Origin: Paenarthrobacter sp. A20
GTDB lineage: Bacteria > Actinomycetota > Actinomycetes > Actinomycetales > Micrococcaceae
Length of the DNA: 64,000 bases
Direction: 5' to 3'
Assembly (NCBI RefSeq): GCF_024168825.1
Contig: NZ_JALJWH010000001.1
Coordinates: 3,286,001 to 3,350,000 of the forward strand
Shown: positions 1-64,000 of the stretch, in pieces
How the letters are laid out: every line of letters starts with the position of its first letter
How positions within the stretch are numbered: the first letter of the stretch is position 1
Made by a program: the position numbers and the translations under genes
The notes under the pieces: model-generated
Databases searched by the model: none
Told to the model about the DNA's origin: nothing
What the model saw: the letters and a program-made list of their open reading frames with translations, nothing else

Positions 1-22
1 AAGCTCCAGAACAGGATTCCCA

Positions 23-979
23 ATGAATTTCAAAGCCCTGTCCGCGTCAGTAGTTGGCTTGGCGAGCGTGGTGCTCCTCTCGGGATGCGCCTCAGCCAGT
101 GAGCCCCAACAGTCAAGCGGGTTCCCTTCGGAGATCGTTATCGGTGCGATCCCGAATGAGAACTCCACGGACCTCACCGGAACCTACGAGCCGTTGATCA
201 AGATGATCGAGGCCGAAACCGGCTCCAAGGTCAAGCTCCAGCAGGCCAGCGACTACGCGGGAATTGTTGAAGGAATGATCGCAGACCGGGTGGACATCGC
301 CTTCCTCGGCCCGTTCTCCTATGTGATAGCCACAGCTAACAAGGCAGACATCCAGCCGCTTGGCGCCCTGACCAAAGCAAAGGACACCCCTGCCGGCTAT
401 TACTCCTTGGGCATCACCCAGGGCAGCAACGATGCAGTGACCAAGATCGAGGACTTCTCGGGCAAGGACACCTGCTTTGTTGACCCGGGTTCTACCTCCG
501 GCTTCCTCTACCCATCAGCCGGGCTGATCAGTTCGGGTGTCGCCTCCAGTGGCAAGGAATCCGACATCAGCAAAGCGCTCAAACCGATCTACGCAGGCAG
601 CCACGATGCCTCAGCTCTGTCCGTCAAGAGCGGGCAGTGCGAGGTGGGCTTTGCCATGCAGTCCATGGTGGAAGACACCCTTCCCGGCAAGGGGGAACTG
701 CAGGCCGGCGAGCTCAAATCAGTCTGGAAATCCGAGATGATTCCGGGTTCCGTCTTCGCAGTCCGCAACAAACTCGGCGATGACGCTGTGGCCAGGCTGA
801 CGGCTCTCTTCACTGAGAAAGCCAACGCCGAATACTTCGAGTCCCAGGGATACTGCACAGGCAAGGAATGCCTGATGACCGGCGAACACGCCTGGGGTGT
901 GGTGAAGGCCGGCGACGCCGACTACGACGGCATCCGCAACGTCTGCCTCACCACCAAATCTGAAAAGTGCGAGCCGTGA
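23..979 (+). CDS. phnD: PhnD-type phosphonate/phosphite-binding lipoprotein of an ABC importer
   Basis: This 318-residue protein is the extracellular substrate-binding subunit of a phosphonate-type ABC importer. It opens with a lipoprotein signal peptide: a hydrophobic stretch ending in the lipobox LSGC, with the lipidated cysteine at residue 22. The mature part begins with the family segment IVIGAIPNEN and contains DRVDIAFLGPFSY, typical of the PhnD fold that closes around a phosphonate or related oxyanion. It is followed within a few bases by the ATPase and then the permease, the usual importer set. No C-P lyase or phosphonatase gene is visible in the window, so the exact ligand (alkylphosphonate, phosphite or phosphate ester) cannot be told from sequence alone. 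The ATG at 23 has only a weak ribosome site, and the operon promoter may lie before the window. Confidence 0.9.
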   Translation: MNFKALSASVVGLASVVLLSGCASASEPQQSSGFPSEIVIGAIPNENSTDLTGTYEPLIKMIEAETGSKVKLQQASDYAGIVEGMIADRVDIAFLGPFSYVIATANKADIQPLGALTKAKDTPAGYYSLGITQGSNDAVTKIEDFSGKDTCFVDPGSTSGFLYPSAGLISSGVASSGKESDISKALKPIYAGSHDASALSVKSGQCEVGFAMQSMVEDTLPGKGELQAGELKSVWKSEMIPGSVFAVRNKLGDDAVARLTALFTEKANAEYFESQGYCTGKECLMTGEHAWGVVKAGDADYDGIRNVCLTTKSEKCEP

Positions 980-981
980 CC

Positions 982-1797
982 ATGACCCAGGCTGCAGCAA
1001 CCGCGGGCTCGGACGCTCAACCCGAACCAGCCATCCGCGTCCGGAAACTCCGCAAGGACTTCGGACCAGTCACTGCACTTCAGGGAATCGACCTGGAGGT
1101 GGCCCCCGGCGAACTCACGGTCCTGCTGGGTCTATCCGGCTCAGGCAAATCGACCCTCCTTCGATGCCTGAATGGCCTGAATCCCATCACCGCCGGCGAG
1201 GCCACCGTCCTTGGACAGCCGGTCCATGGCATGACCAGCCGCGAGATGCGCAAGCTCCGCTCCAAAATCGGTTTTATCTTCCAGCACTTCAACCTGGTAG
1301 GCAGATTGACGTGCTTGGAGAACGTGCTGATCGGAGCGTCCGGACGGATACCGGGACCACGCTATGGAATCCTCAGCTATTCCCGCGCCCAGCGGCGTGA
1401 GGCCCTGACACATCTTTCGAGGGTGGGGCTGGGACAGCACGCGTTTCAGAGGGCCGACTCCCTGTCCGGCGGCCAGCAGCAGCGTGTGGCCATAGCACGG
1501 GCACTCATGCAAAAACCCGAACTGATCCTCGCCGATGAGCCGGTAGCATCGCTGGACCCCGAAAACGCTGCCAACGTGATGGATCTGCTGTTCCAGATCT
1601 GCCTTGAGAACAAGATCACCGTCCTCTGCACGCTGCATCAGGTGGACCTGGCAATGCACTGGGCCCACAGAATCGTGGGACTTCGGGACGGCGAAAAGGT
1701 CCTCGATTCGAACACCGCCGCCCTGTCCCGCGACGATGTCCTGAACGTATACCGGCAACTCCAGCCGGAGGCGGCCCCGGATGGAACCAGGGCATGA
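982..1797 (+). CDS. phnC: Phosphonate ABC importer ATPase
   Basis: This is the ATP-hydrolysing subunit of the importer. It shows a Walker A motif GLSGSGKS at about residues 50-57, the ABC signature LSGGQQQR, a Walker B LILADEP and the switch histidine in TLHQVDLA, matching PhnC at normal length (271 residues from this start). I chose the ATG at 982, three bases after the phnD stop. A GTG at 967 in the same frame would overlap phnD and add five residues, and neither start has a good ribosome site, so translation is probably coupled. The stop overlaps the permease start by four bases (ATGA). Confidence 0.9.
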   Translation: MTQAAATAGSDAQPEPAIRVRKLRKDFGPVTALQGIDLEVAPGELTVLLGLSGSGKSTLLRCLNGLNPITAGEATVLGQPVHGMTSREMRKLRSKIGFIFQHFNLVGRLTCLENVLIGASGRIPGPRYGILSYSRAQRREALTHLSRVGLGQHAFQRADSLSGGQQQRVAIARALMQKPELILADEPVASLDPENAANVMDLLFQICLENKITVLCTLHQVDLAMHWAHRIVGLRDGEKVLDSNTAALSRDDVLNVYRQLQPEAAPDGTRA

Positions 1798-3467
1798 AGA
1801 CCGCCTTGAAACCAGCCGTTGAACCAGAATGTTCGCGGGACAACCAGCAGGCAGCATTTACCAATGACGTCCTCCGGCCACCGTTCAGCAGGGAAAAGTT
1901 TGTTCTCTGGATCGCGTTGGCGGCAATCGCCGGCCTGACAGTGCTCAGTGCACGTCAGATCGACTTCGACCTTGGCGCGCTCGGTGGCGGATTCGAGGAC
2001 GTCGGCAACCTGCTGGAGCGCATGCTTCCTCCGGAGCTGGATGATCCCCCGCGTGTTGGGGAGCTTCTGGTGGAAACGCTGATGATGGCACTGCTGGGAA
2101 CAGTCCTGGCAACGATCATTTCCATACCACTGGCCTTCCTGGCTGCCTCGAACACCACCCCGCATCCGGCAGTACACCATGCAGCGCGCATGATCATCAC
2201 CATGTGCAGGGCGATCCCGGACCTCGTGTTCGCTGTGCTGTTTGTGCGGGCGCTGGGTATCGGTGTCCTGCCCGGCATCCTGGCACTCGGCCTGCACTCG
2301 GTGGGCATGATGGCCAAGCTCTTCGCAGATGCGATCGAGCAGATCGATGAAGGGCCCAGGGAAGCAGTACGGGCAACCGGCGCCGGACGGCTCACGGAGT
2401 TGGTCAGCGCAGTGCTGCCGCAAATCACGCCGGCCTGGATCGGCACCTTCATCTACCGGGTGGACATCAATCTCCGGACCTCCGTGGTCCTTGGCTTCGT
2501 GGGAGCAGGAGGCATCGGCTTCGCCCTGCAGGACGCCCTCCGCGGGCTGATGTACCAGAGCGCCATGGGTATCATCCTGGTTATTTTGCTCATCATCGCT
2601 GCCATGGAGTATCTTGCCGTCGCATTGCGCCGAACCCTTCTGGATGCAGCCGCCGATGGAGCGGCAGCGCTGGCCGTTCCCGGTCCCTCGGTTCGGCCAC
2701 CTTGGACCAAGGGGCGCACGGTTCGCGGCTTGTGCGCAGCGGTGACAGTTGCCGCCGTCGTGGTTTCCGTCATCTATCTGGGCATCGACCCCTTGGCGCC
2801 CATCAAGCAGTTCACGGACCTTGTTTCAGTGTTTGGGCGGCTGATGCCGCCATCGGTGGATGGCCTACAGAATGCCTTGCTGAAAGCGGTGGGAGAGACC
2901 CTGGCCATCGGGCTCGTGGCGACAGTGGTCGGAGCCGCGGCGGCCATCCCCATGGGGATCCTGGCCGCCCGGAATGTCTCTCCATCCGTCCACACGTACC
3001 ACTCAGCCAGAGCCATCATCCTGGTCGTTCGCGCCATCCCCGAGCTCATTCTGGCCGTGATTTTCGTAGCGGCCATCGGACTTGGACCCATGGCCGGCGC
3101 CATGGCACTGGGAGTAGGCACCATCGGATTCCTCGGCAAGCTCGTGGCCGATTCAGTGGAAGAAATCCCCGGCGGGCCGCTCGAGGCGGTCCGTGCTGCC
3201 GGAGGGGGGTGGTGGGACGTGCTGTTCGCGGCTGTGATCCCGCAGACACTGCCGCAACTCACAGGCCAATGGCTGTACATGCTGGACGTGAACATACGCA
3301 CATCAACGGTCCTGGGAATCGTTGGCGCCGGCGGCATCGGCTTCCTCCTCATGGAATCCGTCCGCACACTCAACTTCGACGTCGCCGGCAGCATCATCCT
3401 GATCATTTTCTTCATCGTCTTCGCGATCGAAAGGCTCTCTGCATGGATACGCAGACTCTTCCGCTGA
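1794..3467 (+). CDS. phnE: Fused double PhnE phosphonate importer permease
   Basis: The membrane subunit of the importer is one 557-residue chain carrying two complete permease domains in tandem. The cytoplasmic EAA-type loop that docks the ATPase occurs twice, starting EAVRATGA at about residue 190 and EAVRAAGG at about residue 464. Each is followed by a near-identical stretch containing a variant of RTSVVLGFVGAGGIGF. Many genomes encode PhnE as two adjacent genes or use a homodimer of a ~270-residue subunit, so this looks like a fusion of two neighbouring phnE genes. It starts inside the phnC stop and its 3' end overlaps the next gene by 25 bases. Confidence 0.88.
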   Translation: MKTALKPAVEPECSRDNQQAAFTNDVLRPPFSREKFVLWIALAAIAGLTVLSARQIDFDLGALGGGFEDVGNLLERMLPPELDDPPRVGELLVETLMMALLGTVLATIISIPLAFLAASNTTPHPAVHHAARMIITMCRAIPDLVFAVLFVRALGIGVLPGILALGLHSVGMMAKLFADAIEQIDEGPREAVRATGAGRLTELVSAVLPQITPAWIGTFIYRVDINLRTSVVLGFVGAGGIGFALQDALRGLMYQSAMGIILVILLIIAAMEYLAVALRRTLLDAAADGAAALAVPGPSVRPPWTKGRTVRGLCAAVTVAAVVVSVIYLGIDPLAPIKQFTDLVSVFGRLMPPSVDGLQNALLKAVGETLAIGLVATVVGAAAAIPMGILAARNVSPSVHTYHSARAIILVVRAIPELILAVIFVAAIGLGPMAGAMALGVGTIGFLGKLVADSVEEIPGGPLEAVRAAGGGWWDVLFAAVIPQTLPQLTGQWLYMLDVNIRTSTVLGIVGAGGIGFLLMESVRTLNFDVAGSIILIIFFIVFAIERLSAWIRRLFR

Positions 3468-4534
3468 CCGCATCCGCCCAGGTATGGACCGGTGGAAGCG
3501 ACTTCCGCAACCTCAGCGTGGACCTGCCCGAACTGGCTCATGGCGAGGCGATGGCAACCATTGATCTCGCAACCATTTGCGGCTCGGACATCCACACGAT
3601 TTCCGGACGACGTTCCGGACCCCACCCCGGCATTCTTGGGCACGAGGCCGTTGGCAGAATCACCAGCATTGGCTCAGGCGGGATACAGGACTTCAAGGGC
3701 AGGCAACTTCAGCCAGGCGACAGGGTGATCTGGAGCGTTACCGTCGCCTGCGGCCAATGCGCCAGATGCCGGGCAGGCGTCACGGCGAAATGCGTCGAGC
3801 TCCTCAAGACCGGCCATGAACCGCTCGACGGCGTTTGGGGTTTGTCAGGCGGCTACTCGTCCCACATCCATCTTCGCCGCGGCATCACCATAGTGTCGGT
3901 CCCGGAGACGGTGAGCGATGCGGCGGCCGCGCCCGTCGCGTGCGCCACCGCAACAGTGATGGCTGTGGTGGAAGCCGCCGGCATGCTTGCAGGCAAACGC
4001 GTCCTCGTCAGTGGTGCAGGAATGCTGGGAATCGTTGCCTGCGCTGTCGCCCAGCACCGGGGAGCATCAGCCGTGCATGTCCGGGACATCAATCCGGAAC
4101 GGCTCGCGCTGGCCCAGGAGTTCGGAGCGACGGACGCAGCCGCACCCAACGCGGACCGCACGGGCCTTGCCGTGGACATCGCAATTGACGTGTCCGGCGC
4201 AGCCCAAGCCGTGGAGTCTGCCCTGGGAGCCTTGGACATCTCAGGTCGCTTGGTCTTGGCCGGCTCGGTCTCGCCGGGCCCGGCTGTGTCCTTCGACCCC
4301 GAAAAGATGGTCCGGTCCCTGCTGACCATTACAGGCGTCCACAACTACGAGCCCAGGCACCTTCAAGAAGCCATGGATTTCGTCAACGAAACCCGGGACA
4401 CCTACCAGTGGGACGCGCTGGTGGAAGAACCCCGCGCCCTCGCAGAACTCCCGTTCGTCATGCAACCGCCCACCGGGCGATCACTCAGGAAATCGGTAAC
4501 CCCCAACGTTGGAACAATAAGGAGAACATCATGA
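3443..4534 (+). CDS. Zinc-binding dehydrogenase associated with phosphonate genes
   Basis: This is a medium-chain zinc-dependent alcohol dehydrogenase of 363 residues. The catalytic zinc region ATICGSDIH and HEAVGRI, the structural zinc cysteines CGQCARC and a downstream C, and the Rossmann stretch VLVSGAGMLGIVAC are all present. Its place between phosphonate transporter genes matches a recognised subfamily described as phosphonate-catabolism-associated alcohol dehydrogenase, whose substrate is not firmly known. I chose the ATG at 3443, which overlaps the end of the permease gene by 25 bases. The long open frame upstream of it is only the shadow of phnE. The stop overlaps the next start (ATGA). 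Confidence 0.8.
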   Translation: MDTQTLPLTASAQVWTGGSDFRNLSVDLPELAHGEAMATIDLATICGSDIHTISGRRSGPHPGILGHEAVGRITSIGSGGIQDFKGRQLQPGDRVIWSVTVACGQCARCRAGVTAKCVELLKTGHEPLDGVWGLSGGYSSHIHLRRGITIVSVPETVSDAAAAPVACATATVMAVVEAAGMLAGKRVLVSGAGMLGIVACAVAQHRGASAVHVRDINPERLALAQEFGATDAAAPNADRTGLAVDIAIDVSGAAQAVESALGALDISGRLVLAGSVSPGPAVSFDPEKMVRSLLTITGVHNYEPRHLQEAMDFVNETRDTYQWDALVEEPRALAELPFVMQPPTGRSLRKSVTPNVGTIRRTS

Positions 4535-6612
4535 CCACCCACAAATCAGTTGGACGACGCGGCTTCCTTGGGGGAGGACTCGCCTCAGCCGGGTTGACCA
4601 TCGCCGCGACCGTGCCGGCGTCGATCCCGGCGCATGCCGCTGGTGGTGCGCCGATCCGCGCGGCAGTGCTGGAGTTCAACGATCCCTGGACCAAGGCAAC
4701 CGGCCTGGGGGAGCTGCTGCGCCGGGCCGGGGCAAACGTGATCACCCTCGATCCCGGCCTGCCCGCCACATCGCAAGGCGTCGATCTCATTGCTTTCGGG
4801 ACGTTCACCAACAACGCGCCCACCTATCTTGACTATGTAGCTGCGCAATCCTCGTCGCTGCGTGATTTTGCGGCAGCCGGCGGCGTGGTGCTGGACATGG
4901 CGCAGTCGGACCAGTATTCGCAGAAAGCGTCCTACCTGCCCGCACCGCTGAGCGCCACACGGGCCGACCCGGACCATGACGCCATCTACGCCATGGCGCC
5001 CGAACACCCTCTTGTCACGGCGCTGAGGACGGGCATCGACGGTCGGGTCTTGACTGACCGCGCTTCAGCGATCCGCGTCAGCTGGGAAACGTTGGTTGAT
5101 TGGGAGTCCATGCGGGTGCTGCTCTCCTGCGCCCCCGGGGGCAACCCGAAGCCTCCCGCACTGCTGGAGGGCGCACACGGAAAGGGCCGGTTCCTGGTGA
5201 CCAGCCTGACCATCGACAAGTGCTTCAACGCTGCAGGTACAGCCATCCAGCCAGCCACCGCCGTGGGAGATAGTGAAGCGTTCTTTGCCGCGCTGACCAA
5301 ATACGTCTCCTCCGTAAAGGCAGGGACCGCTCCGGCCGTGGTGCCGACGCCCAAGCCCAAGGAACCGGCCGCCGGACCCATGGTGGGCCACACTACGGAT
5401 CGGACAACCCGGATCTGGCTTCGCCCCGGCCGGGACCACCACGCCATTCCACGGTGGGAATGCACGGTCCGTAACCAAAAGGGCAAGGAAGAGCGGGTGC
5501 AGGCCACCCTCACCAGCGCGAACGATTACAGCCTGATCTTCGAAGTGGATAAGTTGCACCCCGGAACGCGGTACACGTTCACGATCGTTCCCGTCACCGG
5601 CGATCCGGAGTTCACCCCACTGATAGGTGCTTTCACCACTGCCCCGTCGGACAACTCCAAGGCCAAGGTGGTCATGGGCGTCGGTTCCTGTGCCCCCTCC
5701 GGCTCGGACGCCGTCTGGGACCGCATCCTGGCGGAGGGGTGCGACAGCTTCGTTTTCATGGGAGACACCCCTTACATCGACTCCGTTGATTTGCAGTTCG
5801 CCCGCCAGCGCCACCGCGAGTTCCTCCAGGTTCCCGAGCTGGCACGGCTGGTCCGTTCCATTCCGACGTGGGGCACGTGGGACGATCACGACTTTGCGTT
5901 CAACGCCAGCCTGGGAGATGTGAAGGGCAAGGTCAACACCCGTACGGCATTCGTCGACTACCGTGCCAACGCCAGCTACGGTCATACAGCTGCCGGGGAA
6001 CAGCAAACCCGGCGCGACGCCGGCGAAGGCGTCTACACGTCCTTCCGGCGCGGACCCGTGGAAGTGTTCCTCCTGGACCCCCGATGGTTCAGCCGGACCG
6101 AGGCAAGCTGGGCCGACGTCGGACAGCCAACATGCCTCGGCACGACGCAGTGGCAGTGGTTCCAGAAGGCCCTGCGTTCCAGTGACGCCACGTTCAAGCT
6201 GGTAGTCAGCGGAATGATCTGGGATGACAAGCAGAACGCGGAATCGGACGACTGGGGTACCTTCCCGCACGAACGCGAGGCGATGTTCGACTTCATCAAG
6301 GACGAAGAGATTCCCGGCGTCGTCCTTCTCAGCGGCGATATCCACGTATCCCGCGCCTTGAACTACGGTCCCCGCGTCGGATATGACCTCTGGCAATGGA
6401 TCGTCAGCCCGCTGCACGACCGCACCATCGCGAGCCTCAACGTTCCACACCCTGCGCTGGTGCACAGCGCGGTTGAGCCGAACGTCTTTGCCCGGATCGA
6501 GGCTGACACCACTGTGAAGCCCGCAACCCTGAAAGCAACGTGGATCAACCGTGCCGGCGAGCGGATCTTCGAGGTCGCCACGACGTCCACGCAGCTCGGG
6601 CATCGCCACTAA
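4531..6612 (+). CDS. Tat-exported PhoD-like phosphatase with an extra N-terminal domain
   Basis: The 693-residue product begins with a twin-arginine signal (GRRGFLGGG and a hydrophobic run ending near residue 36), so it is probably exported folded. From about residue 370 it is a PhoD-type metallophosphatase. It has an N-terminal beta domain before VGSCAPSG (about 383), the metal-binding FMGDTPY (about 410), WDDHD (about 450) and LLSGDIHVS (about 600). PhoD enzymes release phosphate from mono- and diesters outside the cell with calcium and iron. Residues ~40-280 are not part of a normal PhoD and resemble a class-I glutamine-amidotransferase/ThuA-like fold, starting RAAVLEFND. The start at 4531 has a good ribosome site (AAGGAGAACATC) and overlaps the dehydrogenase stop, so the gene belongs to the phosphonate operon. 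Confidence 0.82.
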   Translation: MTTHKSVGRRGFLGGGLASAGLTIAATVPASIPAHAAGGAPIRAAVLEFNDPWTKATGLGELLRRAGANVITLDPGLPATSQGVDLIAFGTFTNNAPTYLDYVAAQSSSLRDFAAAGGVVLDMAQSDQYSQKASYLPAPLSATRADPDHDAIYAMAPEHPLVTALRTGIDGRVLTDRASAIRVSWETLVDWESMRVLLSCAPGGNPKPPALLEGAHGKGRFLVTSLTIDKCFNAAGTAIQPATAVGDSEAFFAALTKYVSSVKAGTAPAVVPTPKPKEPAAGPMVGHTTDRTTRIWLRPGRDHHAIPRWECTVRNQKGKEERVQATLTSANDYSLIFEVDKLHPGTRYTFTIVPVTGDPEFTPLIGAFTTAPSDNSKAKVVMGVGSCAPSGSDAVWDRILAEGCDSFVFMGDTPYIDSVDLQFARQRHREFLQVPELARLVRSIPTWGTWDDHDFAFNASLGDVKGKVNTRTAFVDYRANASYGHTAAGEQQTRRDAGEGVYTSFRRGPVEVFLLDPRWFSRTEASWADVGQPTCLGTTQWQWFQKALRSSDATFKLVVSGMIWDDKQNAESDDWGTFPHEREAMFDFIKDEEIPGVVLLSGDIHVSRALNYGPRVGYDLWQWIVSPLHDRTIASLNVPHPALVHSAVEPNVFARIEADTTVKPATLKATWINRAGERIFEVATTSTQLGHRH

Positions 6613-6656
6613 CCAGCTGTTATGGCTGACTCTGGCCGGCAACCACTGCAACAGGA

Positions 6657-6693
6657 CACGACGTCGGCACCCACTGTGAGTGCCGACGTCGTG
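6657..6693. terminator. Bidirectional hairpin terminator
   Basis: A perfect 14-bp inverted repeat (CACGACGTCGGCAC at 6657-6670 and its complement at 6680-6693) encloses a 9-base loop between the convergent ends of the phosphatase gene and the decarboxylase-like gene. There is no long T-run, as is common in high-GC actinobacteria. Confidence 0.75.
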
Positions 6694-6721
6694 CCGACCT
6701 ATGCAGGGCTGACCGGGCCCG

Positions 6722-7453
6722 CTAGGGACGGGCGAGCAATGTGCCCCACTTCGGGTCCAGCAGCGGGGCGCCAGCCAGTTTCAACGCGTGCCATAACGTG
6801 ACCGCAACGGAATCGAGAACGGGTACTCCGGTGCGGTTTTCCACCTCCGCGGTGATGTTGGCGCCGTACAGGTTGGTGCACAGGAAGACCAACGCATCCG
6901 GGTGTGAAGCAGCCAACTCCAGGGAGCCTGGCAGCATTTCTGTATCAGTCACGCGCGCGAAGGATTCGTTGTTGCTGAGGTCCAGGTGCCGGTGGCCGAT
7001 GGTCTTGATTCCCTCTCGGGCGTAGGAGGAGATCACCGCTTCATTCACATCCACCGTGTAGGGCGTGAACAGGCCGATTCGTTCGGTCCTGAAGGTTTCA
7101 AACGCGTGAAGGTACGCGAGCGTGGAGGTGGTGGCAGGGATGCCGGTGGCCTCGGTGATTTCTCCGACCATCGCTTGATCGTGGGCAGCGCCAAGCCAGG
7201 ATCCTGACGTGCCATTCCATGCGATGACATCCACGTCAGCGGTCGCCAATAGTTCGGCGGCGGCTCGCATGACGGAGGAGTCGAACTGCTTGTCCGAGGA
7301 ATCGTCCAGGGCGATGCGCGTGACGGGGATGCGGGTCGAGTGAATGGTGACATCGCGGCGGTCACCGAGAATCCTGTAGGTCTGCGGTTCAAGGCAAGTG
7401 TTGGAGGACGGCACGATCATGCCGATGCGGGTGGGGCGGTTGGTGGAAGGCAC
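6722..7453 (-). CDS. Arylmalonate decarboxylase / maleate isomerase-like protein (Asp/Glu racemase superfamily)
   Basis: This 243-residue protein has the fold of maleate cis-trans isomerase and arylmalonate decarboxylase, cysteine-based enzymes of the Asp/Glu racemase superfamily. The N-terminal GMIVPSSNTCLEP and the C-terminal catalytic segment LCTNLYGANI (Cys192) are conserved. The first catalytic position, normally cysteine in a CTSGS-like motif, is Gly81 in WNGTSGS. Arylmalonate decarboxylase also pairs a glycine with one C-terminal cysteine, so a decarboxylase or another one-cysteine reaction is more likely than racemisation. The start is GTG with GGAGAG in front. It is the last gene of the minus-strand catabolic operon, eight bases after the hydantoinase gene. 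Confidence 0.75.
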   Translation of the reverse strand: MPSTNRPTRIGMIVPSSNTCLEPQTYRILGDRRDVTIHSTRIPVTRIALDDSSDKQFDSSVMRAAAELLATADVDVIAWNGTSGSWLGAAHDQAMVGEITEATGIPATTSTLAYLHAFETFRTERIGLFTPYTVDVNEAVISSYAREGIKTIGHRHLDLSNNESFARVTDTEMLPGSLELAASHPDALVFLCTNLYGANITAEVENRTGVPVLDSVAVTLWHALKLAGAPLLDPKWGTLLARP

Positions 7454-7461
7454 AGTCTCTC

Positions 7462-8901
7462 CTAGGCAGTCAGGGAAGCAGTGGACAGGGAAACAGGAAC
7501 GCCAAGTGCATCGCGGTGTTCCTTGAACCCGTTGCGGGCAACGAATCGTCCCACCGGGCCGGGATCGTGGAAACCGTCTTCGTCCAGGATCACGCGCCCG
7601 GCAGAAACCACGACGGCGGGCCAGCCGTTGAGCGTCTTCCCATCGAAAGGCGAGAAGTCGGTTCCTTGGTGCAGCGCACCGCCGTCGACCGTCTGTTGCG
7701 TGGCGGGATCGAAGATCACGAGGTCGGCGTCGAAGCCTTCCACAATGGCGCCTTTTTGAGGCACAGCGTTGATCCGGGCTGGCCCGGCGGAGAACACCTC
7801 GACGAAATCCTCAACGGAGCCACCGGATTCGGTGACCAGCGCCGTGAACGTTACTGGCATGCGCGTTTCAACCCCGGGGAGGCCGTGCGGCATGTAGCGG
7901 ACGTCGTCGGTACGCTCGCGTTTCTGGGAGAGGTCGTAGCAGGAGTGATCCGAAGACACGGTATGGATGGACCCTGCTGCGAGGCGGTCCTTAAGGGCGG
8001 CAACGGTTTCGGCGCTGCGCATGGGAGGGCAGCAGGCATACCATTCGGGAAACGCGGAGCCGTAGACGGTGTCGTCCAGGGTCAGGTAGTGGGGGCACGT
8101 TTCGGAGTAGGCTTCCTGGCCGCGCCCGCGGGCCTTGGCCACAAGATCCACGGCGCCGGGTGTCGACTGATGCACGAAGTACACGGGAGCGCCGGTGTAT
8201 TCGGCCATGGCCAGGGTCTCCTTAACGGAGACTTCCTCAGCCAACTGCGGACGGGTCCGGTGCAGGTGTTCGATGCCGATCCTGCCATCCGCTGCATGTT
8301 GTTCGGTGCAGTCGGAAATAATGGCGTCGTGCTCGGCGTGGATGTAGGTGAGCCCGTCAAGGCGCACCATTTCCCGCATGACTTTCAGGACGGTATCGCC
8401 GTCGGCCATAGTGGAGCCACGGTTGGTGGTGTACATCTTCACGGACCGTACGCCTTCGGCGGCGAGCTGTTCCAGCTGCCACGGCACGGTCTCGTCCCAG
8501 CTGACAACAGCGCCATGCAGGGCTACATCGCAGCGCGACTCTGCGGCGAGGCGCTTCTTATTCAGCACGGCATCCAGCGGTGTTTCCTGGGCGTCGCGGG
8601 GAATGCCGAAATCGATGATGGTGGTGGTTCCGCCCCAGAGAGCCGCCGTGGAGGTGGTGCGGTAGTCATCCAGGGTGCGGAAACGTCCTGTCACCTGGGC
8701 GACGTGGCAATGGCCGTCAATGCCGCCCGGAATCACTAACAGGCCATGGGCCTCGATGGTTCGGACAGCCGCCGGAACGGGCTCGGCAGCGTCGATGAGT
8801 TCGGTGATGATACCGCCGTCGACTACTACGTGGGCGGCTCGACGACCGAAGCTGTTGACAACAGTGCCGTGGGCGATGACGAGATCGGGAAGGTGGGACA
8901 T
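7462..8901 (-). CDS. Dihydropyrimidinase / hydantoinase-family cyclic amidohydrolase
   Basis: A 479-residue cytoplasmic metal-dependent hydrolase that opens cyclic amides such as hydantoins, dihydropyrimidines or allantoin. The binuclear metal site can be followed: H64 and H66 in DGHCHV, the lysine that is normally carboxylated at K155 (SVKMYTT), H188 and H191 (HAEH), H244 (HQSTP) and D318 (SSDHS). The length is normal for the family. An AGGAGG six bases before the ATG supports the start. It sits between a hydantoin-racemase-like gene and a decarboxylase-like gene and behind an importer, so it probably performs the ring-opening step for an imported compound. The substrate cannot be read from the sequence. 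Confidence 0.87.
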   Translation of the reverse strand: MSHLPDLVIAHGTVVNSFGRRAAHVVVDGGIITELIDAAEPVPAAVRTIEAHGLLVIPGGIDGHCHVAQVTGRFRTLDDYRTTSTAALWGGTTTIIDFGIPRDAQETPLDAVLNKKRLAAESRCDVALHGAVVSWDETVPWQLEQLAAEGVRSVKMYTTNRGSTMADGDTVLKVMREMVRLDGLTYIHAEHDAIISDCTEQHAADGRIGIEHLHRTRPQLAEEVSVKETLAMAEYTGAPVYFVHQSTPGAVDLVAKARGRGQEAYSETCPHYLTLDDTVYGSAFPEWYACCPPMRSAETVAALKDRLAAGSIHTVSSDHSCYDLSQKRERTDDVRYMPHGLPGVETRMPVTFTALVTESGGSVEDFVEVFSAGPARINAVPQKGAIVEGFDADLVIFDPATQQTVDGGALHQGTDFSPFDGKTLNGWPAVVVSAGRVILDEDGFHDPGPVGRFVARNGFKEHRDALGVPVSLSTASLTA

Positions 8902-8928
8902 CGGTGTCCTCCTGGTTCGTGGGTGGGT

Positions 8929-9744
8929 CTAAAGACTGGGGGACGGGGAATGGTGAGCCGACTGCGCGGTGGCCAAAGCGGCGTCGAGGCTTTCGGAGAG
9001 ACCTGTGCGGCGCTTGACCGGCGGCGCGGCGAACGAGCCGCCGCGATGGGCGCCGGACTTCAACGCCACCACTGCCTCGGTCATGCGGATTCCGGCTGAG
9101 ATGCCATCCACCACGGGGACAGGGATCTGTCCCTCAAGCTCGCGGGCCAGGCCCGCGAGCGGCGCACCGGCCAGGATCACGACGTCGGCACCGTCCTCTT
9201 CGACGGCCTGAAGGCTGAGTTCCAGCAGGGTTTCCTTGAAGTCGGCCTGCACGGAGCCGATCGAGTTCAGGCTTTGGTTGATGGATCGGATGGAAGCGAG
9301 CCGCCCGCCGAAACCGAATCGTTCCACGCAGTCCAGGTACCAGGCCTGGATGCGGTCCGAAATGGCGATGATCGAGAACCGGTGGCCCTGAAGGGCCGCC
9401 GCGCAGAGGGCAGCCTCGGTGATGCCGATGACGGGCACGTCCACCAGTTCCTTGAGCGCAGGCATGCCTGGATCACCGAAAGCGGCCACGACGACGCCGT
9501 CCACGGCGGGACCGCTGCCTTCACGGCCGCGGCCAGTGCCGGCGTCGTGCGCGTAGTCGGCGATCAGCTCGGCTACCGCGCCTGCGGCAATGAGTGCCTC
9601 GAATCGGGTCTCGATGTATTCGACGCCGTGTCCGGCGGTGCGCACGATGAGTTCGGTGTCCGGTCCCGCCGATCGCAGGGCTTCGGCCTCGATCAGGGCG
9701 GTGACGTCGTCACTGATGTTGGGATTGATGACCAGGAGTTTCAT
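8929..9744 (-). CDS. Asp/Glu/hydantoin racemase-family protein lacking both usual cysteines
   Basis: This 271-residue protein matches the hydantoin/allantoin racemase family, beginning MKLLVINPN and containing AAFGDPG and VPVIGITEAA. In characterised family members two cysteines act as base and acid in racemisation, one in a CFxDPG-like motif and one in a LGCA-like motif. Here the first position is Ala88 and the second is Gly193 (ILAGAPLAG). The protein may therefore not be a conventional two-base racemase. Its neighbours are a hydantoinase and an overlapping GntR regulator gene (ATGA). The last ~25 residues look disordered. Confidence 0.75.
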   Translation of the reverse strand: MKLLVINPNISDDVTALIEAEALRSAGPDTELIVRTAGHGVEYIETRFEALIAAGAVAELIADYAHDAGTGRGREGSGPAVDGVVVAAFGDPGMPALKELVDVPVIGITEAALCAAALQGHRFSIIAISDRIQAWYLDCVERFGFGGRLASIRSINQSLNSIGSVQADFKETLLELSLQAVEEDGADVVILAGAPLAGLARELEGQIPVPVVDGISAGIRMTEAVVALKSGAHRGGSFAAPPVKRRTGLSESLDAALATAQSAHHSPSPSL

Positions 9745-10424
9745 GGTTTCTTCCGTTGCAGCTTGGGCTCGTTGACGCTGGAGTCCTGCGGGAATTGCTC
9801 GCGGTATTTGCCGATGTGCGACGCCGATTGGGCGGCGGCACGGTCCGGGTCGCCACTGGCGATGGCGGCGTAGAGGTCGCGGTGTTCCTGGATGAGTTCC
9901 GGGAGGTCGCTGACGTGGCGGAACAGCCAGTGCATGCGCCCCTGCAGGGGTTCCAGTGCGGAGCGGAGAAAGTCATTGTTGGCGATGTTGGTGATGGCAT
10001 CGTGGAATTCGCTGTTGGCGCGGTGGGCTTCGAGGATGGAGCCTTTGGAGAGGCAGCGATCAGCTTCGTCCAACAGTCCGGCCAGATGCTTGAGGTTCTC
10101 GGGCGTTGCCCTTTTTGCTGCCAATCGGCAGGCGAGGACTTCCAAGGACTGGCGGACGTCAAAGAGGTCCTCCACGTCCTTGGGGCTCAGGCCACTGACT
10201 TCGGAGCCGCGGCCCGCGCGGTCCCTGATGAGGCCTTCCTGCCGCAGCATTCGCAAGGCTTCGCGGATGGGCAGGCGGGAGACGTTGAATTCGGCAGCGA
10301 GATCGCGTTCCACCAGCCGGGTGCCGGGCGCGTAGTGCCCCTCGAAAATCCTGGAACGGAGCGCGTCACGCACGGACTCCCGGAGGGGGCGGTCAGTGTT
10401 GTTCGTGTCTTCTGCTGTCAGCAT
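9741..10424 (-). CDS. GntR-family regulator of the FCD subgroup
   Basis: A 227-residue transcription factor with an N-terminal winged helix-turn-helix (DLAAEFNVSRLPIREALRM, about residues 41-59) and an all-helical FCD ligand-binding domain from about residue 85. FCD regulators usually bind an acidic catabolite and repress the neighbouring operon. The ATG at 10424 is preceded by GGAG at a proper distance; an upstream ATG at 10436 has no ribosome site. The gene lies inside the operon it probably controls and its stop overlaps the racemase-like gene by four bases. A 16-bp palindrome upstream of the importer gene is a good candidate for its operator. Confidence 0.87.
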   Translation of the reverse strand: MLTAEDTNNTDRPLRESVRDALRSRIFEGHYAPGTRLVERDLAAEFNVSRLPIREALRMLRQEGLIRDRAGRGSEVSGLSPKDVEDLFDVRQSLEVLACRLAAKRATPENLKHLAGLLDEADRCLSKGSILEAHRANSEFHDAITNIANNDFLRSALEPLQGRMHWLFRHVSDLPELIQEHRDLYAAIASGDPDRAAAQSASHIGKYREQFPQDSSVNEPKLQRKKP

Positions 10425-10528
10425 GTGGAGCTCCATTTCGTGATGTGTGAGGCAGTGCGCCCGGCGACCCGGCGGGCGTCCGGCCATCCGGCGGTTCAGG
10501 ACCGTCCGGCCGGCCCGGTCGATGCGAG

Positions 10529-11869
10529 TTAGACCGGGAGTCGCTTGTTGTAATCCAGGGCCAGGACTGAGATGCCCATGACGACCGCGGATCCAACAAA
10601 GTACAGCAGGGCCCAGGTGTAGGAGCCGGTGGCCCCGACAATCAGGCCTACCACAATCGGGGTGACGAATCCGGCAATGTTGCCGCTGAAGTTCATGGCA
10701 CCACCCAGGACGCCGGCGTTGGTGCGCCCACCCAGGATGGACGGGATGGACCAGAAAAGGCCTACCCAGCGCAGGAAGAACAGGACTACCGAGAGAAGCA
10801 CGACGGCGGTGATCGGGTCTGCGACTACGGTGACGCCTACGAGGCCGCCCACCACTACGACGCTGGAGATCCCCAGCAGGGTGCGCATGACGCGGTTTGC
10901 GGAGGCGCCGGAGGCGCGCCACTTATCGGCGATGATGCCGCCGAGTATTTCGCCGACGAAGCCCGCACCGAAGATGACGAATGTGGACCAGCCTATGGTC
11001 TTTAGGTCGAAGCCCTTGGCTTGGGCCAGGTACAGCGGGCCCCAGGTCAGCAGGCCATAGAAGACGCCGTTGAAGCCAAGCCAGCCGAAGCACATGGCCC
11101 AGAAGGAACGGAATTTCAGGTAGGGGAGGAGGGCTCGTTTCCCTTGGGCGCCTTCCTTGGCGGCCTCGGCGTCGTCCTCGGCGTGTGAAGCCTCAATATA
11201 GGCTGCTTCTGCCTCGTTGACGCCCTTGTGCTGACGGGGGTTGTCGCGGATGTACCACCAGACTGCCAGACCCATGAGGATGGTTGCGGCACCGGCGATG
11301 ATGAAGGACATGCGCCAGCTGCCGGTGGAGGCAATCAGCCACGTGATGAGGATGCCTCCCAAGCCTGCGCCGAGGGGAGCTCCGGCGTCGAGGATGGTGG
11401 CTCCGCGGCCGCGTTCCTTCTTGTGCATCCAGATGGCGTTCAGTTTGCCACCGGCAGGCATGACGCCGGCTTCGGTGACGCCAATACCAAGTCGGGCGAT
11501 GAACATGCTCACGAACCCTCCGGCGAAACCGGAGGCAGCAGTCGCCGCGCCCCAGCCGATGCAGGAGGCGGTGACCATCTTGCGGGGGCCGAACTTGTCG
11601 ATCAGCCAGCCGACGGGGATTTGCATGAGGGCGTAGGTCCAGAAGAAGGCCGACAAGAGGAGCCCGACGAGCTCCGGTGGCAGGTTGAATTCCTTCTGGA
11701 TGATGGGCAGGGCGACGGAAATGGAGCCGCGGTCGATGTAATTGACCGCGACGAGGACCAGAAGCAGGATGAAGAGTTTCCAGCGAACGTTCGTGCGGCG
11801 CTGCACGCCGTTCTCGCCGGGTGTTGGTTCGTTTTCCTGGACTTCCAGGTCGGTGTTTTGGAGAGACAC
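10529..11869 (-). CDS. MFS transporter of the anion:cation symporter type
   Basis: This 446-residue inner-membrane protein has twelve predicted helices and a major-facilitator signature loop (GWLIDKFGPRK) between helices 2 and 3. The start of helix 1, NYIDRGSISVALP, is typical of the anion:cation symporter family, which imports organic acids such as glucarate, phthalate, allantoate or ureido acids. I chose the GTG at 11869 because it follows a strong ribosome site (AAGGAGAAGCT); upstream ATGs lack one. It is the first gene of the operon and probably imports the substrate of the downstream hydantoinase-like enzymes. Confidence 0.87.
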   Translation of the reverse strand: MSLQNTDLEVQENEPTPGENGVQRRTNVRWKLFILLLVLVAVNYIDRGSISVALPIIQKEFNLPPELVGLLLSAFFWTYALMQIPVGWLIDKFGPRKMVTASCIGWGAATAASGFAGGFVSMFIARLGIGVTEAGVMPAGGKLNAIWMHKKERGRGATILDAGAPLGAGLGGILITWLIASTGSWRMSFIIAGAATILMGLAVWWYIRDNPRQHKGVNEAEAAYIEASHAEDDAEAAKEGAQGKRALLPYLKFRSFWAMCFGWLGFNGVFYGLLTWGPLYLAQAKGFDLKTIGWSTFVIFGAGFVGEILGGIIADKWRASGASANRVMRTLLGISSVVVVGGLVGVTVVADPITAVVLLSVVLFFLRWVGLFWSIPSILGGRTNAGVLGGAMNFSGNIAGFVTPIVVGLIVGATGSYTWALLYFVGSAVVMGISVLALDYNKRLPV

Positions 11870-12029
11870 AGCTTCTCCTTCAGTAGGAGTCGGCGGGATG
11901 GGATGTCTACGTGATGTCATTTTTGGGGGGTGAGCCGGGCGGGATACCGCTGCAGCTGGACCCGTCCGGCGGCAACTGTTGCGGTCCCAGCCTTTCGGTG
12001 GGGAGGGGCCGCAGCCGGTAGTAGAGTCC

Positions 12030-12057
12030 TTTGGGATCCCGTTTTGGGATCCCAAAA
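12030..12057. promoter_or_regulatory. Palindromic operator candidate upstream of the MFS importer
   Basis: A perfect 16-bp palindrome, TTTTGGGATCCCAAAA, lies at 12042-12057. A second copy of its core (TTTGGGATCCC) immediately precedes it at 12030-12040. A weaker dyad around TTGGTATACAA lies at about 12095-12105. The tandem symmetric sites sit about 160-190 bp upstream of the importer start and have the form of GntR-family operators. The assignment to the regulator in this operon is inference. Confidence 0.6.
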
Positions 12058-12281
12058 TCAAAGATAGATGTGACCCGAAGCACTGTCAAGGGTTTTGGTA
12101 TACAAGGCTTGGATTCCAATTGTGACCGAAGGGGGTCCGCTATGCCTTATTCGGGTGGAGACTGGTGGGCACGGAACCACGGACATGGTCTTGCGTGGAA
12201 TTGGCGCCGTACCTGGTGCGGGCCCATGACGTACTACTCCGCTGGGGACGATGCCGAGCATGCCCTGGCCGCTTGGGTTTC

Positions 12282-12537
12282 GGCCTACCGCAAGCACGCC
12301 CAGGTCCTGAGACGATCAAGGAACTCGACCGACAAGTCCTGGGTGGAGCACCTTCGCCGCGCTAACGGCGACGGGGAAGGCCGATCAACTCACGTTCCAC
12401 TTCGATTACGCACGTCAGAACGGCGTCACGGAGGAAGAACTGAAAGAAGCGATCCTCCACCTCTCCTTCTACACCGGATGGCCCACGGCATGAGTGCAAT
12501 GGCCGTCGCCAAAAAAGTGTTCACCGAGGAGAACTAG
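12282..12537 (+). pseudogene. Decayed carboxymuconolactone-decarboxylase-family gene
   Basis: Fragments of a carboxymuconolactone decarboxylase/AhpD-like protein are spread over three plus-strand frames. One frame gives ETIKELDRQVLG near 12310-12345. The next gives AALTATGKADQLTFHFDYA and EELKEAILHLSFYTGWPTA from about 12356 to 12494, then a stop. The last frame continues with MSAMAVAKKVF to 12537. Joined together they read as the C-terminal two thirds of a normal family member, so at least two frameshifts have broken the gene. Upstream frame content back to about 12142 does not clearly belong. It lies next to the hydantoin-type operon and overlaps the transferase gene end by four bases, convergently. 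Confidence 0.72.
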
Positions 12538-13301
12538 AGGTAATGCCTGGAGCGCCTGCCGTCCGGGCTTGCAGGAAGCACCTCAGCGGCATCCCGCTGT
12601 AGTGGCGGGCCGTAAGCCCTGGCCGCGACGGCAGCCAGGTGTCCGGAGCCTGCCGGGACGGGGTAAACGTCGAGTCCGTGCACCATCGGTTGATCCGGGC
12701 AATAGGCCCGAAGAAGACGCCCGGCCGGATCATTGCCTGAAATCAACGACACTGAGGCTGGCTGAACCATGAGCCCAATTCCTGCGGCTTTCAGCACAGC
12801 TTCTTTGGCAACCCATTGACGCATTCTTGACTGTACGTCGGCCTCGCCGATGAAAGCCGCCGCCGGGGGGTTAAGTACGTAGTCGTCAAAGCCGTCGAAC
12901 AGCTCAGCCGGGACGCGTTCCACGTCGGCACCGACGCTGGCTGACTCCGGTCCCACTGCTGCCATCACCAGGCCGCGGCTCCGGGACAGGCTGAGTGACA
13001 TTCCCGGCAGGACTGTCCGCCCATGCCCCGTGCTGTCGCATCCCGGGCACTGACGGGTGATATCCAATGCCGGGGCAGCAAGAGGGTCCAGCCTCAACTG
13101 GTGCGCCGCAAGCAGGCGGAGCAGAACATGCGAGGCTGCATAGTCGCGGCTGTCCGCCGTGGTGCGGAACCGTCGTCGTGTGAGCTTTTCTTCCGGAGAC
13201 AGAAAACGGTCCAGGCCGCCGACGCCGGAACACGCCGCCTCGAGGCCGACGGACGGCAGAATCAAGTAGCCGACGCCGGGCGGCAGGGCTTGGGCGCTCA
13301 C
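12534..13301 (-). CDS. Sfp-type 4'-phosphopantetheinyl transferase
   Basis: A 255-residue enzyme that moves phosphopantetheine from coenzyme A onto the serine of carrier domains, which an NRPS needs to work. The family motifs are visible: SVGADVE at about 122-128 (magnesium-binding acids) and WVAKEA at about 163-168. The length fits the Sfp class rather than the short AcpS class. The start overlaps the stop of the exporter permease gene (ATGA), placing it last in the NRPS operon. A CPGC pair around residue 85 is an uncommon addition. Confidence 0.85.
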   Translation of the reverse strand: MSAQALPPGVGYLILPSVGLEAACSGVGGLDRFLSPEEKLTRRRFRTTADSRDYAASHVLLRLLAAHQLRLDPLAAPALDITRQCPGCDSTGHGRTVLPGMSLSLSRSRGLVMAAVGPESASVGADVERVPAELFDGFDDYVLNPPAAAFIGEADVQSRMRQWVAKEAVLKAAGIGLMVQPASVSLISGNDPAGRLLRAYCPDQPMVHGLDVYPVPAGSGHLAAVAARAYGPPLQRDAAEVLPASPDGRRSRHYL

Positions 13302-14098
13302 AACTTACTGATGCGGCGGTACTTTGCGATCGCCAGTGGAGCGAACACGGCGATGATGGCAAGGCTGCACGCGACGGCGTACAACAGTGCGTTCTCGGCC
13401 GGCCATCCGCCGGGAGCAATGAAACCGGAAGGGGCGGCATTTCCGAAGAGCTCACGCACGGCTGTGGCCACAGACGTCACGGGATTCCACTCGGCGAGGG
13501 CCCTCAACGGACCTGGCAGGGACGCCGTCGAAACGAAAGCGCCGGACACGAAGGTGACGGGGAAAAGCCACACAAGACCAAGACTTTGGGCCACTTCGAC
13601 GCTGCGCGCCGTGAGGGCTATCAGCGCTCCGATCCAAGACACTGCAAACGCGAACAGCAGCAGGACGCCCAAAGCCGCCAGTAATTCCACTGCCCCGGTA
13701 TTCATCCGCCAGCCGACCGCGACCCCGCAGAGCAAAGTCACCGCGATGGAAACGATGCTCGTGTACAGGTCCGAGGTGGTGCGGCCCAAAATTGCCGCCA
13801 CTCGGGACATGGGGAGTGACCGAAAACGGTCAATCAGCCCCAGCTGAAGATCTTTCGCCAAGTACACAGCGGTAAAAGATGCATTGAACGTCAAGGTCTG
13901 GGCCAGAATGCCGCCGATGAGGAAGCTGCGGTACTGGTCCCCGCCCAGGGAACCGCCGAAGACGAAACCCAGAAGCAGGACAAACATGACGGGCTGCACG
14001 ATTCCTGTGACCAGCGCCCCAGGGGTTCGTAGAACGTTGAGCAGGTTGCGGTGGGCAATGACGGAACTGTCCCGGACAGCGGCAGTGATCGCGCTCAT
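13298..14098 (-). CDS. ABC-2 type exporter permease (DrrB-like)
   Basis: A 266-residue integral membrane protein with six predicted helices and the ABC-2 pattern, including FVFGGSLGG near helix 1-2 and RFRSLPMSR in the cytoplasmic coupling region. It resembles DrrB-type drug and secondary-metabolite exporters. It overlaps the ATPase gene upstream and the transferase gene downstream by four bases each. By position it should export the peptide made by the adjacent NRPS. This role is inferred from context. Confidence 0.85.
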   Translation of the reverse strand: MSAITAAVRDSSVIAHRNLLNVLRTPGALVTGIVQPVMFVLLLGFVFGGSLGGDQYRSFLIGGILAQTLTFNASFTAVYLAKDLQLGLIDRFRSLPMSRVAAILGRTTSDLYTSIVSIAVTLLCGVAVGWRMNTGAVELLAALGVLLLFAFAVSWIGALIALTARSVEVAQSLGLVWLFPVTFVSGAFVSTASLPGPLRALAEWNPVTSVATAVRELFGNAAPSGFIAPGGWPAENALLYAVACSLAIIAVFAPLAIAKYRRISKL

Positions 14099-15069
14099 GC
14101 GGGTACTCCTTCCTTGCTGGCGTCGTTGTCGGGCTGCTGGCTGCCACCGGTGAGCTGGAGGAAGACGTCGTCCAAGGTCGGACGACGCAGGGACGCTTCG
14201 GCAACGGCCAAGGAACGGGCATCCAGTTCGGCCAGGACTCTCACCAGTACCCCGTGGCCACCGGGCGCTGCTACAGAGACGCTCAGCGCGGCAGGATCCA
14301 CCTCCGGCGCGGCGAGGCCACCGGTGGCCTCCGCCAATACCGCGGAGACCACTGGCAGGTCTGCCCCATCACGCACAGTGATGTCCACACGCTCGGAACC
14401 GGCACGGTCTTTGAGCTGGGTGGCGGTGCCCTCGGCGATCACGCTGCCATGGTTGATGACGGCAATGTGGTCTGCCAGCCTGTCCGCCTCTTCCAGGTAT
14501 TGGGTGGTCAGGAGCACAGTGGTGCCTTGGGACACCAGGCCGGCCACCACGTCCCACGTGTCCAACCGCCCCCGCGGGTCCAGGCCGGTGGTGGGTTCGT
14601 CCAGCACCACAACTTTAGGCCTGGCCACCACAGCACCGGCAAGGTCAAGGCGACGCCGCATGCCGCCTGAGAAAGCCCCTGCACGTTTGCCGGCCACGTC
14701 CGTGAGCCGGAAGTCGGCCAGCAATTCGTGGGCCCGGGCCGTAGCGTTCCGGCGGTTCATGCCGTAGAGGCGCCCCACCATATGGAGGTTCTCAAAGGCC
14801 GTGAGTTTCTCATCCACAGCGGCGTATTGTCCGGACAGTCCCAGGTTGCGTCGTACCTGTTCAGGCTCATGACGGACGGAATGTCCAGCAACCCAGGCAT
14901 CTCCGGAATCCGGTGCCAGCAGGGTGGTGAGCACCTTGACTGTGGTGGTCTTGCCGGAGCCGTTGGGGCCCAACAGGCCCAGCACAGTCCCTTCGCCCGC
15001 GGTGAGCGTCAGGCCATCGAGGGCTCTGAAGGCGCCGTAGGACTTGCGCACATTGTCTAGGCGGATCAC
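14095..15069 (-). CDS. ABC exporter ATPase (DrrA-like)
   Basis: This 324-residue ATPase has Walker A GPNGSGKT at about 34-41, the signature SGGMRRRLDLAGA, Walker B VVLDEPTTGLDP and a C-terminal extension as in DrrA-type exporters. I chose the GTG at 15069 (protein start VIRLDNVRKS), which overlaps the mbtH stop as GTGA. Upstream in-frame sequence belongs to mbtH in another frame. It is partner to the permease that follows with a four-base overlap. Confidence 0.88.
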   Translation of the reverse strand: MIRLDNVRKSYGAFRALDGLTLTAGEGTVLGLLGPNGSGKTTTVKVLTTLLAPDSGDAWVAGHSVRHEPEQVRRNLGLSGQYAAVDEKLTAFENLHMVGRLYGMNRRNATARAHELLADFRLTDVAGKRAGAFSGGMRRRLDLAGAVVARPKVVVLDEPTTGLDPRGRLDTWDVVAGLVSQGTTVLLTTQYLEEADRLADHIAVINHGSVIAEGTATQLKDRAGSERVDITVRDGADLPVVSAVLAEATGGLAAPEVDPAALSVSVAAPGGHGVLVRVLAELDARSLAVAEASLRRPTLDDVFLQLTGGSQQPDNDASKEGVPA

Positions 15070-15278
15070 TGGCTGGCGGCAAGCTGGGCAACCTTGCGCG
15101 GAGCCATATCTGTCCACGTCCGCGACACATAATCCAAACAGGCTTCGCGGCTGTCCGGGCCGAACATGGCAACCCACCCCTTGGGAGTGGCCGCGAATGA
15201 CGGCCACAGTGAGTGCTGCTGGTATTCGTTCACCAGGACGGAGAAGGTTGCTGAAGTGTCATCAAACGGGTTCGTCAC
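15066..15278 (-). CDS. MbtH-like NRPS accessory protein
   Basis: A 70-residue member of the MbtH family, small proteins that bind adenylation domains and are often needed for their folding or activity. The diagnostic pattern is present: NEYQQHSLWP, then PKGWVAMFG, then SREACLDYV and WTDMAP. It lies 62 bases after the NRPS gene and overlaps the exporter ATPase gene, so the NRPS probably depends on it. Confidence 0.93.
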   Translation of the reverse strand: MTNPFDDTSATFSVLVNEYQQHSLWPSFAATPKGWVAMFGPDSREACLDYVSRTWTDMAPRKVAQLAASQ

Positions 15279-15340
15279 GAGGATTCACCTTTCGGGTTGT
15301 TCCGGCGTTAACAGTGCCCCGGGTTCCGAGGCGTTGTAGG

Positions 15341-18300
15341 TCATTCGGACCCAAACCCAAGTTGGATTGCCAAAGCCGGCATGATGACGGGGAGAGCTGT
15401 ATCACTTAGCATCCGTGAGTGCCTGTCCGGCACCTCGATGTCGGTGATGCGTCCGGAGACATAGGGTTCCCATGCTGAGGCCCCGGGGGTTCCGTCAGGA
15501 ACGCCCACAGTTGCGCGGAAGAGCAACAGCTCGCCGTCGAATACCGCAGGCTTCTGTTCCCGGATCAGCCGTGCCAGCACCGGAAAGTTCTCCGCCATGG
15601 CTTCCACGGCATCCAGCGGAACGGTACCCAGTGGATTGTGGTTCCGGCGCAGGATCTCCTGGGCGCGGACTGCGTCAAGCCCCACCGTGTCGGCCTCGTC
15701 GAGTGCATAGCCCTGCGCCTCCAAATAAGCGGCCCATATCCCGGAGCCGTTTCCGACGTCGTCGTTGTTCTCCTCTGTTCCGGGGAACGCGTCGATGATG
15801 GCCAAGGATGCAACCTGTTCACCAAGTTCCTGGAGCCGCGTCGCCAACCGGTGGACCAAATGACCGCCGAAGGACCAACCCAGAAGATGATAGGGGCCGG
15901 AAGGCTGAATCGATCGGATCCGGGCGATGTAGGAATCCGCCAGTTCCGTGAGGCTTTCTGCACCGACACGATGAGTGGCGCCCGGTTCCATCCCTGGCAT
16001 CTGAAGTCCGATCAGGGGCCGTTCGGGATCCAATGAACCGAGCATTGAGGCGTAGCCCCACGCTATCCCTGAGGCGGGGTGGACCGCGAACAGGGGAGCC
16101 TTGGTTCCGGTGGTGCGCAATGGCAGTACCTGCCGCAGACTCTCCGCCGTGGTGTCCTCCGCGCCGTGGGAAGCTTCCCGAAGGAGCCCTTCCACCGTTG
16201 GTGACCGGAAAAGCGACTGGACCTGCAGGGAGGTACCCAGCGCGGCATTGACCCTGGCTATCAAAGGTTGGGCCAGGAAAGAATGCCCACCCAACTCGAA
16301 GAAGGATTCGTCCACTCCCGCCCTGTCCAGCGACAATATGTCCGCAAAGATCGCAGCCACGGTCTCTTCACGCGGCGTCCGGGGGACTTTGCCGGAAATG
16401 CGGGGAGCGTGCGCCGCTTCCGGCAGGGCAGCAAAGTCCACCTTGCCGTGCGGCGTCAGCGGAATCCCGGCGACGGCCACCACAGCAGCGGGCACCATGT
16501 AGTCCGGCAACAAACCCCGCAGATGGGTGCGGACGCCTTCGGCGAACGCCGCCGCATCGTCAGGACTATCAACCAAGGCTTTGGCCACCGGAACCACCCA
16601 TGCTGCCAGGCGCATAGTGTCGCCTGAAGGTACTGCCCTGACCACGGCATCCTTGACGCCGACAGCGGTGGCGGCCGCTTGTTCGATTTCACCGGGTTCC
16701 ACGCGGAAGCCCCGGATCTTGACTTGCTGGTCGTTCCGTCCGGAGAAGACCATGTTCCCGTCGGCATGGCGCACTACGAGGTCGCCTGTGCGGTACATTC
16801 GCTCACCATCGGAGCTGAAGGGATCCGCAACGAAGCGTTCGGCTGTCAGGCCCGGCTGGCCGCGGTAACCGTTGGCCAGTTGGCGACCTGCGATGTACAA
16901 CTCTCCTGGCACTCCCGGAAGGGCTGGCCGCAAAAGCGTGTCGAGGACGTACAGCCTGGTCCCTGTGGTTGGTGCTCCCAGCACCGGGGCCGCGTGGTCC
17001 TGTACCCGCGCCGCCAGGGTATCCACCGCTGCCTCAGTGGGGCCGTAGAGGTTCCATGTGGTCACGTTTTCCTTGCCGGAGAGGGCGTCCCAGAGGGTGG
17101 CGTCGAAGGCTTCGCCTCCCAGGGCAAGGCTGAATCCGGATACCTCCGCCGTGCCGCCACCATCCAGCACACGGTTGAACGCTGGTTCCTTGAGTAACTG
17201 CCGGACATACCCGGGCGTTGTTTCCAGCACACTGATCCGGTGCTCTTCAAGGTAGCCAGCCAATGCTGCAGGATCACGCCGGATGGCATCGTCCACCATG
17301 TGGAGTCGATGACCGGAAACCATCCACAGGATGGGATCCCACGATGCGTCGAAGCCAACTCCGGTGGTGTGGGCGACCTTCTGCTGGACTCCCGTGACGT
17401 AGGGATCAAGCCCGGCAAATAGCGTCTCCCGATGGGATTCCAGGAGAGCTGCCAACGCTCCATGGCCCACTTCCACGCCCTTGGGCCTTCCTGTAGAGCC
17501 CGAGGTGAACATCACGTAGGCGAGGCCGCGGCCCGCGGGTTGACGGTTCAGGCGTTCCTGGACTGGGCCGCGATGCTCTCCACGGGGAGTGGATAAGAGT
17601 TCAGGCAGCATGATCAGCCGTGGAGCGGCAATTCCGGGGTTCTGCGCTGCCACCCTGGACAGCAATGCCGCTATGCGTCCGGCCACCGGCTGGGAGGTGA
17701 CAACCACCGACGGTCTGGCGTCCTCCAGGATCGCAACCACCCTGTCGTCGGGGTACTCGGTATCAATCGGGTTGTAGACAGCGCCTGCGGCCATCACTCC
17801 CAACAGGCTCTGGATGGTTCCCGCGGACCGTGGCAGGAACACGGAGACAACATCGCCCTCGGCGAGCCCCTGCTGCTCCAGCCCGGTGGCCAGGGCCACC
17901 ACTGAACCAGCCAGCTCGGCAAAGGTTTGCTCGCCGCGTTCGCTCACCAGCGCCATAGCATCCGGAACCTTCTTGACGGTAGCGGCGAAGGCGGCCAGGA
18001 TGCCGTCGGCTGTGTCATGTTGAGGCCCGACGGCGGAACGCCGTCCCGCTGTGAGCGCCTCCAACGCGGTGGCCTCCTCAGGCTCAATCAACGCCAGCCT
18101 TGCTATGGGGGTATCCGGATCGGCTGTACTGCGCTCCACAAAACGCACCAAGGTGGTTATCAGGCGTTCAATGGTCTCATCCTGGAACATTGCTGAGTTG
18201 TACTCCAGCGTTGCCGAAAGGCCCGTGGTGCCGGGGCGGAAAGTGAAGGAGAGATCGAACTTGGCTTCCCCGGAGCCGTTGCCAGGCAGTGGCCGGACCA

Positions 18301-21300
18301 CGGCGCCTGGGAGTTCCGGGATGGATGCGGGGGAGCTGTCCACAGTGAGCATGGTTTGGAACAACGGGTGCCGCCCCAATTCACGTTCCGGATTCAGCAC
18401 TTCCACCAGGCGCTCGAAGGGGACATCGTCATGGTCGAAAGCGGCCAGGACGCTGGTCCTGGCACGGTCCACCATGGCCCGCAGGGAGGGATCTCCGGCA
18501 GCACTGATCCGCAGCGGCAGGGTGTTGACGAAGAAGCCCACCAACTCTTCCAGCGCCGGATCAGTCCTTCCGGCCGTTGGGGAACCGACAACCAGGTCAT
18601 CGCCCGCACCTACGCGGTTCAGGAAGCCGGCCAGTACGCCGTGGAGCGTCATGAACAGGCTCGCGTTCGCCTGGGCCGCGACGGAGTTCAGGGCCTCAAG
18701 GGCCGAGGCGCTGAGCTGGAAGTTGTGGTGCCTGCCAGGCTGCCGGGCTTCCCGGGGACGGCGGTGATCGGCAGGGAGGCTGAGCTCCGCAGGTATTCCT
18801 GAGAGGGCCTCCCTCCAGTGATCAGTTTTCCGCGCTGACGCGCCGTCTTTGGCCAGTTCCTCCTGCTGCCAGGCACTGAAGTCGGCATATTGGACGGCCA
18901 GCGGTGCGCGGCTGCCCACTGTTCCCTTGAGTGCGGCCGCGTAGGCCTCCGACAGGTCACGGGCCAGTGGCGCAAGCGACGCACCGTCGCTTGCGATGTG
19001 ATGCACCACCAACTGGAGTACCCAGCCCGGAGCATTGCCGTAGCGGCGGCACAGCAGCACGGCTCGCAGAGGAAGATCGAGGGTCACGTCGAAGCCACGG
19101 CCTTCCTCCTGGGCCAGTGTCCTGGCTTCTTCCTCCTTGGAATGCACCGGGATGACGCGCAGCAGGCCACGGGCTTCCTCTGCCGCGAGGATCTTCTGGT
19201 GCGGAGTGCCTGCTGTTGCCGGGTAGCTCGTCCTGAGGATTTCGTGCCGGGCTACCAAAGCGTCGATGGCAGCGGAAAGAGTGTTTTCATCCACCTCGCC
19301 TTCCAGCTCTGCGGCCAGGGAAATGTTGTAGTCCGCTGAGCCGGGATCCAGTTGGTTGAGGAACCACATGCGTTGCTGGGCGAATGAGAGACCAAGTTCC
19401 CCCCGGCAGGCCGTCCGGCGTGAAGCGACCCATTCCGAAAGGGTTCGCCCACGCTCCGGCGAGTCATCATCGTGAACTTCAGTGCCGCCGTCGTGCATGG
19501 AGGCGTTCGGCCGTTCGGACACGACCGCCGCCACCAGTGCACCCGGAGTGGGCTGGTCGAAGAGCGTTCGCAACGGAAGGGAGGCGCCGAACGCTTCCCG
19601 GATCCTGCCCATGATGGTGATCGCCAGGAGCGAATGGCCCCCCAGGAGAAAAAAGTCGTCGTCCATGGCCACGGAGTCCAGCCCAAGAACCTCAGCAAAG
19701 ATTCCGGACATGACATGTTCCTCTGGTGTGGACGGTTCACGGCCGCTGCCGTTCCCGGAGGCTGCAGGGGCCGGGAGGGCAGTGCGGTCAAGCTTGCCAT
19801 GGGAGGTCAAGGGCAGCGCCGGGATGGACATGAAGATGGAAGGCACCATGTAGTCGGGGAGCTTTTCGGCCGCATGCTCCCTCAAATCTGCACTGTCCAC
19901 GTTGCCCACCACATACGCGATCATCCGCTGGGCCGGGTTGCCGTCGGGGACGACGGCAACCTGCTGCACTTGGGGGTGGCTGGACAGTGCCGACTCCACT
20001 TCCCCCAGCTCGATGCGGAACCCGCGGACCTTTACTTGGTCATCGCTTCGGGAAAGGAATTCAAGCACTCCGCTGGCATCCCGCCTCACGACGTCGCCGG
20101 TGCGGTACATGCGGGTTCCATCTGTTCCAAAGGGATTCGCCACGAAACGTGAGGCCGTCTCGGCAGCGCGTTGGTCATAGCCTTGCGCCATGCCGGCGCC
20201 TGCCAGATACAGTTCTCCGGGGACGCCGGACGGAACTGGCTGCAGGTACGCATCAAGAACGAACGCCGAGATGTTTCCGGCGGGCCGGCCAATTACCGGT
20301 GCAGGGCCGGAAATTGCCGCCATGACCGAATCAACGGTGAACTCAGTGGGGCCGTAGAAGTTCAATGCCTGGACGGAAGGGTCCTTGGCCAGTCGTTCCC
20401 AGAGAGCGCCGGACACGGCCTCGCCGCCGAGGATGAGGATCGGCGGTTGATCGCGTTGGTGATCCAGCAGGCCATACTGCAGCAGCTGTGTGGCGTATGA
20501 CGGCGTGGTTTCCAGGACGCTGATCCCATGGTTGAGGCAGTATCGAGTGAGACTTTCGGCGTCGTTGCGTTCCTCATCGGCCACCAGGTGCAGCTCAGCA
20601 CCGGCAACCATCCAAAGCATCGGATCCCAGGCGGCATCAAAGCCCAGTCCGGCGATATGTGCAACGGAGACAGGCTCATTTCCGGCCACCTCGAAGCGAG
20701 GGCCGTAGAGCGTGCGGTGGTGGTGTGCGTACAGGTTGGCCAAGGCGGCATGCGTCACAGCCACCCCCTTCGGCCGTCCTGTTGAACCAGAGGTGTACAA
20801 CACGTAGGCAAGGTCTTCGGCTTTCGGCATGCGATCCTCAGGGGCGGTACCCGCCACCCTTGCGCCGGTCGTCAGCAGGCCCGAAATTGTAACGGCAACG
20901 GCAGGTCCGACGCCGCTGCGCGCGTCATCGTCAACGATCACCACCGCTGGGCTGCTGTCCTCCAGGATCATACGGATCCGTTCCTTGGGGTAGGAAAGAT
21001 CGATGGGGACGTAGACCGCACCCGCAGCGAACACGGCAACGGCGGCGGCGGCGATGTCTGCTGATCGGCTGATGGCTACCGCCACGCGGTCGCCTGGACG
21101 TACGCCTTGGACGATGAGCCCCTTGGCCATGGTGTTTGCTCGTTCCTGAAGTTGGCCGAAGGTCCAGGAAGTCCCTCCAGCAACCACGGCCGTTTTTGAC
21201 TGACGCAGGACGACTGTCTCCGCGAAAGACTCCAGGATGGTGGCCCACTGCCCGTCGTGATGGGTGGCGTCGCTGTGCGCCATGACAGCTGCGTGGTCGG

Positions 21301-24300
21301 CCGGGCTCTGTATCTGCAACCGGTCCAGGCTGACGTCGGAGTCCTTGGCGAACTGTCCGGCAACCAGCTCAAAACCGGCAACCAGCCGTTCCACTGTGCT
21401 GCGTTCGAAGAGCGCCGGGTTGTAGGCGAGGGATCCTGCGATGACGTCACCGTCCCGTTCGGCCAGGTCCAGGAGAAGGTCGAACTTCGCACCGCCCGGC
21501 TCCCTGCCCAAGTCCGCCGAGGCGTCCAAGCCCGTCATGGCCAGCACGGCGTCGGGGGTGTTTTGCAGAGTCAGCATCACTTGGAACAAGGGGTGGCGGT
21601 GGTGCGACCGCGTTGGATTGAGCGCTTCCACCACGCGTTCGAATGGGGCGTCCTGGTTGCCGTAGGCGTGCAGGTTGGTGTAGCGAACGCTCTCCACGAG
21701 CTCCGCGGCCGTAGGATTCCCTGACGTATTGGTCCGCAGCACCAAGGTGTTGACGAAGAAGCCCACCAAGTCATTCAGTTGGGTGTCTGTCCGCCCGGCA
21801 ACCGGCGTGCCGAGCGGGATGTCCTCGCCCGCGCCAGACTTTGTCAGAAGAGCGGCCAGGGCGGCCTGCAGCACCATGAAGAGGCTGGCGTTGTGCGTCT
21901 TGGCCAGTGCTTTCAAGCCCGACGATGTGGCGGCATCCAGTTGCAAGGGAATCGACGACGTCGGGAAGTCACCTTCGCGGGTTCCGCGGGGGAAGTCGTA
22001 GGGCAGCTGAAGCTCCTCCGGGGATCCCTTGAGCTCTCGTGACCAGAATTCCAGCTGCCGCGAAATTGGGCTCGAAGGGTCGTCTTCGTGCCCCAGGGCT
22101 TCCCGTTGCCACAAGGTGTAGTCGGCGTACTGGACGGGCAGCCCAGTGGTGGGCGCCGTGGCTCCGTCCAAATGTTCGCTGTAGGCCTGGGAAAGGTCCC
22201 GGGCGAGGGGCGACAGCGACCAGCCGTCCGCAGCAACATGGTGCAGGGTAACCGCCAGGACGTGGTGGTCCGGTGCCCGTTGGAACAGGACTGCTCGAAC
22301 AGGAAGTTCGGTGGTGATGTCGAAGCCACGCCGTGTTTCTGTCTGCAGTGCCCGGTCCAGGTTGTCCTCGTCGCACTGGACTGCCAGGAGTTTTAGCGGC
22401 GCTTCACCGGCAGGCAGGATGTCCTGGTGCGGTTCACCGTCGGACCAAGGAAAGATGGTGCGCAAAGTCTCATGCCGGGAGATAACGTCGGCAAGTGCCG
22501 CCTCCAAGGCATCCACGTCCAGGCGACCCTTGAGTGTGAGGACGATCGGGATGTTGTAGGCACCGGACTCGTGATCCAGGCGGTTAAGGAACCAAAGCCT
22601 GCGTTGCGCAAAGGACAGGGGGATCATCGCTGGCCGTTCCCTAACGGCCAGCTCGGGAGTGGACGAGCCGTCGCTTTCCAAGGCTGCAGCTAGTCCCTCT
22701 ACTGTGGGCTGCTCGAAGATGGTACGCAGGGCCGGTGCGCTGCCCGTGGCATCCCGAAGGAAAGCAGCCAACCGCGTGGCCAGTAGTGAGTGGCCCCCAA
22801 GCTCGAAGAAGTCGTCCTCGAGTCCCACTGCTTCCAGGCCGAGGATCTCGCGGAAGGCTTCAGCTACCACGAGTTCTGCAGGCGTGCGCGGTTGGGTGGT
22901 GGGTGCTTCCTGTCCCGGGGTTGGCAAGGCCCGGGTGTCAAGCTTGCCATTGGCAGTTAACGGGATGGAATCCATGACGGTCACGGCTGCGGGCACCATG
23001 TAGTCGGGCAATGTCCTGCGTGCCGCCTTGCGGATGGCGGACGAGTCAAGGGGCTGCGTTGCCCCGCTCCCTTCGGTTTCCTGCCCTGGGTTGCCAGCAG
23101 TGACGTAGGCGAGGAGTTGGTCGTAGCCGGCCTTGTTCTTCGCCACGGTCACCGCGGCTTGGGCAACCCCTGGGATACCGCGCAGGACCTCTTCAATCTC
23201 GGCAAGTTCAATACGGAACCCACGGATCTTGACCTGCTGGTCCATGCGACCAAGGAACTGCAAGGTGCCATCGTCCAATCGACGCACCACATCGCCCGTG
23301 CGGTACATGCGCGAGCCGTCCCCAACGAAGGGATCAGCCACGAACTTCCCGGCACTCAGCCCAGGTTGGTCAAGGTAACCGCGGGCGAGGTTCGGCCCCG
23401 CAACATAGAGCTCTCCGATGGCATTGGAGGGCACCGGGTTGAGGCCCGAATCAAGGATGTAATGCCGGCTGTTGGCTACCGATCCTCCGAGGGTGACATC
23501 CGTGCCCGGTTCCATCACGGCAGTCAGCGAGTCCACGGTGGTTTCGGTAGGGCCGTAGAAGTTATAGGCCACAACGCCATCATGGGCCGCCAACTCCCGC
23601 CATGTGGCCGGGTCCACGGCTTCCCCTCCCAGCGCAACAATGGAGGGGTGGGCGTCCCGGTCGAAGAGCCCGCTCGCCAGCAGGGCCTTGGCAAAGGAGG
23701 GTGTTGTTTCGATCGAGTCGATTCCCTTGTTGGCCAGGAACAGGCTAAGGGCCTCGGGATCACGACGGGTCTGGTTGTCCACCATATGCAACTCATGCCC
23801 GGCCAGAAGCCACAGAATGGGATCCCAGGAAGCGTCAAAGGACAACCCCGCGGTGTGGGCCACGCGCAAGTAACGGCCGAGCCTTGCCGTGGCGGGGTCA
23901 AAAATCCTCTCCCGGTGGGAAGTGAACAGGTTCAGGAGCGCCAGATGCTCCACGCCAACGCCCTTTGGACGGCCTGTGGAACCTGACGTGAAGATCACGT
24001 AGGCAAGATCATGCTGGACGGCGATGGGTGCCAAGGGCGTCGAGTCGTGTCTGTCCAAGGACACAGCAGTCATCGCGGAATCCAAGACCGTCACGGGAAT
24101 GCTGGTCAGCGGCTTTCCTTGGTCGGTGTCACCAGTCAAGGCCGTTTCTGTGAGCAAAATGACGGGGGCCGCGTCCTCCAACATCCCCTCCACGCGGCCC
24201 GCCGGGTAGTCGGGGTCGAGCGGAACATAAGCGGCACCGGCCTTCAAGATGGCCAGGATGGCAACAGGAAGCAGAACGCTGCGATCCAGCCGGACGGCGA

Positions 24301-25861
24301 CGGTTCTGCCCGGCCCTGCTCCGCGCTCGCGGAGGAACCGGGATAGCTGGTTGGAGCGCCGCTCCACCTCTGCAAATGTCAGGGAACCGTCAGACGCGAC
24401 GACGGCGATCCGCTCGGGAGCAGCTGCGGCGACCGACTGGAACTCCTCAACAACCGTATGGCCCGGCAGGTCCACTGACTCGGCATCTCCCTCGGCGAGC
24501 AGCGACTGCTCTTCCGCCGTCGACGTGACTGTCAGTGCCGCCGTCGGACCGTTCGGGCTGGCCAGAAGCTCACCAAGCAGCCGCACAAACCGCATCAGGT
24601 GCTGGTCCAGGCCCGATTGGCTATAGAGCCCGGCATTCGCGGCGAACTGTACTGTCACACCACCCGAGGCTGCGTGGCCCAGCCCGTGGACGATGACGGA
24701 TAGGTCATCGATGGGCCCAGTGGACAGGATGTGCATGGTGCCGGTTGCCTCGCCAAAGGCGATGTCATCAAGTACCGGAAGGATATTTACCGATGGTCCC
24801 AGGTAACTGCCCTGGCTGCTCATGGACTCGTATCGGGTGCGCTGATGGATCAGGGCGCCGCGCAGCTTTCCGCCCGTGGCGGCCACCATGTCCTCCACGG
24901 TGGTTCCCGGAGTGATGTCCAGCCGGATCGGGACGATATTGGACAGCATGGACGGCGTGGACTTGGCCAGCTTGCCTCGTCGCGCTGTCACGGGCAGCGC
25001 GAGGGATACATGCGGTTCGCCGGTCATCCGGTGCAGATACAGTGACATGGCCGTCAGAATCAACGCCGGCGCGCTGCCGGACGCTGCTTGGAGTGCGTCG
25101 ACTGCGGACTGGGAGAGCGTCTGGGTGGAACGCAGCAGCGCGTCGGCCGTTCCCGAGGGGCGGCCGGCGAGTCCGGCGGGAGTCCGTTCGTCGTCGAGTT
25201 CGCGTCGCCAATAGGCGGCGTCGGCTGCTGCCCCTGCGGAGTCCTGGTATTCATGGTCCTCCGTAATGAGTTCATCAAGCGCGCCAAAATCGAGGATCAG
25301 GGCGTCGTCCATATCCTTGGCGGCGCTCAGTGCCTCATAGACTGCGGCGACACGGCGCAGTACCAGCACGGCGGAATATCCATCGAGGAGCAGGTGGTGG
25401 ACGCGTTGGTAGAAGAAGTGTCTGGTTCCGGAGATCCTGATGATCTCGGTGTGAAGCAGCCTGCCGTCCTCCACTGTCCGTACTTGCGCCATGTCCGAGT
25501 CCATCAGCTCGCGTGCGGTTTGTTCGCGCGTCGTTTCGTTCCCGCAACCGCTCAGATCGGTGAATTGCACGGCGGCCTCGGCAGTTTCTGCGTACTGGAA
25601 GGGGCCGTCGTCGTCCTCGCCGAATGCCAGGTTCAAGGCGGGCGTTTCCGACACTGCCCGAGCCACCGCCTTCTCCAGACGGGGCACGTCCAACGGACCG
25701 TTGATTTCGATGAACTGCCCAATTTGATACATCGGGCTGCCGTTCGCCAAACGTTGCGCGTACCAGATACCTCGCTGTGCAGCGGTTAAACCCATCCGGG
25801 CCGGTGCCTGGTGCTCCGGAATGCCGGGCTGGTCAGGGGAAGCGGGGATAGGGGAGTTCAT
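15341..25861 (-). CDS. Three-module nonribosomal peptide synthetase, C-A-T-C-A-T-C-A-T-TE
   Basis: A 3506-residue cytoplasmic assembly line. The condensation motifs lie at about residue 155 (HHLLLDG), 1204 (HHVAADG) and 2284 (HHIASDG). Adenylation motifs of form FTSGSTGRPKG or YTSGSTGRPKG lie at about 620, 1683 and 2780. Carrier serines in GGHS lie at about 1022, 2075 and 3192. The thioesterase motif GWSFGG lies at about 3327. No epimerase, methyltransferase or cyclisation domain is seen. Because a condensation domain comes first, the chain must be primed by an acyl or aryl group supplied elsewhere; this first domain (GIWYAQRL, FIEINGPLD) resembles DhbF/EntF-type starters. The three substrate pockets are nearly identical. 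An AGAAGGA before the ATG supports the start. The product is unknown. Confidence 0.93.
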   Translation of the reverse strand: MNSPIPASPDQPGIPEHQAPARMGLTAAQRGIWYAQRLANGSPMYQIGQFIEINGPLDVPRLEKAVARAVSETPALNLAFGEDDDGPFQYAETAEAAVQFTDLSGCGNETTREQTARELMDSDMAQVRTVEDGRLLHTEIIRISGTRHFFYQRVHHLLLDGYSAVLVLRRVAAVYEALSAAKDMDDALILDFGALDELITEDHEYQDSAGAAADAAYWRRELDDERTPAGLAGRPSGTADALLRSTQTLSQSAVDALQAASGSAPALILTAMSLYLHRMTGEPHVSLALPVTARRGKLAKSTPSMLSNIVPIRLDITPGTTVEDMVAATGGKLRGALIHQRTRYESMSSQGSYLGPSVNILPVLDDIAFGEATGTMHILSTGPIDDLSVIVHGLGHAASGGVTVQFAANAGLYSQSGLDQHLMRFVRLLGELLASPNGPTAALTVTSTAEEQSLLAEGDAESVDLPGHTVVEEFQSVAAAAPERIAVVASDGSLTFAEVERRSNQLSRFLRERGAGPGRTVAVRLDRSVLLPVAILAILKAGAAYVPLDPDYPAGRVEGMLEDAAPVILLTETALTGDTDQGKPLTSIPVTVLDSAMTAVSLDRHDSTPLAPIAVQHDLAYVIFTSGSTGRPKGVGVEHLALLNLFTSHRERIFDPATARLGRYLRVAHTAGLSFDASWDPILWLLAGHELHMVDNQTRRDPEALSLFLANKGIDSIETTPSFAKALLASGLFDRDAHPSIVALGGEAVDPATWRELAAHDGVVAYNFYGPTETTVDSLTAVMEPGTDVTLGGSVANSRHYILDSGLNPVPSNAIGELYVAGPNLARGYLDQPGLSAGKFVADPFVGDGSRMYRTGDVVRRLDDGTLQFLGRMDQQVKIRGFRIELAEIEEVLRGIPGVAQAAVTVAKNKAGYDQLLAYVTAGNPGQETEGSGATQPLDSSAIRKAARRTLPDYMVPAAVTVMDSIPLTANGKLDTRALPTPGQEAPTTQPRTPAELVVAEAFREILGLEAVGLEDDFFELGGHSLLATRLAAFLRDATGSAPALRTIFEQPTVEGLAAALESDGSSTPELAVRERPAMIPLSFAQRRLWFLNRLDHESGAYNIPIVLTLKGRLDVDALEAALADVISRHETLRTIFPWSDGEPHQDILPAGEAPLKLLAVQCDEDNLDRALQTETRRGFDITTELPVRAVLFQRAPDHHVLAVTLHHVAADGWSLSPLARDLSQAYSEHLDGATAPTTGLPVQYADYTLWQREALGHEDDPSSPISRQLEFWSRELKGSPEELQLPYDFPRGTREGDFPTSSIPLQLDAATSSGLKALAKTHNASLFMVLQAALAALLTKSGAGEDIPLGTPVAGRTDTQLNDLVGFFVNTLVLRTNTSGNPTAAELVESVRYTNLHAYGNQDAPFERVVEALNPTRSHHRHPLFQVMLTLQNTPDAVLAMTGLDASADLGREPGGAKFDLLLDLAERDGDVIAGSLAYNPALFERSTVERLVAGFELVAGQFAKDSDVSLDRLQIQSPADHAAVMAHSDATHHDGQWATILESFAETVVLRQSKTAVVAGGTSWTFGQLQERANTMAKGLIVQGVRPGDRVAVAISRSADIAAAAVAVFAAGAVYVPIDLSYPKERIRMILEDSSPAVVIVDDDARSGVGPAVAVTISGLLTTGARVAGTAPEDRMPKAEDLAYVLYTSGSTGRPKGVAVTHAALANLYAHHHRTLYGPRFEVAGNEPVSVAHIAGLGFDAAWDPMLWMVAGAELHLVADEERNDAESLTRYCLNHGISVLETTPSYATQLLQYGLLDHQRDQPPILILGGEAVSGALWERLAKDPSVQALNFYGPTEFTVDSVMAAISGPAPVIGRPAGNISAFVLDAYLQPVPSGVPGELYLAGAGMAQGYDQRAAETASRFVANPFGTDGTRMYRTGDVVRRDASGVLEFLSRSDDQVKVRGFRIELGEVESALSSHPQVQQVAVVPDGNPAQRMIAYVVGNVDSADLREHAAEKLPDYMVPSIFMSIPALPLTSHGKLDRTALPAPAASGNGSGREPSTPEEHVMSGIFAEVLGLDSVAMDDDFFLLGGHSLLAITIMGRIREAFGASLPLRTLFDQPTPGALVAAVVSERPNASMHDGGTEVHDDDSPERGRTLSEWVASRRTACRGELGLSFAQQRMWFLNQLDPGSADYNISLAAELEGEVDENTLSAAIDALVARHEILRTSYPATAGTPHQKILAAEEARGLLRVIPVHSKEEEARTLAQEEGRGFDVTLDLPLRAVLLCRRYGNAPGWVLQLVVHHIASDGASLAPLARDLSEAYAAALKGTVGSRAPLAVQYADFSAWQQEELAKDGASARKTDHWREALSGIPAELSLPADHRRPREARQPGRHHNFQLSASALEALNSVAAQANASLFMTLHGVLAGFLNRVGAGDDLVVGSPTAGRTDPALEELVGFFVNTLPLRISAAGDPSLRAMVDRARTSVLAAFDHDDVPFERLVEVLNPERELGRHPLFQTMLTVDSSPASIPELPGAVVRPLPGNGSGEAKFDLSFTFRPGTTGLSATLEYNSAMFQDETIERLITTLVRFVERSTADPDTPIARLALIEPEEATALEALTAGRRSAVGPQHDTADGILAAFAATVKKVPDAMALVSERGEQTFAELAGSVVALATGLEQQGLAEGDVVSVFLPRSAGTIQSLLGVMAAGAVYNPIDTEYPDDRVVAILEDARPSVVVTSQPVAGRIAALLSRVAAQNPGIAAPRLIMLPELLSTPRGEHRGPVQERLNRQPAGRGLAYVMFTSGSTGRPKGVEVGHGALAALLESHRETLFAGLDPYVTGVQQKVAHTTGVGFDASWDPILWMVSGHRLHMVDDAIRRDPAALAGYLEEHRISVLETTPGYVRQLLKEPAFNRVLDGGGTAEVSGFSLALGGEAFDATLWDALSGKENVTTWNLYGPTEAAVDTLAARVQDHAAPVLGAPTTGTRLYVLDTLLRPALPGVPGELYIAGRQLANGYRGQPGLTAERFVADPFSSDGERMYRTGDLVVRHADGNMVFSGRNDQQVKIRGFRVEPGEIEQAAATAVGVKDAVVRAVPSGDTMRLAAWVVPVAKALVDSPDDAAAFAEGVRTHLRGLLPDYMVPAAVVAVAGIPLTPHGKVDFAALPEAAHAPRISGKVPRTPREETVAAIFADILSLDRAGVDESFFELGGHSFLAQPLIARVNAALGTSLQVQSLFRSPTVEGLLREASHGAEDTTAESLRQVLPLRTTGTKAPLFAVHPASGIAWGYASMLGSLDPERPLIGLQMPGMEPGATHRVGAESLTELADSYIARIRSIQPSGPYHLLGWSFGGHLVHRLATRLQELGEQVASLAIIDAFPGTEENNDDVGNGSGIWAAYLEAQGYALDEADTVGLDAVRAQEILRRNHNPLGTVPLDAVEAMAENFPVLARLIREQKPAVFDGELLLFRATVGVPDGTPGASAWEPYVSGRITDIEVPDRHSRMLSDTALPVIMPALAIQLGFGSE

Positions 25862-25896
25862 AGTCCTTCTCTGCAGTGGGGAGGTGTGGGAAAGCA

Positions 25897-25925
25897 GCGG
25901 CAGTCCTGGGAATCAGGACTGCCGC
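25897..25925 (-). terminator. Hairpin between the secreted repeat protein gene and the NRPS gene
   Basis: A perfect 12-bp inverted repeat (GCGGCAGTCCTG with its complement, loop of five bases). It directly abuts a second stem formed by CGTCAAG at 25925-25931 and CTTGACG at 25948-25954. Both lie after the stop of the small gene and 36-94 bases before the NRPS start. The pair could be a terminator of the small gene or a leader structure that controls read-through into the NRPS. Confidence 0.55.
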
Positions 25926-26009
25926 GTCAAGGTTGCGAGGCCAACGTCTTGACGAAGTGGCGCTCGTGGGGTGGGAATCTCGTCTGGTGGGAAGAGGAAG
26001 TGGGTTCTG

Positions 26010-26300
26010 CTACTGGAACTGGCCGAGCTGGAGAGGGCCCAGCACATTGCCGTCAACAAGGGGCCCATTGATGAGCGGCCCGTTGATGAGCCCGCCGTTC
26101 AGAATTCCTTCGGTCAGGAAGCCGTTCAGGATGCCACCGTTGAGGAAGCCGGCGTCGGAGAGGGCTGTGGCACCGGTTTCCGGCGTTGGGATGGGGGTTG
26201 CTGTCGCTGCTTGTGCAGGGAGAGAAGCGAGGGCGAAGGCGGAGGCTGCAAGGACTGTTCCGACTGCGATGCGGGCGGTGTTCTTGGTGGGCTTGTTCAC
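26010..26300 (-). CDS. Small secreted protein with a hydrophobic NG-repeat tail
   Basis: A 96-residue predicted secreted protein. I chose the GTG at 26300 because GGAG lies eight bases before it and the product then opens with a clean Sec signal peptide (MNKPTKNTARIAVG, a hydrophobic run, cut after AQA); a longer frame to 26357 has no such support. The mature part is only about 60 residues and ends in a low-complexity array with units such as LNGG, LNGF, INGP and VDGN, roughly every five residues. I do not recognise a family. It precedes the NRPS gene by about 150 bases on the same strand and could be a surface or matrix peptide, or unrelated to the peptide pathway. Confidence 0.7.
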   Translation of the reverse strand: MNKPTKNTARIAVGTVLAASAFALASLPAQAATATPIPTPETGATALSDAGFLNGGILNGFLTEGILNGGLINGPLINGPLVDGNVLGPLQLGQFQ

Positions 26301-26616
26301 GGGGTCTTCTCCATTACGTAGCAAATGTTGTCCGCGCGTCACAGGGTGTCGCGCCATCAGTGATTCGGAGCTGCCACCGTCGTGGATGGGAATGGAGATT
26401 CTTCACTCTTCGGCAGGACGCGACGTCAGCATGGATGCCCAAGAGCTGCCGGGTCGCTCCGAGTTCTTACTCTGGCCGCGGATTGCAGAAACTGCGCTGT
26501 TCGGCCCCACTGATGTTTGCAAGGAGGAGCATCGGCCTCTAGGGTACTAAGGAGGCTTATCTTTTTTGGTGGAGTGCAGCAGTCGATGTGCCGATCAATA
26601 GCGAGGAGAACGCGCA
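26301..26616. other. Divergent intergenic region
   Basis: The 316 bases between the secreted repeat protein gene and the catalase gene hold no coding sequence that I can support. A possible plus-strand promoter for the catalase gene is TTGCAA at 26517-26522, a 17-base spacer and TAGGGT at 26540-26545. I saw no match to an actinobacterial iron box (TTAGGTTAGGCTAACC type) upstream of the NRPS side. Confidence 0.4.
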
Positions 26617-27942
26617 GTGCCAGTTGAGGACATCAAGATTCCAGGGGCTCCATCGATTGAGCGACCAGCCGTTGAAGAACCCACAGTGGCCCGGGAGCCG
26701 TTGTCGCCGAAGCCTGATCAGCAGGGTCCCGAGGCCGTGTCACCGACAGGGAGCCCCAGCGGCGCCCCCGAAAACTCACGTGCCCAGTCCGGCCAGTACC
26801 TGACAACGGCCCAGGGCCTGAGGCTGGGAGATACAGACCATTCCTTGAAAGCCGGACCACGGGGCCCGATTTTGCTCCAAGACCATCACTTGCGTGAGAA
26901 GATCACACACTTTGATCACGAGAGAATTCCGGAGCGCGTGGTTCACGCCAGGGGAGCCGGGGCTCATGGAACGTTTCGCTCCTACGGCGCGGCGTCACAA
27001 ATCACGAAGGCAGGGTTCCTTGGGCCGGATGTAGAAACCCCCGTGTTCGTGAGGTTTTCCACTGTCTTGGGATCCAGGGGGTCCGCTGATGCGGTCCGTG
27101 ACACGCGTGGCTTCTCCACGAAGTTCTACACGGATGAGGGTACCTACGACCTGGTGGGAAATAACATTCCTGTCTTCTTCATTCAGGACGGCATCAAGTT
27201 CCCGGACCTCATCCACGCGGGGAAACCGCACCCTGACAGGGAAATCCCGCAGGCTCAGAGTGCGCACGACACGTTCTGGGATTTCGTTTCGTTGCATACC
27301 GAAGCGCAAGCGCACACGATGTGGAATATGTCCGACCGCGGAATTCCCCGCTCCTACCGGACCATGGAAGGGTTCGGCGTCCACACCTTCCGGTTGGTGG
27401 ATGCGGCCGGTAAGACCACTCTGGTGAAATTCCACTGGAAGCCGAAGCTGGGTGTCCATTCATTGGTGTGGGAAGAGGCCCAGATTATTAACGGCATGGA
27501 TCCCGATTTCCACCGTCGTGATCTGGCCGATGCGATCGAATCAGGTGCGTACCCGCAGTGGGAGCTTGGCATCCAGACGTTCCCGGACACTGAAGATCAA
27601 ATGTTTGAAGGTATCGACCTTCTGGATCCCACCAAGTTCATCCCTGAGGAACTGGCTCCGGTTCAGCCGATCGGGCTGATGACGCTGAACGCCAACCCGA
27701 CCAACTACTTTGCCGAGACCGAGCAGGTAGCCTTCCACCCGGGACACCTCGTCCCAGGCATCGATGTCACTAATGATCCGCTGCTGCAGGTCCGCCTGTT
27801 CTCATACCTGGACACGCAGATTTAACGGCTTGGTGGACCGAACTTCGCCCAAATTCCCATCAATCGTCCCCACGCACCGGTTAATGACATGCTGCGGGAC
27901 GGGATGCACCAGACTGGGTTGAAATTTGTCCGCGGACAATGA
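26617..27942 (+). pseudogene. Catalase gene interrupted by an in-frame stop
   Basis: A haem catalase reading frame that starts at a GTG (26617) preceded by GAGGAG. The distal histidine (H110 in VVHARG), the catalytic asparagine region GNNIPVFF (about 181-188) and the proximal haem tyrosine (Y397 in RLFSYLDTQ) are present. A TAA at 27823-27825 ends the frame six residues after that tyrosine, after 402 residues. The same frame then continues with conserved catalase sequence, [15 protein letters not shown] and [10 protein letters not shown], to a second stop at 27942. The expected residue at the TAA is Thr or Ser, so this is a nonsense change. Sequence after the second stop does not resemble the usual C-terminal region. 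The N-terminal ~55 residues are proline-rich. Either the gene is decaying or a truncated protein is made. Confidence 0.75.
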
Positions 27943-28111
27943 TGCACGCAGCCGGGAAAGCCGACTCCACCTTGACCACCAACTGCAGTTTTCCAAGGTC
28001 CTGGGAGCGTCCTCCATGAACGGTGGCTGCCCGGTGATTCACGTGGTGCCCCCGCCCGCCTTTTCGCAGGCTATTCGCTGGGATTCTCATGATCGGGAGT
28101 GTCCGGGCTGC

Positions 28112-28582
28112 TCAGATGACGGGCCAGACAACTCGCGTCTGCCACTTGGCAGGGTCCGGTTCCTTTTCGGGGTCACTCATATAGAACTCCCACATGGTGT
28201 CTGAGGGTGTTAAACCTTCCGCACTCATTCGCTCGAGGATGAGCGCGTACGTCTGCTCGAGGGTGTCGTAAGGTCCCTTATGCACAGCTTCGAGGGCGTC
28301 CGACTCCGGCAACATTCCGCTGATAACCTCTCCGGCAGCGGAGAAATTCGGTGTCACGGGGAAGCCGGCCTCTACGTCGACGGAGTCGGTTGGCATCCCG
28401 TGGTACATGGCGAACGGGGGTCCCGTGGGGCTGGCGTTCTGGGCTTGGACGGCCGCCATGGCAGCGCCAAATGCGCGGCCGAAGAATTCCGTCAATTTCG
28501 CCATGGGGACCCGCTCGCGGAGCACTGCAGTGGGTTGCTCGGAGGTTCGAATCAGGGCGGGTTGCTGGTCGAGGATGCTCAT
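28112..28582 (-). CDS. GyrI-like / AraC effector-binding-domain small-molecule-binding protein
   Basis: A 156-residue stand-alone effector-binding domain of the GyrI-like (SOUL/BacE) superfamily, with PFAMYHGMP and a C-terminal WEFYMSDPEKEPDPAKW typical of the fold. Such proteins bind hydrophobic or cationic small molecules, and some hydrolyse esters or act as sensors. There is no DNA-binding domain. Upstream, at 28618-28631, is a perfect DosR-type box whose centre is 42.5 bp before the A of the ATG, with AAGTCT as -10, so I infer membership of the dormancy-type regulon and a leaderless mRNA. The lack of a good ribosome site fits this. Confidence 0.8.
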   Translation of the reverse strand: MSILDQQPALIRTSEQPTAVLRERVPMAKLTEFFGRAFGAAMAAVQAQNASPTGPPFAMYHGMPTDSVDVEAGFPVTPNFSAAGEVISGMLPESDALEAVHKGPYDTLEQTYALILERMSAEGLTPSDTMWEFYMSDPEKEPDPAKWQTRVVWPVI

Positions 28583-28617
28583 ACTTCAAGACTTCCCCGA
28601 TCGGGCTGCTGTCAGTA

Positions 28618-28631
28618 GGGCCGAACGACTC
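28618..28631 (-). promoter_or_regulatory. DosR-type box for the GyrI-like gene
   Basis: Core GGGCC-GAAC-GACTC. The -10 is AAGTCT at 28594-28589 on the minus strand and the predicted start point 28582 is the A of the ATG. The centre lies at -42.5. Confidence 0.65.
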
Positions 28632-28682
28632 TAAAACCGGGACAAGCTGGCAGGTGCGACGCAAACGTTCGGTTCGTGGCAA

Positions 28683-29051
28683 CTATGCCGTCTCAAAGGC
28701 CTCCTTGATCCACTTCGCAACCTCGGCGTCGACCAAGGCGGGGTTGTGGAGTTCCACGTGATGCATCCACACGGAAGGAGCAGGATGAGCTATTTCTTTG
28801 AACCTTGGGGAGTCGAGCTTATAGGGCAACGCCAACGACAACACGGCCGGTACCCCCGAATGGACGTACTTGTGCGGTCGCCACAAGTAGGCAAACCCAC
28901 GATGCCGCCGTAGGGCGACCTGGCTCTTGGAGACGTGGACCTGAAAATCACCGAGTCCACCGGCGATGGCAAAGACGGCCTCACAGATCGCGAGACCTTG
29001 AGGGGATCCGTTGAAGAAGGCAACAGCATCCGCGGGCAGGACCGTGGTCAT
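28683..29051 (-). CDS. DUF5655-family protein
   Basis: A 122-residue cytoplasmic protein that fits the actinobacterial DUF5655 family: SKSQVALRRHRGFAYLWRP, then a basic beta region, and HHVELHNPALVDAEVAKW near the end. The function is unknown, and the basic motifs suggest nucleic-acid or phosphate contact. The ATG at 29051 overlaps the stop of the ABC permease gene (ATGA), so it is the last gene of the exporter operon. An earlier in-frame start would lie inside the permease gene. Confidence 0.7.
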   Translation of the reverse strand: MTTVLPADAVAFFNGSPQGLAICEAVFAIAGGLGDFQVHVSKSQVALRRHRGFAYLWRPHKYVHSGVPAVLSLALPYKLDSPRFKEIAHPAPSVWMHHVELHNPALVDAEVAKWIKEAFETA

Positions 29052-30214
29052 AGCGCCCTTCGGAGGCTGCGCCGGAGGAACCATGCACCACAAAAGAGGA
29101 GAACCGCGGCCATCCCTGCCAGAACGCCCAGGCCAGGCAGGATGTCGGAGAAGGAGGCGTCCCGCCGCTGGATGGCGGCCAGGGCGTCATATGCCCACCG
29201 GTGAGGGGTGAGCCACGATATTGATTGGAGTGGTTCGGCGAAGAACTCCGGAGGCACCATGCAGCCGCCCAGACCAGCCAGTACGAGACCTGCGCCTATG
29301 CCGATCCCTGTTGCGGCGCCGTCGTGATCCAAGAGCGAGCCGATGATCATGGCCGCTGCGGCCGCTACCGCGCTGAAGGCCAGAAGTACCAGTGCGGTGA
29401 GCCAGAGGTTGCCCCAATCGACGCCGAAGAGCAGAGCCGTACCAACCAGGATGTATGCACCTTGAACCGAGGCGATCCCAAACCTTCCTGCTGCCTGGCC
29501 GATGATCGTCTGACCGCTGGTCACAGGTGCTGCCATGGTGCGCGGGATGACGCCGAACCGGCGGGCCTGGATCAGCGTGGCGGCACCGGTGAGGGAACTG
29601 AGAAAGATGAACAGCAGCAGTTGCTGTACCGCCCCAAGATCGAAGACTCCGAGTCCGCGGAACTCCTGGGAGGTGTTGTCGGTGTCCACAATGTCTACCC
29701 GGGGTGCCTGAACAGCTTCTTTCGCCTGGGCCAAGGCGGATGCCGCGGCCTCTGCCGGCAGGCCTGCCTGTTCCAAGGCGGCGCGCTGGCTGTGCCGCAC
29801 GCTGATGGCCATCAGGGAGCCCTTGACCTCCTGCAATGCCGCTTGGGCCGAAGCCTGCGATGCCGTCAGAATTTCCAGATCCGCTACGCGTCCGTCATTG
29901 AACGCGGCTGCCGCTTCGGGGCTGATGATGACCCCGACGTCGGCCCTTCCGCGCCCCAGTTGTTCGCGCACCACTTGCGCAGTACCGGATTCCACCTGCA
30001 TGCCGTCGGCTTCCAACTGTTCTGATATCGACGATTCCAGAACCGTGCCGGAACCACCGCCCAATGCAACCCGGGTTTCGCTGTTGCTGGAGCCGAACTG
30101 GGTGCCCAACAACAGAATCAACAGGAGCGGGAAGATGAAGACGAAGAAGATGTTGGATCGGTCCCGCAGGAAGCGCCGCACTTCCACGCCGGCGATGGCG
30201 AAGATCACTTTCAC
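29048..30214 (-). CDS. ABC-2 type exporter permease, second copy
   Basis: A 388-residue permease with one N-terminal helix, a large extracytoplasmic segment (about residues 45-190) and a C-terminal block of five helices, the long ABC-2 layout seen in YhgE/YhaP-type exporters. The GTG at 30214 overlaps the stop of the preceding permease gene (GTGA); the sequence before it belongs to that gene. It is probably a heterodimer partner of its neighbour. The substrate is unknown. Confidence 0.82.
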   Translation of the reverse strand: MKVIFAIAGVEVRRFLRDRSNIFFVFIFPLLLILLLGTQFGSSNSETRVALGGGSGTVLESSISEQLEADGMQVESGTAQVVREQLGRGRADVGVIISPEAAAAFNDGRVADLEILTASQASAQAALQEVKGSLMAISVRHSQRAALEQAGLPAEAAASALAQAKEAVQAPRVDIVDTDNTSQEFRGLGVFDLGAVQQLLLFIFLSSLTGAATLIQARRFGVIPRTMAAPVTSGQTIIGQAAGRFGIASVQGAYILVGTALLFGVDWGNLWLTALVLLAFSAVAAAAAMIIGSLLDHDGAATGIGIGAGLVLAGLGGCMVPPEFFAEPLQSISWLTPHRWAYDALAAIQRRDASFSDILPGLGVLAGMAAVLLFCGAWFLRRSLRRAL

Positions 30215-31383
30215 GTCTTGGCGCCCCGGTCCGGCAGGAAGCGGGCCGTGAGGACGCATGCGGCCGCGAATCCCCACATCGTCATCAAGGGCACGGCGAC
30301 TTCTGCGACGCCGCCGCCACCGGCCGAGATTCCCAAGCCCCGGATGAAGGCTCCCACCGGGTTCAGGTCCATGAGGACCGCCATGAATCCTGACGCCTGG
30401 ATGGGAAAGAAGGCGCCTCCCGCGATACCCAACACCATGGCAATTATGGATTGCGCCACATTGGCCTGCTCGGCTGACCGAACCACCTTGGCCACGATGA
30501 AGGTCAAGCTGGTGGCTGCGGCCGCTGCGGCGAGGACCAGCAAGACCACAACGGCGGGGGACCCGAAGTCAACGCCGAAAAGGAGCGTGCCGCTGGCAAG
30601 CAGCACGGCACTGGCGGCGACTCCCAGAGAGAAACCAACAACAGCTTTGGCGGCAACGACGGTCCACTGCGGCACAGCTGTGGACCTGATCCGGCCGAGG
30701 GTTCCCTGCTCCTTTTCCGCCAACAGTCCAAGGACACCAAACCCTACTGTGAACAAGAGGAACAAACCCGTTTGACCGGCCACCAGGCCGGCCCGAAGTG
30801 ACAACTGACCCGTTGCGGCAACTCCTTCCCTTACATGGAGGATTGGTTCGCCGGACACCGCGATACGCCCAATGCCCGCTGCCATATCAGGGGAGATCCC
30901 ACCTAGTCCCGCAGCCGTCTCCGTTACCGACGCGGCAGTGAACCGCTCCACGATTCCAGTCACGATTGAGATCAGGACACTCGTCTCGAGGACTGAGCCG
31001 CTGCCTTCGATCAGTTGGAGGGTGGATGGCTGCCCGGTAGCCAGTGCGGAACTGAAACCGGCCGGGATGACCAGTCCCAGGGCGGCGCCCGACGTGCGGG
31101 TTTCCGAGCTCACGGCATCTGGTGACACCTCACGGACAGTGACCTTCATGGCTTCTGTGGACCCCAGTGAATCCAGCAGCGCAGCTCCGAGCGGGCCGGA
31201 GTCTTCGACGCTCACTACGACCGTGGCTGGTTGCAGGTCGACGCTGCCGGTACCCAGTCGGCCAAAAGCCAGGCTCAGCACGCCCATCAGTGCCAACGGG
31301 ACGATGAGTGAGAAGATGAGCACTGACTTATCCCTCCGGCGTTGACGAAAATCATTGCCGACCATGGTCCAGAGCGCTCGCAT
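30211..31383 (-). CDS. ABC-2 type exporter permease, first copy
   Basis: A 390-residue permease of the same long ABC-2 layout as the following gene: an N-terminal cytoplasmic NDFRQRRRDKS, one helix, a ~150-residue outer segment and a C-terminal membrane block. It starts two bases after the ATPase gene and overlaps the second permease gene by four bases. The pair with one ATPase forms a heterodimeric exporter. Confidence 0.83.
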   Translation of the reverse strand: MRALWTMVGNDFRQRRRDKSVLIFSLIVPLALMGVLSLAFGRLGTGSVDLQPATVVVSVEDSGPLGAALLDSLGSTEAMKVTVREVSPDAVSSETRTSGAALGLVIPAGFSSALATGQPSTLQLIEGSGSVLETSVLISIVTGIVERFTAASVTETAAGLGGISPDMAAGIGRIAVSGEPILHVREGVAATGQLSLRAGLVAGQTGLFLLFTVGFGVLGLLAEKEQGTLGRIRSTAVPQWTVVAAKAVVGFSLGVAASAVLLASGTLLFGVDFGSPAVVVLLVLAAAAAATSLTFIVAKVVRSAEQANVAQSIIAMVLGIAGGAFFPIQASGFMAVLMDLNPVGAFIRGLGISAGGGGVAEVAVPLMTMWGFAAACVLTARFLPDRGAKT

Positions 31384-31385
31384 GG

Positions 31386-32342
31386 TCAGTCCCTGAGCGC
31401 TTTGCCGGTCAAATGCAGGAAAACCGATTCGAGGTCCGGTCGCGTCACGGCGACCGAAGCCATGGTCATTCCTGAGCGGGCGGCAGTGGTGACAATCCCT
31501 GCAAGCAGGGCGGCCCCGTCCGTAACGGTGAGCATCAACCCGATTTCCCCTGAATCGGTGACGCGATGAACGCCGTCGAGTGACCGGAGTGCTTCAGCCG
31601 CCGCCGTGAGCCGTCCGGTCCCCACAAGGGTGATCTGGTCCAGTCCACCGGTTAGCGTGATGAGTTCGTCCCTGGTTCCTTCGGCCTGGACCCGGCCCTG
31701 ATCAAGAATGGCAATCCGATCACAGAGGCGCTCGGCCTCTTCCATGTAGTGGGTCGTGTAAAGGACAGCCGTACCCTCCGATGACAGGTTTCCCACCGCC
31801 TCAAGAATTGAGTTGCGGGACTGCGGGTCGACACCAACCGTCGGTTCGTCGAGGATCAGCAATCGGGGGCGGTGCAGCAGACCGATACCAATGTTCAAAC
31901 GACGTTTCATTCCACCGGAGTACTTTTTGGTTTGCTCACCCGCACGTTCGGCCAGCCCAAGGAGATCCAGGACTGAGTCCACCCTGGAGGCCAGTTCTTT
32001 CCGCCCCAGTCCTTGGAGCCTGCCGAAGAAGTTCAGGTTTTCGCGGGCCGACAGATCCGGATAAATGGCGAGCTCCTGCGGTACCAAACCAAGATGGCGC
32101 TTTGCCGCAGTTCCCGCAGGGTCCATCCGGGTGCCGGCCACGTCTACTGACCCGGAATCGGCGGGGATCAGGCCGGCGACCATGGAGATAATGGTGGTCT
32201 TTCCGGCACCGTTCGGGCCCAGGAGGCCGTAAGTCTCGCCGGGGCGGATGATGAAGGAGACGTCGTCGACGGCGGTCAGGTCACCGAATCTCTTGACGAG
32301 CCGGTCTGCTGACAGGACTGTTCCGGTGCGAGGAGGTGCCAC
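31386..32342 (-). CDS. ABC exporter ATPase
   Basis: An ATPase of about 318 residues with Walker A GPNGAGKT, signature YSGGMKRRLNIGIG, Walker B LLILDEPTVGVDP and switch THYMEEAE, typical of DrrA/CcmA-like exporters. I prefer the GTG at 32342; a TTG at 32354 in the same frame is also possible and neither has a strong ribosome site. It follows a pyridoxamine-oxidase-like gene by about 25 bases, so the exporter operon may be read from the DosR-type promoter upstream of that gene. Confidence 0.83.
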   Translation of the reverse strand: MAPPRTGTVLSADRLVKRFGDLTAVDDVSFIIRPGETYGLLGPNGAGKTTIISMVAGLIPADSGSVDVAGTRMDPAGTAAKRHLGLVPQELAIYPDLSARENLNFFGRLQGLGRKELASRVDSVLDLLGLAERAGEQTKKYSGGMKRRLNIGIGLLHRPRLLILDEPTVGVDPQSRNSILEAVGNLSSEGTAVLYTTHYMEEAERLCDRIAILDQGRVQAEGTRDELITLTGGLDQITLVGTGRLTAAAEALRSLDGVHRVTDSGEIGLMLTVTDGAALLAGIVTTAARSGMTMASVAVTRPDLESVFLHLTGKALRD

Positions 32343-32366
32343 CTGATTCTTCAAGGGCGCACCGGA

Positions 32367-32837
32367 CTATTCCAGGCCGGCCCGTGTTGCGTCGTTGAGT
32401 GGAGTCCGAAGCGACATCGGCGCTGAAAGGTCGAATCGTCTCCCGGTTACTGAATCCGGAACGATCCTGAAGAGGTGGTCCTGGCCCACTCCCTGCCACG
32501 GGAAGAGGGCACGCCTGATTTCGTCAAGACGGGGGCCCTCCGATCCTGCTTCTTCAACGCCGCCTTTCGCCACAACGCTCCAGGCGATACCGAACTCGGC
32601 GCTCACGGAGTCCGCTTCGATTGCTACCACGGCGTCATCCTCCATGGCCCACTGTTTGGTTCCCGGCCCGGTCCTGAAAACCACAGTGTTGTTATCCACG
32701 GCGAAGTTCACGGGAAAGATATCAGGGTGGCCGTTGACGATCACAGAAAGTCGTCCAACGTTGGCCTCGCCGAGGAGCCTCCAGCAATCTTCCGTTTCAA
32801 GTACTTCTGCCTCAGGCACTATGTTTTTGTCGCTCAT
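32367..32837 (-). CDS. Pyridoxamine 5'-phosphate oxidase-family protein (copy 1)
   Basis: A 156-residue split-barrel flavin-binding-fold protein. It shares the pattern of the other copies in this window: ECW/DCW-like start (ETEDCWRLL), VGRLSVIVNGHPDIFPVNF, VVFRTGPGTK, the AWSVV strand and GRRFDLSAP near the end. The family includes F420- or FMN-dependent reductases and haem-binding proteins; no reaction can be assigned. Its start overlaps the end of the upstream membrane-protein gene. A DosR-type box is centred exactly 42.5 bp before the ATG with a TAGGAT -10, which predicts a leaderless mRNA. Confidence 0.82.
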   Translation of the reverse strand: MSDKNIVPEAEVLETEDCWRLLGEANVGRLSVIVNGHPDIFPVNFAVDNNTVVFRTGPGTKQWAMEDDAVVAIEADSVSAEFGIAWSVVAKGGVEEAGSEGPRLDEIRRALFPWQGVGQDHLFRIVPDSVTGRRFDLSAPMSLRTPLNDATRAGLE

Positions 32838-33324
32838 GCGGAGATCCTACGGCCGCTTTTCGGTCCCCAACAGGGCCCAAAGGCCCAGCCTGCAACCCAG
32901 TGTCTGTGGCCGGGTGTGGCGAGGCTACTCCAAGCAAAAGCAGGAGCAAACCTACTTCCGCCAAACCCGCTCCGAAGTAGGCCGCCTGCAGGGCGCTGAA
33001 CGGGATCAGGGCCATTTGGACGAAGATCCACACGAGGATGGAATATCCCGCCGTGGCGGCCGCCATGGATGCCAATCCACGTCGACGGAAGAGCAGGACG
33101 AAGGCCACCGTGTGTGAGCCCCCGACGATGACGGCCAGCAGAAGCCCCGGGACCAGGTAGCTGCTGAAGGGTGACCCGTCCAGGTATTCGACCGGTAGCT
33201 GGATTTCCGGCGGCAAAACGCTCTTGTCCACTCCCGGCCACGATCCGATGGCCATGACCAAGCCGCCGGCAATCGATGTCAACGCGACCAATGCCTGCAC
33301 GGTCAGAAGCATCCCTCGAGTCAT
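32812..33324 (-). CDS. Four-helix membrane protein of unknown function
   Basis: A 170-residue protein with four predicted membrane helices (LLTVQALVALTSIAGGLVMA, then about 55-80, 85-110 and 113-133) and a polar tail that is rich in Gly, Pro and charged residues. I do not recognise a named function; it resembles small actinobacterial integral membrane proteins of the DUF4383-like kind only in layout. It has an AGGAGG ribosome site. The last 26 bases overlap the next gene start, and the C-terminal ~25 codons double as that gene's promoter. Confidence 0.7.
   Translation of the reverse strand: MTRGMLLTVQALVALTSIAGGLVMAIGSWPGVDKSVLPPEIQLPVEYLDGSPFSSYLVPGLLLAVIVGGSHTVAFVLLFRRRGLASMAAATAGYSILVWIFVQMALIPFSALQAAYFGAGLAEVGLLLLLLGVASPHPATDTGLQAGPLGPVGDRKAAVGSPHERQKHSA
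32873..32886 (-). promoter_or_regulatory. DosR-type box for PNPOx copy 1
   Basis: Core GGGCC-CAAA-GGCCC. The -10 is TAGGAT (32849-32844) and the predicted start point 32837 equals the A of the ATG. The box lies inside the 3' end of the upstream membrane-protein gene. The 19 bases AACAGGGCCCAAAGGCCCA recur in inverse orientation at 51612-51630. Confidence 0.7.
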
Positions 33325-33431
33325 GGTTCCTCCTAAATGATGGTGTGTCGAAAACGTTGTCCGCAGCTACCGCAACGGAAGCAACTACACCGACACGCCG
33401 ACGTCGGGGGTTACTGCTGGCTCGTCGTCAT

Positions 33432-34877
33432 TCACTGCAGGCCGGCCCTTCCGTCAGCGTTTGGGGGCTGCAGTTGCTCGGGATCGAAGGCACCCTGATC
33501 CAGACGGAACGGCGGATATTCGTCGCGCAGCAGGGCTCCGTAGATGAGCACGCGGTACACCCATCGGTTGATGCCCATGATGAAGGCGAACAGGGGTCGC
33601 GGGTAGCTGCCGGTAAACAACAGGATTACCAAAGCGATGAGGACCAGCAGACCCAGCAAGGACAGTCCGCCGCCGCGATCGTTGATCACGCCGGCGGGTC
33701 CGTCCTCGGTTCTCCAAGCCCACGTCGCCGTTCCTGTGAACGCCCCCACGATCAACAGGTGCGGTATGAGCAGCAACCAGGACTTTACAAGAACCAGGCC
33801 CCGGGAGAGGCGGGCCGGATAAACCACCTCCACGTTCGCCGGGTAGTCCGTCCGGGAGAGGCTGAACGGAGGATAGTGATCGGTCCCGCCTGCGGCGTAG
33901 GCATAGAAGGCCACGCGCCAGTTCCATCGGAGGACGCCGACATTGAAATGAAAGAGGGACAGCGGGTAGCGGCCAGTAATAAGGATGGCGAACCAAGCAA
34001 TGATGCTGGTGACGGCGAACGCGAACCAGAGGAAAAACAGCACGAAGAAATGGGGGATGGCGAGGAACCATTTCACCAGCCACAGCCACGGCGACAATGC
34101 GGCGTCCAGCTGGCCGGTGAAATGAAGCGGAGAGTTAAGGGCGCTTACCGGTGCGGGTCCTCGCGCTGCCGGTGATGTCGAAGGGGGTTGCCCCGGTGAT
34201 CCTCCGCCACGGCCCAGACCTACGGCGCCCAACACCAACAGCGGAACGCCGATAAGGATGGCCAGGACGCCGGCGAACAACAGGCCCATTGCGGCAGGCC
34301 TCATGAGGTCAGAACGGAAACCGGCCTGCAGATCTGCGGAGACGCCACCGCTGGCGTCAGCGTTCATCACCACCACAGTCCAATTACCGGGGGCGATGTT
34401 CCACGTGAGTTCCTGCTCGCCCGTTCCGGAGGCCGAGGCTGCCCAGAACTGTTGCGCACCGGGCGTTGCAGGGGTGGATGATCCTGGAATGTCCGTGTAA
34501 ACGGGCCGGAAGGGTTGGAACTTCACTTCACGCAACTCAGTGTGGTGCACCCCTGCAAGGTATGCGTCCACCTCGTTCTGGGGTGCAATGCCAATGAAGA
34601 CTTCACGCCCGGCTTCCGTCGCGGAGGCACGGAGCCTGAGGGTTCCGACGTCGAAGGGAAGCCTTTCGGGCGTGCCCTCGCCCACCGCATCGAGTTGGGG
34701 GGAGACCAATGCCCGGGACGAAACCGTGTACCGCTCTGTTGGGGAGGTGAAGAATGATCCGTCGTTTTGGGAAGAGGCAAGCCATGTCGCTACCGCACCT
34801 GCCGCGGCCAACGTGAAGCCGACCAAAGACAGAACAATGCCGACAATGAGGAGGACAACATGACCTGGTTTTTTCAT
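33432..34877 (-). CDS. DUF4389-domain membrane protein
   Basis: A 481-residue membrane protein with an N-terminal helix, an outer domain (about residues 40-190), a second helix around 195-220, then two DUF4389-type units. Each unit pairs WFLAIPHFFVLFFLW- or WLLLIPHLLIVGAF-like helices with a tail of form GRYPLSLFHFNVGVLRW or GSYPRPLFAFIMGINRW. The function is unknown. Members are common in actinobacteria. It follows a small membrane-protein gene by two bases and so belongs to the operon that starts at 36396. Confidence 0.75.
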   Translation of the reverse strand: MKKPGHVVLLIVGIVLSLVGFTLAAAGAVATWLASSQNDGSFFTSPTERYTVSSRALVSPQLDAVGEGTPERLPFDVGTLRLRASATEAGREVFIGIAPQNEVDAYLAGVHHTELREVKFQPFRPVYTDIPGSSTPATPGAQQFWAASASGTGEQELTWNIAPGNWTVVVMNADASGGVSADLQAGFRSDLMRPAAMGLLFAGVLAILIGVPLLVLGAVGLGRGGGSPGQPPSTSPAARGPAPVSALNSPLHFTGQLDAALSPWLWLVKWFLAIPHFFVLFFLWFAFAVTSIIAWFAILITGRYPLSLFHFNVGVLRWNWRVAFYAYAAGGTDHYPPFSLSRTDYPANVEVVYPARLSRGLVLVKSWLLLIPHLLIVGAFTGTATWAWRTEDGPAGVINDRGGGLSLLGLLVLIALVILLFTGSYPRPLFAFIMGINRWVYRVLIYGALLRDEYPPFRLDQGAFDPEQLQPPNADGRAGLQ

Positions 34878-34879
34878 GG

Positions 34880-35155
34880 TTAGCGTTCTTTCCGGTTGGA
34901 GATCAGCGAGGCAACGCCGAGGGCTGCGGCAGCGGCCCCGGCCGCAGCCGGGAACAAAGCCGAGAACAGCATGGTGTTGGACAGTGCCAGGACCCCGTAG
35001 ATCAGGAGCAGGAACGTCGCACCCCTCGACTGCGCGGAAGATGCGGTCCCGAAGGGCAGTAGGGTCTTTGTTAGCCCTACCGCTTCGATCACGGCAGACG
35101 CGCCGACCGCCGGTCGCACTGGAGCTGCTGGTACGGACATCTGCCCAGTGGTCAT
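34880..35155 (-). CDS. Small two-helix membrane protein
   Basis: A 91-residue protein with a polar N-terminal half and two hydrophobic stretches (ATFLLLIYGVLALSNTMLF and an alanine-rich stretch ending before SNRKER). I do not recognise a family. It starts one base after the stop of the universal stress protein gene, with the membrane-protein gene directly downstream. Operon position is the only hint of function. Confidence 0.6.
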   Translation of the reverse strand: MTTGQMSVPAAPVRPAVGASAVIEAVGLTKTLLPFGTASSAQSRGATFLLLIYGVLALSNTMLFSALFPAAAGAAAAALGVASLISNRKER

Positions 35156-35156
35156 C

Positions 35157-35603
35157 TCAATGACCCTTCTCCGGGGAGTGGACCACCAGGACGGGGCAGT
35201 GCGCGTGAGCAACGCAGCCCGAACTGACCGAACCGAGGAGAAGTCCACCAAAACCACCGTGACCGCGCCGGCCTACCACCAGAAGTGATGCATGTTTGCT
35301 GCCCTCAACAAGCCCTGCACGGGGAGACTGCCGAACAAGGCGGGAACTGACGTTCCTGGGCTTCTCAGTGCCGAAAGCCTCGACCAGTGCCTTATCGAGT
35401 CGTTCCTCGGCATCATGGGCGAAGCCATCTATGCCCATGGCCAGATATCCTTCGTATCCCAGCGGCATCTCCCAGCACCCCCACGCTTCAAGCGGTGCAT
35501 TGAGGGCCAGCGCAATTCGTTGTCCCTGGCGTAGTGCTTCCACCGATGCGTCGGAGCCGTCGACGCCAACAATGATCTTGCTCGGGTCAAGCCAGCCTGC
35601 CAT
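35157..35603 (-). CDS. Universal stress protein, single domain (copy 1)
   Basis: A 148-residue UspA-fold protein that keeps the ATP-binding pattern: IIVGVDGSDAS at the start and GRRGHGGFGGLLLGSVS near the end. ATP-binding universal stress proteins of this kind accumulate in hypoxia and starvation in actinobacteria. The ATG at 35603 has AGGAG in front at the right distance and shares one base with the flavodoxin stop (TGATG). It is closely similar to the copy at 45037, with the same unusual Y/W-rich segment EGYLAMGI, so the two probably arose by duplication. Confidence 0.88.
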   Translation of the reverse strand: MAGWLDPSKIIVGVDGSDASVEALRQGQRIALALNAPLEAWGCWEMPLGYEGYLAMGIDGFAHDAEERLDKALVEAFGTEKPRNVSSRLVRQSPRAGLVEGSKHASLLVVGRRGHGGFGGLLLGSVSSGCVAHAHCPVLVVHSPEKGH

Positions 35604-36070
35604 CACGCACTCCTCTGGATTCCATATGCTGTGGCAATGGACAAGAGTTCTTCACCCCACGCAGCTGCGCGGGACGTCTGTCCGTCAAGCAAGGGACCCT
35701 CAGTTCCCTTGACGTAGAAGGCCATTGGCTCGGCCACTATGCTGGCTCCGGCCTCTTTGAGGGTCTTTGTGATCTTCTTGGCGGCATCACCATGGATGAA
35801 CAGCTTGACCCTCGTATCAAAGCCGGCAGCAACCACCCCGGAAAGCCCTCGGCTGCCAAGACGGGCCAGAGCCTCCATGGTTTTCTGTGTGGGGCGCCAA
35901 CCGTTGATCGGGCTGCCGACCACCAACAGGTCACCTGCCGAGATGTCGTCGGATCGCACCTGACCGGCCGGCAGGACTTTCGCGTTCAGTGGGCTGAGGC
36001 CTGCGGCAATGGCCTCAGCGATCGACTTGGTGTTGCCAAAGCCGGAATCATAGACAACGAGTGCTTTCAT
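35603..36070 (-). CDS. Flavodoxin
   Basis: A 155-residue flavodoxin-like protein. The FMN phosphate loop is visible at the start (VVYDSGFGNTKSIA), followed by the LLVVGSPINGWRPT loop. Flavodoxins carry electrons at low potential and can replace ferredoxin under iron limitation or stress. The ATG at 36070 overlaps the stop of the DUF3040 gene (ATGA). It belongs to a DosR-box-controlled operon of stress proteins, so a role in reductive metabolism in low oxygen is a reasonable inference. Confidence 0.82.
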   Translation of the reverse strand: MKALVVYDSGFGNTKSIAEAIAAGLSPLNAKVLPAGQVRSDDISAGDLLVVGSPINGWRPTQKTMEALARLGSRGLSGVVAAGFDTRVKLFIHGDAAKKITKTLKEAGASIVAEPMAFYVKGTEGPLLDGQTSRAAAWGEELLSIATAYGIQRSA

Positions 36071-36396
36071 GACTGTTCCTTGTTCTTCTCGTGGGCGTTT
36101 TCCCGGGTGCGCGGCCTCCACCGCATAGGGCGGTCACCCATGAAAAGGGTTGCCCAGTACGTCCCCCCACCCATCACGAGGAAACCCACCACACCGAGTG
36201 CCAAACTGCCTAGTGGGAAACTCACCAGCAGCAGTCCGAGCCCGCCGAGCGCAGCAAGGCAGCCTCGCTTTATGCCCTTCCAGCGGCGTCGATCGAGGTC
36301 TTCCAGGCTCATGAGTGCTGCCAGCCTGGGGTCCTCCTCCAGAAGACCCTGCGAAATGTTGTCCAGTTCGAGCCGTTCGAACTCCGAAAGTGCCAT
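36067..36396 (-). CDS. DUF3040 membrane protein
   Basis: A 109-residue actinobacterial DUF3040 protein: the N-terminal LSEFERLELDNISQGLLEEDP is diagnostic, followed by two membrane helices at about 46-80 and a basic tail. The function is unknown. It is the first gene of a long minus-strand operon. AGGAGG stands seven bases before the ATG. A DosR-type box at 36450-36463 with a CATGCT -10 predicts transcription from 36414. Confidence 0.82.
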   Translation of the reverse strand: MALSEFERLELDNISQGLLEEDPRLAALMSLEDLDRRRWKGIKRGCLAALGGLGLLLVSFPLGSLALGVVGFLVMGGGTYWATLFMGDRPMRWRPRTRENAHEKNKEQS

Positions 36397-36449
36397 GGTG
36401 TGCCTCCTGCCTTCCCTCCCAGCATGTGTGGTGCGGCAATGCGGAAACA

Positions 36450-36463
36450 GGGCCGAAAGTCAC
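36450..36463 (-). promoter_or_regulatory. DosR-type box for the DUF3040-flavodoxin-USP operon
   Basis: Core GGGCC-GAAA-GTCAC. The -10 is CATGCT (36426-36421), the predicted start point is 36414, and the centre lies at -42.5. Confidence 0.7.
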
Positions 36464-36473
36464 ACCAAGGTTC

Positions 36474-36487
36474 GGGACCAAAGACTC
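36474..36487 (+). promoter_or_regulatory. DosR-type box for the PEP synthase operon
   Basis: Core GGGAC-CAAA-GACTC within TTCGGGACCAAAGACTC, the closest match in this window to the mycobacterial DosR box. The -10 is CAGAAT (36511-36516) and the predicted start point 36523 equals the A of the ATG. The centre lies at -42.5, 24 bp from the neighbouring divergent box. Confidence 0.72.
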
Positions 36488-36522
36488 TGCCCGGGCTGGC
36501 CCGGGCCGCCCAGAATCAAGGC

Positions 36523-38934
36523 ATGGAGCCAGCCATCGAAGAGTCATATGTCACATGGTTTGAGGACATCGGAATGGGGGATGTTCCCGAAGTGGGCGGT
36601 AAGAATGCGTCACTGGGTGAACTCACCACATCGTTGCGTTCAGCAGGGGTGAAGGTCCCCGACGGCTTCGCTACGACGTCCGGCGCGTACAGGAAGTTCT
36701 TGGCTGCCAACGGACTCGAATCGGTCATCAGTCATTCCATGAGTGAGCTTAGGTCAGGCAGGTTGTCTCTTCGCGAGACGGGGCATGCCATCCGCGACGC
36801 AATGTTGGCGGGCGAGTTTCCGTCCGGACTTATTGAGGGCATCAGGCATAACTATCGGCGCCTGGGCGAACGGGCCGGGCAGGAGCGATTGGCGGTAGCT
36901 GTCCGCAGCAGCGCAACGGCAGAGGACCTGCCGGATGCCAGTTTTGCCGGGCAACAGGAAACATTCCTGAATATCTCAGGTGAGAGCGCACTCCTGGATG
37001 CCTGCCGACGCTGTTTTGTCTCGCTTTTCACTGATCGCGCCATTAGCTACCGGGAGATCAAAGGGTTTGGGCACTTGGACGTGGCACTGTCCATAGGTGT
37101 CCAGCGCATGGTTAGATCCGACATCGGAGCGTCAGGGGTGATGTTCTCCATCGATACTGAGTCGGGCTTTCCACAGAGCGTCGTCATCAGCGCGGCCTGG
37201 GGATTGGGCGAGACCGTTGTCCAGGGCACCATCAACCCGGACAAGTACCAAGTGTTCAAACCGCTACTTGATAACCCCGCTCTGGTGCCTGTGATCGAGA
37301 GATCCGTGGGATCCAAAGAGCGCAAGATGGTGTACCGCTTGGGAGGGACCGCCTCCACGGCGATGGTGGAAACCACCGACAAAGAACGACGTGCCACTGT
37401 TCTCCCGGACATCGACATCATCAAGCTCGCGCGGTGGGCCGTGTCCGTGGAAGACCACTACGGACGTCCCATGGACATGGAATGGGCCAAAGACGGCGTC
37501 ACAGGCGAGCTGTTCATGGTCCAGGCGCGACCGGAAACAGTTCAGGCCCAAAAAAGCGGGACGCTCTTCCGCATGTATCACCTGGGACAGGATGGCCGTC
37601 TCCTTGCGTCCGGCGCAGCGGTCGGGAATTCCATAGCCGTAGGCCCCGTCTGCATCATCCGCGATGCCAAGGACATTGAGGCGTTTGTGGATGGGGCCAT
37701 TTTGGTAACCCGGATGACGGACCCGGACTGGGTTCCCGTGATGAAGCGGGCAGCTGGGATCGTGACTGACCACGGGGGACCCACCAGTCACGCGGCGATT
37801 GTGAGCCGTGAGCTAGGCGTTCCCGCCGTGGTGGGTACTGGCGACGCAACTGACGCGCTGGCAGGTAGGGAAGTTGTCACGCTCTCGTGCGCCGAAGGAG
37901 AAGAGGGACACGTCTATGACGGGATGCTGGACTTCGAAGTAGAAGAGGTGGACACCGGGAGCCTTTCCGAAACGCGCACGGACATCATGGTCAACATCGC
38001 CAGCCCGGCCGCAGCTTTCACCTGGTGGCGTCTTCCCGCTGCAGGAGTCGGCCTGGCGAGGATGGAATTCATCATCAACAACTTGATCCGTGTTCATCCG
38101 ATGGCCCTTATCCATCCCGAGTTGGTGATGGATGACGCCGAATCAGCTGTTATTGAACAACTGACCAGGGGCTACACCAGCCCCGAGGAGTATTTCGTCA
38201 GTGTCCTTGCCACAGGCATAGCCAAGATTGCTGCTCCTTTCCATCCGAAACCAGTGGTTGTCCGGCTCAGCGATTTCAAGAGCAACGAGTATGGACATCT
38301 CATCGGCGGCAGCTTCTTCGAACACCCTGAAGAAAACCCCATGCTGGGATTCCGGGGGGCTTCCCGCTACTACAACAAGCACTACCGTGAAGCTTTCGCG
38401 TTGGAATGCCTGGCCGTGAAACGCGCACGTGAAGTCATCGGCTTCTCAAACGTCATAGTCATGGTTCCCTTTTGCCGCACAGTGGATGAAGCGGACAAGG
38501 TGCTCAATGCGATGTCGGAGAACGGACTTGTGCGTGGAGAGCACGGGCTGCGCGTCTACATGATGTGTGAGATCCCTTCCAACGTGGTGCTGGCGGAACA
38601 ATTCGCCCGCCGTTTTGATGGGTTCTCCATCGGTTCCAATGATTTGACCCAATTGGTGCTCGGCGTAGACCGTGATTCGGAACAATTGGCAGGGCTCTTC
38701 GATGAACGCGATGAAGCCGTGACCACCATGATCTCGGAGGTCATCGGGAAGGCGCATGCAGCAGGAATCCGGATAGGGATCTGTGGTCAAGGTCCAAGCA
38801 ACCATCCGGATTTTGCGGAGTTTCTTGTCCGTGAAGGCATTGACTCGATTTCACTGAACCCCGATACCTTCATCCGGACGGTCCCCTTGATAGCTGCTGC
38901 AGAAAAGCATCTCAAACGGCCGGACCCAGTGTAG
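36523..38934 (+). CDS. ppsA: Phosphoenolpyruvate synthase
   Basis: An 803-residue enzyme of the PEP-utilising family: an N-terminal ATP-grasp-like domain (GGKNASLGEL at about 26, VRSSATAEDLPDASFAGQQE near 127-146), the swivelling phosphohistidine domain (TDHGGPTSHAAIVSRE near 415), and a C-terminal PEP/pyruvate barrel ending in GICGQGPS. It interconverts pyruvate + ATP with PEP + AMP + phosphate. The ATG at 36523 is preferred because the predicted start point falls on it; earlier in-frame codons would lie in the promoter. The next gene follows four bases later. With phosphofructokinase in the same operon, it may run toward pyruvate and ATP in low oxygen. That direction is inference. Confidence 0.9.
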   Translation: MEPAIEESYVTWFEDIGMGDVPEVGGKNASLGELTTSLRSAGVKVPDGFATTSGAYRKFLAANGLESVISHSMSELRSGRLSLRETGHAIRDAMLAGEFPSGLIEGIRHNYRRLGERAGQERLAVAVRSSATAEDLPDASFAGQQETFLNISGESALLDACRRCFVSLFTDRAISYREIKGFGHLDVALSIGVQRMVRSDIGASGVMFSIDTESGFPQSVVISAAWGLGETVVQGTINPDKYQVFKPLLDNPALVPVIERSVGSKERKMVYRLGGTASTAMVETTDKERRATVLPDIDIIKLARWAVSVEDHYGRPMDMEWAKDGVTGELFMVQARPETVQAQKSGTLFRMYHLGQDGRLLASGAAVGNSIAVGPVCIIRDAKDIEAFVDGAILVTRMTDPDWVPVMKRAAGIVTDHGGPTSHAAIVSRELGVPAVVGTGDATDALAGREVVTLSCAEGEEGHVYDGMLDFEVEEVDTGSLSETRTDIMVNIASPAAAFTWWRLPAAGVGLARMEFIINNLIRVHPMALIHPELVMDDAESAVIEQLTRGYTSPEEYFVSVLATGIAKIAAPFHPKPVVVRLSDFKSNEYGHLIGGSFFEHPEENPMLGFRGASRYYNKHYREAFALECLAVKRAREVIGFSNVIVMVPFCRTVDEADKVLNAMSENGLVRGEHGLRVYMMCEIPSNVVLAEQFARRFDGFSIGSNDLTQLVLGVDRDSEQLAGLFDERDEAVTTMISEVIGKAHAAGIRIGICGQGPSNHPDFAEFLVREGIDSISLNPDTFIRTVPLIAAAEKHLKRPDPV

Positions 38935-38938
38935 AGCC

Positions 38939-41900
38939 ATGAAGGGATCACCCACGGCGGCTGCGGCGAGACCCCCTTATGACGCGGTCATCTTCGATCT
39001 GGATGGCGTAGTCACCCGGACTGCCATGGTGCATCAGCTGGCTTGGCGCGACGCGTACGAGGCGATTATGGGCGATCCCAGGTTTCCGAAGGTCAAACCT
39101 GTGCAGCCGTTTACTTCAAACGACTATTTGTCCTTGGTGGACGGCAAGCCCCGCGAAGTCGGGCTCATGAACCTGCTGGCGTCCCGGGGCGTCGTCGTTG
39201 ATCTCGGCGCACCAAGCGATGCAACCGGCGATTGGACCGCTTACGGGCTTGGGGCGCTGAAGAACAAGGCTTACCTCGCCCGTCTAAAGAAGGACGGCGT
39301 TCAGGCATACCCGGGAACACTGGAGCTGCTGGGCAGTCTGCAGGCGGCAGGGGTTAAGGCGGGGGTGGTGACGTCGAGCCGCAACGCCACTCCCGTGTTG
39401 GCCGCGGCCGGCATGGCAGAGACTTTCGCGGTGGTGCTGGACGGTACCGTCGCCTCAAAATTGGGGCTCCCGGGCAAACCTGAACCGGATGTATTCCTGG
39501 AGGCGGCCAGGCGCCTGGGGGTCCCGCCGGCTCGCGCCGTGGTCATAGAAGACTCAGTGGCGGGGGTGACATCCGCGCGTCGCGGTGGATTCGGGCTTGT
39601 GGTGGGCATCGACCGGCAGGGGACCCGCCGACAACTCGAAGCAGCTGGTGCGCACGTGGTCCTCAACGATGTAGGCGAGCTGGACCTGGGCCTGGTCATG
39701 AGTGATCCTTGGCAGCTCACCTACGAAGGGACAGCGCCGGAACACGAGGGGCACCGGGAAGCCCTCACGACGTTGGGCAACGGATATATGGGTGTTCGCG
39801 GGGCTGTTTCCGAAGGCGGCCGGGAATCGCGCTATGCCGGCATGTATCTGGCCGGTGTCTACAACAGGGTGGTCGCCAGGATGGGCGAGGAGTCTGTAAT
39901 CGACGAGCACATGGTCAACGCACCCGATTGCCTTCCCTTGGACCTCTGCCTGGAGAACGGCACGTGGTGGTCGGAGGCTGGCTTGCGTTTGGTGGAGGAG
40001 CGGCGGACTTTGGACATGGGTCGGGCTCTGTTGATTCGTCATGATCTTCTGGAGTCCCCGGACGGTCGGCGTCTGGACGTCGCTGAAAGGCGCTTGGTCT
40101 CCATGGCGGAGCCGCACGTGCTGGCTGTCGAGACTCTCTTGACGCCGCTGGGCTGGAACGGAACAGTCACGGTGCGGAGCGGGGTCGATGTTGGCATCAG
40201 GAATGCGAACCTGCCGGAGCCGGCCATGGGAAGCCGCGTCCACTTGAGCGACAAGACGGCAGGAAGCCGTGGTGGCCCAAGCTGCGATCTTCTGGTCGAA
40301 GCCGAAACCAGCCAGAGCCAAATACGTGTAGCCGTTGCCTTCCATGCAGATGCTGCAGGCAATGCAGGGTCGCCTGGAAGGGTCAAGGCGTTCCACTTCC
40401 TCACTTTTGACGTTGCTTGCACTGATGGTGCGGCAACCGCCTTAACCAAGGTTGCCGCCGTCGTAACATCCCGGGATAAGCCCATATCGTCCGCGGGTTC
40501 GGCCGCTTCGGCCGTTCTTGCGAGGGCGGGCACAAACTTTGAAGCTCTGCTGAGTTCCCATGTGGCCGCGTGGAGGCGGATCCTTCGGCCGTTCCTCGTG
40601 GAACTCGACTCCTCCACCCAGGTCCAATTGGTCTTGAACCTTCATCTTTTCCACCTCCTGCAGACCCTGACGCATCACACGGCAGAGCTCGACGCCGGTG
40701 TTCCGGCCAGGGGACTGCACGGCGAGGGCTATCGGGGTCACGTCTTTTGGGACGAGCTCTTCGTCCTGCCCGTACTTACTGCCAGAACCCCCGAGGTGGC
40801 CCGGGCACTGATCGAATACCGATGGCGGCGGCTCCCGGAAGCAAGGCAGGCGGCGTCAAGGCTCGGTTTGCCCGGAGCAATGTTCCCGTGGCAAAGCGGC
40901 AGCGACGGCAGCGAAGAAACTCCGCATTGGCTCTACAACGCCAGGTCGGGGCGCTGGGTGCCGGACCATTCCAGGATGCAACGGCACGTGGGGCTCGCGG
41001 TTGCCTTCAACGTCTGGGAGTACTTTGAAGCCACTGGTGACAAGGCTTGGTTCCTGTACAAAGGAGCAGAACTCGTTGTGGAGGTGGCACGCTTCTTTGC
41101 TGCCATGGCGGCGTATGACCACCACGATCACCGTTTCCACCTGAAAGGCGTCGTAGGCCCGGATGAATACCACACCCGCCGTCCAGGGGAGCCTGATCCG
41201 GGCCTGGATGACAACGCCTACACCAACGTCATGGCGGCATGGACCTGCGAGCGCGCCGCAGAGATTCACGGGATGCTGAAGGGCCATGAGCTGGCTGATC
41301 TCACGGAGCGTTTGAGCATCACGGCTGACGAAGTGTCGTTGTGGAAGCGGGTGTCCCGGAGGATGTTTGTTCCGTTCCACGCCGATGGTGTCATCAGCCA
41401 GTTTCATGGGTACGACGCGCTGGAAGAACTTGACTGGGACAAGTACCGCCAGGTGTACGAGAACATCGAGCGGCTGGATCTCATCCTTGAAGCGGAGGGC
41501 GACGACGTCAACCGCTACAAACTCGCGAAGCAGGCCGACGTGTTGATGTTGCCGTATCTGCTGGGCCATGAGGGGCTCCGCGAGTTCATGGCGAAACTTG
41601 GTTACGCCTTGTCCAACGAGCAACTGGACCGGACTATTGAGTACTACCTGGCCAGGACGGCTCACGGTTCCACTCTGAGCCGCGTCGCCCACGCCTCTGT
41701 CCTGGCTTCCGTGGACCCGGATAGGGCATGGGATAGCTTTCGGGAGGCGTTGGACGCAGATCTCGATGACACCCAGCATGGGACAACCAAAGCGGGTATT
41801 CACCTGGGTGCCATGGCAGGTTCCATAGACGTCATTCAGAGGAGCTTTGCCGGGCTGAAGTTGGGGCGGGATGGTTTGTCTTTCACGCCGTGCATGCCCA

Positions 41901-42106
41901 GAGGACTGCGCGCAGTTGCCTTTCACGTGAAATACAGGGGGCATTTGCTGAAGGTCCAGCTCAAGGATGGGCGCATCCGGGTATCGTCCGCGCATGGCGA
42001 TGCCGCTCCCGTTTCTCTTCGGATGGAAGGGCGGTCTGTCATGTTGGCACCCGGGGAGAGCAGGAGCTTCAGGCTGGATCCTGGCCAGGAGGCGCGCCGG
42101 TCATGA
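38939..42106 (+). CDS. Fusion of beta-phosphoglucomutase-like HAD domain and GH65 disaccharide phosphorylase
   Basis: A 1055-residue two-enzyme protein. Residues ~1-245 form a HAD-superfamily beta-phosphoglucomutase-like domain (nucleophile D20 and acid/base D22 in FDLDGVV, cap motif VDGKPR, and VVIEDSVAGVTSARRGGF). Residues ~255-1055 are a glycoside hydrolase family 65 phosphorylase with TLGNGYMGVRG near 280 and the catalytic glutamate E743 in GPDEYH. GH65 enzymes split trehalose, maltose or kojibiose with phosphate into glucose and beta-glucose 1-phosphate, which the HAD domain would turn into glucose 6-phosphate. In M. tuberculosis the DosR-regulon gene Rv2006 (otsB1) also joins HAD and GH65-like parts. 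The stop overlaps the phosphofructokinase start. Confidence 0.87.
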   Translation: MKGSPTAAAARPPYDAVIFDLDGVVTRTAMVHQLAWRDAYEAIMGDPRFPKVKPVQPFTSNDYLSLVDGKPREVGLMNLLASRGVVVDLGAPSDATGDWTAYGLGALKNKAYLARLKKDGVQAYPGTLELLGSLQAAGVKAGVVTSSRNATPVLAAAGMAETFAVVLDGTVASKLGLPGKPEPDVFLEAARRLGVPPARAVVIEDSVAGVTSARRGGFGLVVGIDRQGTRRQLEAAGAHVVLNDVGELDLGLVMSDPWQLTYEGTAPEHEGHREALTTLGNGYMGVRGAVSEGGRESRYAGMYLAGVYNRVVARMGEESVIDEHMVNAPDCLPLDLCLENGTWWSEAGLRLVEERRTLDMGRALLIRHDLLESPDGRRLDVAERRLVSMAEPHVLAVETLLTPLGWNGTVTVRSGVDVGIRNANLPEPAMGSRVHLSDKTAGSRGGPSCDLLVEAETSQSQIRVAVAFHADAAGNAGSPGRVKAFHFLTFDVACTDGAATALTKVAAVVTSRDKPISSAGSAASAVLARAGTNFEALLSSHVAAWRRILRPFLVELDSSTQVQLVLNLHLFHLLQTLTHHTAELDAGVPARGLHGEGYRGHVFWDELFVLPVLTARTPEVARALIEYRWRRLPEARQAASRLGLPGAMFPWQSGSDGSEETPHWLYNARSGRWVPDHSRMQRHVGLAVAFNVWEYFEATGDKAWFLYKGAELVVEVARFFAAMAAYDHHDHRFHLKGVVGPDEYHTRRPGEPDPGLDDNAYTNVMAAWTCERAAEIHGMLKGHELADLTERLSITADEVSLWKRVSRRMFVPFHADGVISQFHGYDALEELDWDKYRQVYENIERLDLILEAEGDDVNRYKLAKQADVLMLPYLLGHEGLREFMAKLGYALSNEQLDRTIEYYLARTAHGSTLSRVAHASVLASVDPDRAWDSFREALDADLDDTQHGTTKAGIHLGAMAGSIDVIQRSFAGLKLGRDGLSFTPCMPRGLRAVAFHVKYRGHLLKVQLKDGRIRVSSAHGDAAPVSLRMEGRSVMLAPGESRSFRLDPGQEARRS

Positions 42107-43128
42107 GGCGCTTGGGGATTCTCACAAGTGGTGGTGACTGCCCGGGTTTGAATGCTGTCATCCGAGGGGCAGTTCTCAGGGGGACCATCAGCCACGACTT
42201 CGAGTTCGTTGGATTCCGCGATGGGTGGAAAGGTGTCCTGGGTGACGATGTCATACCACTGCCCAGGTCTGCGGTGCGGGGGATTTCCGGTCTCGGGGGC
42301 ACGATGCTGGGGACATCCCGGACGAATCCCCTGCGGGACGGTGAATCTGGGGCCGTGAGCCAATCACTTCGCAGGCATGGTGTGGACGGGTTGATAGCCA
42401 TTGGGGGTGAGGGAACCCTTGCGGCGGCCCGGATCTTGTCAGAGCAGGGAGTCAACGTTGTTGGTGTACCAAAGACCATCGACAACGACTTGGGTGCTAC
42501 GGATTACACGTTTGGATTCGACACTGCCGTCCAAACGGCTACCGAGGCAATCGATCGCCTGCGAACAACCGGGGAGTCCCATCATCGGTGCATGATTGCT
42601 GAGGTCATGGGAAGGAGTGCAGGGTGGATCGCCTTGCATGCAGGGATGGCCTCGGGCGCCCACGCGATCCTGATACCCGAGCACAGGGTTTCCTTGGAGC
42701 AAATAGCCGTTTGGGTCAGTTCGGCCCATGAACGCGGCAGGGCCCCTTTGGTGGTTGTTGCAGAGGCTTTCGCACCCACGGGACAGGAGGCACCGTATTC
42801 ACCAAGGGGTCTTGATACCTTCGGCCGGCCGCGTCTCGGTGGCATCGGAATAATGTTGGAAGGGCTGGTGCAGGAGATGACCGGGATCGAAACCAGGGCC
42901 ACCGTTCTGGGACACATCCAGCGCGGGGGCGCACCCACGGCTTTCGACAGGGTCCTCGCCACCCGCCTGGGTATGGCTGCGGTTGGTCTCGCTTCTGAAA
43001 GGAAATGGGGGACCATGGTCTCCCTGAGAGGCACCGACATCACGGACGTGCCCCTCGCGTCGGCTTTGGGGGATCTCAAGACCGTTCCGGAGGCACGCTT
43101 CAAGGAAGCGGAAGCCTTGTTCGGATAG
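42103..43128 (+). CDS. pfkA: 6-phosphofructokinase
   Basis: A 341-residue phosphofructokinase of the PfkA superfamily. The substrate-binding motif SGGDCPGLNAVIRG starts it, followed by GGEGTLAAA and PKTIDNDLGATDYTFGF. The residue equivalent to E. coli Gly104 is Gly (ATP use), while the residue in PKTIDND is Lys as in pyrophosphate enzymes. This mixed pair is known from atypical ATP-dependent enzymes. It phosphorylates fructose 6-phosphate, just downstream of the glucose 6-phosphate formed by the fused enzyme encoded before it. The ATG at 42103 overlaps the previous stop (ATGA). Confidence 0.88.
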   Translation: MRRLGILTSGGDCPGLNAVIRGAVLRGTISHDFEFVGFRDGWKGVLGDDVIPLPRSAVRGISGLGGTMLGTSRTNPLRDGESGAVSQSLRRHGVDGLIAIGGEGTLAAARILSEQGVNVVGVPKTIDNDLGATDYTFGFDTAVQTATEAIDRLRTTGESHHRCMIAEVMGRSAGWIALHAGMASGAHAILIPEHRVSLEQIAVWVSSAHERGRAPLVVVAEAFAPTGQEAPYSPRGLDTFGRPRLGGIGIMLEGLVQEMTGIETRATVLGHIQRGGAPTAFDRVLATRLGMAAVGLASERKWGTMVSLRGTDITDVPLASALGDLKTVPEARFKEAEALFG

Positions 43129-43205
43129 CGGGGAGATTGGTCCGCCGTCATGGGGCATGCCTTCCAGCGTCCAAGGTCCTGCAACGGGACCGGGCAAGAA
43201 GCAAC

Positions 43206-43219
43206 GGGACTTCCGGCCC
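43206..43219 (+). promoter_or_regulatory. DosR-type box upstream of the DUF1508-like gene
   Basis: Core GGGAC-TTCC-GGCCC. The best -10 is CATCCT (43244-43249), giving a start point at 43256 with the box centre at -43.5. A weaker half-match, GCGTC-CAAG-GTCCT, lies at 43167-43180. Confidence 0.55.
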
Positions 43220-43309
43220 TTACGACCCAACTCTGTCAGCGGGCATCCTGATGGAAGGCATAGGGGGACCGATGATGCCGTGATCAGCAAGTGCAGAAAG
43301 GGCGGACCC

Positions 43310-43567
43310 ATGACTGGGATCTTTGAGCTTTTTACTGACGGCCAAGCCAACGTCAGGTTCCGGCTGGTGGACTCCGAAGGACGGGAACTCGCAGTCTCGT
43401 GCTCGTACGTAGACAAGGACTCCGCGGTGCGGGGCATCTCTCGTGTCCGTGAGTGCGCGGGGATGGGCTTGGTCCAAGACCATTGTTTGCCGATGTCGCC
43501 AGCCGACACGAAACCCGCAGGCAGCCGGGTTCCTGCGCATGGGCAGATGCGCAGGGTTGCCGAATGA
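43310..43567 (+). CDS. DUF1508 (YegP-like) small protein
   Basis: An 85-residue protein whose first 55 residues fit DUF1508, a small beta-rich unit (FELFTDGQANVRFRLVDSEG, then a SYVDKDSAVRGISRVRE helix). The rest is unrelated and polar. E. coli YegP contains two such units and is of unknown function. The ATG at 43310 has AAAGGGCGG before it. It overlaps the next small gene by four bases and lies about 100 bp downstream of a DosR-type box. Confidence 0.65.
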   Translation: MTGIFELFTDGQANVRFRLVDSEGRELAVSCSYVDKDSAVRGISRVRECAGMGLVQDHCLPMSPADTKPAGSRVPAHGQMRRVAE

Positions 43568-43785
43568 AGATCGAACGCAGTTCTGGGAAATCGGAACCCG
43601 GACCTCAACGCCCATCTGAGACGGCCGAGCCAGGGTCGGGCAATCAGGGCAGTCAGCCGCAACGCCGACGGGTTCCTTCAATCCCACAGAATCCGCTGGT
43701 TCAGCAGTTGTTTCGGATGGGCAAACGCCGCGAGGACGCGGAAGCAAAACTCGAGAAACGGTTCGCGAAAAGAAAGAAAACCTGA
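43564..43785 (+). CDS. Small basic hypothetical protein
   Basis: A 73-residue protein, disordered and Pro/Ser/Gln-rich in its first half and ending in a charged helix (LFRMGKRREDAEAKLEKRFA). No family is recognised. It is kept because it overlaps the DUF1508-like gene by ATGA and fills the operon up to the convergent dehydrogenase gene. It could be an artefact. Confidence 0.45.
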   Translation: MKIERSSGKSEPGPQRPSETAEPGSGNQGSQPQRRRVPSIPQNPLVQQLFRMGKRREDAEAKLEKRFAKRKKT

Positions 43786-43811
43786 CGTCCAAGCCCGGTG
43801 ACGGTGACCCG

Positions 43812-44825
43812 TCATGGAATCCTCAACACGGCGGCTCCAGTGATTCTGTCATTCGCGAGGTCGTCCAAGGCTTGATCGGCAGCGGCAAAGGGATATGCCG
43901 TGGTGGTGGGAATCAATGGCATGTCCGCTGCGAGGGAAAGCAATTCCGTTCCGTCAGCCCTCGTGTTGGCGGTGACGCTGCAGACTTGCTTCTCGTAGAA
44001 GAGCTCGTCCGCATAGTTCATCGAGGGGATGTCGGAGAGGTGGATGCCGGCCACCGCCAGAGTTCCGCCCCTGTCCAACGCCCTCATCGCGATAGGTACC
44101 AGTTCACCCACCGGTGCGAAGAGAATGGCTGAGTCCAGCTTCACCGGGGGAGCGTCGAATGCACCGCCGACGTATTCTGCACCCAGGCTTCGGGCCAAAA
44201 CCTGCGCCTCCTCGGATCGTGTCATGACGAAGACCGACGCGCCTGAATGGATTGCGATTTGCGCGGTCAGGTGGGCTGAGCCTCCGAACCCGTAGATGCC
44301 CAAGCGGCCGCCGGGGGGAAGGGCAGCCCGTTTCAGGGCACGGTAGCCAATAATGCCGGAGCAAAGGAGCGGGGCCGCCTCCTCATCGCTGAAGTGGGGA
44401 GGAACGGCGTAGGCAAAGTCCTCCCTGACTGTCATCATTTCCGCGAAGCCGCCGTCACGGTCCCAGCCAGTGAAAACCGGTGTGCTGCACAGGTTCTCGG
44501 CGCCGCGCTGGCAATAGTGGCAAGCACCGCACGTGCCGCCGAGCCACGCGATGCCCACCCTGTCGCCGGTTTCAAACCTGCCAGTGCCGGGGCCTGATTC
44601 CACGACGATTCCCACAGCTTCATGACCTGGAACAATCCGGGAATGGCGCGGAGGAAGGTCACCTTCAGCCAGATGCAGGTCCGTGCGGCAGACACCACAC
44701 ACGTTGACTTTAACGAGTAATTCGCCCTCGTCAGGTGTCGGTACGACCTTGCTCCCTTGCTCCAGCGGGTGAGTCGAAATGCTTCCTGGCCGTCCCACCC
44801 ACCACGCCTTCATCGTGTTTGCCAT
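43812..44825 (-). CDS. Zinc-dependent alcohol dehydrogenase (AdhA-like)
   Basis: A 337-residue zinc alcohol dehydrogenase: catalytic zinc residues in CGVCRTDLH and GHEAVGIV, structural zinc cysteines CGACHYCQRGAENLC, and the nucleotide-binding GIYGFGGSAH. It is the AdhA type that typically oxidises or reduces primary alcohols and aldehydes with NAD(H). The ATG at 44825 is chosen because a DosR-type box centre lies exactly 42.5 bp before it with a CACGCT -10, although an ATG at 44813 is possible. Under fermentation it could re-oxidise NADH. Confidence 0.84.
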   Translation of the reverse strand: MANTMKAWWVGRPGSISTHPLEQGSKVVPTPDEGELLVKVNVCGVCRTDLHLAEGDLPPRHSRIVPGHEAVGIVVESGPGTGRFETGDRVGIAWLGGTCGACHYCQRGAENLCSTPVFTGWDRDGGFAEMMTVREDFAYAVPPHFSDEEAAPLLCSGIIGYRALKRAALPPGGRLGIYGFGGSAHLTAQIAIHSGASVFVMTRSEEAQVLARSLGAEYVGGAFDAPPVKLDSAILFAPVGELVPIAMRALDRGGTLAVAGIHLSDIPSMNYADELFYEKQVCSVTANTRADGTELLSLAADMPLIPTTTAYPFAAADQALDDLANDRITGAAVLRIP

Positions 44826-44860
44826 GCAATGAGCGTGATGCAGATGTGATCCGGCAGCAA

Positions 44861-44874
44861 GAGTCAAAGGTCCT
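44861..44874 (-). promoter_or_regulatory. DosR-type box for the AdhA-like gene
   Basis: Core GAGTC-AAAG-GTCCT. The -10 is CACGCT (44837-44832) and the predicted start point 44825 equals the A of the ATG. The centre lies at -42.5. Confidence 0.62.
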
Positions 44875-44955
44875 ACAGGAACTGGGGTGGGTACGCCTGC
44901 TCATCCCTATCGAGGTCTGGACCGAAGATATCGGGCACTTGGGTCTCCGGACACT

Positions 44956-44969
44956 GTGACCTTCGGCCC
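44956..44969 (+). promoter_or_regulatory. DosR-type box for the USP-PNPOx operon
   Basis: Core GTGAC-CTTC-GGCCC. The -10 is CATTCT (44993-44998), the predicted start point is 45005 and the centre lies at -42.5. A further weak match, GGGTC-TCCG-GACAC, lies directly upstream at 44941-44954. Confidence 0.68.
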
Positions 44970-45036
44970 TGTTCGATGATGGCCAACCACGGCATTCTGA
45001 CAGGAAGGAAAGCCACAAGCGCCAGGAGGAAAAAGA

Positions 45037-45483
45037 ATGAGCAAAGACGGATCACCGGGGAAGATTATTGTGGGGGTGGATGGTTCGGAGCCGTCCATCG
45101 AGGCGCTCCGCGAAGCCCAACGTTTGGCAGTCCCCTTGGGGGCAGCAGTCGAGGCGATGGCCTACTGGGATTTTCCGCCGGTCTATGAGGGCTATCTCGC
45201 CGTGGGGATCACGGGATTTGAGGAGGCAGCCGGGCAAGTCCTCAAGGAGTCAGTCGAAAAGGCGTTCGGCATTGACGTGCCGGACAACGTCACTTCGCAC
45301 CTGGAACAGGGCCATCCCCGGCAAGGACTGATCAAAGCAAGCCGCGGGGCTGAGATGGTGGTCGTGGGCAGGCGCGGCCATGGCGGATTCGGCGGCCTAC
45401 TGATGGGATCGGTCAGTTCGGCCTGCGTCGCCCACGCACATTGCCCCGTTCTTGTAGTGCACACCCCCGAAAAGGAAGCATGA
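45037..45483 (+). CDS. Universal stress protein, single domain (copy 2)
   Basis: A 148-residue UspA-fold protein with IIVGVDGSEPS at the start and GRRGHGGFGGLLMGSVSSACVAHAHCP near the end, so it retains the ATP-binding loop. It is a close paralogue of the copy at 35157. AGGAGG precedes the ATG. The next gene starts two bases after its stop, so the two are co-transcribed from the DosR-type promoter at 45005. Confidence 0.88.
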   Translation: MSKDGSPGKIIVGVDGSEPSIEALREAQRLAVPLGAAVEAMAYWDFPPVYEGYLAVGITGFEEAAGQVLKESVEKAFGIDVPDNVTSHLEQGHPRQGLIKASRGAEMVVVGRRGHGGFGGLLMGSVSSACVAHAHCPVLVVHTPEKEA

Positions 45484-45484
45484 A

Positions 45485-45928
45485 ATGAGTGTGCCCAGCC
45501 AAGAACCTGTACGCATCGATGGTGCCCGTCACGTCAGCGAAGACCTTAGTGAGGTGCAGTGCTGGGAGAAGCTGCATTCGCACGACACTGGGCGGATAGG
45601 TTTCGTCCACCACGGCAGGGTGATGATCTTGCCTGTCAACTATCTGGTTCACGATCACGCCATTTACTTCCGCACTTCGCTGGAAGGGCTGATTGGTGGG
45701 CCGGCGGCCCGGATGCAGACATCTTTCCAAATCGACGATGCCAGGACTGATCGAAGCGAAGGATGGTCGGTGTTGGTCAGCGGGTCCTCAACCCATGTTG
45801 TTGACCGGGAGTTACTCACGCGCCTTTGGGGCCACATGACGGCAGAACCATGGGCCGGTGGGGACCGAGGCCTCTTCATCTGTATCCAGCCCACCATCAT
45901 GACAGGGAAGCACGTTTATCTCGCCTAG
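45485..45928 (+). CDS. Pyridoxamine 5'-phosphate oxidase-family protein (copy 2)
   Basis: A 147-residue split-barrel protein, the most divergent of the six copies: QCWEKLHSHDTGRIGFVHHGRVMILPVNY replaces the usual VGRLAV..DGHPDIFPVN signature. It lacks the RTGxGTK element, having RTSLEGLIG instead. The C-terminus (TIMTGKHVYLA) also differs. It follows the universal stress protein gene in an operon and ends just before a strong terminator. Confidence 0.75.
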   Translation: MSVPSQEPVRIDGARHVSEDLSEVQCWEKLHSHDTGRIGFVHHGRVMILPVNYLVHDHAIYFRTSLEGLIGGPAARMQTSFQIDDARTDRSEGWSVLVSGSSTHVVDRELLTRLWGHMTAEPWAGGDRGLFICIQPTIMTGKHVYLA

Positions 45929-45937
45929 CTGTGACGC

Positions 45938-45981
45938 GAAAGTGCGGGCTTGCCCGGGGGAACCGGCAAGCCCGCACTTTC
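45938..45981. terminator. Strong bidirectional hairpin terminator
   Basis: A perfect inverted repeat: GAAAGTGCGGGCTTGCCC at 45938-45955 pairs with its complement at 45964-45981, extended by one more pair, leaving a loop of about six bases. It lies between the convergent ends of the PNPOx gene and the tandem universal stress protein gene. Confidence 0.88.
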
Positions 45982-46013
45982 AGTGCCCTAAGTTTGGGGT
46001 GTCATCGTCACTT

Positions 46014-46877
46014 TCAGTCGGAGTGCTTGACCGGGCTGATCCGCGCGATAATCGTGGGACACGGCAATTTGGTGAGAACCGCATGCGCTGTCGAGCCCAA
46101 CAAGAGGCGTTTGAAACTGCCCCGGCCGCGGCTGCCTACCACCAGCAGTTGTGCTGTGGCCCCGGCCGCGAGCAGTGCTTCGGCGGGCCGCGTGTGGGTG
46201 TCGAGGACTTGGTGTACCACCAGATCCGGGTACTTGTCTGCCAAACCGGCGACAGTTTCGGCCAGGACGACGCGCTCTTCTTCCGTGATGACCTCGAAGT
46301 AGTTGGTGTTCGGTACACCGCGGGTTACCCGAGGTTCCGGTGTGAGGAAGGCATGGAGAACCGTCAGCTCCTGTCCCTGGCGGTCGGCCTCTGCCGCGGC
46401 AAACGCGACGGCCTGTGTGGCCTCTTCAGAACCGTCCACGCCGACTAAAATCCCTTTGCGGTTTGTCATGTCGTGCTCACCGATAACTGCTACGGGACAA
46501 CGCGCGACGGCGGCAACCTGTAAAGCACGATCGGTCAGGGAACCTCCGGCCCAGCCATGGCCGGAACCAATGACCACCATGGCGGCCTTTTTGGACCTCT
46601 TGCCCAAAGCGTAGCCGGCCCCACCCGAGACGAGGTCGGTGGTGACATTGACGGTGGGTTCCATCTTTGCGGCACGGTCCTTGGCAGCAGCAAGAAAGTT
46701 GATGCCGGATTCCCGGATCCACTCGTTATAGCCCACAGAATCGTACGCCCAGCGGTCATCCACGGCATGGACAAGCTGTACCGGCAGCTTCAGGGCGGCC
46801 GCTCGACGCATGGCCCACCCCATGGCAGCCTCGCTGCTGGGTGAATCGTTGACACCGACGACAATTGCTTCATTCAT
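46014..46877 (-). CDS. Universal stress protein, tandem domains (copy 3)
   Basis: A 287-residue protein of two UspA domains. The first (AIVVGVNDSPSS, GSGHGWAGGSLTDRAL) is followed by a second starting ILVGVDGSEEAT at about residue 143 with GSRGRGSFKRLLLGSTAHAVL at its end. Tandem universal stress proteins are typical of DosR regulons (for example Rv2623 in M. tuberculosis, which binds ATP). A DosR-type box lies 93 bp upstream. Confidence 0.88.
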   Translation of the reverse strand: MNEAIVVGVNDSPSSEAAMGWAMRRAAALKLPVQLVHAVDDRWAYDSVGYNEWIRESGINFLAAAKDRAAKMEPTVNVTTDLVSGGAGYALGKRSKKAAMVVIGSGHGWAGGSLTDRALQVAAVARCPVAVIGEHDMTNRKGILVGVDGSEEATQAVAFAAAEADRQGQELTVLHAFLTPEPRVTRGVPNTNYFEVITEEERVVLAETVAGLADKYPDLVVHQVLDTHTRPAEALLAAGATAQLLVVGSRGRGSFKRLLLGSTAHAVLTKLPCPTIIARISPVKHSD

Positions 46878-46963
46878 GGCTTGGCCCGTTCTTCGTTGAT
46901 GGGTTCCCGGATATCGGCCGGGGCCTTGTTGTCAGTTTGTACCGGGTTCATACCGCCCGGTTA

Positions 46964-46977
46964 GGGCCGGAAGTCCT
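46964..46977 (-). promoter_or_regulatory. DosR-type box for the tandem USP copy 3
   Basis: Core GGGCC-GGAA-GTCCT. The best -10 is CAAACT (46939-46934) with a predicted start point at 46927 and the centre at -43.5. The box touches the stop codon of the upstream nuclease gene. Confidence 0.6.
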
Positions 46978-48362
46978 TATTCCGGTGTGGCTACGGAGAT
47001 GGTCTCCTGATACTCCGGAACCCGGGCATTCCACCCCAGTTCATGCTTGATACGAAGCCGGAGTGCCTCGGATGCCTCCGGTTCACCATGAGTGATATAT
47101 GTCATCCGTGGTGAGGTGGGTGCTGACCGCATCCAACGAATGATGGCGTCCGAGTCCGCATGGGCGCTGAATCCTTCGAGTTGGACTACTTCTGCACGGA
47201 TCCGGACGTCTTGCCCATAGACCCTCAGCTCTCGTGACCCGGCGGCCAACGCAGCGCCCCTGGTTCCGGCGGCCTGATACCCGCTCAAGATGACTGCGTT
47301 CCTGGGATCGCTGCCGTATGCCTCAAGGTGATGCAGTATCCGTCCACCGGTCAGCATGCCGCTGGCGGAGATGATGATCATGGGACCACCTCGGAGATTG
47401 AGGAGCTTTGAATCGTCCGCCGTTCGGGTCATGGTGGCCAAGTGGTACATGTCCTTGAATTCTTCCGGGCCCAGCCGATGTTCATCCGGGTGCTGCTGGT
47501 ACATGTAGGAGGCATCAATTGCCATGGGGCTGTTGAGATAGACGGGAATATCGGGAATGAGGCCTTTTCGGCGCAGGCGCGCCAGCTGCAGCATGAGTGT
47601 TTCCGCGCGGCCGACGGCGAATGCTGCGATGAGGATGACGCCATTCCGCTTGGCCACCCTGGACACTACCTCGCCTAGTTCGGTTTCGGGACTTCCGGAC
47701 GGATGGGTCCGGTTGCCATAGGTGGACTCCGTGATAAGCACGTCAACGGACTCCAGCGCCCGGGGCGGGTACATCAGCGGGTCGTCGTCGCGGCCCAGAT
47801 CTCCGGTGAAATGAACAGTGTTTCCGCCCACCCGGATGTGAAGCTGCGCGGCCCCCAGGATGTGACCTGCCGGAACGAACCTGGCCTGGACGCCGTCGCC
47901 AAGGTCCATGGGCTCGTCGAACTCAACAGGGCGGAAACTATTGAGCGACTTCACTGCGTCTGCCGCTGTATAGAGGGGCAGCGCAGGGGTGTGGATGGAC
48001 GATCCACGGCGATCGGCGTACTTGGCTTCCTCCTCCTGCAGGTGTCCGCTGTCAGGCAGCAGGAGTTTGCACAGTTCAGTGGTCCCGTGTGTGGCATGGA
48101 CGGGACCCCTGAAACCATCCCTCACGAGCCTGGGAACGTAGCCTGTATGGTCCAAATGGGCATGCGTCAGCAGGACTGCATCAATGGATGCGGGGGAGAC
48201 AGGAAAAGGCTGCCTGTTCCGTAGGCGGAGCCGTTTGTAACCTTGGAACAGTCCGCAGTCCACCAGGATTCGCGTTCCTTGGAAGTCCACCAGGTAGCGG
48301 GAGCCAGTTACGGTGTCCGTGGCGCCAAGAAAGCGCAGAGTTGCGGGACTTTTGGTGGCCAT
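46977..48362 (-). CDS. Metallo-beta-lactamase/beta-CASP RNA-processing nuclease-like protein
   Basis: A 461-residue protein of the CPSF/beta-CASP family: the zinc motif HAHLDHTG near residue 67, DLGRDD further on, a beta-CASP insert (ITESTYGNRTH, then AFAVGRAETLML) and the RNA-specificity segment ending in a conserved HGEPEASEALR. Such proteins cleave RNA. The ATG at 48362 has GGAG in front; an upstream start lacks one. A degenerate DosR-like site lies 47 bp upstream. A nuclease in the dormancy island could adjust RNA turnover; this is inference. Confidence 0.83.
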   Translation of the reverse strand: MATKSPATLRFLGATDTVTGSRYLVDFQGTRILVDCGLFQGYKRLRLRNRQPFPVSPASIDAVLLTHAHLDHTGYVPRLVRDGFRGPVHATHGTTELCKLLLPDSGHLQEEEAKYADRRGSSIHTPALPLYTAADAVKSLNSFRPVEFDEPMDLGDGVQARFVPAGHILGAAQLHIRVGGNTVHFTGDLGRDDDPLMYPPRALESVDVLITESTYGNRTHPSGSPETELGEVVSRVAKRNGVILIAAFAVGRAETLMLQLARLRRKGLIPDIPVYLNSPMAIDASYMYQQHPDEHRLGPEEFKDMYHLATMTRTADDSKLLNLRGGPMIIISASGMLTGGRILHHLEAYGSDPRNAVILSGYQAAGTRGAALAAGSRELRVYGQDVRIRAEVVQLEGFSAHADSDAIIRWMRSAPTSPRMTYITHGEPEASEALRLRIKHELGWNARVPEYQETISVATPE

Positions 48363-48402
48363 GTCGATGCTCCATCCTTTGGGCAGGGTACGGCTCCACG
48401 GG

Positions 48403-48416
48403 GTGAACAAAGGCCG
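48403..48416 (-). promoter_or_regulatory. Degenerate DosR-type box upstream of the nuclease gene
   Basis: Core GTGAA-CAAA-GGCCG, two mismatches to the pattern. The -10 is AAGGAT (48379-48374) with a predicted start point at 48367. Found by looking at the expected distance, so the support is weaker than for the other sites. Confidence 0.35.
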
Positions 48417-48448
48417 GGCCGTTGAGGGCTGTTCACTGCGATGAAGCC

Positions 48449-48478
48449 ATTGGCGCCGCGCGGTTGCGCGGCGCCAAT
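48449..48478 (-). terminator. Hairpin terminator of the SPW gene
   Basis: A perfect 13-bp stem (ATTGGCGCCGCGC at 48449-48461 with its complement at 48466-48478) and a four-base loop. It lies 15 bases after the stop of the SPW gene and before the nuclease gene. Confidence 0.78.
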
Positions 48479-48492
48479 CAGTGGTGTGGTGA

Positions 48493-48855
48493 TTATGGCG
48501 TGGACGCCACGTGGTGGTGCCTGTATTCCTCAGTGCTTGGCCTGATCGCCAGAGCGGTCACCACCAAAGCCACCGCACCTGGGATCCAGGCACTCCAGGC
48601 TGCGCCGGTTGCGGAGGTGAAGCCACCCACCCAAGGAGCCAGGAGGAGGGCTACTGCCACTATTGCCTGGGCCCACTCAGCGACGGGCATGCCGGGCATC
48701 GCCAGGTTCACCACGCCTCCAATGACCAGCAAGAGGCCCAACGTGACCATGATCGCCGTCGACGACCCGGTTTGCGTGGTCCACAGAACAGACAGGGCTG
48801 CATATGCGCCGGCAGCGATCACGGTATAGTCCTGCCAACGCGTCCATTTCTTCAT
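48493..48855 (-). CDS. SPW-repeat membrane protein
   Basis: A 120-residue membrane protein with four helices, in SPW-repeat layout: WQDYTVIAAGAYAALSVLW in the first half and EWAQAIVAVALLLAPWVGGF in the second, two related halves. The function is unknown. The ATG at 48855 has GAAGGAG eleven bases upstream, a long spacer. A DosR-type box 115 bp upstream with a GACGCT -10 predicts a start point at 48928. It is divergent from the response regulator. Confidence 0.75.
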   Translation of the reverse strand: MKKWTRWQDYTVIAAGAYAALSVLWTTQTGSSTAIMVTLGLLLVIGGVVNLAMPGMPVAEWAQAIVAVALLLAPWVGGFTSATGAAWSAWIPGAVALVVTALAIRPSTEEYRHHHVASTP

Positions 48856-48963
48856 GGGGATCGATACTCCTTCATTTTGTTCGATGCCGGGGCCGCCCAC
48901 CTTCTGCGAGCGGTTTCGGGTCTCCCGTTCTTCCAGCGTCGGTACAAAGGCACATTCCCAACA

Positions 48964-48977
48964 GGGCCAAAAGTCAC
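48964..48977 (-). promoter_or_regulatory. DosR-type box for the SPW gene
   Basis: Core GGGCC-AAAA-GTCAC. The -10 is GACGCT (48940-48935), the predicted start point is 48928 and the centre lies at -42.5. Confidence 0.68.
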
Positions 48978-48988
48978 ACGCGCCGGCA

Positions 48989-49002
48989 GGGTCCTTGGGC
49001 CC
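48989..49002 (+). promoter_or_regulatory. DosR-type box for the response regulator gene
   Basis: Core GGGTC-CTTG-GGCCC. The best -10 is AAGAAT (49027-49032) with a predicted start point at 49039 and the centre at -43.5. It is 25 bp from the divergent box and suggests autoregulation. Confidence 0.62.
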
Positions 49003-49095
49003 TTGTGGGCAGGGCAGGCAGTCGGCAAGAATTTGGCAGAGCCGCCAACAAAAAGCTCTCGATATTGCGGCCATCGGCCGCCGGACAGGAGAATC

Positions 49096-49794
49096 ATGGA
49101 TCGCCCAGAAACAGCCGGCCAAACCACCGGCGTTTCCCCAGGAGAACCAATCCGCGTTTTCATCCTCGATGACCATGAGTTGGTTCGCAGAGGCCTCCAG
49201 GAACTTTTGGAAGGCGAAGGTTTCGTGGTTGTTGGCATGTCCGGTTCAGCGGAAGAAGCGACGCGCCGGATTCCCGCGTTGCGTCCCGACGTCGCTGTTC
49301 TGGACGCACGGTTGCCCGACGGCACCGGAATCGAGGTGTGCCGGGACGTTCGCTCCGTGGACCCTGGCCTGAATTGCCTGATCTTGACAAGCTACGACGA
49401 CGAGCAGGCCCTCCGCGCCGCTGTTCTTGCCGGGGCTGCAGGTTACATCCTGAAGGAAATCGGGGGCACGGACCTGCTTGGCGCCTTAAGGAAAGCCGCC
49501 CACGGTGAGTCGTTGTTCGACGAAGCCGTCAAGACGAGAATCGTCCAAGGCCTCACTGCACCGAAGAAGCAGGATCCCAGGACAGCTTCCCTCACGCCGC
49601 AAGAGCGCCGTGTCCTTGACTATGTTGGTCAGGGCATGACCAATCGCCAGATCGGCGAGGAAATGCTTTTGGCAGAGAAAACGGTTAAGAACTACGTCTC
49701 ATCCTTGCTGGCCAAACTCGGGTTTGAGCGCAGAACCCAGGCGGCGGTGTTCATGGCTCAAGCACCCGAAGAGGATGCCGGTTCCCTGCGCTGA
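49096..49794 (+). CDS. devR: DosR/DevR-type response regulator
   Basis: A 232-residue NarL/LuxR-type response regulator. The receiver domain has the acidic pocket in ILDDHELVRRG, phosphoacceptor D70 in VLDARLPDG and K120 in GYILKEI. The C-terminal DNA-binding domain (about 165-220) ends in LLAEKTVKNYVSSLLAKLG and ERRTQAAVF, nearly identical to M. tuberculosis DosR, including the lysines and asparagine that contact its box (K195, K198, N199 here). The first ~18 residues are an extension. AGGAG precedes the ATG. Its gene is convergent with the sensor kinase gene, four bases apart. It is the natural candidate to bind the DosR-type boxes in this window. Confidence 0.9.
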   Translation: MDRPETAGQTTGVSPGEPIRVFILDDHELVRRGLQELLEGEGFVVVGMSGSAEEATRRIPALRPDVAVLDARLPDGTGIEVCRDVRSVDPGLNCLILTSYDDEQALRAAVLAGAAGYILKEIGGTDLLGALRKAAHGESLFDEAVKTRIVQGLTAPKKQDPRTASLTPQERRVLDYVGQGMTNRQIGEEMLLAEKTVKNYVSSLLAKLGFERRTQAAVFMAQAPEEDAGSLR

Positions 49795-49798
49795 AGGA

Positions 49799-51508
49799 TC
49801 AGCTCAGCGGGACAGACCATGTCATTGCTGTCCCGTTTCCAGGCGCACTGGTGATGGAACTGGTCCCGTTCATTTCCTTTGCGCGCAGAGCAATGTTGGC
49901 CAGGCCGTTTCCCGGGGCCGGATCGACAAATCCGCATCCGTCGTCCACCACTTCCAAGGTCAGCCAACCTTCGGCCACTGAAACTGAAACACTGATGGAT
50001 TGAGCCCCTGAGTGGCGCACGGCATTGCTGAGGCCTTCAGATACGACAGCCAGAAGGTGTTTGATGATGGCTTCATCGTCCACCAAGTCAACGGCGCCAG
50101 CCAGCGTCAGATGTGGCGCGTACGGCAGGGACTTGGCACCGGCCTGGATTGACTGGAGGATGCGGCCGCTCAACGGCTCCCGCTCACGGGTACTGGCCTG
50201 CAGCGAATAGATGGTGTTGCGCAGATCGCGGATACTTGTGTCCAGCTCTTCGGTCACAGAGTCGATCCTGCTCAAGGCAGCCTCGCCGGTCGTGAAACGC
50301 CGGAGGCTTTGGAGGCTCAGCCCAGCTGCAAACAGCCGTTGTATGACCAGGTCATGGAGATCCCGTGCGATCCTGTCCCTGTCGGAGAACACCATCACTT
50401 GTTCCCGGAGCCGGTGAATCCGCTCCAGCGCCAGCGCGAGGGCCACGTGCGAACCGAAGACTGCCCCCATCTCCACATCGGTCTTTGAAAAATTGCCTGA
50501 ACCGGGATCGCGGGCAAGGACCAAGAGACCGTGATGGGCTCCTTGGGCGCTGAGGTCGATGATCAGCAGCCGGGCCGACACCCCCTCGCTGGCAAGACCG
50601 AGGAGATCCTGGGAATCATCAAGGCAAGCGGGCTTTCCGGTGCTTGCGACGCCCTGCACTTCAGTGGCTTTCATCGCCAACGACGCGCCGGCGAATTCAG
50701 CGCCACGGGCTCCAGCGGTGCCCGCCACTACATAGGGCTCATGAGGAGACGGAACAAGGATCAACGCCAGATGGGAACCCGATTCCCGGAGGGCCCTCGC
50801 CGCGATCAGGTCCAATGCCGAGTTCTCGGCCTGCCCCAGTTGGTCTGCGCCGAGCATTGTTCCCGTAACGTCCATGCAGGCTTCAAGCCAAGAGGCGCGG
50901 CGGCGGGCATCTTCATACAGCCGGGCGTTCTCGATTGCCACGCCGGCCGCCGCGGCCAACGCCACGGCAAGGTCCTCATCCTCTGGCGTAAAGTCTCCGC
51001 CGCCTTCTTTTTCGGTCAGGTAGAGGTTCCCGAATACCACATCCCGTACCCGCACCGGGACTCCGAGGAACGACTTCATGGGAGGGTGGTGCTGCGGGAA
51101 TCCGTAGGCTTTCGGATGGTGGCCGAGGTCATGGAGGCGCAGCGGCGTCGGCTCCGTGATGAGCAGTCCGAGGACACCGTGTCCAGTAGGGAGAGGGCCG
51201 ATGCGTCGGGCGAGCTCGCCGTCTATACCTACCGTAATGAAATGACTGAGAGCGTTGTCCTCCCCGATGACACCCAAGGCGCCATAGCGCGCCTGAAGCA
51301 GCCGACATGCCGAGGTCACCACGCGGTCCAGCACCGCTTCGAGGCTTAGGTCTTCTGCCACGGCCACAACCGCCTCGAGCAAGCCCCGTGTTCTTTCCTG
51401 TGCCTGGAGAAGCTCTCCGGCGCGGCCAACAAAGTCCTTCAGGAGGTCCTCAATCCGAATCCGAGGCACAACGTTGGGCTGGGGCTCGGGTGCTTCTGAG
51501 TCGTTCAC
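49799..51508 (-). CDS. devS: DosS/DevS-type GAF sensor histidine kinase
   Basis: A 569-residue soluble kinase: GAF domain 1 (about 55-200), GAF domain 2 (about 225-365), dimerisation/phosphoacceptor domain (H385 in ARDLHDLVIQRLFAAGL) and an ATPase domain (N-box around N495, VDDGCGF near 521-527). In GAF-1, H141 in FPQHHPPMKSFLGVPVRV aligns with the proximal haem histidine of DosS, so a haem sensor of oxygen, NO or CO is likely. The start is a GTG with AAAGGAACCG before it. No clear DosR-type box was found upstream, so the kinase may be made constitutively. Confidence 0.88.
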   Translation of the reverse strand: MNDSEAPEPQPNVVPRIRIEDLLKDFVGRAGELLQAQERTRGLLEAVVAVAEDLSLEAVLDRVVTSACRLLQARYGALGVIGEDNALSHFITVGIDGELARRIGPLPTGHGVLGLLITEPTPLRLHDLGHHPKAYGFPQHHPPMKSFLGVPVRVRDVVFGNLYLTEKEGGGDFTPEDEDLAVALAAAAGVAIENARLYEDARRRASWLEACMDVTGTMLGADQLGQAENSALDLIAARALRESGSHLALILVPSPHEPYVVAGTAGARGAEFAGASLAMKATEVQGVASTGKPACLDDSQDLLGLASEGVSARLLIIDLSAQGAHHGLLVLARDPGSGNFSKTDVEMGAVFGSHVALALALERIHRLREQVMVFSDRDRIARDLHDLVIQRLFAAGLSLQSLRRFTTGEAALSRIDSVTEELDTSIRDLRNTIYSLQASTREREPLSGRILQSIQAGAKSLPYAPHLTLAGAVDLVDDEAIIKHLLAVVSEGLSNAVRHSGAQSISVSVSVAEGWLTLEVVDDGCGFVDPAPGNGLANIALRAKEMNGTSSITSAPGNGTAMTWSVPLS

Positions 51509-51612
51509 CGGTTCCTTTCAAAGAATGCTGGAAATCCTGTGAGGGGACCGAACGGCGCCCTGTTGCCAGACTACTCTGGCGCCCGCGCGGCAACCATGGA
51601 CATTGTGCATGT

Positions 51613-51626
51613 GGGCCTTTGGGCCC
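51613..51626 (+). promoter_or_regulatory. DosR-type box for the PNPOx-ADH-ATPase operon
   Basis: Core GGGCC-TTTG-GGCCC. The -10 is TACGGT (51650-51655) and the predicted start point 51662 equals the A of the ATG. The centre lies at -42.5. The 19-bp site is the inverted copy of the one at 32870-32888. Confidence 0.72.
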
Positions 51627-51661
51627 TGTTGTCCCCGCGCAGCCGGACCTACGGTCTAACC

Positions 51662-52132
51662 ATGACGAACAAACCCACGGTTCCGGAGGCTGAGATCCTG
51701 GACAACAAGCAGTGTTGGGAACTGCTGCGCGGTGTCTCGGTGGGCCGCCTTGCAGTCTGGGCGCAGGACCATCCAGACATCTTTCCCATCAATTACAAAG
51801 CAGACCACGGCACGCTGGTCTTCCGCACCGGTGAGGGGAGTAAGCTCCACGCAGCCCTCAGCGCCACACCGGTAGCGCTGGAAGCTGACGGAGTTGACCC
51901 ACAGTCGGGAGTCGCGTGGAGCGTGGTGGTCAAGGGAAAAGCAGAGAGCATCAAGCTGACCCAGGAAGTACTGGACACTGTCGGTCTGCTGCTCTTCCCG
52001 TGGCAGGCCGGGCGGAAGGATCATTTTGTCCGGATCGTTCCCACCTCGTTGACCGGGCGCCGCTTCAACGTGACCCCACCGCTGACGTGGTGGAGTCCGC
52101 TCGACGACGCCACCCGGGCGGGTTTGGAATGA
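51662..52132 (+). CDS. Pyridoxamine 5'-phosphate oxidase-family protein (copy 3)
   Basis: A 156-residue split-barrel protein of the same subgroup as copy 1: ILDNKQCWELL, SVGRLAVWAQDHPDIFPINYK, LVFRTGEGSK, GVAWSVVVKG and GRRFNVTPP. The ATG at 51662 is the predicted start point of a DosR-type promoter and has no ribosome site, which suggests a leaderless mRNA. It overlaps copy 4 by four bases. Confidence 0.83.
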   Translation: MTNKPTVPEAEILDNKQCWELLRGVSVGRLAVWAQDHPDIFPINYKADHGTLVFRTGEGSKLHAALSATPVALEADGVDPQSGVAWSVVVKGKAESIKLTQEVLDTVGLLLFPWQAGRKDHFVRIVPTSLTGRRFNVTPPLTWWSPLDDATRAGLE

Positions 52133-52593
52133 AAACAAAGCCAAGTGCCGGCGTCGAACGTCTGGAACCGGACGAATGCTGGGACCTGCTGGCGCAAACG
52201 AACGTAGGCCGCTTGGCCGTCCTGGTAGACGGACATCCCGATATCTTTCCCGTGAACTATGTGCTTGATGGCGACAGCATCGTGTTCCGAACCGGGGCGG
52301 GCACCAAGTTTTGGAGCACACTGACAACCCCTTGCGCTCTGGAAAGTGACGGCTACCGGACCTTCAGCGGAAAGGCATGGAGCGTCGTTGTCCGAGGGCA
52401 GACGCACCTGATACTCGACCGGCAGGAAAGAGCCGACGTCGACGCCCTGGGCCTGGATCCCTGGCAACCAGGCATCAAGGACTGCTACCTGAGGCTGACT
52501 CCGGAGGCGGTCACTGGGCGGCGGTTCAAGACCAAACGCCCAGATCTCTGGGGGACTCCCTTGAACGACGCCCGTCTGGACGACTTCCACTAG
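52129..52593 (+). CDS. Pyridoxamine 5'-phosphate oxidase-family protein (copy 4)
   Basis: A 154-residue paralogue of copy 3: LEPDECWDLL, NVGRLAVLVDGHPDIFPVNYV, IVFRTGAGTKF, GKAWSVVVRG and GRRFKTKRP. Its start overlaps the previous stop (ATGA), so the two are a tandem duplication translated together and may form a heterodimer. The dehydrogenase gene follows after 61 bases. Confidence 0.83.
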   Translation: MKTKPSAGVERLEPDECWDLLAQTNVGRLAVLVDGHPDIFPVNYVLDGDSIVFRTGAGTKFWSTLTTPCALESDGYRTFSGKAWSVVVRGQTHLILDRQERADVDALGLDPWQPGIKDCYLRLTPEAVTGRRFKTKRPDLWGTPLNDARLDDFH

Positions 52594-52654
52594 CGCACGC
52601 ACCAGCGCACGCGCCCGGTGTTTCAGCCAGGCATAACAAGGACGGAGCAACACA

Positions 52655-53722
52655 ATGAAGGCACTCGTCTACGGTGGCCCCGGCGAAAAGTCCTGGACAG
52701 ACGTTCCGGATCCGGTCATCCTGCACCCCACCGACGCAATCGTTCGCATCGACACCACCACCATTTGCGGTACTGATCTGCACATCCTCAAAGGAGATGT
52801 CCCAGCGGTCCAGCCAGGGCGCATCCTCGGGCACGAAGGGGTAGGGACCGTATCCGATGTTGGGAGTTCAGTGAGTTCACTCCGCCGGGGGGACCGGGTG
52901 ATCATCTCCTGTATCAAGTCCTGCGGGCACTGCGGCAACTGCAGGAAGGGACTGTTTTCCCATTGTCTGGGTGATGAAGGACAGGCTGGAACCGGCTGGA
53001 TCTTCGGCCACCTCATCGACGGAACCCAGGCTGAATCCGTTCGGGTTCCCTATGCCGAGAACTCCCTGCACAAACTGCCCCACGGCGTGACCGACGACGA
53101 AGCCGTCATGCTCTCCGACATACTGCCCACGGCCTTCGAAATCGGAGTCCAGGCCGGACACGTGGCTCCGGGAGACGTCGTGGCCATCGTGGGGGCAGGA
53201 CCCATTGGACTGGCGGCCATGGCAACAGCCGGACTCCACGGTGCGGCAACGGTGGTGGCCATAGATCCAGACGAGGGCCGGCTCACCAAGTCCCGCGACT
53301 TCGGAGCCACCCACACGGTCAATCCCGGCAACCCCGAATGGATTGCGGACGTTCTCGCCCTCACTGATGGCGCCGGGGTGGACGTGGCCATGGAAGCGGT
53401 CGGATTACCGGAGACTTTTGACATGGCCCTGCGCTTGGTCCGCCCCGGCGGGCACGTAGCCAACATCGGGGTCCACGGAAAACCCGTCCAACTGCCCCTC
53501 CAGGACCTGTGGATCCAGAACATCAACATCAGCATGGGACTGGTCAACACCGACACCACCCCGATGCTGCTTCGCCTGGTGGCCCAACACAAGCTCCCTG
53601 CGGATAAGTTCGCTACGCATCATTTCGGGTTGGAGCAGATCATGGATGCCTATGACACGTTCTCGCGGGCGGCGGAAACAGGGGCCCTGAAGGTGGTTGT
53701 CAGCCGAAACCCTCATGACTGA
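52655..53722 (+). CDS. Zinc-dependent alcohol dehydrogenase
   Basis: A 355-residue medium-chain dehydrogenase: TTICGTDLHILKGD and GHEGVGTV for the catalytic zinc, CGHCGNCRKGLFSHC for structural zinc, VAIVGAGPIGLAAM for the nucleotide. It has the features of the secondary-alcohol/formaldehyde-like subgroup. It lies in the operon of PNPOx copies 3 and 4 and precedes the metal ATPase gene by nine bases. A role in redox balancing in low oxygen is inference. Confidence 0.85.
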   Translation: MKALVYGGPGEKSWTDVPDPVILHPTDAIVRIDTTTICGTDLHILKGDVPAVQPGRILGHEGVGTVSDVGSSVSSLRRGDRVIISCIKSCGHCGNCRKGLFSHCLGDEGQAGTGWIFGHLIDGTQAESVRVPYAENSLHKLPHGVTDDEAVMLSDILPTAFEIGVQAGHVAPGDVVAIVGAGPIGLAAMATAGLHGAATVVAIDPDEGRLTKSRDFGATHTVNPGNPEWIADVLALTDGAGVDVAMEAVGLPETFDMALRLVRPGGHVANIGVHGKPVQLPLQDLWIQNINISMGLVNTDTTPMLLRLVAQHKLPADKFATHHFGLEQIMDAYDTFSRAAETGALKVVVSRNPHD

Positions 53723-53731
53723 CCAGCGGAC

Positions 53732-55666
53732 ATGACACAACGTCTGCTGCACTCGGCCTTGCGCTTTCCGTTAGTGACAGCGACAGTCGTGGTGCTCGCC
53801 GCCGTCGCGGTCCTGGCTGCCATCGGACTCCTACCCGCAGCCCAAGGGCTGGCGAGCATATTTGCCCTTGGTGTTGCCCTCTACCGGGCCGGCACCATGA
53901 TTAAAGGGCTCCTGCACGGACGCTGGGGCATCGACCTCCTGGCCGTGATGGCCATTTGTTCAACTGTTGCGGTGGGGGAATACCTGGCATCCCTGATCGT
54001 GGTGCTGATGCTGACAGGCGGGGAAGCGCTGGAACAATTTGCCCAGGGCCGCGCAACCAAGGAGCTCCGTGCACTCCTGGATCGGTCCCCACGGAACGCG
54101 CACCGGGAACGTCCCGGCCTGCCCGTGGAAGATATCCTGGTCGATGCCGTGATCCCGGGGGACGTGCTGCTGGTCAGGCCGTCAGAGTTGGTTCCGGTGG
54201 ACGGTAGCTTGCTGTCCGACGTCGGAATCTTTGACGAGTCAGCGTTGACGGGCGAAAGCCTGCCTGCTGAGCGAACCAAGGGCGAACTGCTGCTCAGTGG
54301 CTCGATCAACGGGGCCGATGCCGTGCGTATGAAGGCTACGGCCACCGCCGGGGATTCCCAGTACAGCCAAATAGTCGCCTTGGTTCAGCAAGCCGCTGCA
54401 AGCCGTGCGCCGACGGTACGGCTTGCGGACAAATATGCTGTGCCTTTCACTCTGGTCGCCTTGGTGCTGGCCGGCGCTGCCTGGTTTTTCAGCCAGGATC
54501 CGGGACGGTTCGCTGAGGTCTTGGTGGTAGCCACCCCGTGCCCATTGCTGATTGCTGCACCTGTCGCGTTCCTTGCGGGGACCAGCAGGGCCGCACATGC
54601 CGGCATCATCATCAAAAACGCCGGGACGCTGGAGCAACTCAGCAGAGTCAAGACCGCCGTCTTCGACAAGACCGGGACCCTCACCCAAGGCAATCCTTCC
54701 CTGGCCGGAATCCGGGTAGCCCCGGCCTCGAAATTGTCCCAAGACGCCCTGCTGCAGTTGGCCGCCTCCGCTGAGCAGTATTCCACCCACGTCCTGGCGG
54801 CTTCAGTCATGGCAGCCGCCCGGGCGCGCGGCCTGGCGCTTGTACCGGCAACGAGCGCGAGTGAACATGCAACCAACGGGGTCACGGCCGACTGCGGAGA
54901 CCACCACGTAGTCGTCGGAAAACCTGCCTACGTCGGTTCCCTGGTGAGCGGCTTCGTCAAGACGGCACTGCCCGGAGGCCATCTCGGGATTTACGTCGGC
55001 GTGGATGGTGGTTTTGCCGGCACTCTGGTCATGAGCGATCCATTACGCCCAAATGCGAAGGACACCCTGACGGAACTTCGGAGGCTCGGGGTCGCTGAGA
55101 CGATGCTCCTGACCGGAGACACCGCAACGACAGCCCAACATATCGCTGCGGAGGCGGGCATCAGCAACGTCATGGCCGAATGCCTGCCTGCTGACAAAGT
55201 TACTGCCGTCGCGGCCCTTCCGCTCAGGCCCGTGATGATGGTTGGCGACGGCGTCAACGACGCTCCGGTACTGGCAGCGGCCGACGTCGGCATCGCCATG
55301 GGTGCCAAAGGTGCCACTGCGGCCAGCGAGTCGGCGGACGTGGTGATTATGGTCGATGACCTGTCCAAGGCCGCGGTCGCGGTTGGCATCGGTCAGCGTA
55401 CCCTTCGAATCGCGCGGACCAGCATTTGGACTGGGATACTGCTGAGCCTGGGCCTGATGGTGATGGCCTCGCTCGGCATGATTCCGGCTGTCGCCGGGGC
55501 GCTGCTGCAGGAGCTGGTGGATCTTGCCACCATTCTCAATGCCCTCAGGGCCTTGGGTCCCGGACGGTCTGTCGCGTCAGTGCAGGTTGCGGAGGGCCGT
55601 GGGGTCAATACCGCTCCGGCTCATCACCGAGTTCAAAGTGGCGGCCATGGACCCGGGTGGGAGTGA
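53732..55666 (+). CDS. P1B-type heavy-metal-transporting ATPase with a TPC motif
   Basis: A 644-residue P-type ATPase with eight predicted helices: TGES at 173-176, the metal motif TPCPL at 268-272 in the sixth helix, phosphorylated D312 in DKTGT and the hinge GDGVNDAP. It lacks an N-terminal metal-binding domain. TPC-type pumps are among the less studied P1B groups, so the metal is unknown. The last ~25 residues extend beyond the final helix, and the gene end overlaps the convergent PNPOx copy 5 gene by 62 bases. Confidence 0.83.
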   Translation: MTQRLLHSALRFPLVTATVVVLAAVAVLAAIGLLPAAQGLASIFALGVALYRAGTMIKGLLHGRWGIDLLAVMAICSTVAVGEYLASLIVVLMLTGGEALEQFAQGRATKELRALLDRSPRNAHRERPGLPVEDILVDAVIPGDVLLVRPSELVPVDGSLLSDVGIFDESALTGESLPAERTKGELLLSGSINGADAVRMKATATAGDSQYSQIVALVQQAAASRAPTVRLADKYAVPFTLVALVLAGAAWFFSQDPGRFAEVLVVATPCPLLIAAPVAFLAGTSRAAHAGIIIKNAGTLEQLSRVKTAVFDKTGTLTQGNPSLAGIRVAPASKLSQDALLQLAASAEQYSTHVLAASVMAAARARGLALVPATSASEHATNGVTADCGDHHVVVGKPAYVGSLVSGFVKTALPGGHLGIYVGVDGGFAGTLVMSDPLRPNAKDTLTELRRLGVAETMLLTGDTATTAQHIAAEAGISNVMAECLPADKVTAVAALPLRPVMMVGDGVNDAPVLAAADVGIAMGAKGATAASESADVVIMVDDLSKAAVAVGIGQRTLRIARTSIWTGILLSLGLMVMASLGMIPAVAGALLQELVDLATILNALRALGPGRSVASVQVAEGRGVNTAPAHHRVQSGGHGPGWE

Positions 55667-56027
55667 TCTCCACGTAGGTGTATTTGCGCGTCGGAATCCA
55701 CGGCTTCAGGGGCAGTTTGTCGGCCTCGTCGATCTCCGATTGCGACTCGATGACCCTGGCAGTCCCCTTAAGGACAACACTCCAGGCTTCGGCGTCGACA
55801 ATCTCCTCCACTTCGAAGGCGACCTTCTCATTGACGGTCAGCTCAGCGAGCTTTGTCCCCGGGTTCGTCCTCAGCAGCAGCCGCTGCTGGTGGGCGATGA
55901 AATTCAGGGGGTAGATGTCCGGCTCGCCCAGGACGCTCACTGCCAAGCGACCATGCTGGTTGCGTTCCAGGACCTTCCATGAGTCGGCTTCGGATAGGAC
56001 GGTTCCGGGGCGTTCGTCGGTTTCCAT
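55605..56027 (-). CDS. Pyridoxamine 5'-phosphate oxidase-family protein (copy 5)
   Basis: A 140-residue split-barrel protein: LSEADSWKVLERNQHGRLAVSVLGEPDIYPLNF, LLLRTNPGTKL, AWSVVLKG and HGRHFELGD. It lies closer to general F420/FMN-binding family members than copies 3 and 4. The ATG at 56027 has AGGAG ten bases upstream. A DosR-type box lies 106 bp upstream with a perfect TAGGCT -10. The 3' end overlaps the ATPase gene in the opposite direction. Confidence 0.8.
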   Translation of the reverse strand: METDERPGTVLSEADSWKVLERNQHGRLAVSVLGEPDIYPLNFIAHQQRLLLRTNPGTKLAELTVNEKVAFEVEEIVDAEAWSVVLKGTARVIESQSEIDEADKLPLKPWIPTRKYTYVEITPTRVHGRHFELGDEPERY

Positions 56028-56126
56028 GGGTCTTTGTCTCCTGGGTGGGGGTGGCTGCTGGCGAATCGCCACGTCACCGTTGGCTTCGATGCTCCCGAGC
56101 CTATGGCTGGCTCCCCGCCCCCAACA

Positions 56127-56140
56127 GAGTCCAAAGTCCC
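56127..56140 (-). promoter_or_regulatory. DosR-type box for PNPOx copy 5
   Basis: Core GAGTC-CAAA-GTCCC. The -10 is TAGGCT (56103-56098), the predicted start point is 56091 and the centre lies at -42.5. Confidence 0.68.
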
Positions 56141-56158
56141 GAGGGCGAAACAGCCATC

Positions 56159-56172
56159 GTGACCTTTGCCTC
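56159..56172 (+). promoter_or_regulatory. DosR-type box for the phosphate acetyltransferase gene
   Basis: Core GTGAC-CTTT-GCCTC. The -10 is GAACCT (56196-56201), the predicted start point is 56208 and the centre lies at -42.5. It is 32 bp from the divergent box. Confidence 0.6.
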
Positions 56173-56237
56173 TGGTGTGGACGGCCTGCGGGGTGGAACC
56201 TGTGAAGCATCGGATGACCGGCCCGGAGGGATACACC

Positions 56238-58307
56238 ATGGTCCAAGGCGTTTATGTTCTGTCCGTTGCACCGGAAGCCGGGAAGTCACTCGTGGTCCTG
56301 GGCTTGGCTGACGCGTTGCACCGCAGAACAGGCCGTCTGGGTTTCTACCGGCCAATCGTGAACGGAACAGATCCGGCCAACGACCCGCTCCTCAGGATGC
56401 TTCGCAGGCGGTACAAAATGGAGTCAGTCCGCTGCAGGGGCGGAATGACGTTGGCGGACGCCCGGGAAGCACTGGCGGCAGGCCGCGAGGACGAGGTTTC
56501 TTCCCGGGCACTCGAGGAGTATGGACGCATCGCGGAGGAATGTGACGTGGTTGTGGTGGACGGTTCGGACCTGAAGGGCGCGGACGCCGGGAGGGAGTTC
56601 GACCTGAACGCCCAACTGGCCACCAATCTCGGTTTGCCGGTTCTTGCTGTCATCGGGGCCCAGGGCCTGACCCCGCGGGAGACCACCCAGGCTGTGGCCG
56701 AGGCATCACGGCAGCTCGAGGCAGCCAGATGCACGGTGTTGTCCGTCGTGGTCAACCGCGCCCGGCCAGCGGGCATCGACACAGTCCGGGGAGCTGTTAG
56801 GGCAGCTACGGGAAGCCTGCCAAGCTATGTGATTCCCGAGGTTCCTGAGATATCGGCGCCCACCGTGGCCGATGTGGCGATGTCGTTGTCTCTTGAACGG
56901 CTCTCGGGCAGTGCAGAGCTGGACCGGGACGTGGGCAGCGTGCAGGTGGCCGCTATGAACGCGGAGAACTTCCTGCGGGTACTGGAGCCAGGGAACCTGG
57001 TGATTGTTCCCGGGGATCGCACTGATATTGTCCTGGCCTGCATGGCCTCGGCCTTGTCACCGGAGCTGCCCACGCCGTCCGGAGTCATCCTGACCGATGG
57101 CCTTGTCCCTGCCAGCTACGTTTTGCCTTTGGTGGCACATGCGCCATTCCCTGTCTTCGCTGAAACTGCGGATACCTACACTACGGCTCGACGGGTCTCG
57201 CGCGTCCGCAGCGAGATCCACTCCGGGGAAAGCCGCCGGCTCGCTGCAGCGTTGGGAGTGTGGGCCCGCTCGATCGACGAAACAGAGTTGCTGGAACGTC
57301 TGGCGCTGCCGCGTCCGGCAACCATGACGCCATTGCGCTTCCTCAATGACCTCGTTGAACGCGCCCGCCAGCAGAAGAAGCGCATCGTTCTGGCTGAGGG
57401 AACGGATAGCCGGGTATTGCGTGCGGCGGAGATTCTGCGTCGCAGGGATGTGTGCCGCGTGACGCTTCTTGGGAACCCGTCGGCGGTTCGGGAGCTTGCC
57501 CATGCCGAAGGTATCGAAGTAGCCGGCATCACGATCATCGACCCCGCCCACTCGCCATTACGTGATCGATTCGCGTTGGAATATCAGCGGTTGCGCGCCC
57601 ACAAGGGCGTGATCCTGGAACTGGCCAGGGAGGTCATGCTCGATGGCGCCTACTTTGGCACCATGATGGTCCACCTGGGAGAGGCCGATGGGATGGTCTC
57701 CGGAGCGGCGCACACCACAGCCAACACCATCCGGCCGGCGTTGGAGTTCATGAAGAGCCAGCAGGGCAACGGGCTGGTGTCCTCGGTGTTCTTCATGCTG
57801 TTTCCGGACCGCGTGCTGGTGTACGGGGATTGCGCCGTGGTGCCCGATCCCACGGACCGGCAACTGGCAGACATCGCGCTGGCATCGGCGACGACGGCGG
57901 GGCAGTTCGGCGTCGAGCCCAGGGTGGCTATGTTGTCGTATTCCACTGGCGTATCCGGCGCCGGGTCGGCGGTGGACAAGGTCAGGCGTGCCACGGAAAT
58001 GGTGGCGGCTGCCCGGCCGGACCTTGCGGTGGATGGGCCCATCCAGTACGACGCCGCGGTGGATGCGGCCATCGCGAGTTCAAAGTTGCCGTCCTCAGCC
58101 GTCGCGGGAAGGGCGACAGTGTTCATCTTCCCTGACCTGAACACAGGCAACAACACCTATAAGGCCGTGGAGCAGTCTTCTGGTGCTGTCGCCGTCGGGC
58201 CCATCCTTCAGGGGCTCCGGAAACCCATCAACGACCTGTCCAGGGGATCAACGATAGAAGACATCATCAATACCGTGGCCATCACCGCTGTCCAAGCACA
58301 GAGGTAG
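56238..58307 (+). CDS. pta: Phosphate acetyltransferase, long form
   Basis: A 689-residue phosphotransacetylase. The N-terminal ~210 residues form a P-loop domain (VAPEAGKSLVVLGLADAL), then a DRTGG-type regulatory domain (about 215-330), then the catalytic PTA domain from about 365 (RIVLAEGTDSRVLRAAEIL, GMVSGAAHTTANTIRPAL). It converts acetyl-CoA and phosphate to acetyl phosphate. The ATG at 56238 has GGAGGG at the correct distance. The partner acetate kinase gene is 4.7 kb away, at the window end, under another box. The stop lies two bases from the convergent universal stress protein gene. Confidence 0.9.
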   Translation: MVQGVYVLSVAPEAGKSLVVLGLADALHRRTGRLGFYRPIVNGTDPANDPLLRMLRRRYKMESVRCRGGMTLADAREALAAGREDEVSSRALEEYGRIAEECDVVVVDGSDLKGADAGREFDLNAQLATNLGLPVLAVIGAQGLTPRETTQAVAEASRQLEAARCTVLSVVVNRARPAGIDTVRGAVRAATGSLPSYVIPEVPEISAPTVADVAMSLSLERLSGSAELDRDVGSVQVAAMNAENFLRVLEPGNLVIVPGDRTDIVLACMASALSPELPTPSGVILTDGLVPASYVLPLVAHAPFPVFAETADTYTTARRVSRVRSEIHSGESRRLAAALGVWARSIDETELLERLALPRPATMTPLRFLNDLVERARQQKKRIVLAEGTDSRVLRAAEILRRRDVCRVTLLGNPSAVRELAHAEGIEVAGITIIDPAHSPLRDRFALEYQRLRAHKGVILELAREVMLDGAYFGTMMVHLGEADGMVSGAAHTTANTIRPALEFMKSQQGNGLVSSVFFMLFPDRVLVYGDCAVVPDPTDRQLADIALASATTAGQFGVEPRVAMLSYSTGVSGAGSAVDKVRRATEMVAAARPDLAVDGPIQYDAAVDAAIASSKLPSSAVAGRATVFIFPDLNTGNNTYKAVEQSSGAVAVGPILQGLRKPINDLSRGSTIEDIINTVAITAVQAQR

Positions 58308-58309
58308 TG

Positions 58310-58768
58310 CTAGCCCTTTTTATCCTGACTGACCACCAGGACGGGGCACTGCGCATGGGCCGAGCAGGCCCGGCTGACGGATCCAATGGGCTGATTGAGG
58401 AAACCGCCGGAGCCCCGCCTCCCCACCACGAGTAGTTGTGCCCCGTGGCTTTCTTCGACGAGGACCTTGGCTGGTTCGCCGAACTTGACCGTCACCGTTA
58501 GATCCTTGGGGCGGTCTGCACCGAAGGCTCGTTCCACGGCCTCATCGACCAGCCGCTTGGCGGTGTCTTCCAATTCCGTGGTGAAGCGTGTCAGTTCGGG
58601 CTCGAAGCGGGAAGCCATGAAGTAGTCGGACATTCCAATACAGGTGATCACCTCCAGGGGGCCTCCCAACGCAGCTGCCATGCGACCGGCCATCTGCAAG
58701 GTGTTGGAGGAATATTCGGATCCATCGACGCCGACAACGATCCGATCAGAGCGCGATTGTGTATTCAT
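58310..58768 (-). CDS. Universal stress protein, single domain (copy 4)
   Basis: A 152-residue UspA-fold protein with IVVGVDGSEYSS at the start and GRRGSGGFLNQPIGSVSRACSAHAQCP near the end, so the ATP loop is kept. The ATG at 58768 lacks a good ribosome site and is exactly the predicted start point of a DosR-type promoter, suggesting a leaderless mRNA. It is convergent with pta. Confidence 0.87.
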   Translation of the reverse strand: MNTQSRSDRIVVGVDGSEYSSNTLQMAGRMAAALGGPLEVITCIGMSDYFMASRFEPELTRFTTELEDTAKRLVDEAVERAFGADRPKDLTVTVKFGEPAKVLVEESHGAQLLVVGRRGSGGFLNQPIGSVSRACSAHAQCPVLVVSQDKKG

Positions 58769-58803
58769 GGGACCAGCCTGCCGTCCACCTGGCCGCCCCA
58801 CTA

Positions 58804-58817
58804 GGGTCGAAGGGCAC
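58804..58817 (-). promoter_or_regulatory. DosR-type box for USP copy 4
   Basis: Core GGGTC-GAAG-GGCAC. The -10 is CAGGCT (58780-58775) and the predicted start point 58768 equals the A of the ATG. The centre lies at -42.5. CTAGGGTCGAAGGGCACGG is repeated exactly at 61496-61514. Confidence 0.72.
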
Positions 58818-58834
58818 GGATCCGGCGAGCTGCA

Positions 58835-61435
58835 TCAATGGGGGAGGGCCCCTCCGTGGCGCAGCCGTTTGTAGAGCCAGTCCGCGCCGAGCACGCCGGG
58901 AATCGCCAGGAGCGCAACGGCAAAGCCAGGGAGCGGAGGAGGAGCCTGGCCCAGGATGCCCGCAACAGGAGGTAGGTAGAGGAACAGTGCCAACGCCGCC
59001 AGTTCCACCCCAACGGCCCACAGCAGCAACTTGTTGGTGAACCATCCCTGCTTCCACGCAGGAGCCGTAGCACTGCGGCAAGCGAAGGCAGTTGCCAACT
59101 GGCCAAGGACCACCGCCGTGAACGCAGATCCGGACGCGCCCATCAGCACTCCCGGGTCCAACGGATCCCCACGGCCCCAACCACTGCCAAAGAGCACCAC
59201 AGAGAAAGCACCCATGGCGAACAACGCCTCGGTGGGACCCATGACCGCAAACACCCTCAGCATGAGTTGCCGATCCAGGAGATGCCGCTTTTCGGGAGGC
59301 CGGCTCAACACGCGTTTACCTGGTGGCTCCGCCCCGAGCGCCAGCGCGGGAAGCAGGTCGGTTCCGATGTCCAAGGCCAGTATTTGGAGGACGCCGAGGG
59401 CCAAGGGGAATTGACCACCGGACAGTGCCCAAATCACGAAGGGCGTGAGTTCAGCGACATTGTCAGTCAGGTGGTACGTGAGGAACCGGTGAATATTTGA
59501 ATAGGTGGCCCGGCCCTGTTCTATGGCGGCGACGATGGTGGCGAAATGATCATCCAGGAGCACAAGGTCTGCGGCCTCACGGGCCACATCGGTGCCGCTG
59601 AGTCCCATGGCCACGCCGATATCGGCTTGACGCAACGCGGGACCGTCATTGACGCCGTCGCCGGTCATGGCAACAACGTGCCCGCGGCTCTGCAAGGCTT
59701 TGGCCACCCTCAGTTTCTGTTCAGGAGAAACCCGGCTCACCACCACCCCATCACGGTCCAGGAGGGCCCCAAGAACCTGTTCGTCATGGGGGAGGTCCGC
59801 GCCTTGGAAGACCAGGTCCGGGTGCCCCAGCAGGCCAATTTCCCGAGCAATCGCCGCTGCTGTGGAGGGGTGGTCGCCGGTGATCATCGCAATACGGATT
59901 CCTGCGCGCCTGGCCGTGGTGATGACGTTGGCGACGTCCGGCCGGGGTGGGTCGTGGAGGCCAATGAGGCCTAGTCCTTCGAGGTCCCGCTCAGCCTCGT
60001 CCGCGGGCCGGTCGCGCCAACTGCCGGCTGCTCCAGGCAGTTCCCTCGTGGCGACGGCAATGACGCGCAGGCCTTTGGCAGCCATGGTTTCCACTGCTTC
60101 GAACAGTTGGGCGGCTTCGACTCCGCAGAGGGGAAGGACGGATTCAGGAGCTCCCTTCAAGTAGAGGGTATTGCCCACCATCACAGACTCCCTCCTACGG
60201 TCGGCGTCGAAGGCGAACCTTACCGCTGGCTGAAGTTCCCTTGGTGGACTCCCCAACAGGCGTCGCGCCAGAACATCGATCGCAGCTTCCATGGGATCCC
60301 CGCTCGCTACCCATTCGTCGCCGTGGAGCACTGCGCGCCCCTGCGAAGCGGCCCGGGCTGCACAGGCCACCCGGAGGGCGTCGGGATGTCCCGGCCCTTC
60401 CACCCGGGCCTCGGGTGCGTAGCCGTCGCCGCTGATATGGAGCGGCCCTTTTAACGTGAAGACCTCGACGGCGTTCATCCGGTTTTGCGTCAGCGTGCCG
60501 GTCTTGTCGGTGCAAATGAAGGTCGTGGAACCGAGCGTCTCCACCGCTTCAAGGTTGCGGACCAGTGCGTTTCTGGATGCCATGCGCTGTGCGCCCATGG
60601 CGAGGGACAAAGTAACCGTTGGCAGTAAGCCCTCGGGGATGAGCGCAACCGCAACCCCAATGGCAAACAGGAAGGAATCACGCCACACAATTCCGACGAG
60701 GAGCGAAACCACAAAGAACAACCCGGCGACGGCGAGCGCCACGGTGGCAACCAAGCGGACTATTCTGCGCAGCTCCATGGTCAAAGGTGTTGGCGGAGCT
60801 TTGGTGCCGCTGGTCAGCGCTGCTATGGCTGCCAGCTTGGTGTTGGCACCGGTGGCGGTCACCAGCCCTTCGGCTTGGCCATTGACCAGGAACGTTCCGC
60901 CCCACGCTGTGTCCGTCGCGGTTTTGGGTACGGCCTCACTCTCTCCGGTGAGCATGGATTCATCGATGCTGCATGCTGATGCGGAGATGAACTGCACGTC
61001 TGCCGGCAACCTGTCTCCTGCGGTCAGGACCACCACATCTCCGGGTACCAAAGCACTCGCGTGCACGCTCTGAAGCCGCCCATCCCGCCGGACAGTGACG
61101 TCGGCGGGAAGCAGCCCTTGCAATCGTTCGGCTGCGTGTTGGGCGCGTTCCTGCTGAATATGGGCGAAGACGCCGTTGACGATCACCACGATGATGATGG
61201 CTATGCCCAGCTGTGGCATGCCTGCCACGTAGGCGAGTGCCGCTGCAACCCACAGCATCAGGGCGAAGAAGTGCGTCAGTTCCCCGAGCAGTTTTCGCCA
61301 TTGGGGGACGTTCTTGGCGGTGGGCAGAACGTTTGGTCCGCTTCGTCGCAACAAATCGCCGGCGGCCTTCGAGCTCAGGCCCTCGGCGCCCGGGGTCGCG
61401 GACAGCGAGGCGGGGGATGTGTTCCCAGGGGGCAT
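58835..61435 (-). CDS. P2-type cation-transporting ATPase (CtpF-like)
   Basis: An 866-residue P-type ATPase: TGES at 163-166, PEGLLPT in helix 4 at 267-273, D310 in DKTGT, and the hinge GDGVNDGPAL. The N-terminus is a short cation-ATPase domain and six C-terminal helices follow. It resembles the P2-type calcium/cation pumps, including CtpF (Rv1997) of the M. tuberculosis DosR regulon. The ATG has GGAGAAAAG in front. A DosR-type box 70 bp upstream predicts a start point at 61463. Confidence 0.86.
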   Translation of the reverse strand: MPPGNTSPASLSATPGAEGLSSKAAGDLLRRSGPNVLPTAKNVPQWRKLLGELTHFFALMLWVAAALAYVAGMPQLGIAIIIVVIVNGVFAHIQQERAQHAAERLQGLLPADVTVRRDGRLQSVHASALVPGDVVVLTAGDRLPADVQFISASACSIDESMLTGESEAVPKTATDTAWGGTFLVNGQAEGLVTATGANTKLAAIAALTSGTKAPPTPLTMELRRIVRLVATVALAVAGLFFVVSLLVGIVWRDSFLFAIGVAVALIPEGLLPTVTLSLAMGAQRMASRNALVRNLEAVETLGSTTFICTDKTGTLTQNRMNAVEVFTLKGPLHISGDGYAPEARVEGPGHPDALRVACAARAASQGRAVLHGDEWVASGDPMEAAIDVLARRLLGSPPRELQPAVRFAFDADRRRESVMVGNTLYLKGAPESVLPLCGVEAAQLFEAVETMAAKGLRVIAVATRELPGAAGSWRDRPADEAERDLEGLGLIGLHDPPRPDVANVITTARRAGIRIAMITGDHPSTAAAIAREIGLLGHPDLVFQGADLPHDEQVLGALLDRDGVVVSRVSPEQKLRVAKALQSRGHVVAMTGDGVNDGPALRQADIGVAMGLSGTDVAREAADLVLLDDHFATIVAAIEQGRATYSNIHRFLTYHLTDNVAELTPFVIWALSGGQFPLALGVLQILALDIGTDLLPALALGAEPPGKRVLSRPPEKRHLLDRQLMLRVFAVMGPTEALFAMGAFSVVLFGSGWGRGDPLDPGVLMGASGSAFTAVVLGQLATAFACRSATAPAWKQGWFTNKLLLWAVGVELAALALFLYLPPVAGILGQAPPPLPGFAVALLAIPGVLGADWLYKRLRHGGALPH

Positions 61436-61498
61436 CTTTTCTCCAATGCGGGAATGCCTGTTCGATGACAGACTCCACCGGGGAACTGCCCGCGTCTA

Positions 61499-61512
61499 GG
61501 GTCGAAGGGCAC
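61499..61512 (-). promoter_or_regulatory. DosR-type box for the CtpF-like ATPase gene
   Basis: Core GGGTC-GAAG-GGCAC. The -10 is GAGTCT (61475-61470), the predicted start point is 61463 and the centre lies at -42.5. The site is an exact 19-bp repeat of the one upstream of USP copy 4. Confidence 0.68.
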
Positions 61513-61520
61513 GGTAGGGC

Positions 61521-61534
61521 GGGACCTTCTGCCC
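61521..61534 (+). promoter_or_regulatory. DosR-type box for PNPOx copy 6
   Basis: Core GGGAC-CTTC-TGCCC. The -10 is TAGGCT (61558-61563) and the predicted start point 61570 equals the A of the ATG. The centre lies at -42.5, 22 bp from the divergent box. Confidence 0.65.
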
Positions 61535-61569
61535 TATATGGGGATAGCCGGAGGGGATAGGCTCGGCCA

Positions 61570-62076
61570 ATGGAGAACACATCGACGGATCAGGACACCA
61601 AGGAACTCAGCGTCCACGATTGCTGGAAGTACCTTCAATCGGTGTCCATCGGCAGGATCGCCCTCATCAACGGCGAGGTACCGGAGATCTTTCCGGTGAA
61701 CTTCGTCCCGAACTATGGAACTGTTCTGTTCAGGACCGGACCGGGGACCAAGCTCGACGCCCTGCGGGAAGGGGCGGTGATTGCGCTGGAAGCCGATGGG
61801 TTCAACCGTTATGGGACCGTCGCCTGGAGTGTCATCCTCAAAGGAAGCCCGGAGTTCGTGACCCAGCCTGAAGACATCCAGGAGGCAGTGGAAGCCGGCC
61901 TTTCTCCATGGCAGCCCGGGGCCAAGGACGTCCTGGTCAGGGTCACGCCAACGGAGATCAGTGGTCGCCGGTTTGTCATTGCGCCTCCGTCCAAGTGGTG
62001 GCCGCCGCTGGATCCGACCGCCTCTGACGTTCACGACGGCGAAACTCGCGTTGTCCCGCCCGGCACCTCTGGCTAG
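61570..62076 (+). CDS. Pyridoxamine 5'-phosphate oxidase-family protein (copy 6)
   Basis: A 168-residue split-barrel protein: LSVHDCWKYL, SIGRIALINGEVPEIFPVNF, VLFRTGPGTKLD, TVAWSVILKG and GRRFVIAPPSKWW. The last ~20 residues form a flexible tail. The ATG at 61570 coincides with the predicted start point of a DosR-type promoter, although a GGAGGGG some 12 bases upstream could also act as a ribosome site on a longer mRNA. The gene overlaps the convergent universal stress protein gene by four bases. Confidence 0.83.
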   Translation: MENTSTDQDTKELSVHDCWKYLQSVSIGRIALINGEVPEIFPVNFVPNYGTVLFRTGPGTKLDALREGAVIALEADGFNRYGTVAWSVILKGSPEFVTQPEDIQEAVEAGLSPWQPGAKDVLVRVTPTEISGRRFVIAPPSKWWPPLDPTASDVHDGETRVVPPGTSG

Positions 62077-62867
62077 GGTCGGGTCAGGAGGGTGGGGCAC
62101 TGCACATGCAGGAGCACATGCTGGGCAACGGAGCCCAGCAGCACGCTCAAACCTCCCCGCCCTTTGCAGCCCATGACCAGCAGCTGTGCTTCCCTTGCAG
62201 CAGCTATCAGAGCCTCTCCGGGGCTACGGGTGGTATCCAGGACTTCCTTCACGACGACGGACGGGAACTTGTGGTTGACCCGCTGGACAGCCGCGTCAAG
62301 GACATTCCCACCCTCGGCAAGCCCAACGTCGGGCCCTGTCGCATGGACAATCATCAATTCATCATCCAAACGTTGGGCTTCCGTGGCCCCTTGATCCAGG
62401 GCATCGACTGACTCAGCGGAGCCGTCAACGCCAACCACTACGCCCGAACGCTGGTGAGGTGCAAGCACCGGGACGACGGCGACGTCGCACTTGCTGGTCA
62501 CAGCAACCTGGAAACTGACCGAACCGTATCCCTGTCCTTCCGTGCCGGGTCCGCGGTCCGTGCCCAGCACCACCATCGAGTAGGCAGGTGACAAGGAAGC
62601 AATCGTTGCGGCAGGTTCGCCAGACAACCGCTGAGTCGTCACGCCCACGTTGGGAAAGGCTGCCGCCAGCCGTTGCGCTTCGCTGTTGAGCAGATCCTCA
62701 GCGCGGCTTAGGGCCAGGTGATGGTCGTTCTCGCGGGGGTAAGCCCACTCCCCGGGAACCACGTGGACCAGGGCCAGGCCAAGATCAAGGGAATCCGCGC
62801 GGGCCCCAGCCCAGTCAGCCACAGGCGAGCCAGCCCGTGAGCCGTCAAGGGCAACCAGAATCTGCAT
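62073..62867 (-). CDS. Universal stress protein, tandem domains (copy 5)
   Basis: A 264-residue protein with two UspA domains. The first (MQILVALDGSRAGS) has a degraded ATP loop (GTDRGPGTEGQGYGSVSF), while the second (VVVGVDGSAESV, ending GCKGRGGLSVLLGSVAQHVL) is complete. I chose the ATG at 62867; a GTG at 62873 in the same frame is almost as likely because the nearest GGAGGG is far upstream of both. A DosR-type box 83 bp upstream predicts a start point at 62908. Confidence 0.83.
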   Translation of the reverse strand: MQILVALDGSRAGSPVADWAGARADSLDLGLALVHVVPGEWAYPRENDHHLALSRAEDLLNSEAQRLAAAFPNVGVTTQRLSGEPAATIASLSPAYSMVVLGTDRGPGTEGQGYGSVSFQVAVTSKCDVAVVPVLAPHQRSGVVVGVDGSAESVDALDQGATEAQRLDDELMIVHATGPDVGLAEGGNVLDAAVQRVNHKFPSVVVKEVLDTTRSPGEALIAAAREAQLLVMGCKGRGGLSVLLGSVAQHVLLHVQCPTLLTRP

Positions 62868-62943
62868 CTTCACGAACCGACGTTCCCTCCGGATTACCAA
62901 CGGTGGTGGTCTCCACTATCGGCGGGACGGCCTTTCGTCGCAA

Positions 62944-62957
62944 GGGCCGGAAGGCCC
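62944..62957. promoter_or_regulatory. Shared DosR-type box for divergent USP copy 5 and acetate kinase
   Basis: Core GGGCC-GGAA-GGCCC, a near-perfect palindrome. To the left the -10 is GATAGT (62920-62915) with start point 62908; to the right it is TAGGGT (62981-62986) with start point 62993. Both start points are 42.5 bp from the same centre, so a single box can serve two promoters. Confidence 0.7.
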
Positions 62958-63037
62958 TCCCACTGAACGGCTCAGTGCATTAGGGTCCAGAGGAGAGGCC
63001 TCGACCGTAGCCTTCCCCGCGGAAGTGAGAGGAGAAC

Positions 63038-64000
63038 ATGCGTGTTCTTGTGCTGAATCCCGGGTCCTCATCGCTGAAGTACCACCTGCGTGACACGGCA
63101 GCTACCAACCCGGCTGCTGCCCTTCTTGCTTCCGGACAGGTTCACTGGCCACCGGACGAGCGTTCCAGCGCGACCCGCCTGCACACTGCCTTTGAAGAGC
63201 TGAATGACACCATGAAGCGCCTCGGAGCCGTGCATCCGGAGGCTATTGGACACCGCGTCGTCCACGGCGGCGTCTGGTTCGGAACACCGGTGCTTATCAC
63301 GGCTGACGTGACAGCGGCGATTGAAGGGCTAAGTCCTTTGGCGCCTCTCCACAACCCCGCCAGTGTCGCTTGTATTGACGCCGCCGGCCAACGTTGGCCC
63401 GATCTTCCGCAGGTAGCCGTCTTTGACACGGCGTTCCATCGCACCATTCCGGACTTCGCCGCCCGCTATGCCATTCCGGAAGACGCCTACCGTGTCCATC
63501 CAGTGAGGCGCTATGGATTTCACGGCATCTCGGTGGAGATGGCCTGCCGTGACACAGCAGAGTTTCTCGACGTGGCGCCTTTGACTGCGATAGTGGCCCA
63601 CGTTGGCAACGGCGCATCCGTCACCGCCGTCAGGAACGGGCTCAGCGTGGACACCTCCATGGGAATGACCCCCTTGGAGGGCCTGGTCATGGGGACGCGG
63701 TCGGGAGACCTGGATCCTTCCATCGTCTTGTTGATGCAGCATGGCGGTGCCACTGCCGAAGAAGTTGATGGCATCCTCAACCACCGCTCGGGCTTGTTGG
63801 CGCTGGCTGGAACTGCTGACATGCGGGACGTTGGCGCTGCTGCCCGCCAAGGAGAACCTGGGGCGATCCTCGCCCTGGACATGGCCGCCTATCGTCTCGC
63901 CAAGTACATAGCTGCCTACTCCATGGTGGTTGGCCGGCCTGACGCCCTGGTGTTCACCGGCGGCGTGGGTGAGAACTCTGCGCTGTTCAGGGCCAGGGTG
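63038..64000 (+). CDS. ackA: Acetate kinase, cut by the window end
   Basis: The first 321 residues of acetate kinase; the 3' end lies outside the window. The phosphate-binding LVLNPGSSSLKYHL starts it, followed by HRVVHGG, FDTAFHRTIP, RYGFHG and VGNGASVTA, and FTGGVGENSALFRARV is reached at the cut. It transfers phosphate from acetyl phosphate to ADP, giving ATP and acetate, and completes the Pta-AckA pathway. GAGAGGAGAAC precedes the ATG. Transcription from 62993 is predicted from the shared DosR-type box. Confidence 0.92.
   Translation, partial: MRVLVLNPGSSSLKYHLRDTAATNPAAALLASGQVHWPPDERSSATRLHTAFEELNDTMKRLGAVHPEAIGHRVVHGGVWFGTPVLITADVTAAIEGLSPLAPLHNPASVACIDAAGQRWPDLPQVAVFDTAFHRTIPDFAARYAIPEDAYRVHPVRRYGFHGISVEMACRDTAEFLDVAPLTAIVAHVGNGASVTAVRNGLSVDTSMGMTPLEGLVMGTRSGDLDPSIVLLMQHGGATAEEVDGILNHRSGLLALAGTADMRDVGAAARQGEPGAILALDMAAYRLAKYIAAYSMVVGRPDALVFTGGVGENSALFRARV

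What the first reader, a model, noticed from the sequence alone, without database searches (positions are those of the whole stretch)
28589..63038. Array of about 18 DosR-like boxes with a fixed -42.5 geometry to the -10 element
Upstream of almost every gene or operon in the 28-64 kb island there is a site GNGNC-N4-GNCNC, close to the mycobacterial DosR box TTSGGGACTWWAGTCCCSAA. For 16 of 19 start points served, the dyad centre lies exactly 42.5 bp upstream of a start point predicted from an NANNNT -10 at -12 to -7; for the other three it lies at -43.5. I allowed a one-base shift, and one site (48403) was found by looking for the spacing. A chance fit of this many is unlikely: A and T fit at one chosen offset about 1 in 16 times. 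It is the position expected of a class II activator overlapping -35.
Basis: partly seen in the sequence, partly recalled or inferred. Interest (0 to 1): 0.9.

Follow-up and report, generated by a model that had tools for sequence, protein, structure and literature searches.

The report
Low-oxygen switch sites with fixed spacing
A soil bacterium carries a block of stress and fermentation genes whose promoters share a DosR-type control site at nearly the same distance from the predicted start of transcription, a layout already known from mycobacteria; one extra base in the site appears to point it towards its gene.

Summary
A matrix built only from other species' loci finds 18 sites scoring >=16 in window 28-64 kb and none in 1-28 kb. 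In 76 relatives' loci the -10 fit peaks at exactly these two of 83 offsets. Elsewhere in the genome such boxes are sparse and their -10 fit is at background. Seven of 18 gene-serving predicted starts fall exactly on an ATG.

The island encodes a DosR/DevR homologue with an identical recognition-helix stretch and a DevS/DosT-like kinase. It is best read as a DosR/OsdR-type hypoxia or redox regulon using class II activation. That architecture is already described for mycobacteria, so this is a new member.

One refinement: the box is polar. A T at -35, on the promoter side only, marks direction (83 of 85 sites at -42.5); WW-core boxes lacking it fit only at background. The rule holds in 39 loci from 14 other families and is weaker in one more. 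No start site was measured.

The parts
28582..28631 (-). box (centre 28624.5, -42.5), -10 AAGTCT, predicted start 28582 = A of the ATG of the GyrI-like gene
32837..32886 (-). box (32879.5, -42.5), -10 TAGGAT, start 32837 = ATG of Pyridox_ox_2 gene heading an ABC-transporter gene run
36414..36463 (-). box (36456.5, -42.5), -10 CATGCT, start 36414, 18 nt before the ATG of a DUF3040 gene (36067-36396); flavodoxin, Usp and DUF4389 genes follow
36474..36523 (+). box (36480.5, -42.5), -10 CAGAAT, start 36523 = ATG of the PEP synthase / PPDK-like gene; GH65/HAD and phosphofructokinase genes follow
36505..36554 (-). doubtful box (36547.5) inside the PPDK-like gene facing left, serves no gene; probably chance
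43206..43256 (+). box (43212.5, -43.5), -10 CATCCT, before two small ORFs, the first with DUF1508
44825..44874 (-). box (44867.5, -42.5), -10 CACGCT, start 44825 = ATG of zinc alcohol dehydrogenase gene
44956..45005 (+). box (44962.5, -42.5), -10 CATTCT, start 45005, before Usp (45037) and Pyridox_ox_2 (45485) genes
46927..46977 (-). box (46970.5, -43.5), -10 CAAACT, start 46927, before tandem-Usp gene (46877)
48928..48977 (-). box (48970.5, -42.5), -10 GACGCT, start 48928, before SPW-repeat membrane gene
48989..49039 (+). box (48995.5, -43.5), -10 AAGAAT, start 49039: promoter of the response regulator itself
   Evidence: a box facing the regulator with a fitting -10 within 700 bp in 71 of 80 related loci
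49096..49794 (+). DosR/DevR homologue, LuxR/NarL-type response regulator
   Evidence: best solved match 3c3w DevR E 7.9e-64; stretch LAEKTVKNYVS identical
49799..51508 (-). DevS/DosT-like GAF histidine kinase, convergent with the regulator gene; no box in front of it
   Evidence: first GAF domain matches 2vzw (E 5e-51) and DevS 2y8h (E 2.7e-49), His column of DevS kept; no box
51613..51662 (+). box (51619.5, -42.5), -10 TACGGT, start 51662 = ATG of the first of two Pyridox_ox_2 genes; ADH and heavy-metal P-type ATPase genes follow
56091..56140 (-). box (56133.5, -42.5), -10 TAGGCT, start 56091, 64 nt before the ATG of a Pyridox_ox_2 gene (55605-56027)
56159..56208 (+). box (56165.5, -42.5), -10 GAACCT, start 56208, before phosphate acetyltransferase gene
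58768..58817 (-). box (58810.5, -42.5), -10 CAGGCT, start 58768 = ATG of Usp gene
61463..61512 (-). box (61505.5, -42.5), -10 GAGTCT, start 61463, 28 nt before the ATG of a cation P-type ATPase gene
61521..61570 (+). box (61527.5, -42.5, one core mismatch), -10 TAGGCT, start 61570 = ATG of Pyridox_ox_2 gene
62908..62957 (-). box (62950.5) leftward face, -10 GATAGT, start 62908, before tandem-Usp gene
62944..62993 (+). same box, rightward face (T on both sides), weak by the matrix (13.4), -10 TAGGGT, start 62993, 45 nt before the acetate kinase gene

Best explanation
The island is a DosR/DevR (OsdR)-type regulon. Inferred mechanism: the DevS/DosT-like haem-GAF kinase senses low oxygen, NO or redox state and phosphorylates the regulator; the phosphorylated dimer binds GNGNC-N4-GNCNC-T boxes whose centre lies 42.5 (or 43.5) bp upstream of the start, so that it covers the -35 region and recruits holoenzyme with the main sigma factor to weak NANNNT -10 elements that mostly lack the T at -12. 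Shown from sequence: the boxes, the two spacings, their concentration in the island, the T at -35 on the promoter side, the match of predicted starts to start codons, and the homology of regulator and kinase. Inferred: binding, phosphorylation, signal, activation rather than repression, sigma factor, and which protein reads the T.
For: Offset histograms peak at 31/32 only, in the window (31) and in 76 related loci (31 and 32). Island concentration. Start codons (ATG/GTG with >=60 open codons): 24 at predicted +1 to +3 among 88 off-31 sites, against 0-6 at any other single position from -15 to +60; 7 of 18 gene-serving starts in the window exactly at an ATG. Regulator: DevR 3c3w E 7.9e-64 with an identical recognition-helix stretch. 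Kinase: first GAF domain matches 2vzw E 5e-51 and DevS 2y8h E 2.7e-49. A box facing the regulator with a fitting -10 in 71 of 80 related loci, in both registers (51 boxes at 31, 21 at 32). Mycobacterial DevR/DosR promoters have the proximal site overlapping -35 (passages of PMC3029386; section of PMC5360333). Predicted OsdR targets in S. coelicolor include usp, PPDK, PNPOx and ADH genes as here (PMC5069765 Table 1).
Against: No RNA, binding or expression data. Bare box not enriched. No box scoring above the 99th percentile of random stretches in front of the kinase gene (best 3.0 against 4.0), and none in front of the beta-CASP gene (46977-48362) or 33324. A tandem second box is not the rule: at most 4.8% of 125 sites at any one upstream distance, although upstream distances average 0.64% against 0.15% downstream, whereas paired sites are described for mycobacteria. 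2 of 25 outside boxes also fit, as chance would give.
Confidence: 0.92

Rival explanations
1. The boxes are operators at which the regulator represses: a site over -35 would block polymerase.
For: The position overlaps -35, and sequence alone does not tell the sign of control.
Against: -10 elements are weak (T at -12 in 29% of 83 off-31 sites), as expected of activator-dependent promoters; DosR is described as an activator at mycobacterial promoters of the same layout (passages and section); registers are kept within 1 bp, which repression does not need (inference).
Confidence: 0.05
2. The geometry is a chance fit or an artefact of searching for it.
Confidence: 0.01
3. Within the main reading: the conserved T at -35 is a relic of a sigma -35 hexamer rather than part of the regulator's site.
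For: With the -10 at -12 to -7, the T is where the first base of a -35 hexamer with a 17-bp spacer would lie; it is on the promoter side only.
Against: The T moves with the box, not with the -10, when the spacing is 32 (T at -36 in 42 of 47 sites); the bases after it do not resemble TTGACA.
Confidence: 0.3

Closest known systems
DosR/DevR regulon of mycobacteria (DevR-DevS/DosT)
   Same: Homologous regulator with identical recognition-helix stretch, DevS/DosT-like GAF kinase, box core, proximal site overlapping -35; several usp genes among the targets
   Different: Recognisable targets packed in one island of about 35 kb; regulator and kinase genes convergent, kinase gene without a box; no general tandem second box; T at -35 nearly always present here but looser in family f10, which I take to be the mycobacterial family from genome sizes only
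OsdR-OsdK regulon of Streptomyces coelicolor (SCO0167-SCO0219 region)
   Same: Predicted targets clustered around the regulator gene: usp, pyruvate phosphate dikinase, pyridoxamine oxidase, alcohol dehydrogenase; consensus AGGGCCGATCGGCCCT (PMC5069765)
   Different: That paper calls the element palindromic; in the passages and section read it gives positions relative to gene starts, not to start sites; its nitrate reductase targets have no counterpart among the island proteins scanned here
Class II CRP-type promoters
   Same: Activator site overlapping -35 at one fixed distance; the comparison is made for a DosR promoter in PMC5360333
   Different: NarL/LuxR-family response regulator, not CRP; two registers, -42.5 and -43.5

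Membership tests
DosR/DevR-type regulon | DosR-family response regulator with the DosR recognition helix | tested here: met
   3c3w E 7.9e-64; LAEKTVKNYVS identical; the Asp that I recall as phosphoacceptor is aligned
DosR/DevR-type regulon | GAF haem sensor kinase of the DevS/DosT kind | tested here: met
   homology met: 2vzw E 5e-51 (named 'probable histidine kinase response regulator'; recalled as DosT), DevS 2y8h E 2.7e-49; the columns that I count, from a recalled construct start, as DevS His149 and Tyr171 are kept; haem binding itself not testable
DosR/DevR-type regulon | DosR box GGGAC-N4-GTCCC or close at target promoters | tested here: met
   18 matrix sites at >=16 in 28-64 kb, 0 in 1-28 kb
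DosR/DevR-type regulon | TSP-proximal box overlapping -35 | tested here: met
   predicted starts at 42.5/43.5 bp; starts not measured
DosR/DevR-type regulon | paired, cooperatively bound boxes | tested here: not met
   no preferred second box in 125 related sites; PMC3029386 describes it for some targets and the targets may have one site, so it does not define the family
DosR/DevR-type regulon | induction by hypoxia, NO or CO through phosphorylated regulator | not testable with these tools
   needs expression data
class II activator promoter | activator contact with sigma region 4 / alpha subunit at a site overlapping -35 | not testable with these tools
   geometry only

The most novel reading that the evidence does not exclude
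The DosR-type box is a polar promoter element, not a palindrome: one T, 7.5 bp past the dyad centre on the promoter side, decides which way the bound activator drives transcription. Together with the two registers (-42.5, -43.5) this forms a rule across the actinomycete class that predicts start sites and direction from sequence alone; a box with the T on both faces (62950.5) would be a two-way promoter.
Probability: 0.55. Interest if true: 0.55.

Novelty: new member of a known kind. Interest (0 to 1): 0.48.

Why it matters
It places the mycobacterial dormancy switch, with its promoter geometry, in a soil actinomycete where most of the strong boxes with a fitting -10 sit in one island of about 35 kb, a convenient model for testing class II activation by a NarL-family regulator. 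The polar T offers a simple, testable rule for calling DosR-type start sites and their direction across actinomycetes, including in genomes without RNA data.

Tried and rejected
The literal 20-mer TTSGGGACTWWAGTCCCSAA as a weighted score separated the island poorly (at score >=18, 22 positions in 28-64 kb against 9 in 1-28 kb). A general tandem second box was looked for and not found. The 48403 site was rescored on both strands and rejected. Paper searches for earlier reports in Arthrobacter or Paenarthrobacter, for the exact distance, and for polarity of the site listed none whose title or abstract start addresses these for Micrococcaceae or states a polarity; they were read as listings, in a library that lacks most subscription papers, and two key DevR promoter papers were not held. 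Papers opened: PMC5069765 (passages, one section), PMC3029386, PMC6448022 and PMC8022548 (passages), PMC5360333 (passages, one section). A published mycobacterial motif, GGGACTTNNGNCCCT (passage of PMC6448022), already ends in T, so the base is in print even if I saw no statement of its polarity.

Weak points of the tests: L005-L080 include orthologues of some window promoters, so they are not fully independent; sites were merged at 75% identity; one of these records (L073) is labelled Acidobacteria and may be a misbinned contig. The matrix and model R1 were trained on sites chosen to have a -10 at offset 31/32, so only the histograms test the spacing. Without the central-WW condition, boxes lacking the T show a slight excess at offset 32 (60 of 1412, 0.042, against 0.028, sd 0.008). 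The fitting class sites come from 14 (offset 31) and 9 (offset 32) of 39 loci. In family f10, 9 of 48 boxes without the T also fit, against 16 of 28 with it. In the start-codon test, off-32 sites also show 7 starts at position -8, where the fixed T of the -10 helps to make an ATG. The whole-genome model search scored 150 of 2083 first-look candidates; 14 of its 19 rows at E <= 10 are in the island, the top 11 all so, but 6 of the 19 matrix starts (36547.5, 43212.5, 44867.5, 46970.5, 61527.5 and the right face of 62950.5) are not among its rows. Fisher p-values ignore relatedness of sequences.
Full report
Where it is. The window is G000:C1:3286001-3350000 of a 5.38-Mb genome. The closest named regulator match listed is Paenarthrobacter aurescens TC1, 99% identical. 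Island genes include Usp, Pyridox_ox_2, PPDK/PEP synthase, GH65/HAD, phosphofructokinase, zinc ADH, P-type ATPases, phosphate acetyltransferase, acetate kinase, a beta-CASP protein, the regulator and the kinase.

Noticed in passing
49096-51508: Regulator and kinase genes are convergent, 4 bp apart, unlike the devR-devS operon (operon layout recalled); the kinase gene has no box by the matrix.
   Followed up: partly
62943-62958: One box with T on both sides and a fitting -10 on both sides: possible two-way promoter for a Usp gene and the acetate kinase gene.
   Followed up: partly
46977-48362: Beta-CASP metallo-hydrolase whose best NCBIfam model is type VII CRISPR Cas14 (370 bits, below its cut-off of 800), next aCPSF1 (272 bits, below cut-off); probably an ordinary RNase of this superfamily.
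   Followed up: no
15341-25861: 3506-aa non-ribosomal peptide synthetase, three condensation and three adenylation stretches and a thioesterase, left of the island.
   Followed up: no
L001-L080 upstream of the regulator: Divergent box pairs in front of the regulator are often 25 bp (14 pairs) or 42 bp (9 pairs) apart centre to centre; relatedness not corrected, meaning unclear.
   Followed up: no
L005-L080 promoters: The -10 of these promoters lacks T at -12 in 71% of 83 off-31 sites but has G at -10 in 52%; in M. smegmatis 63% of ANNNT promoters have that T (passage of PMC6448022).
   Followed up: partly
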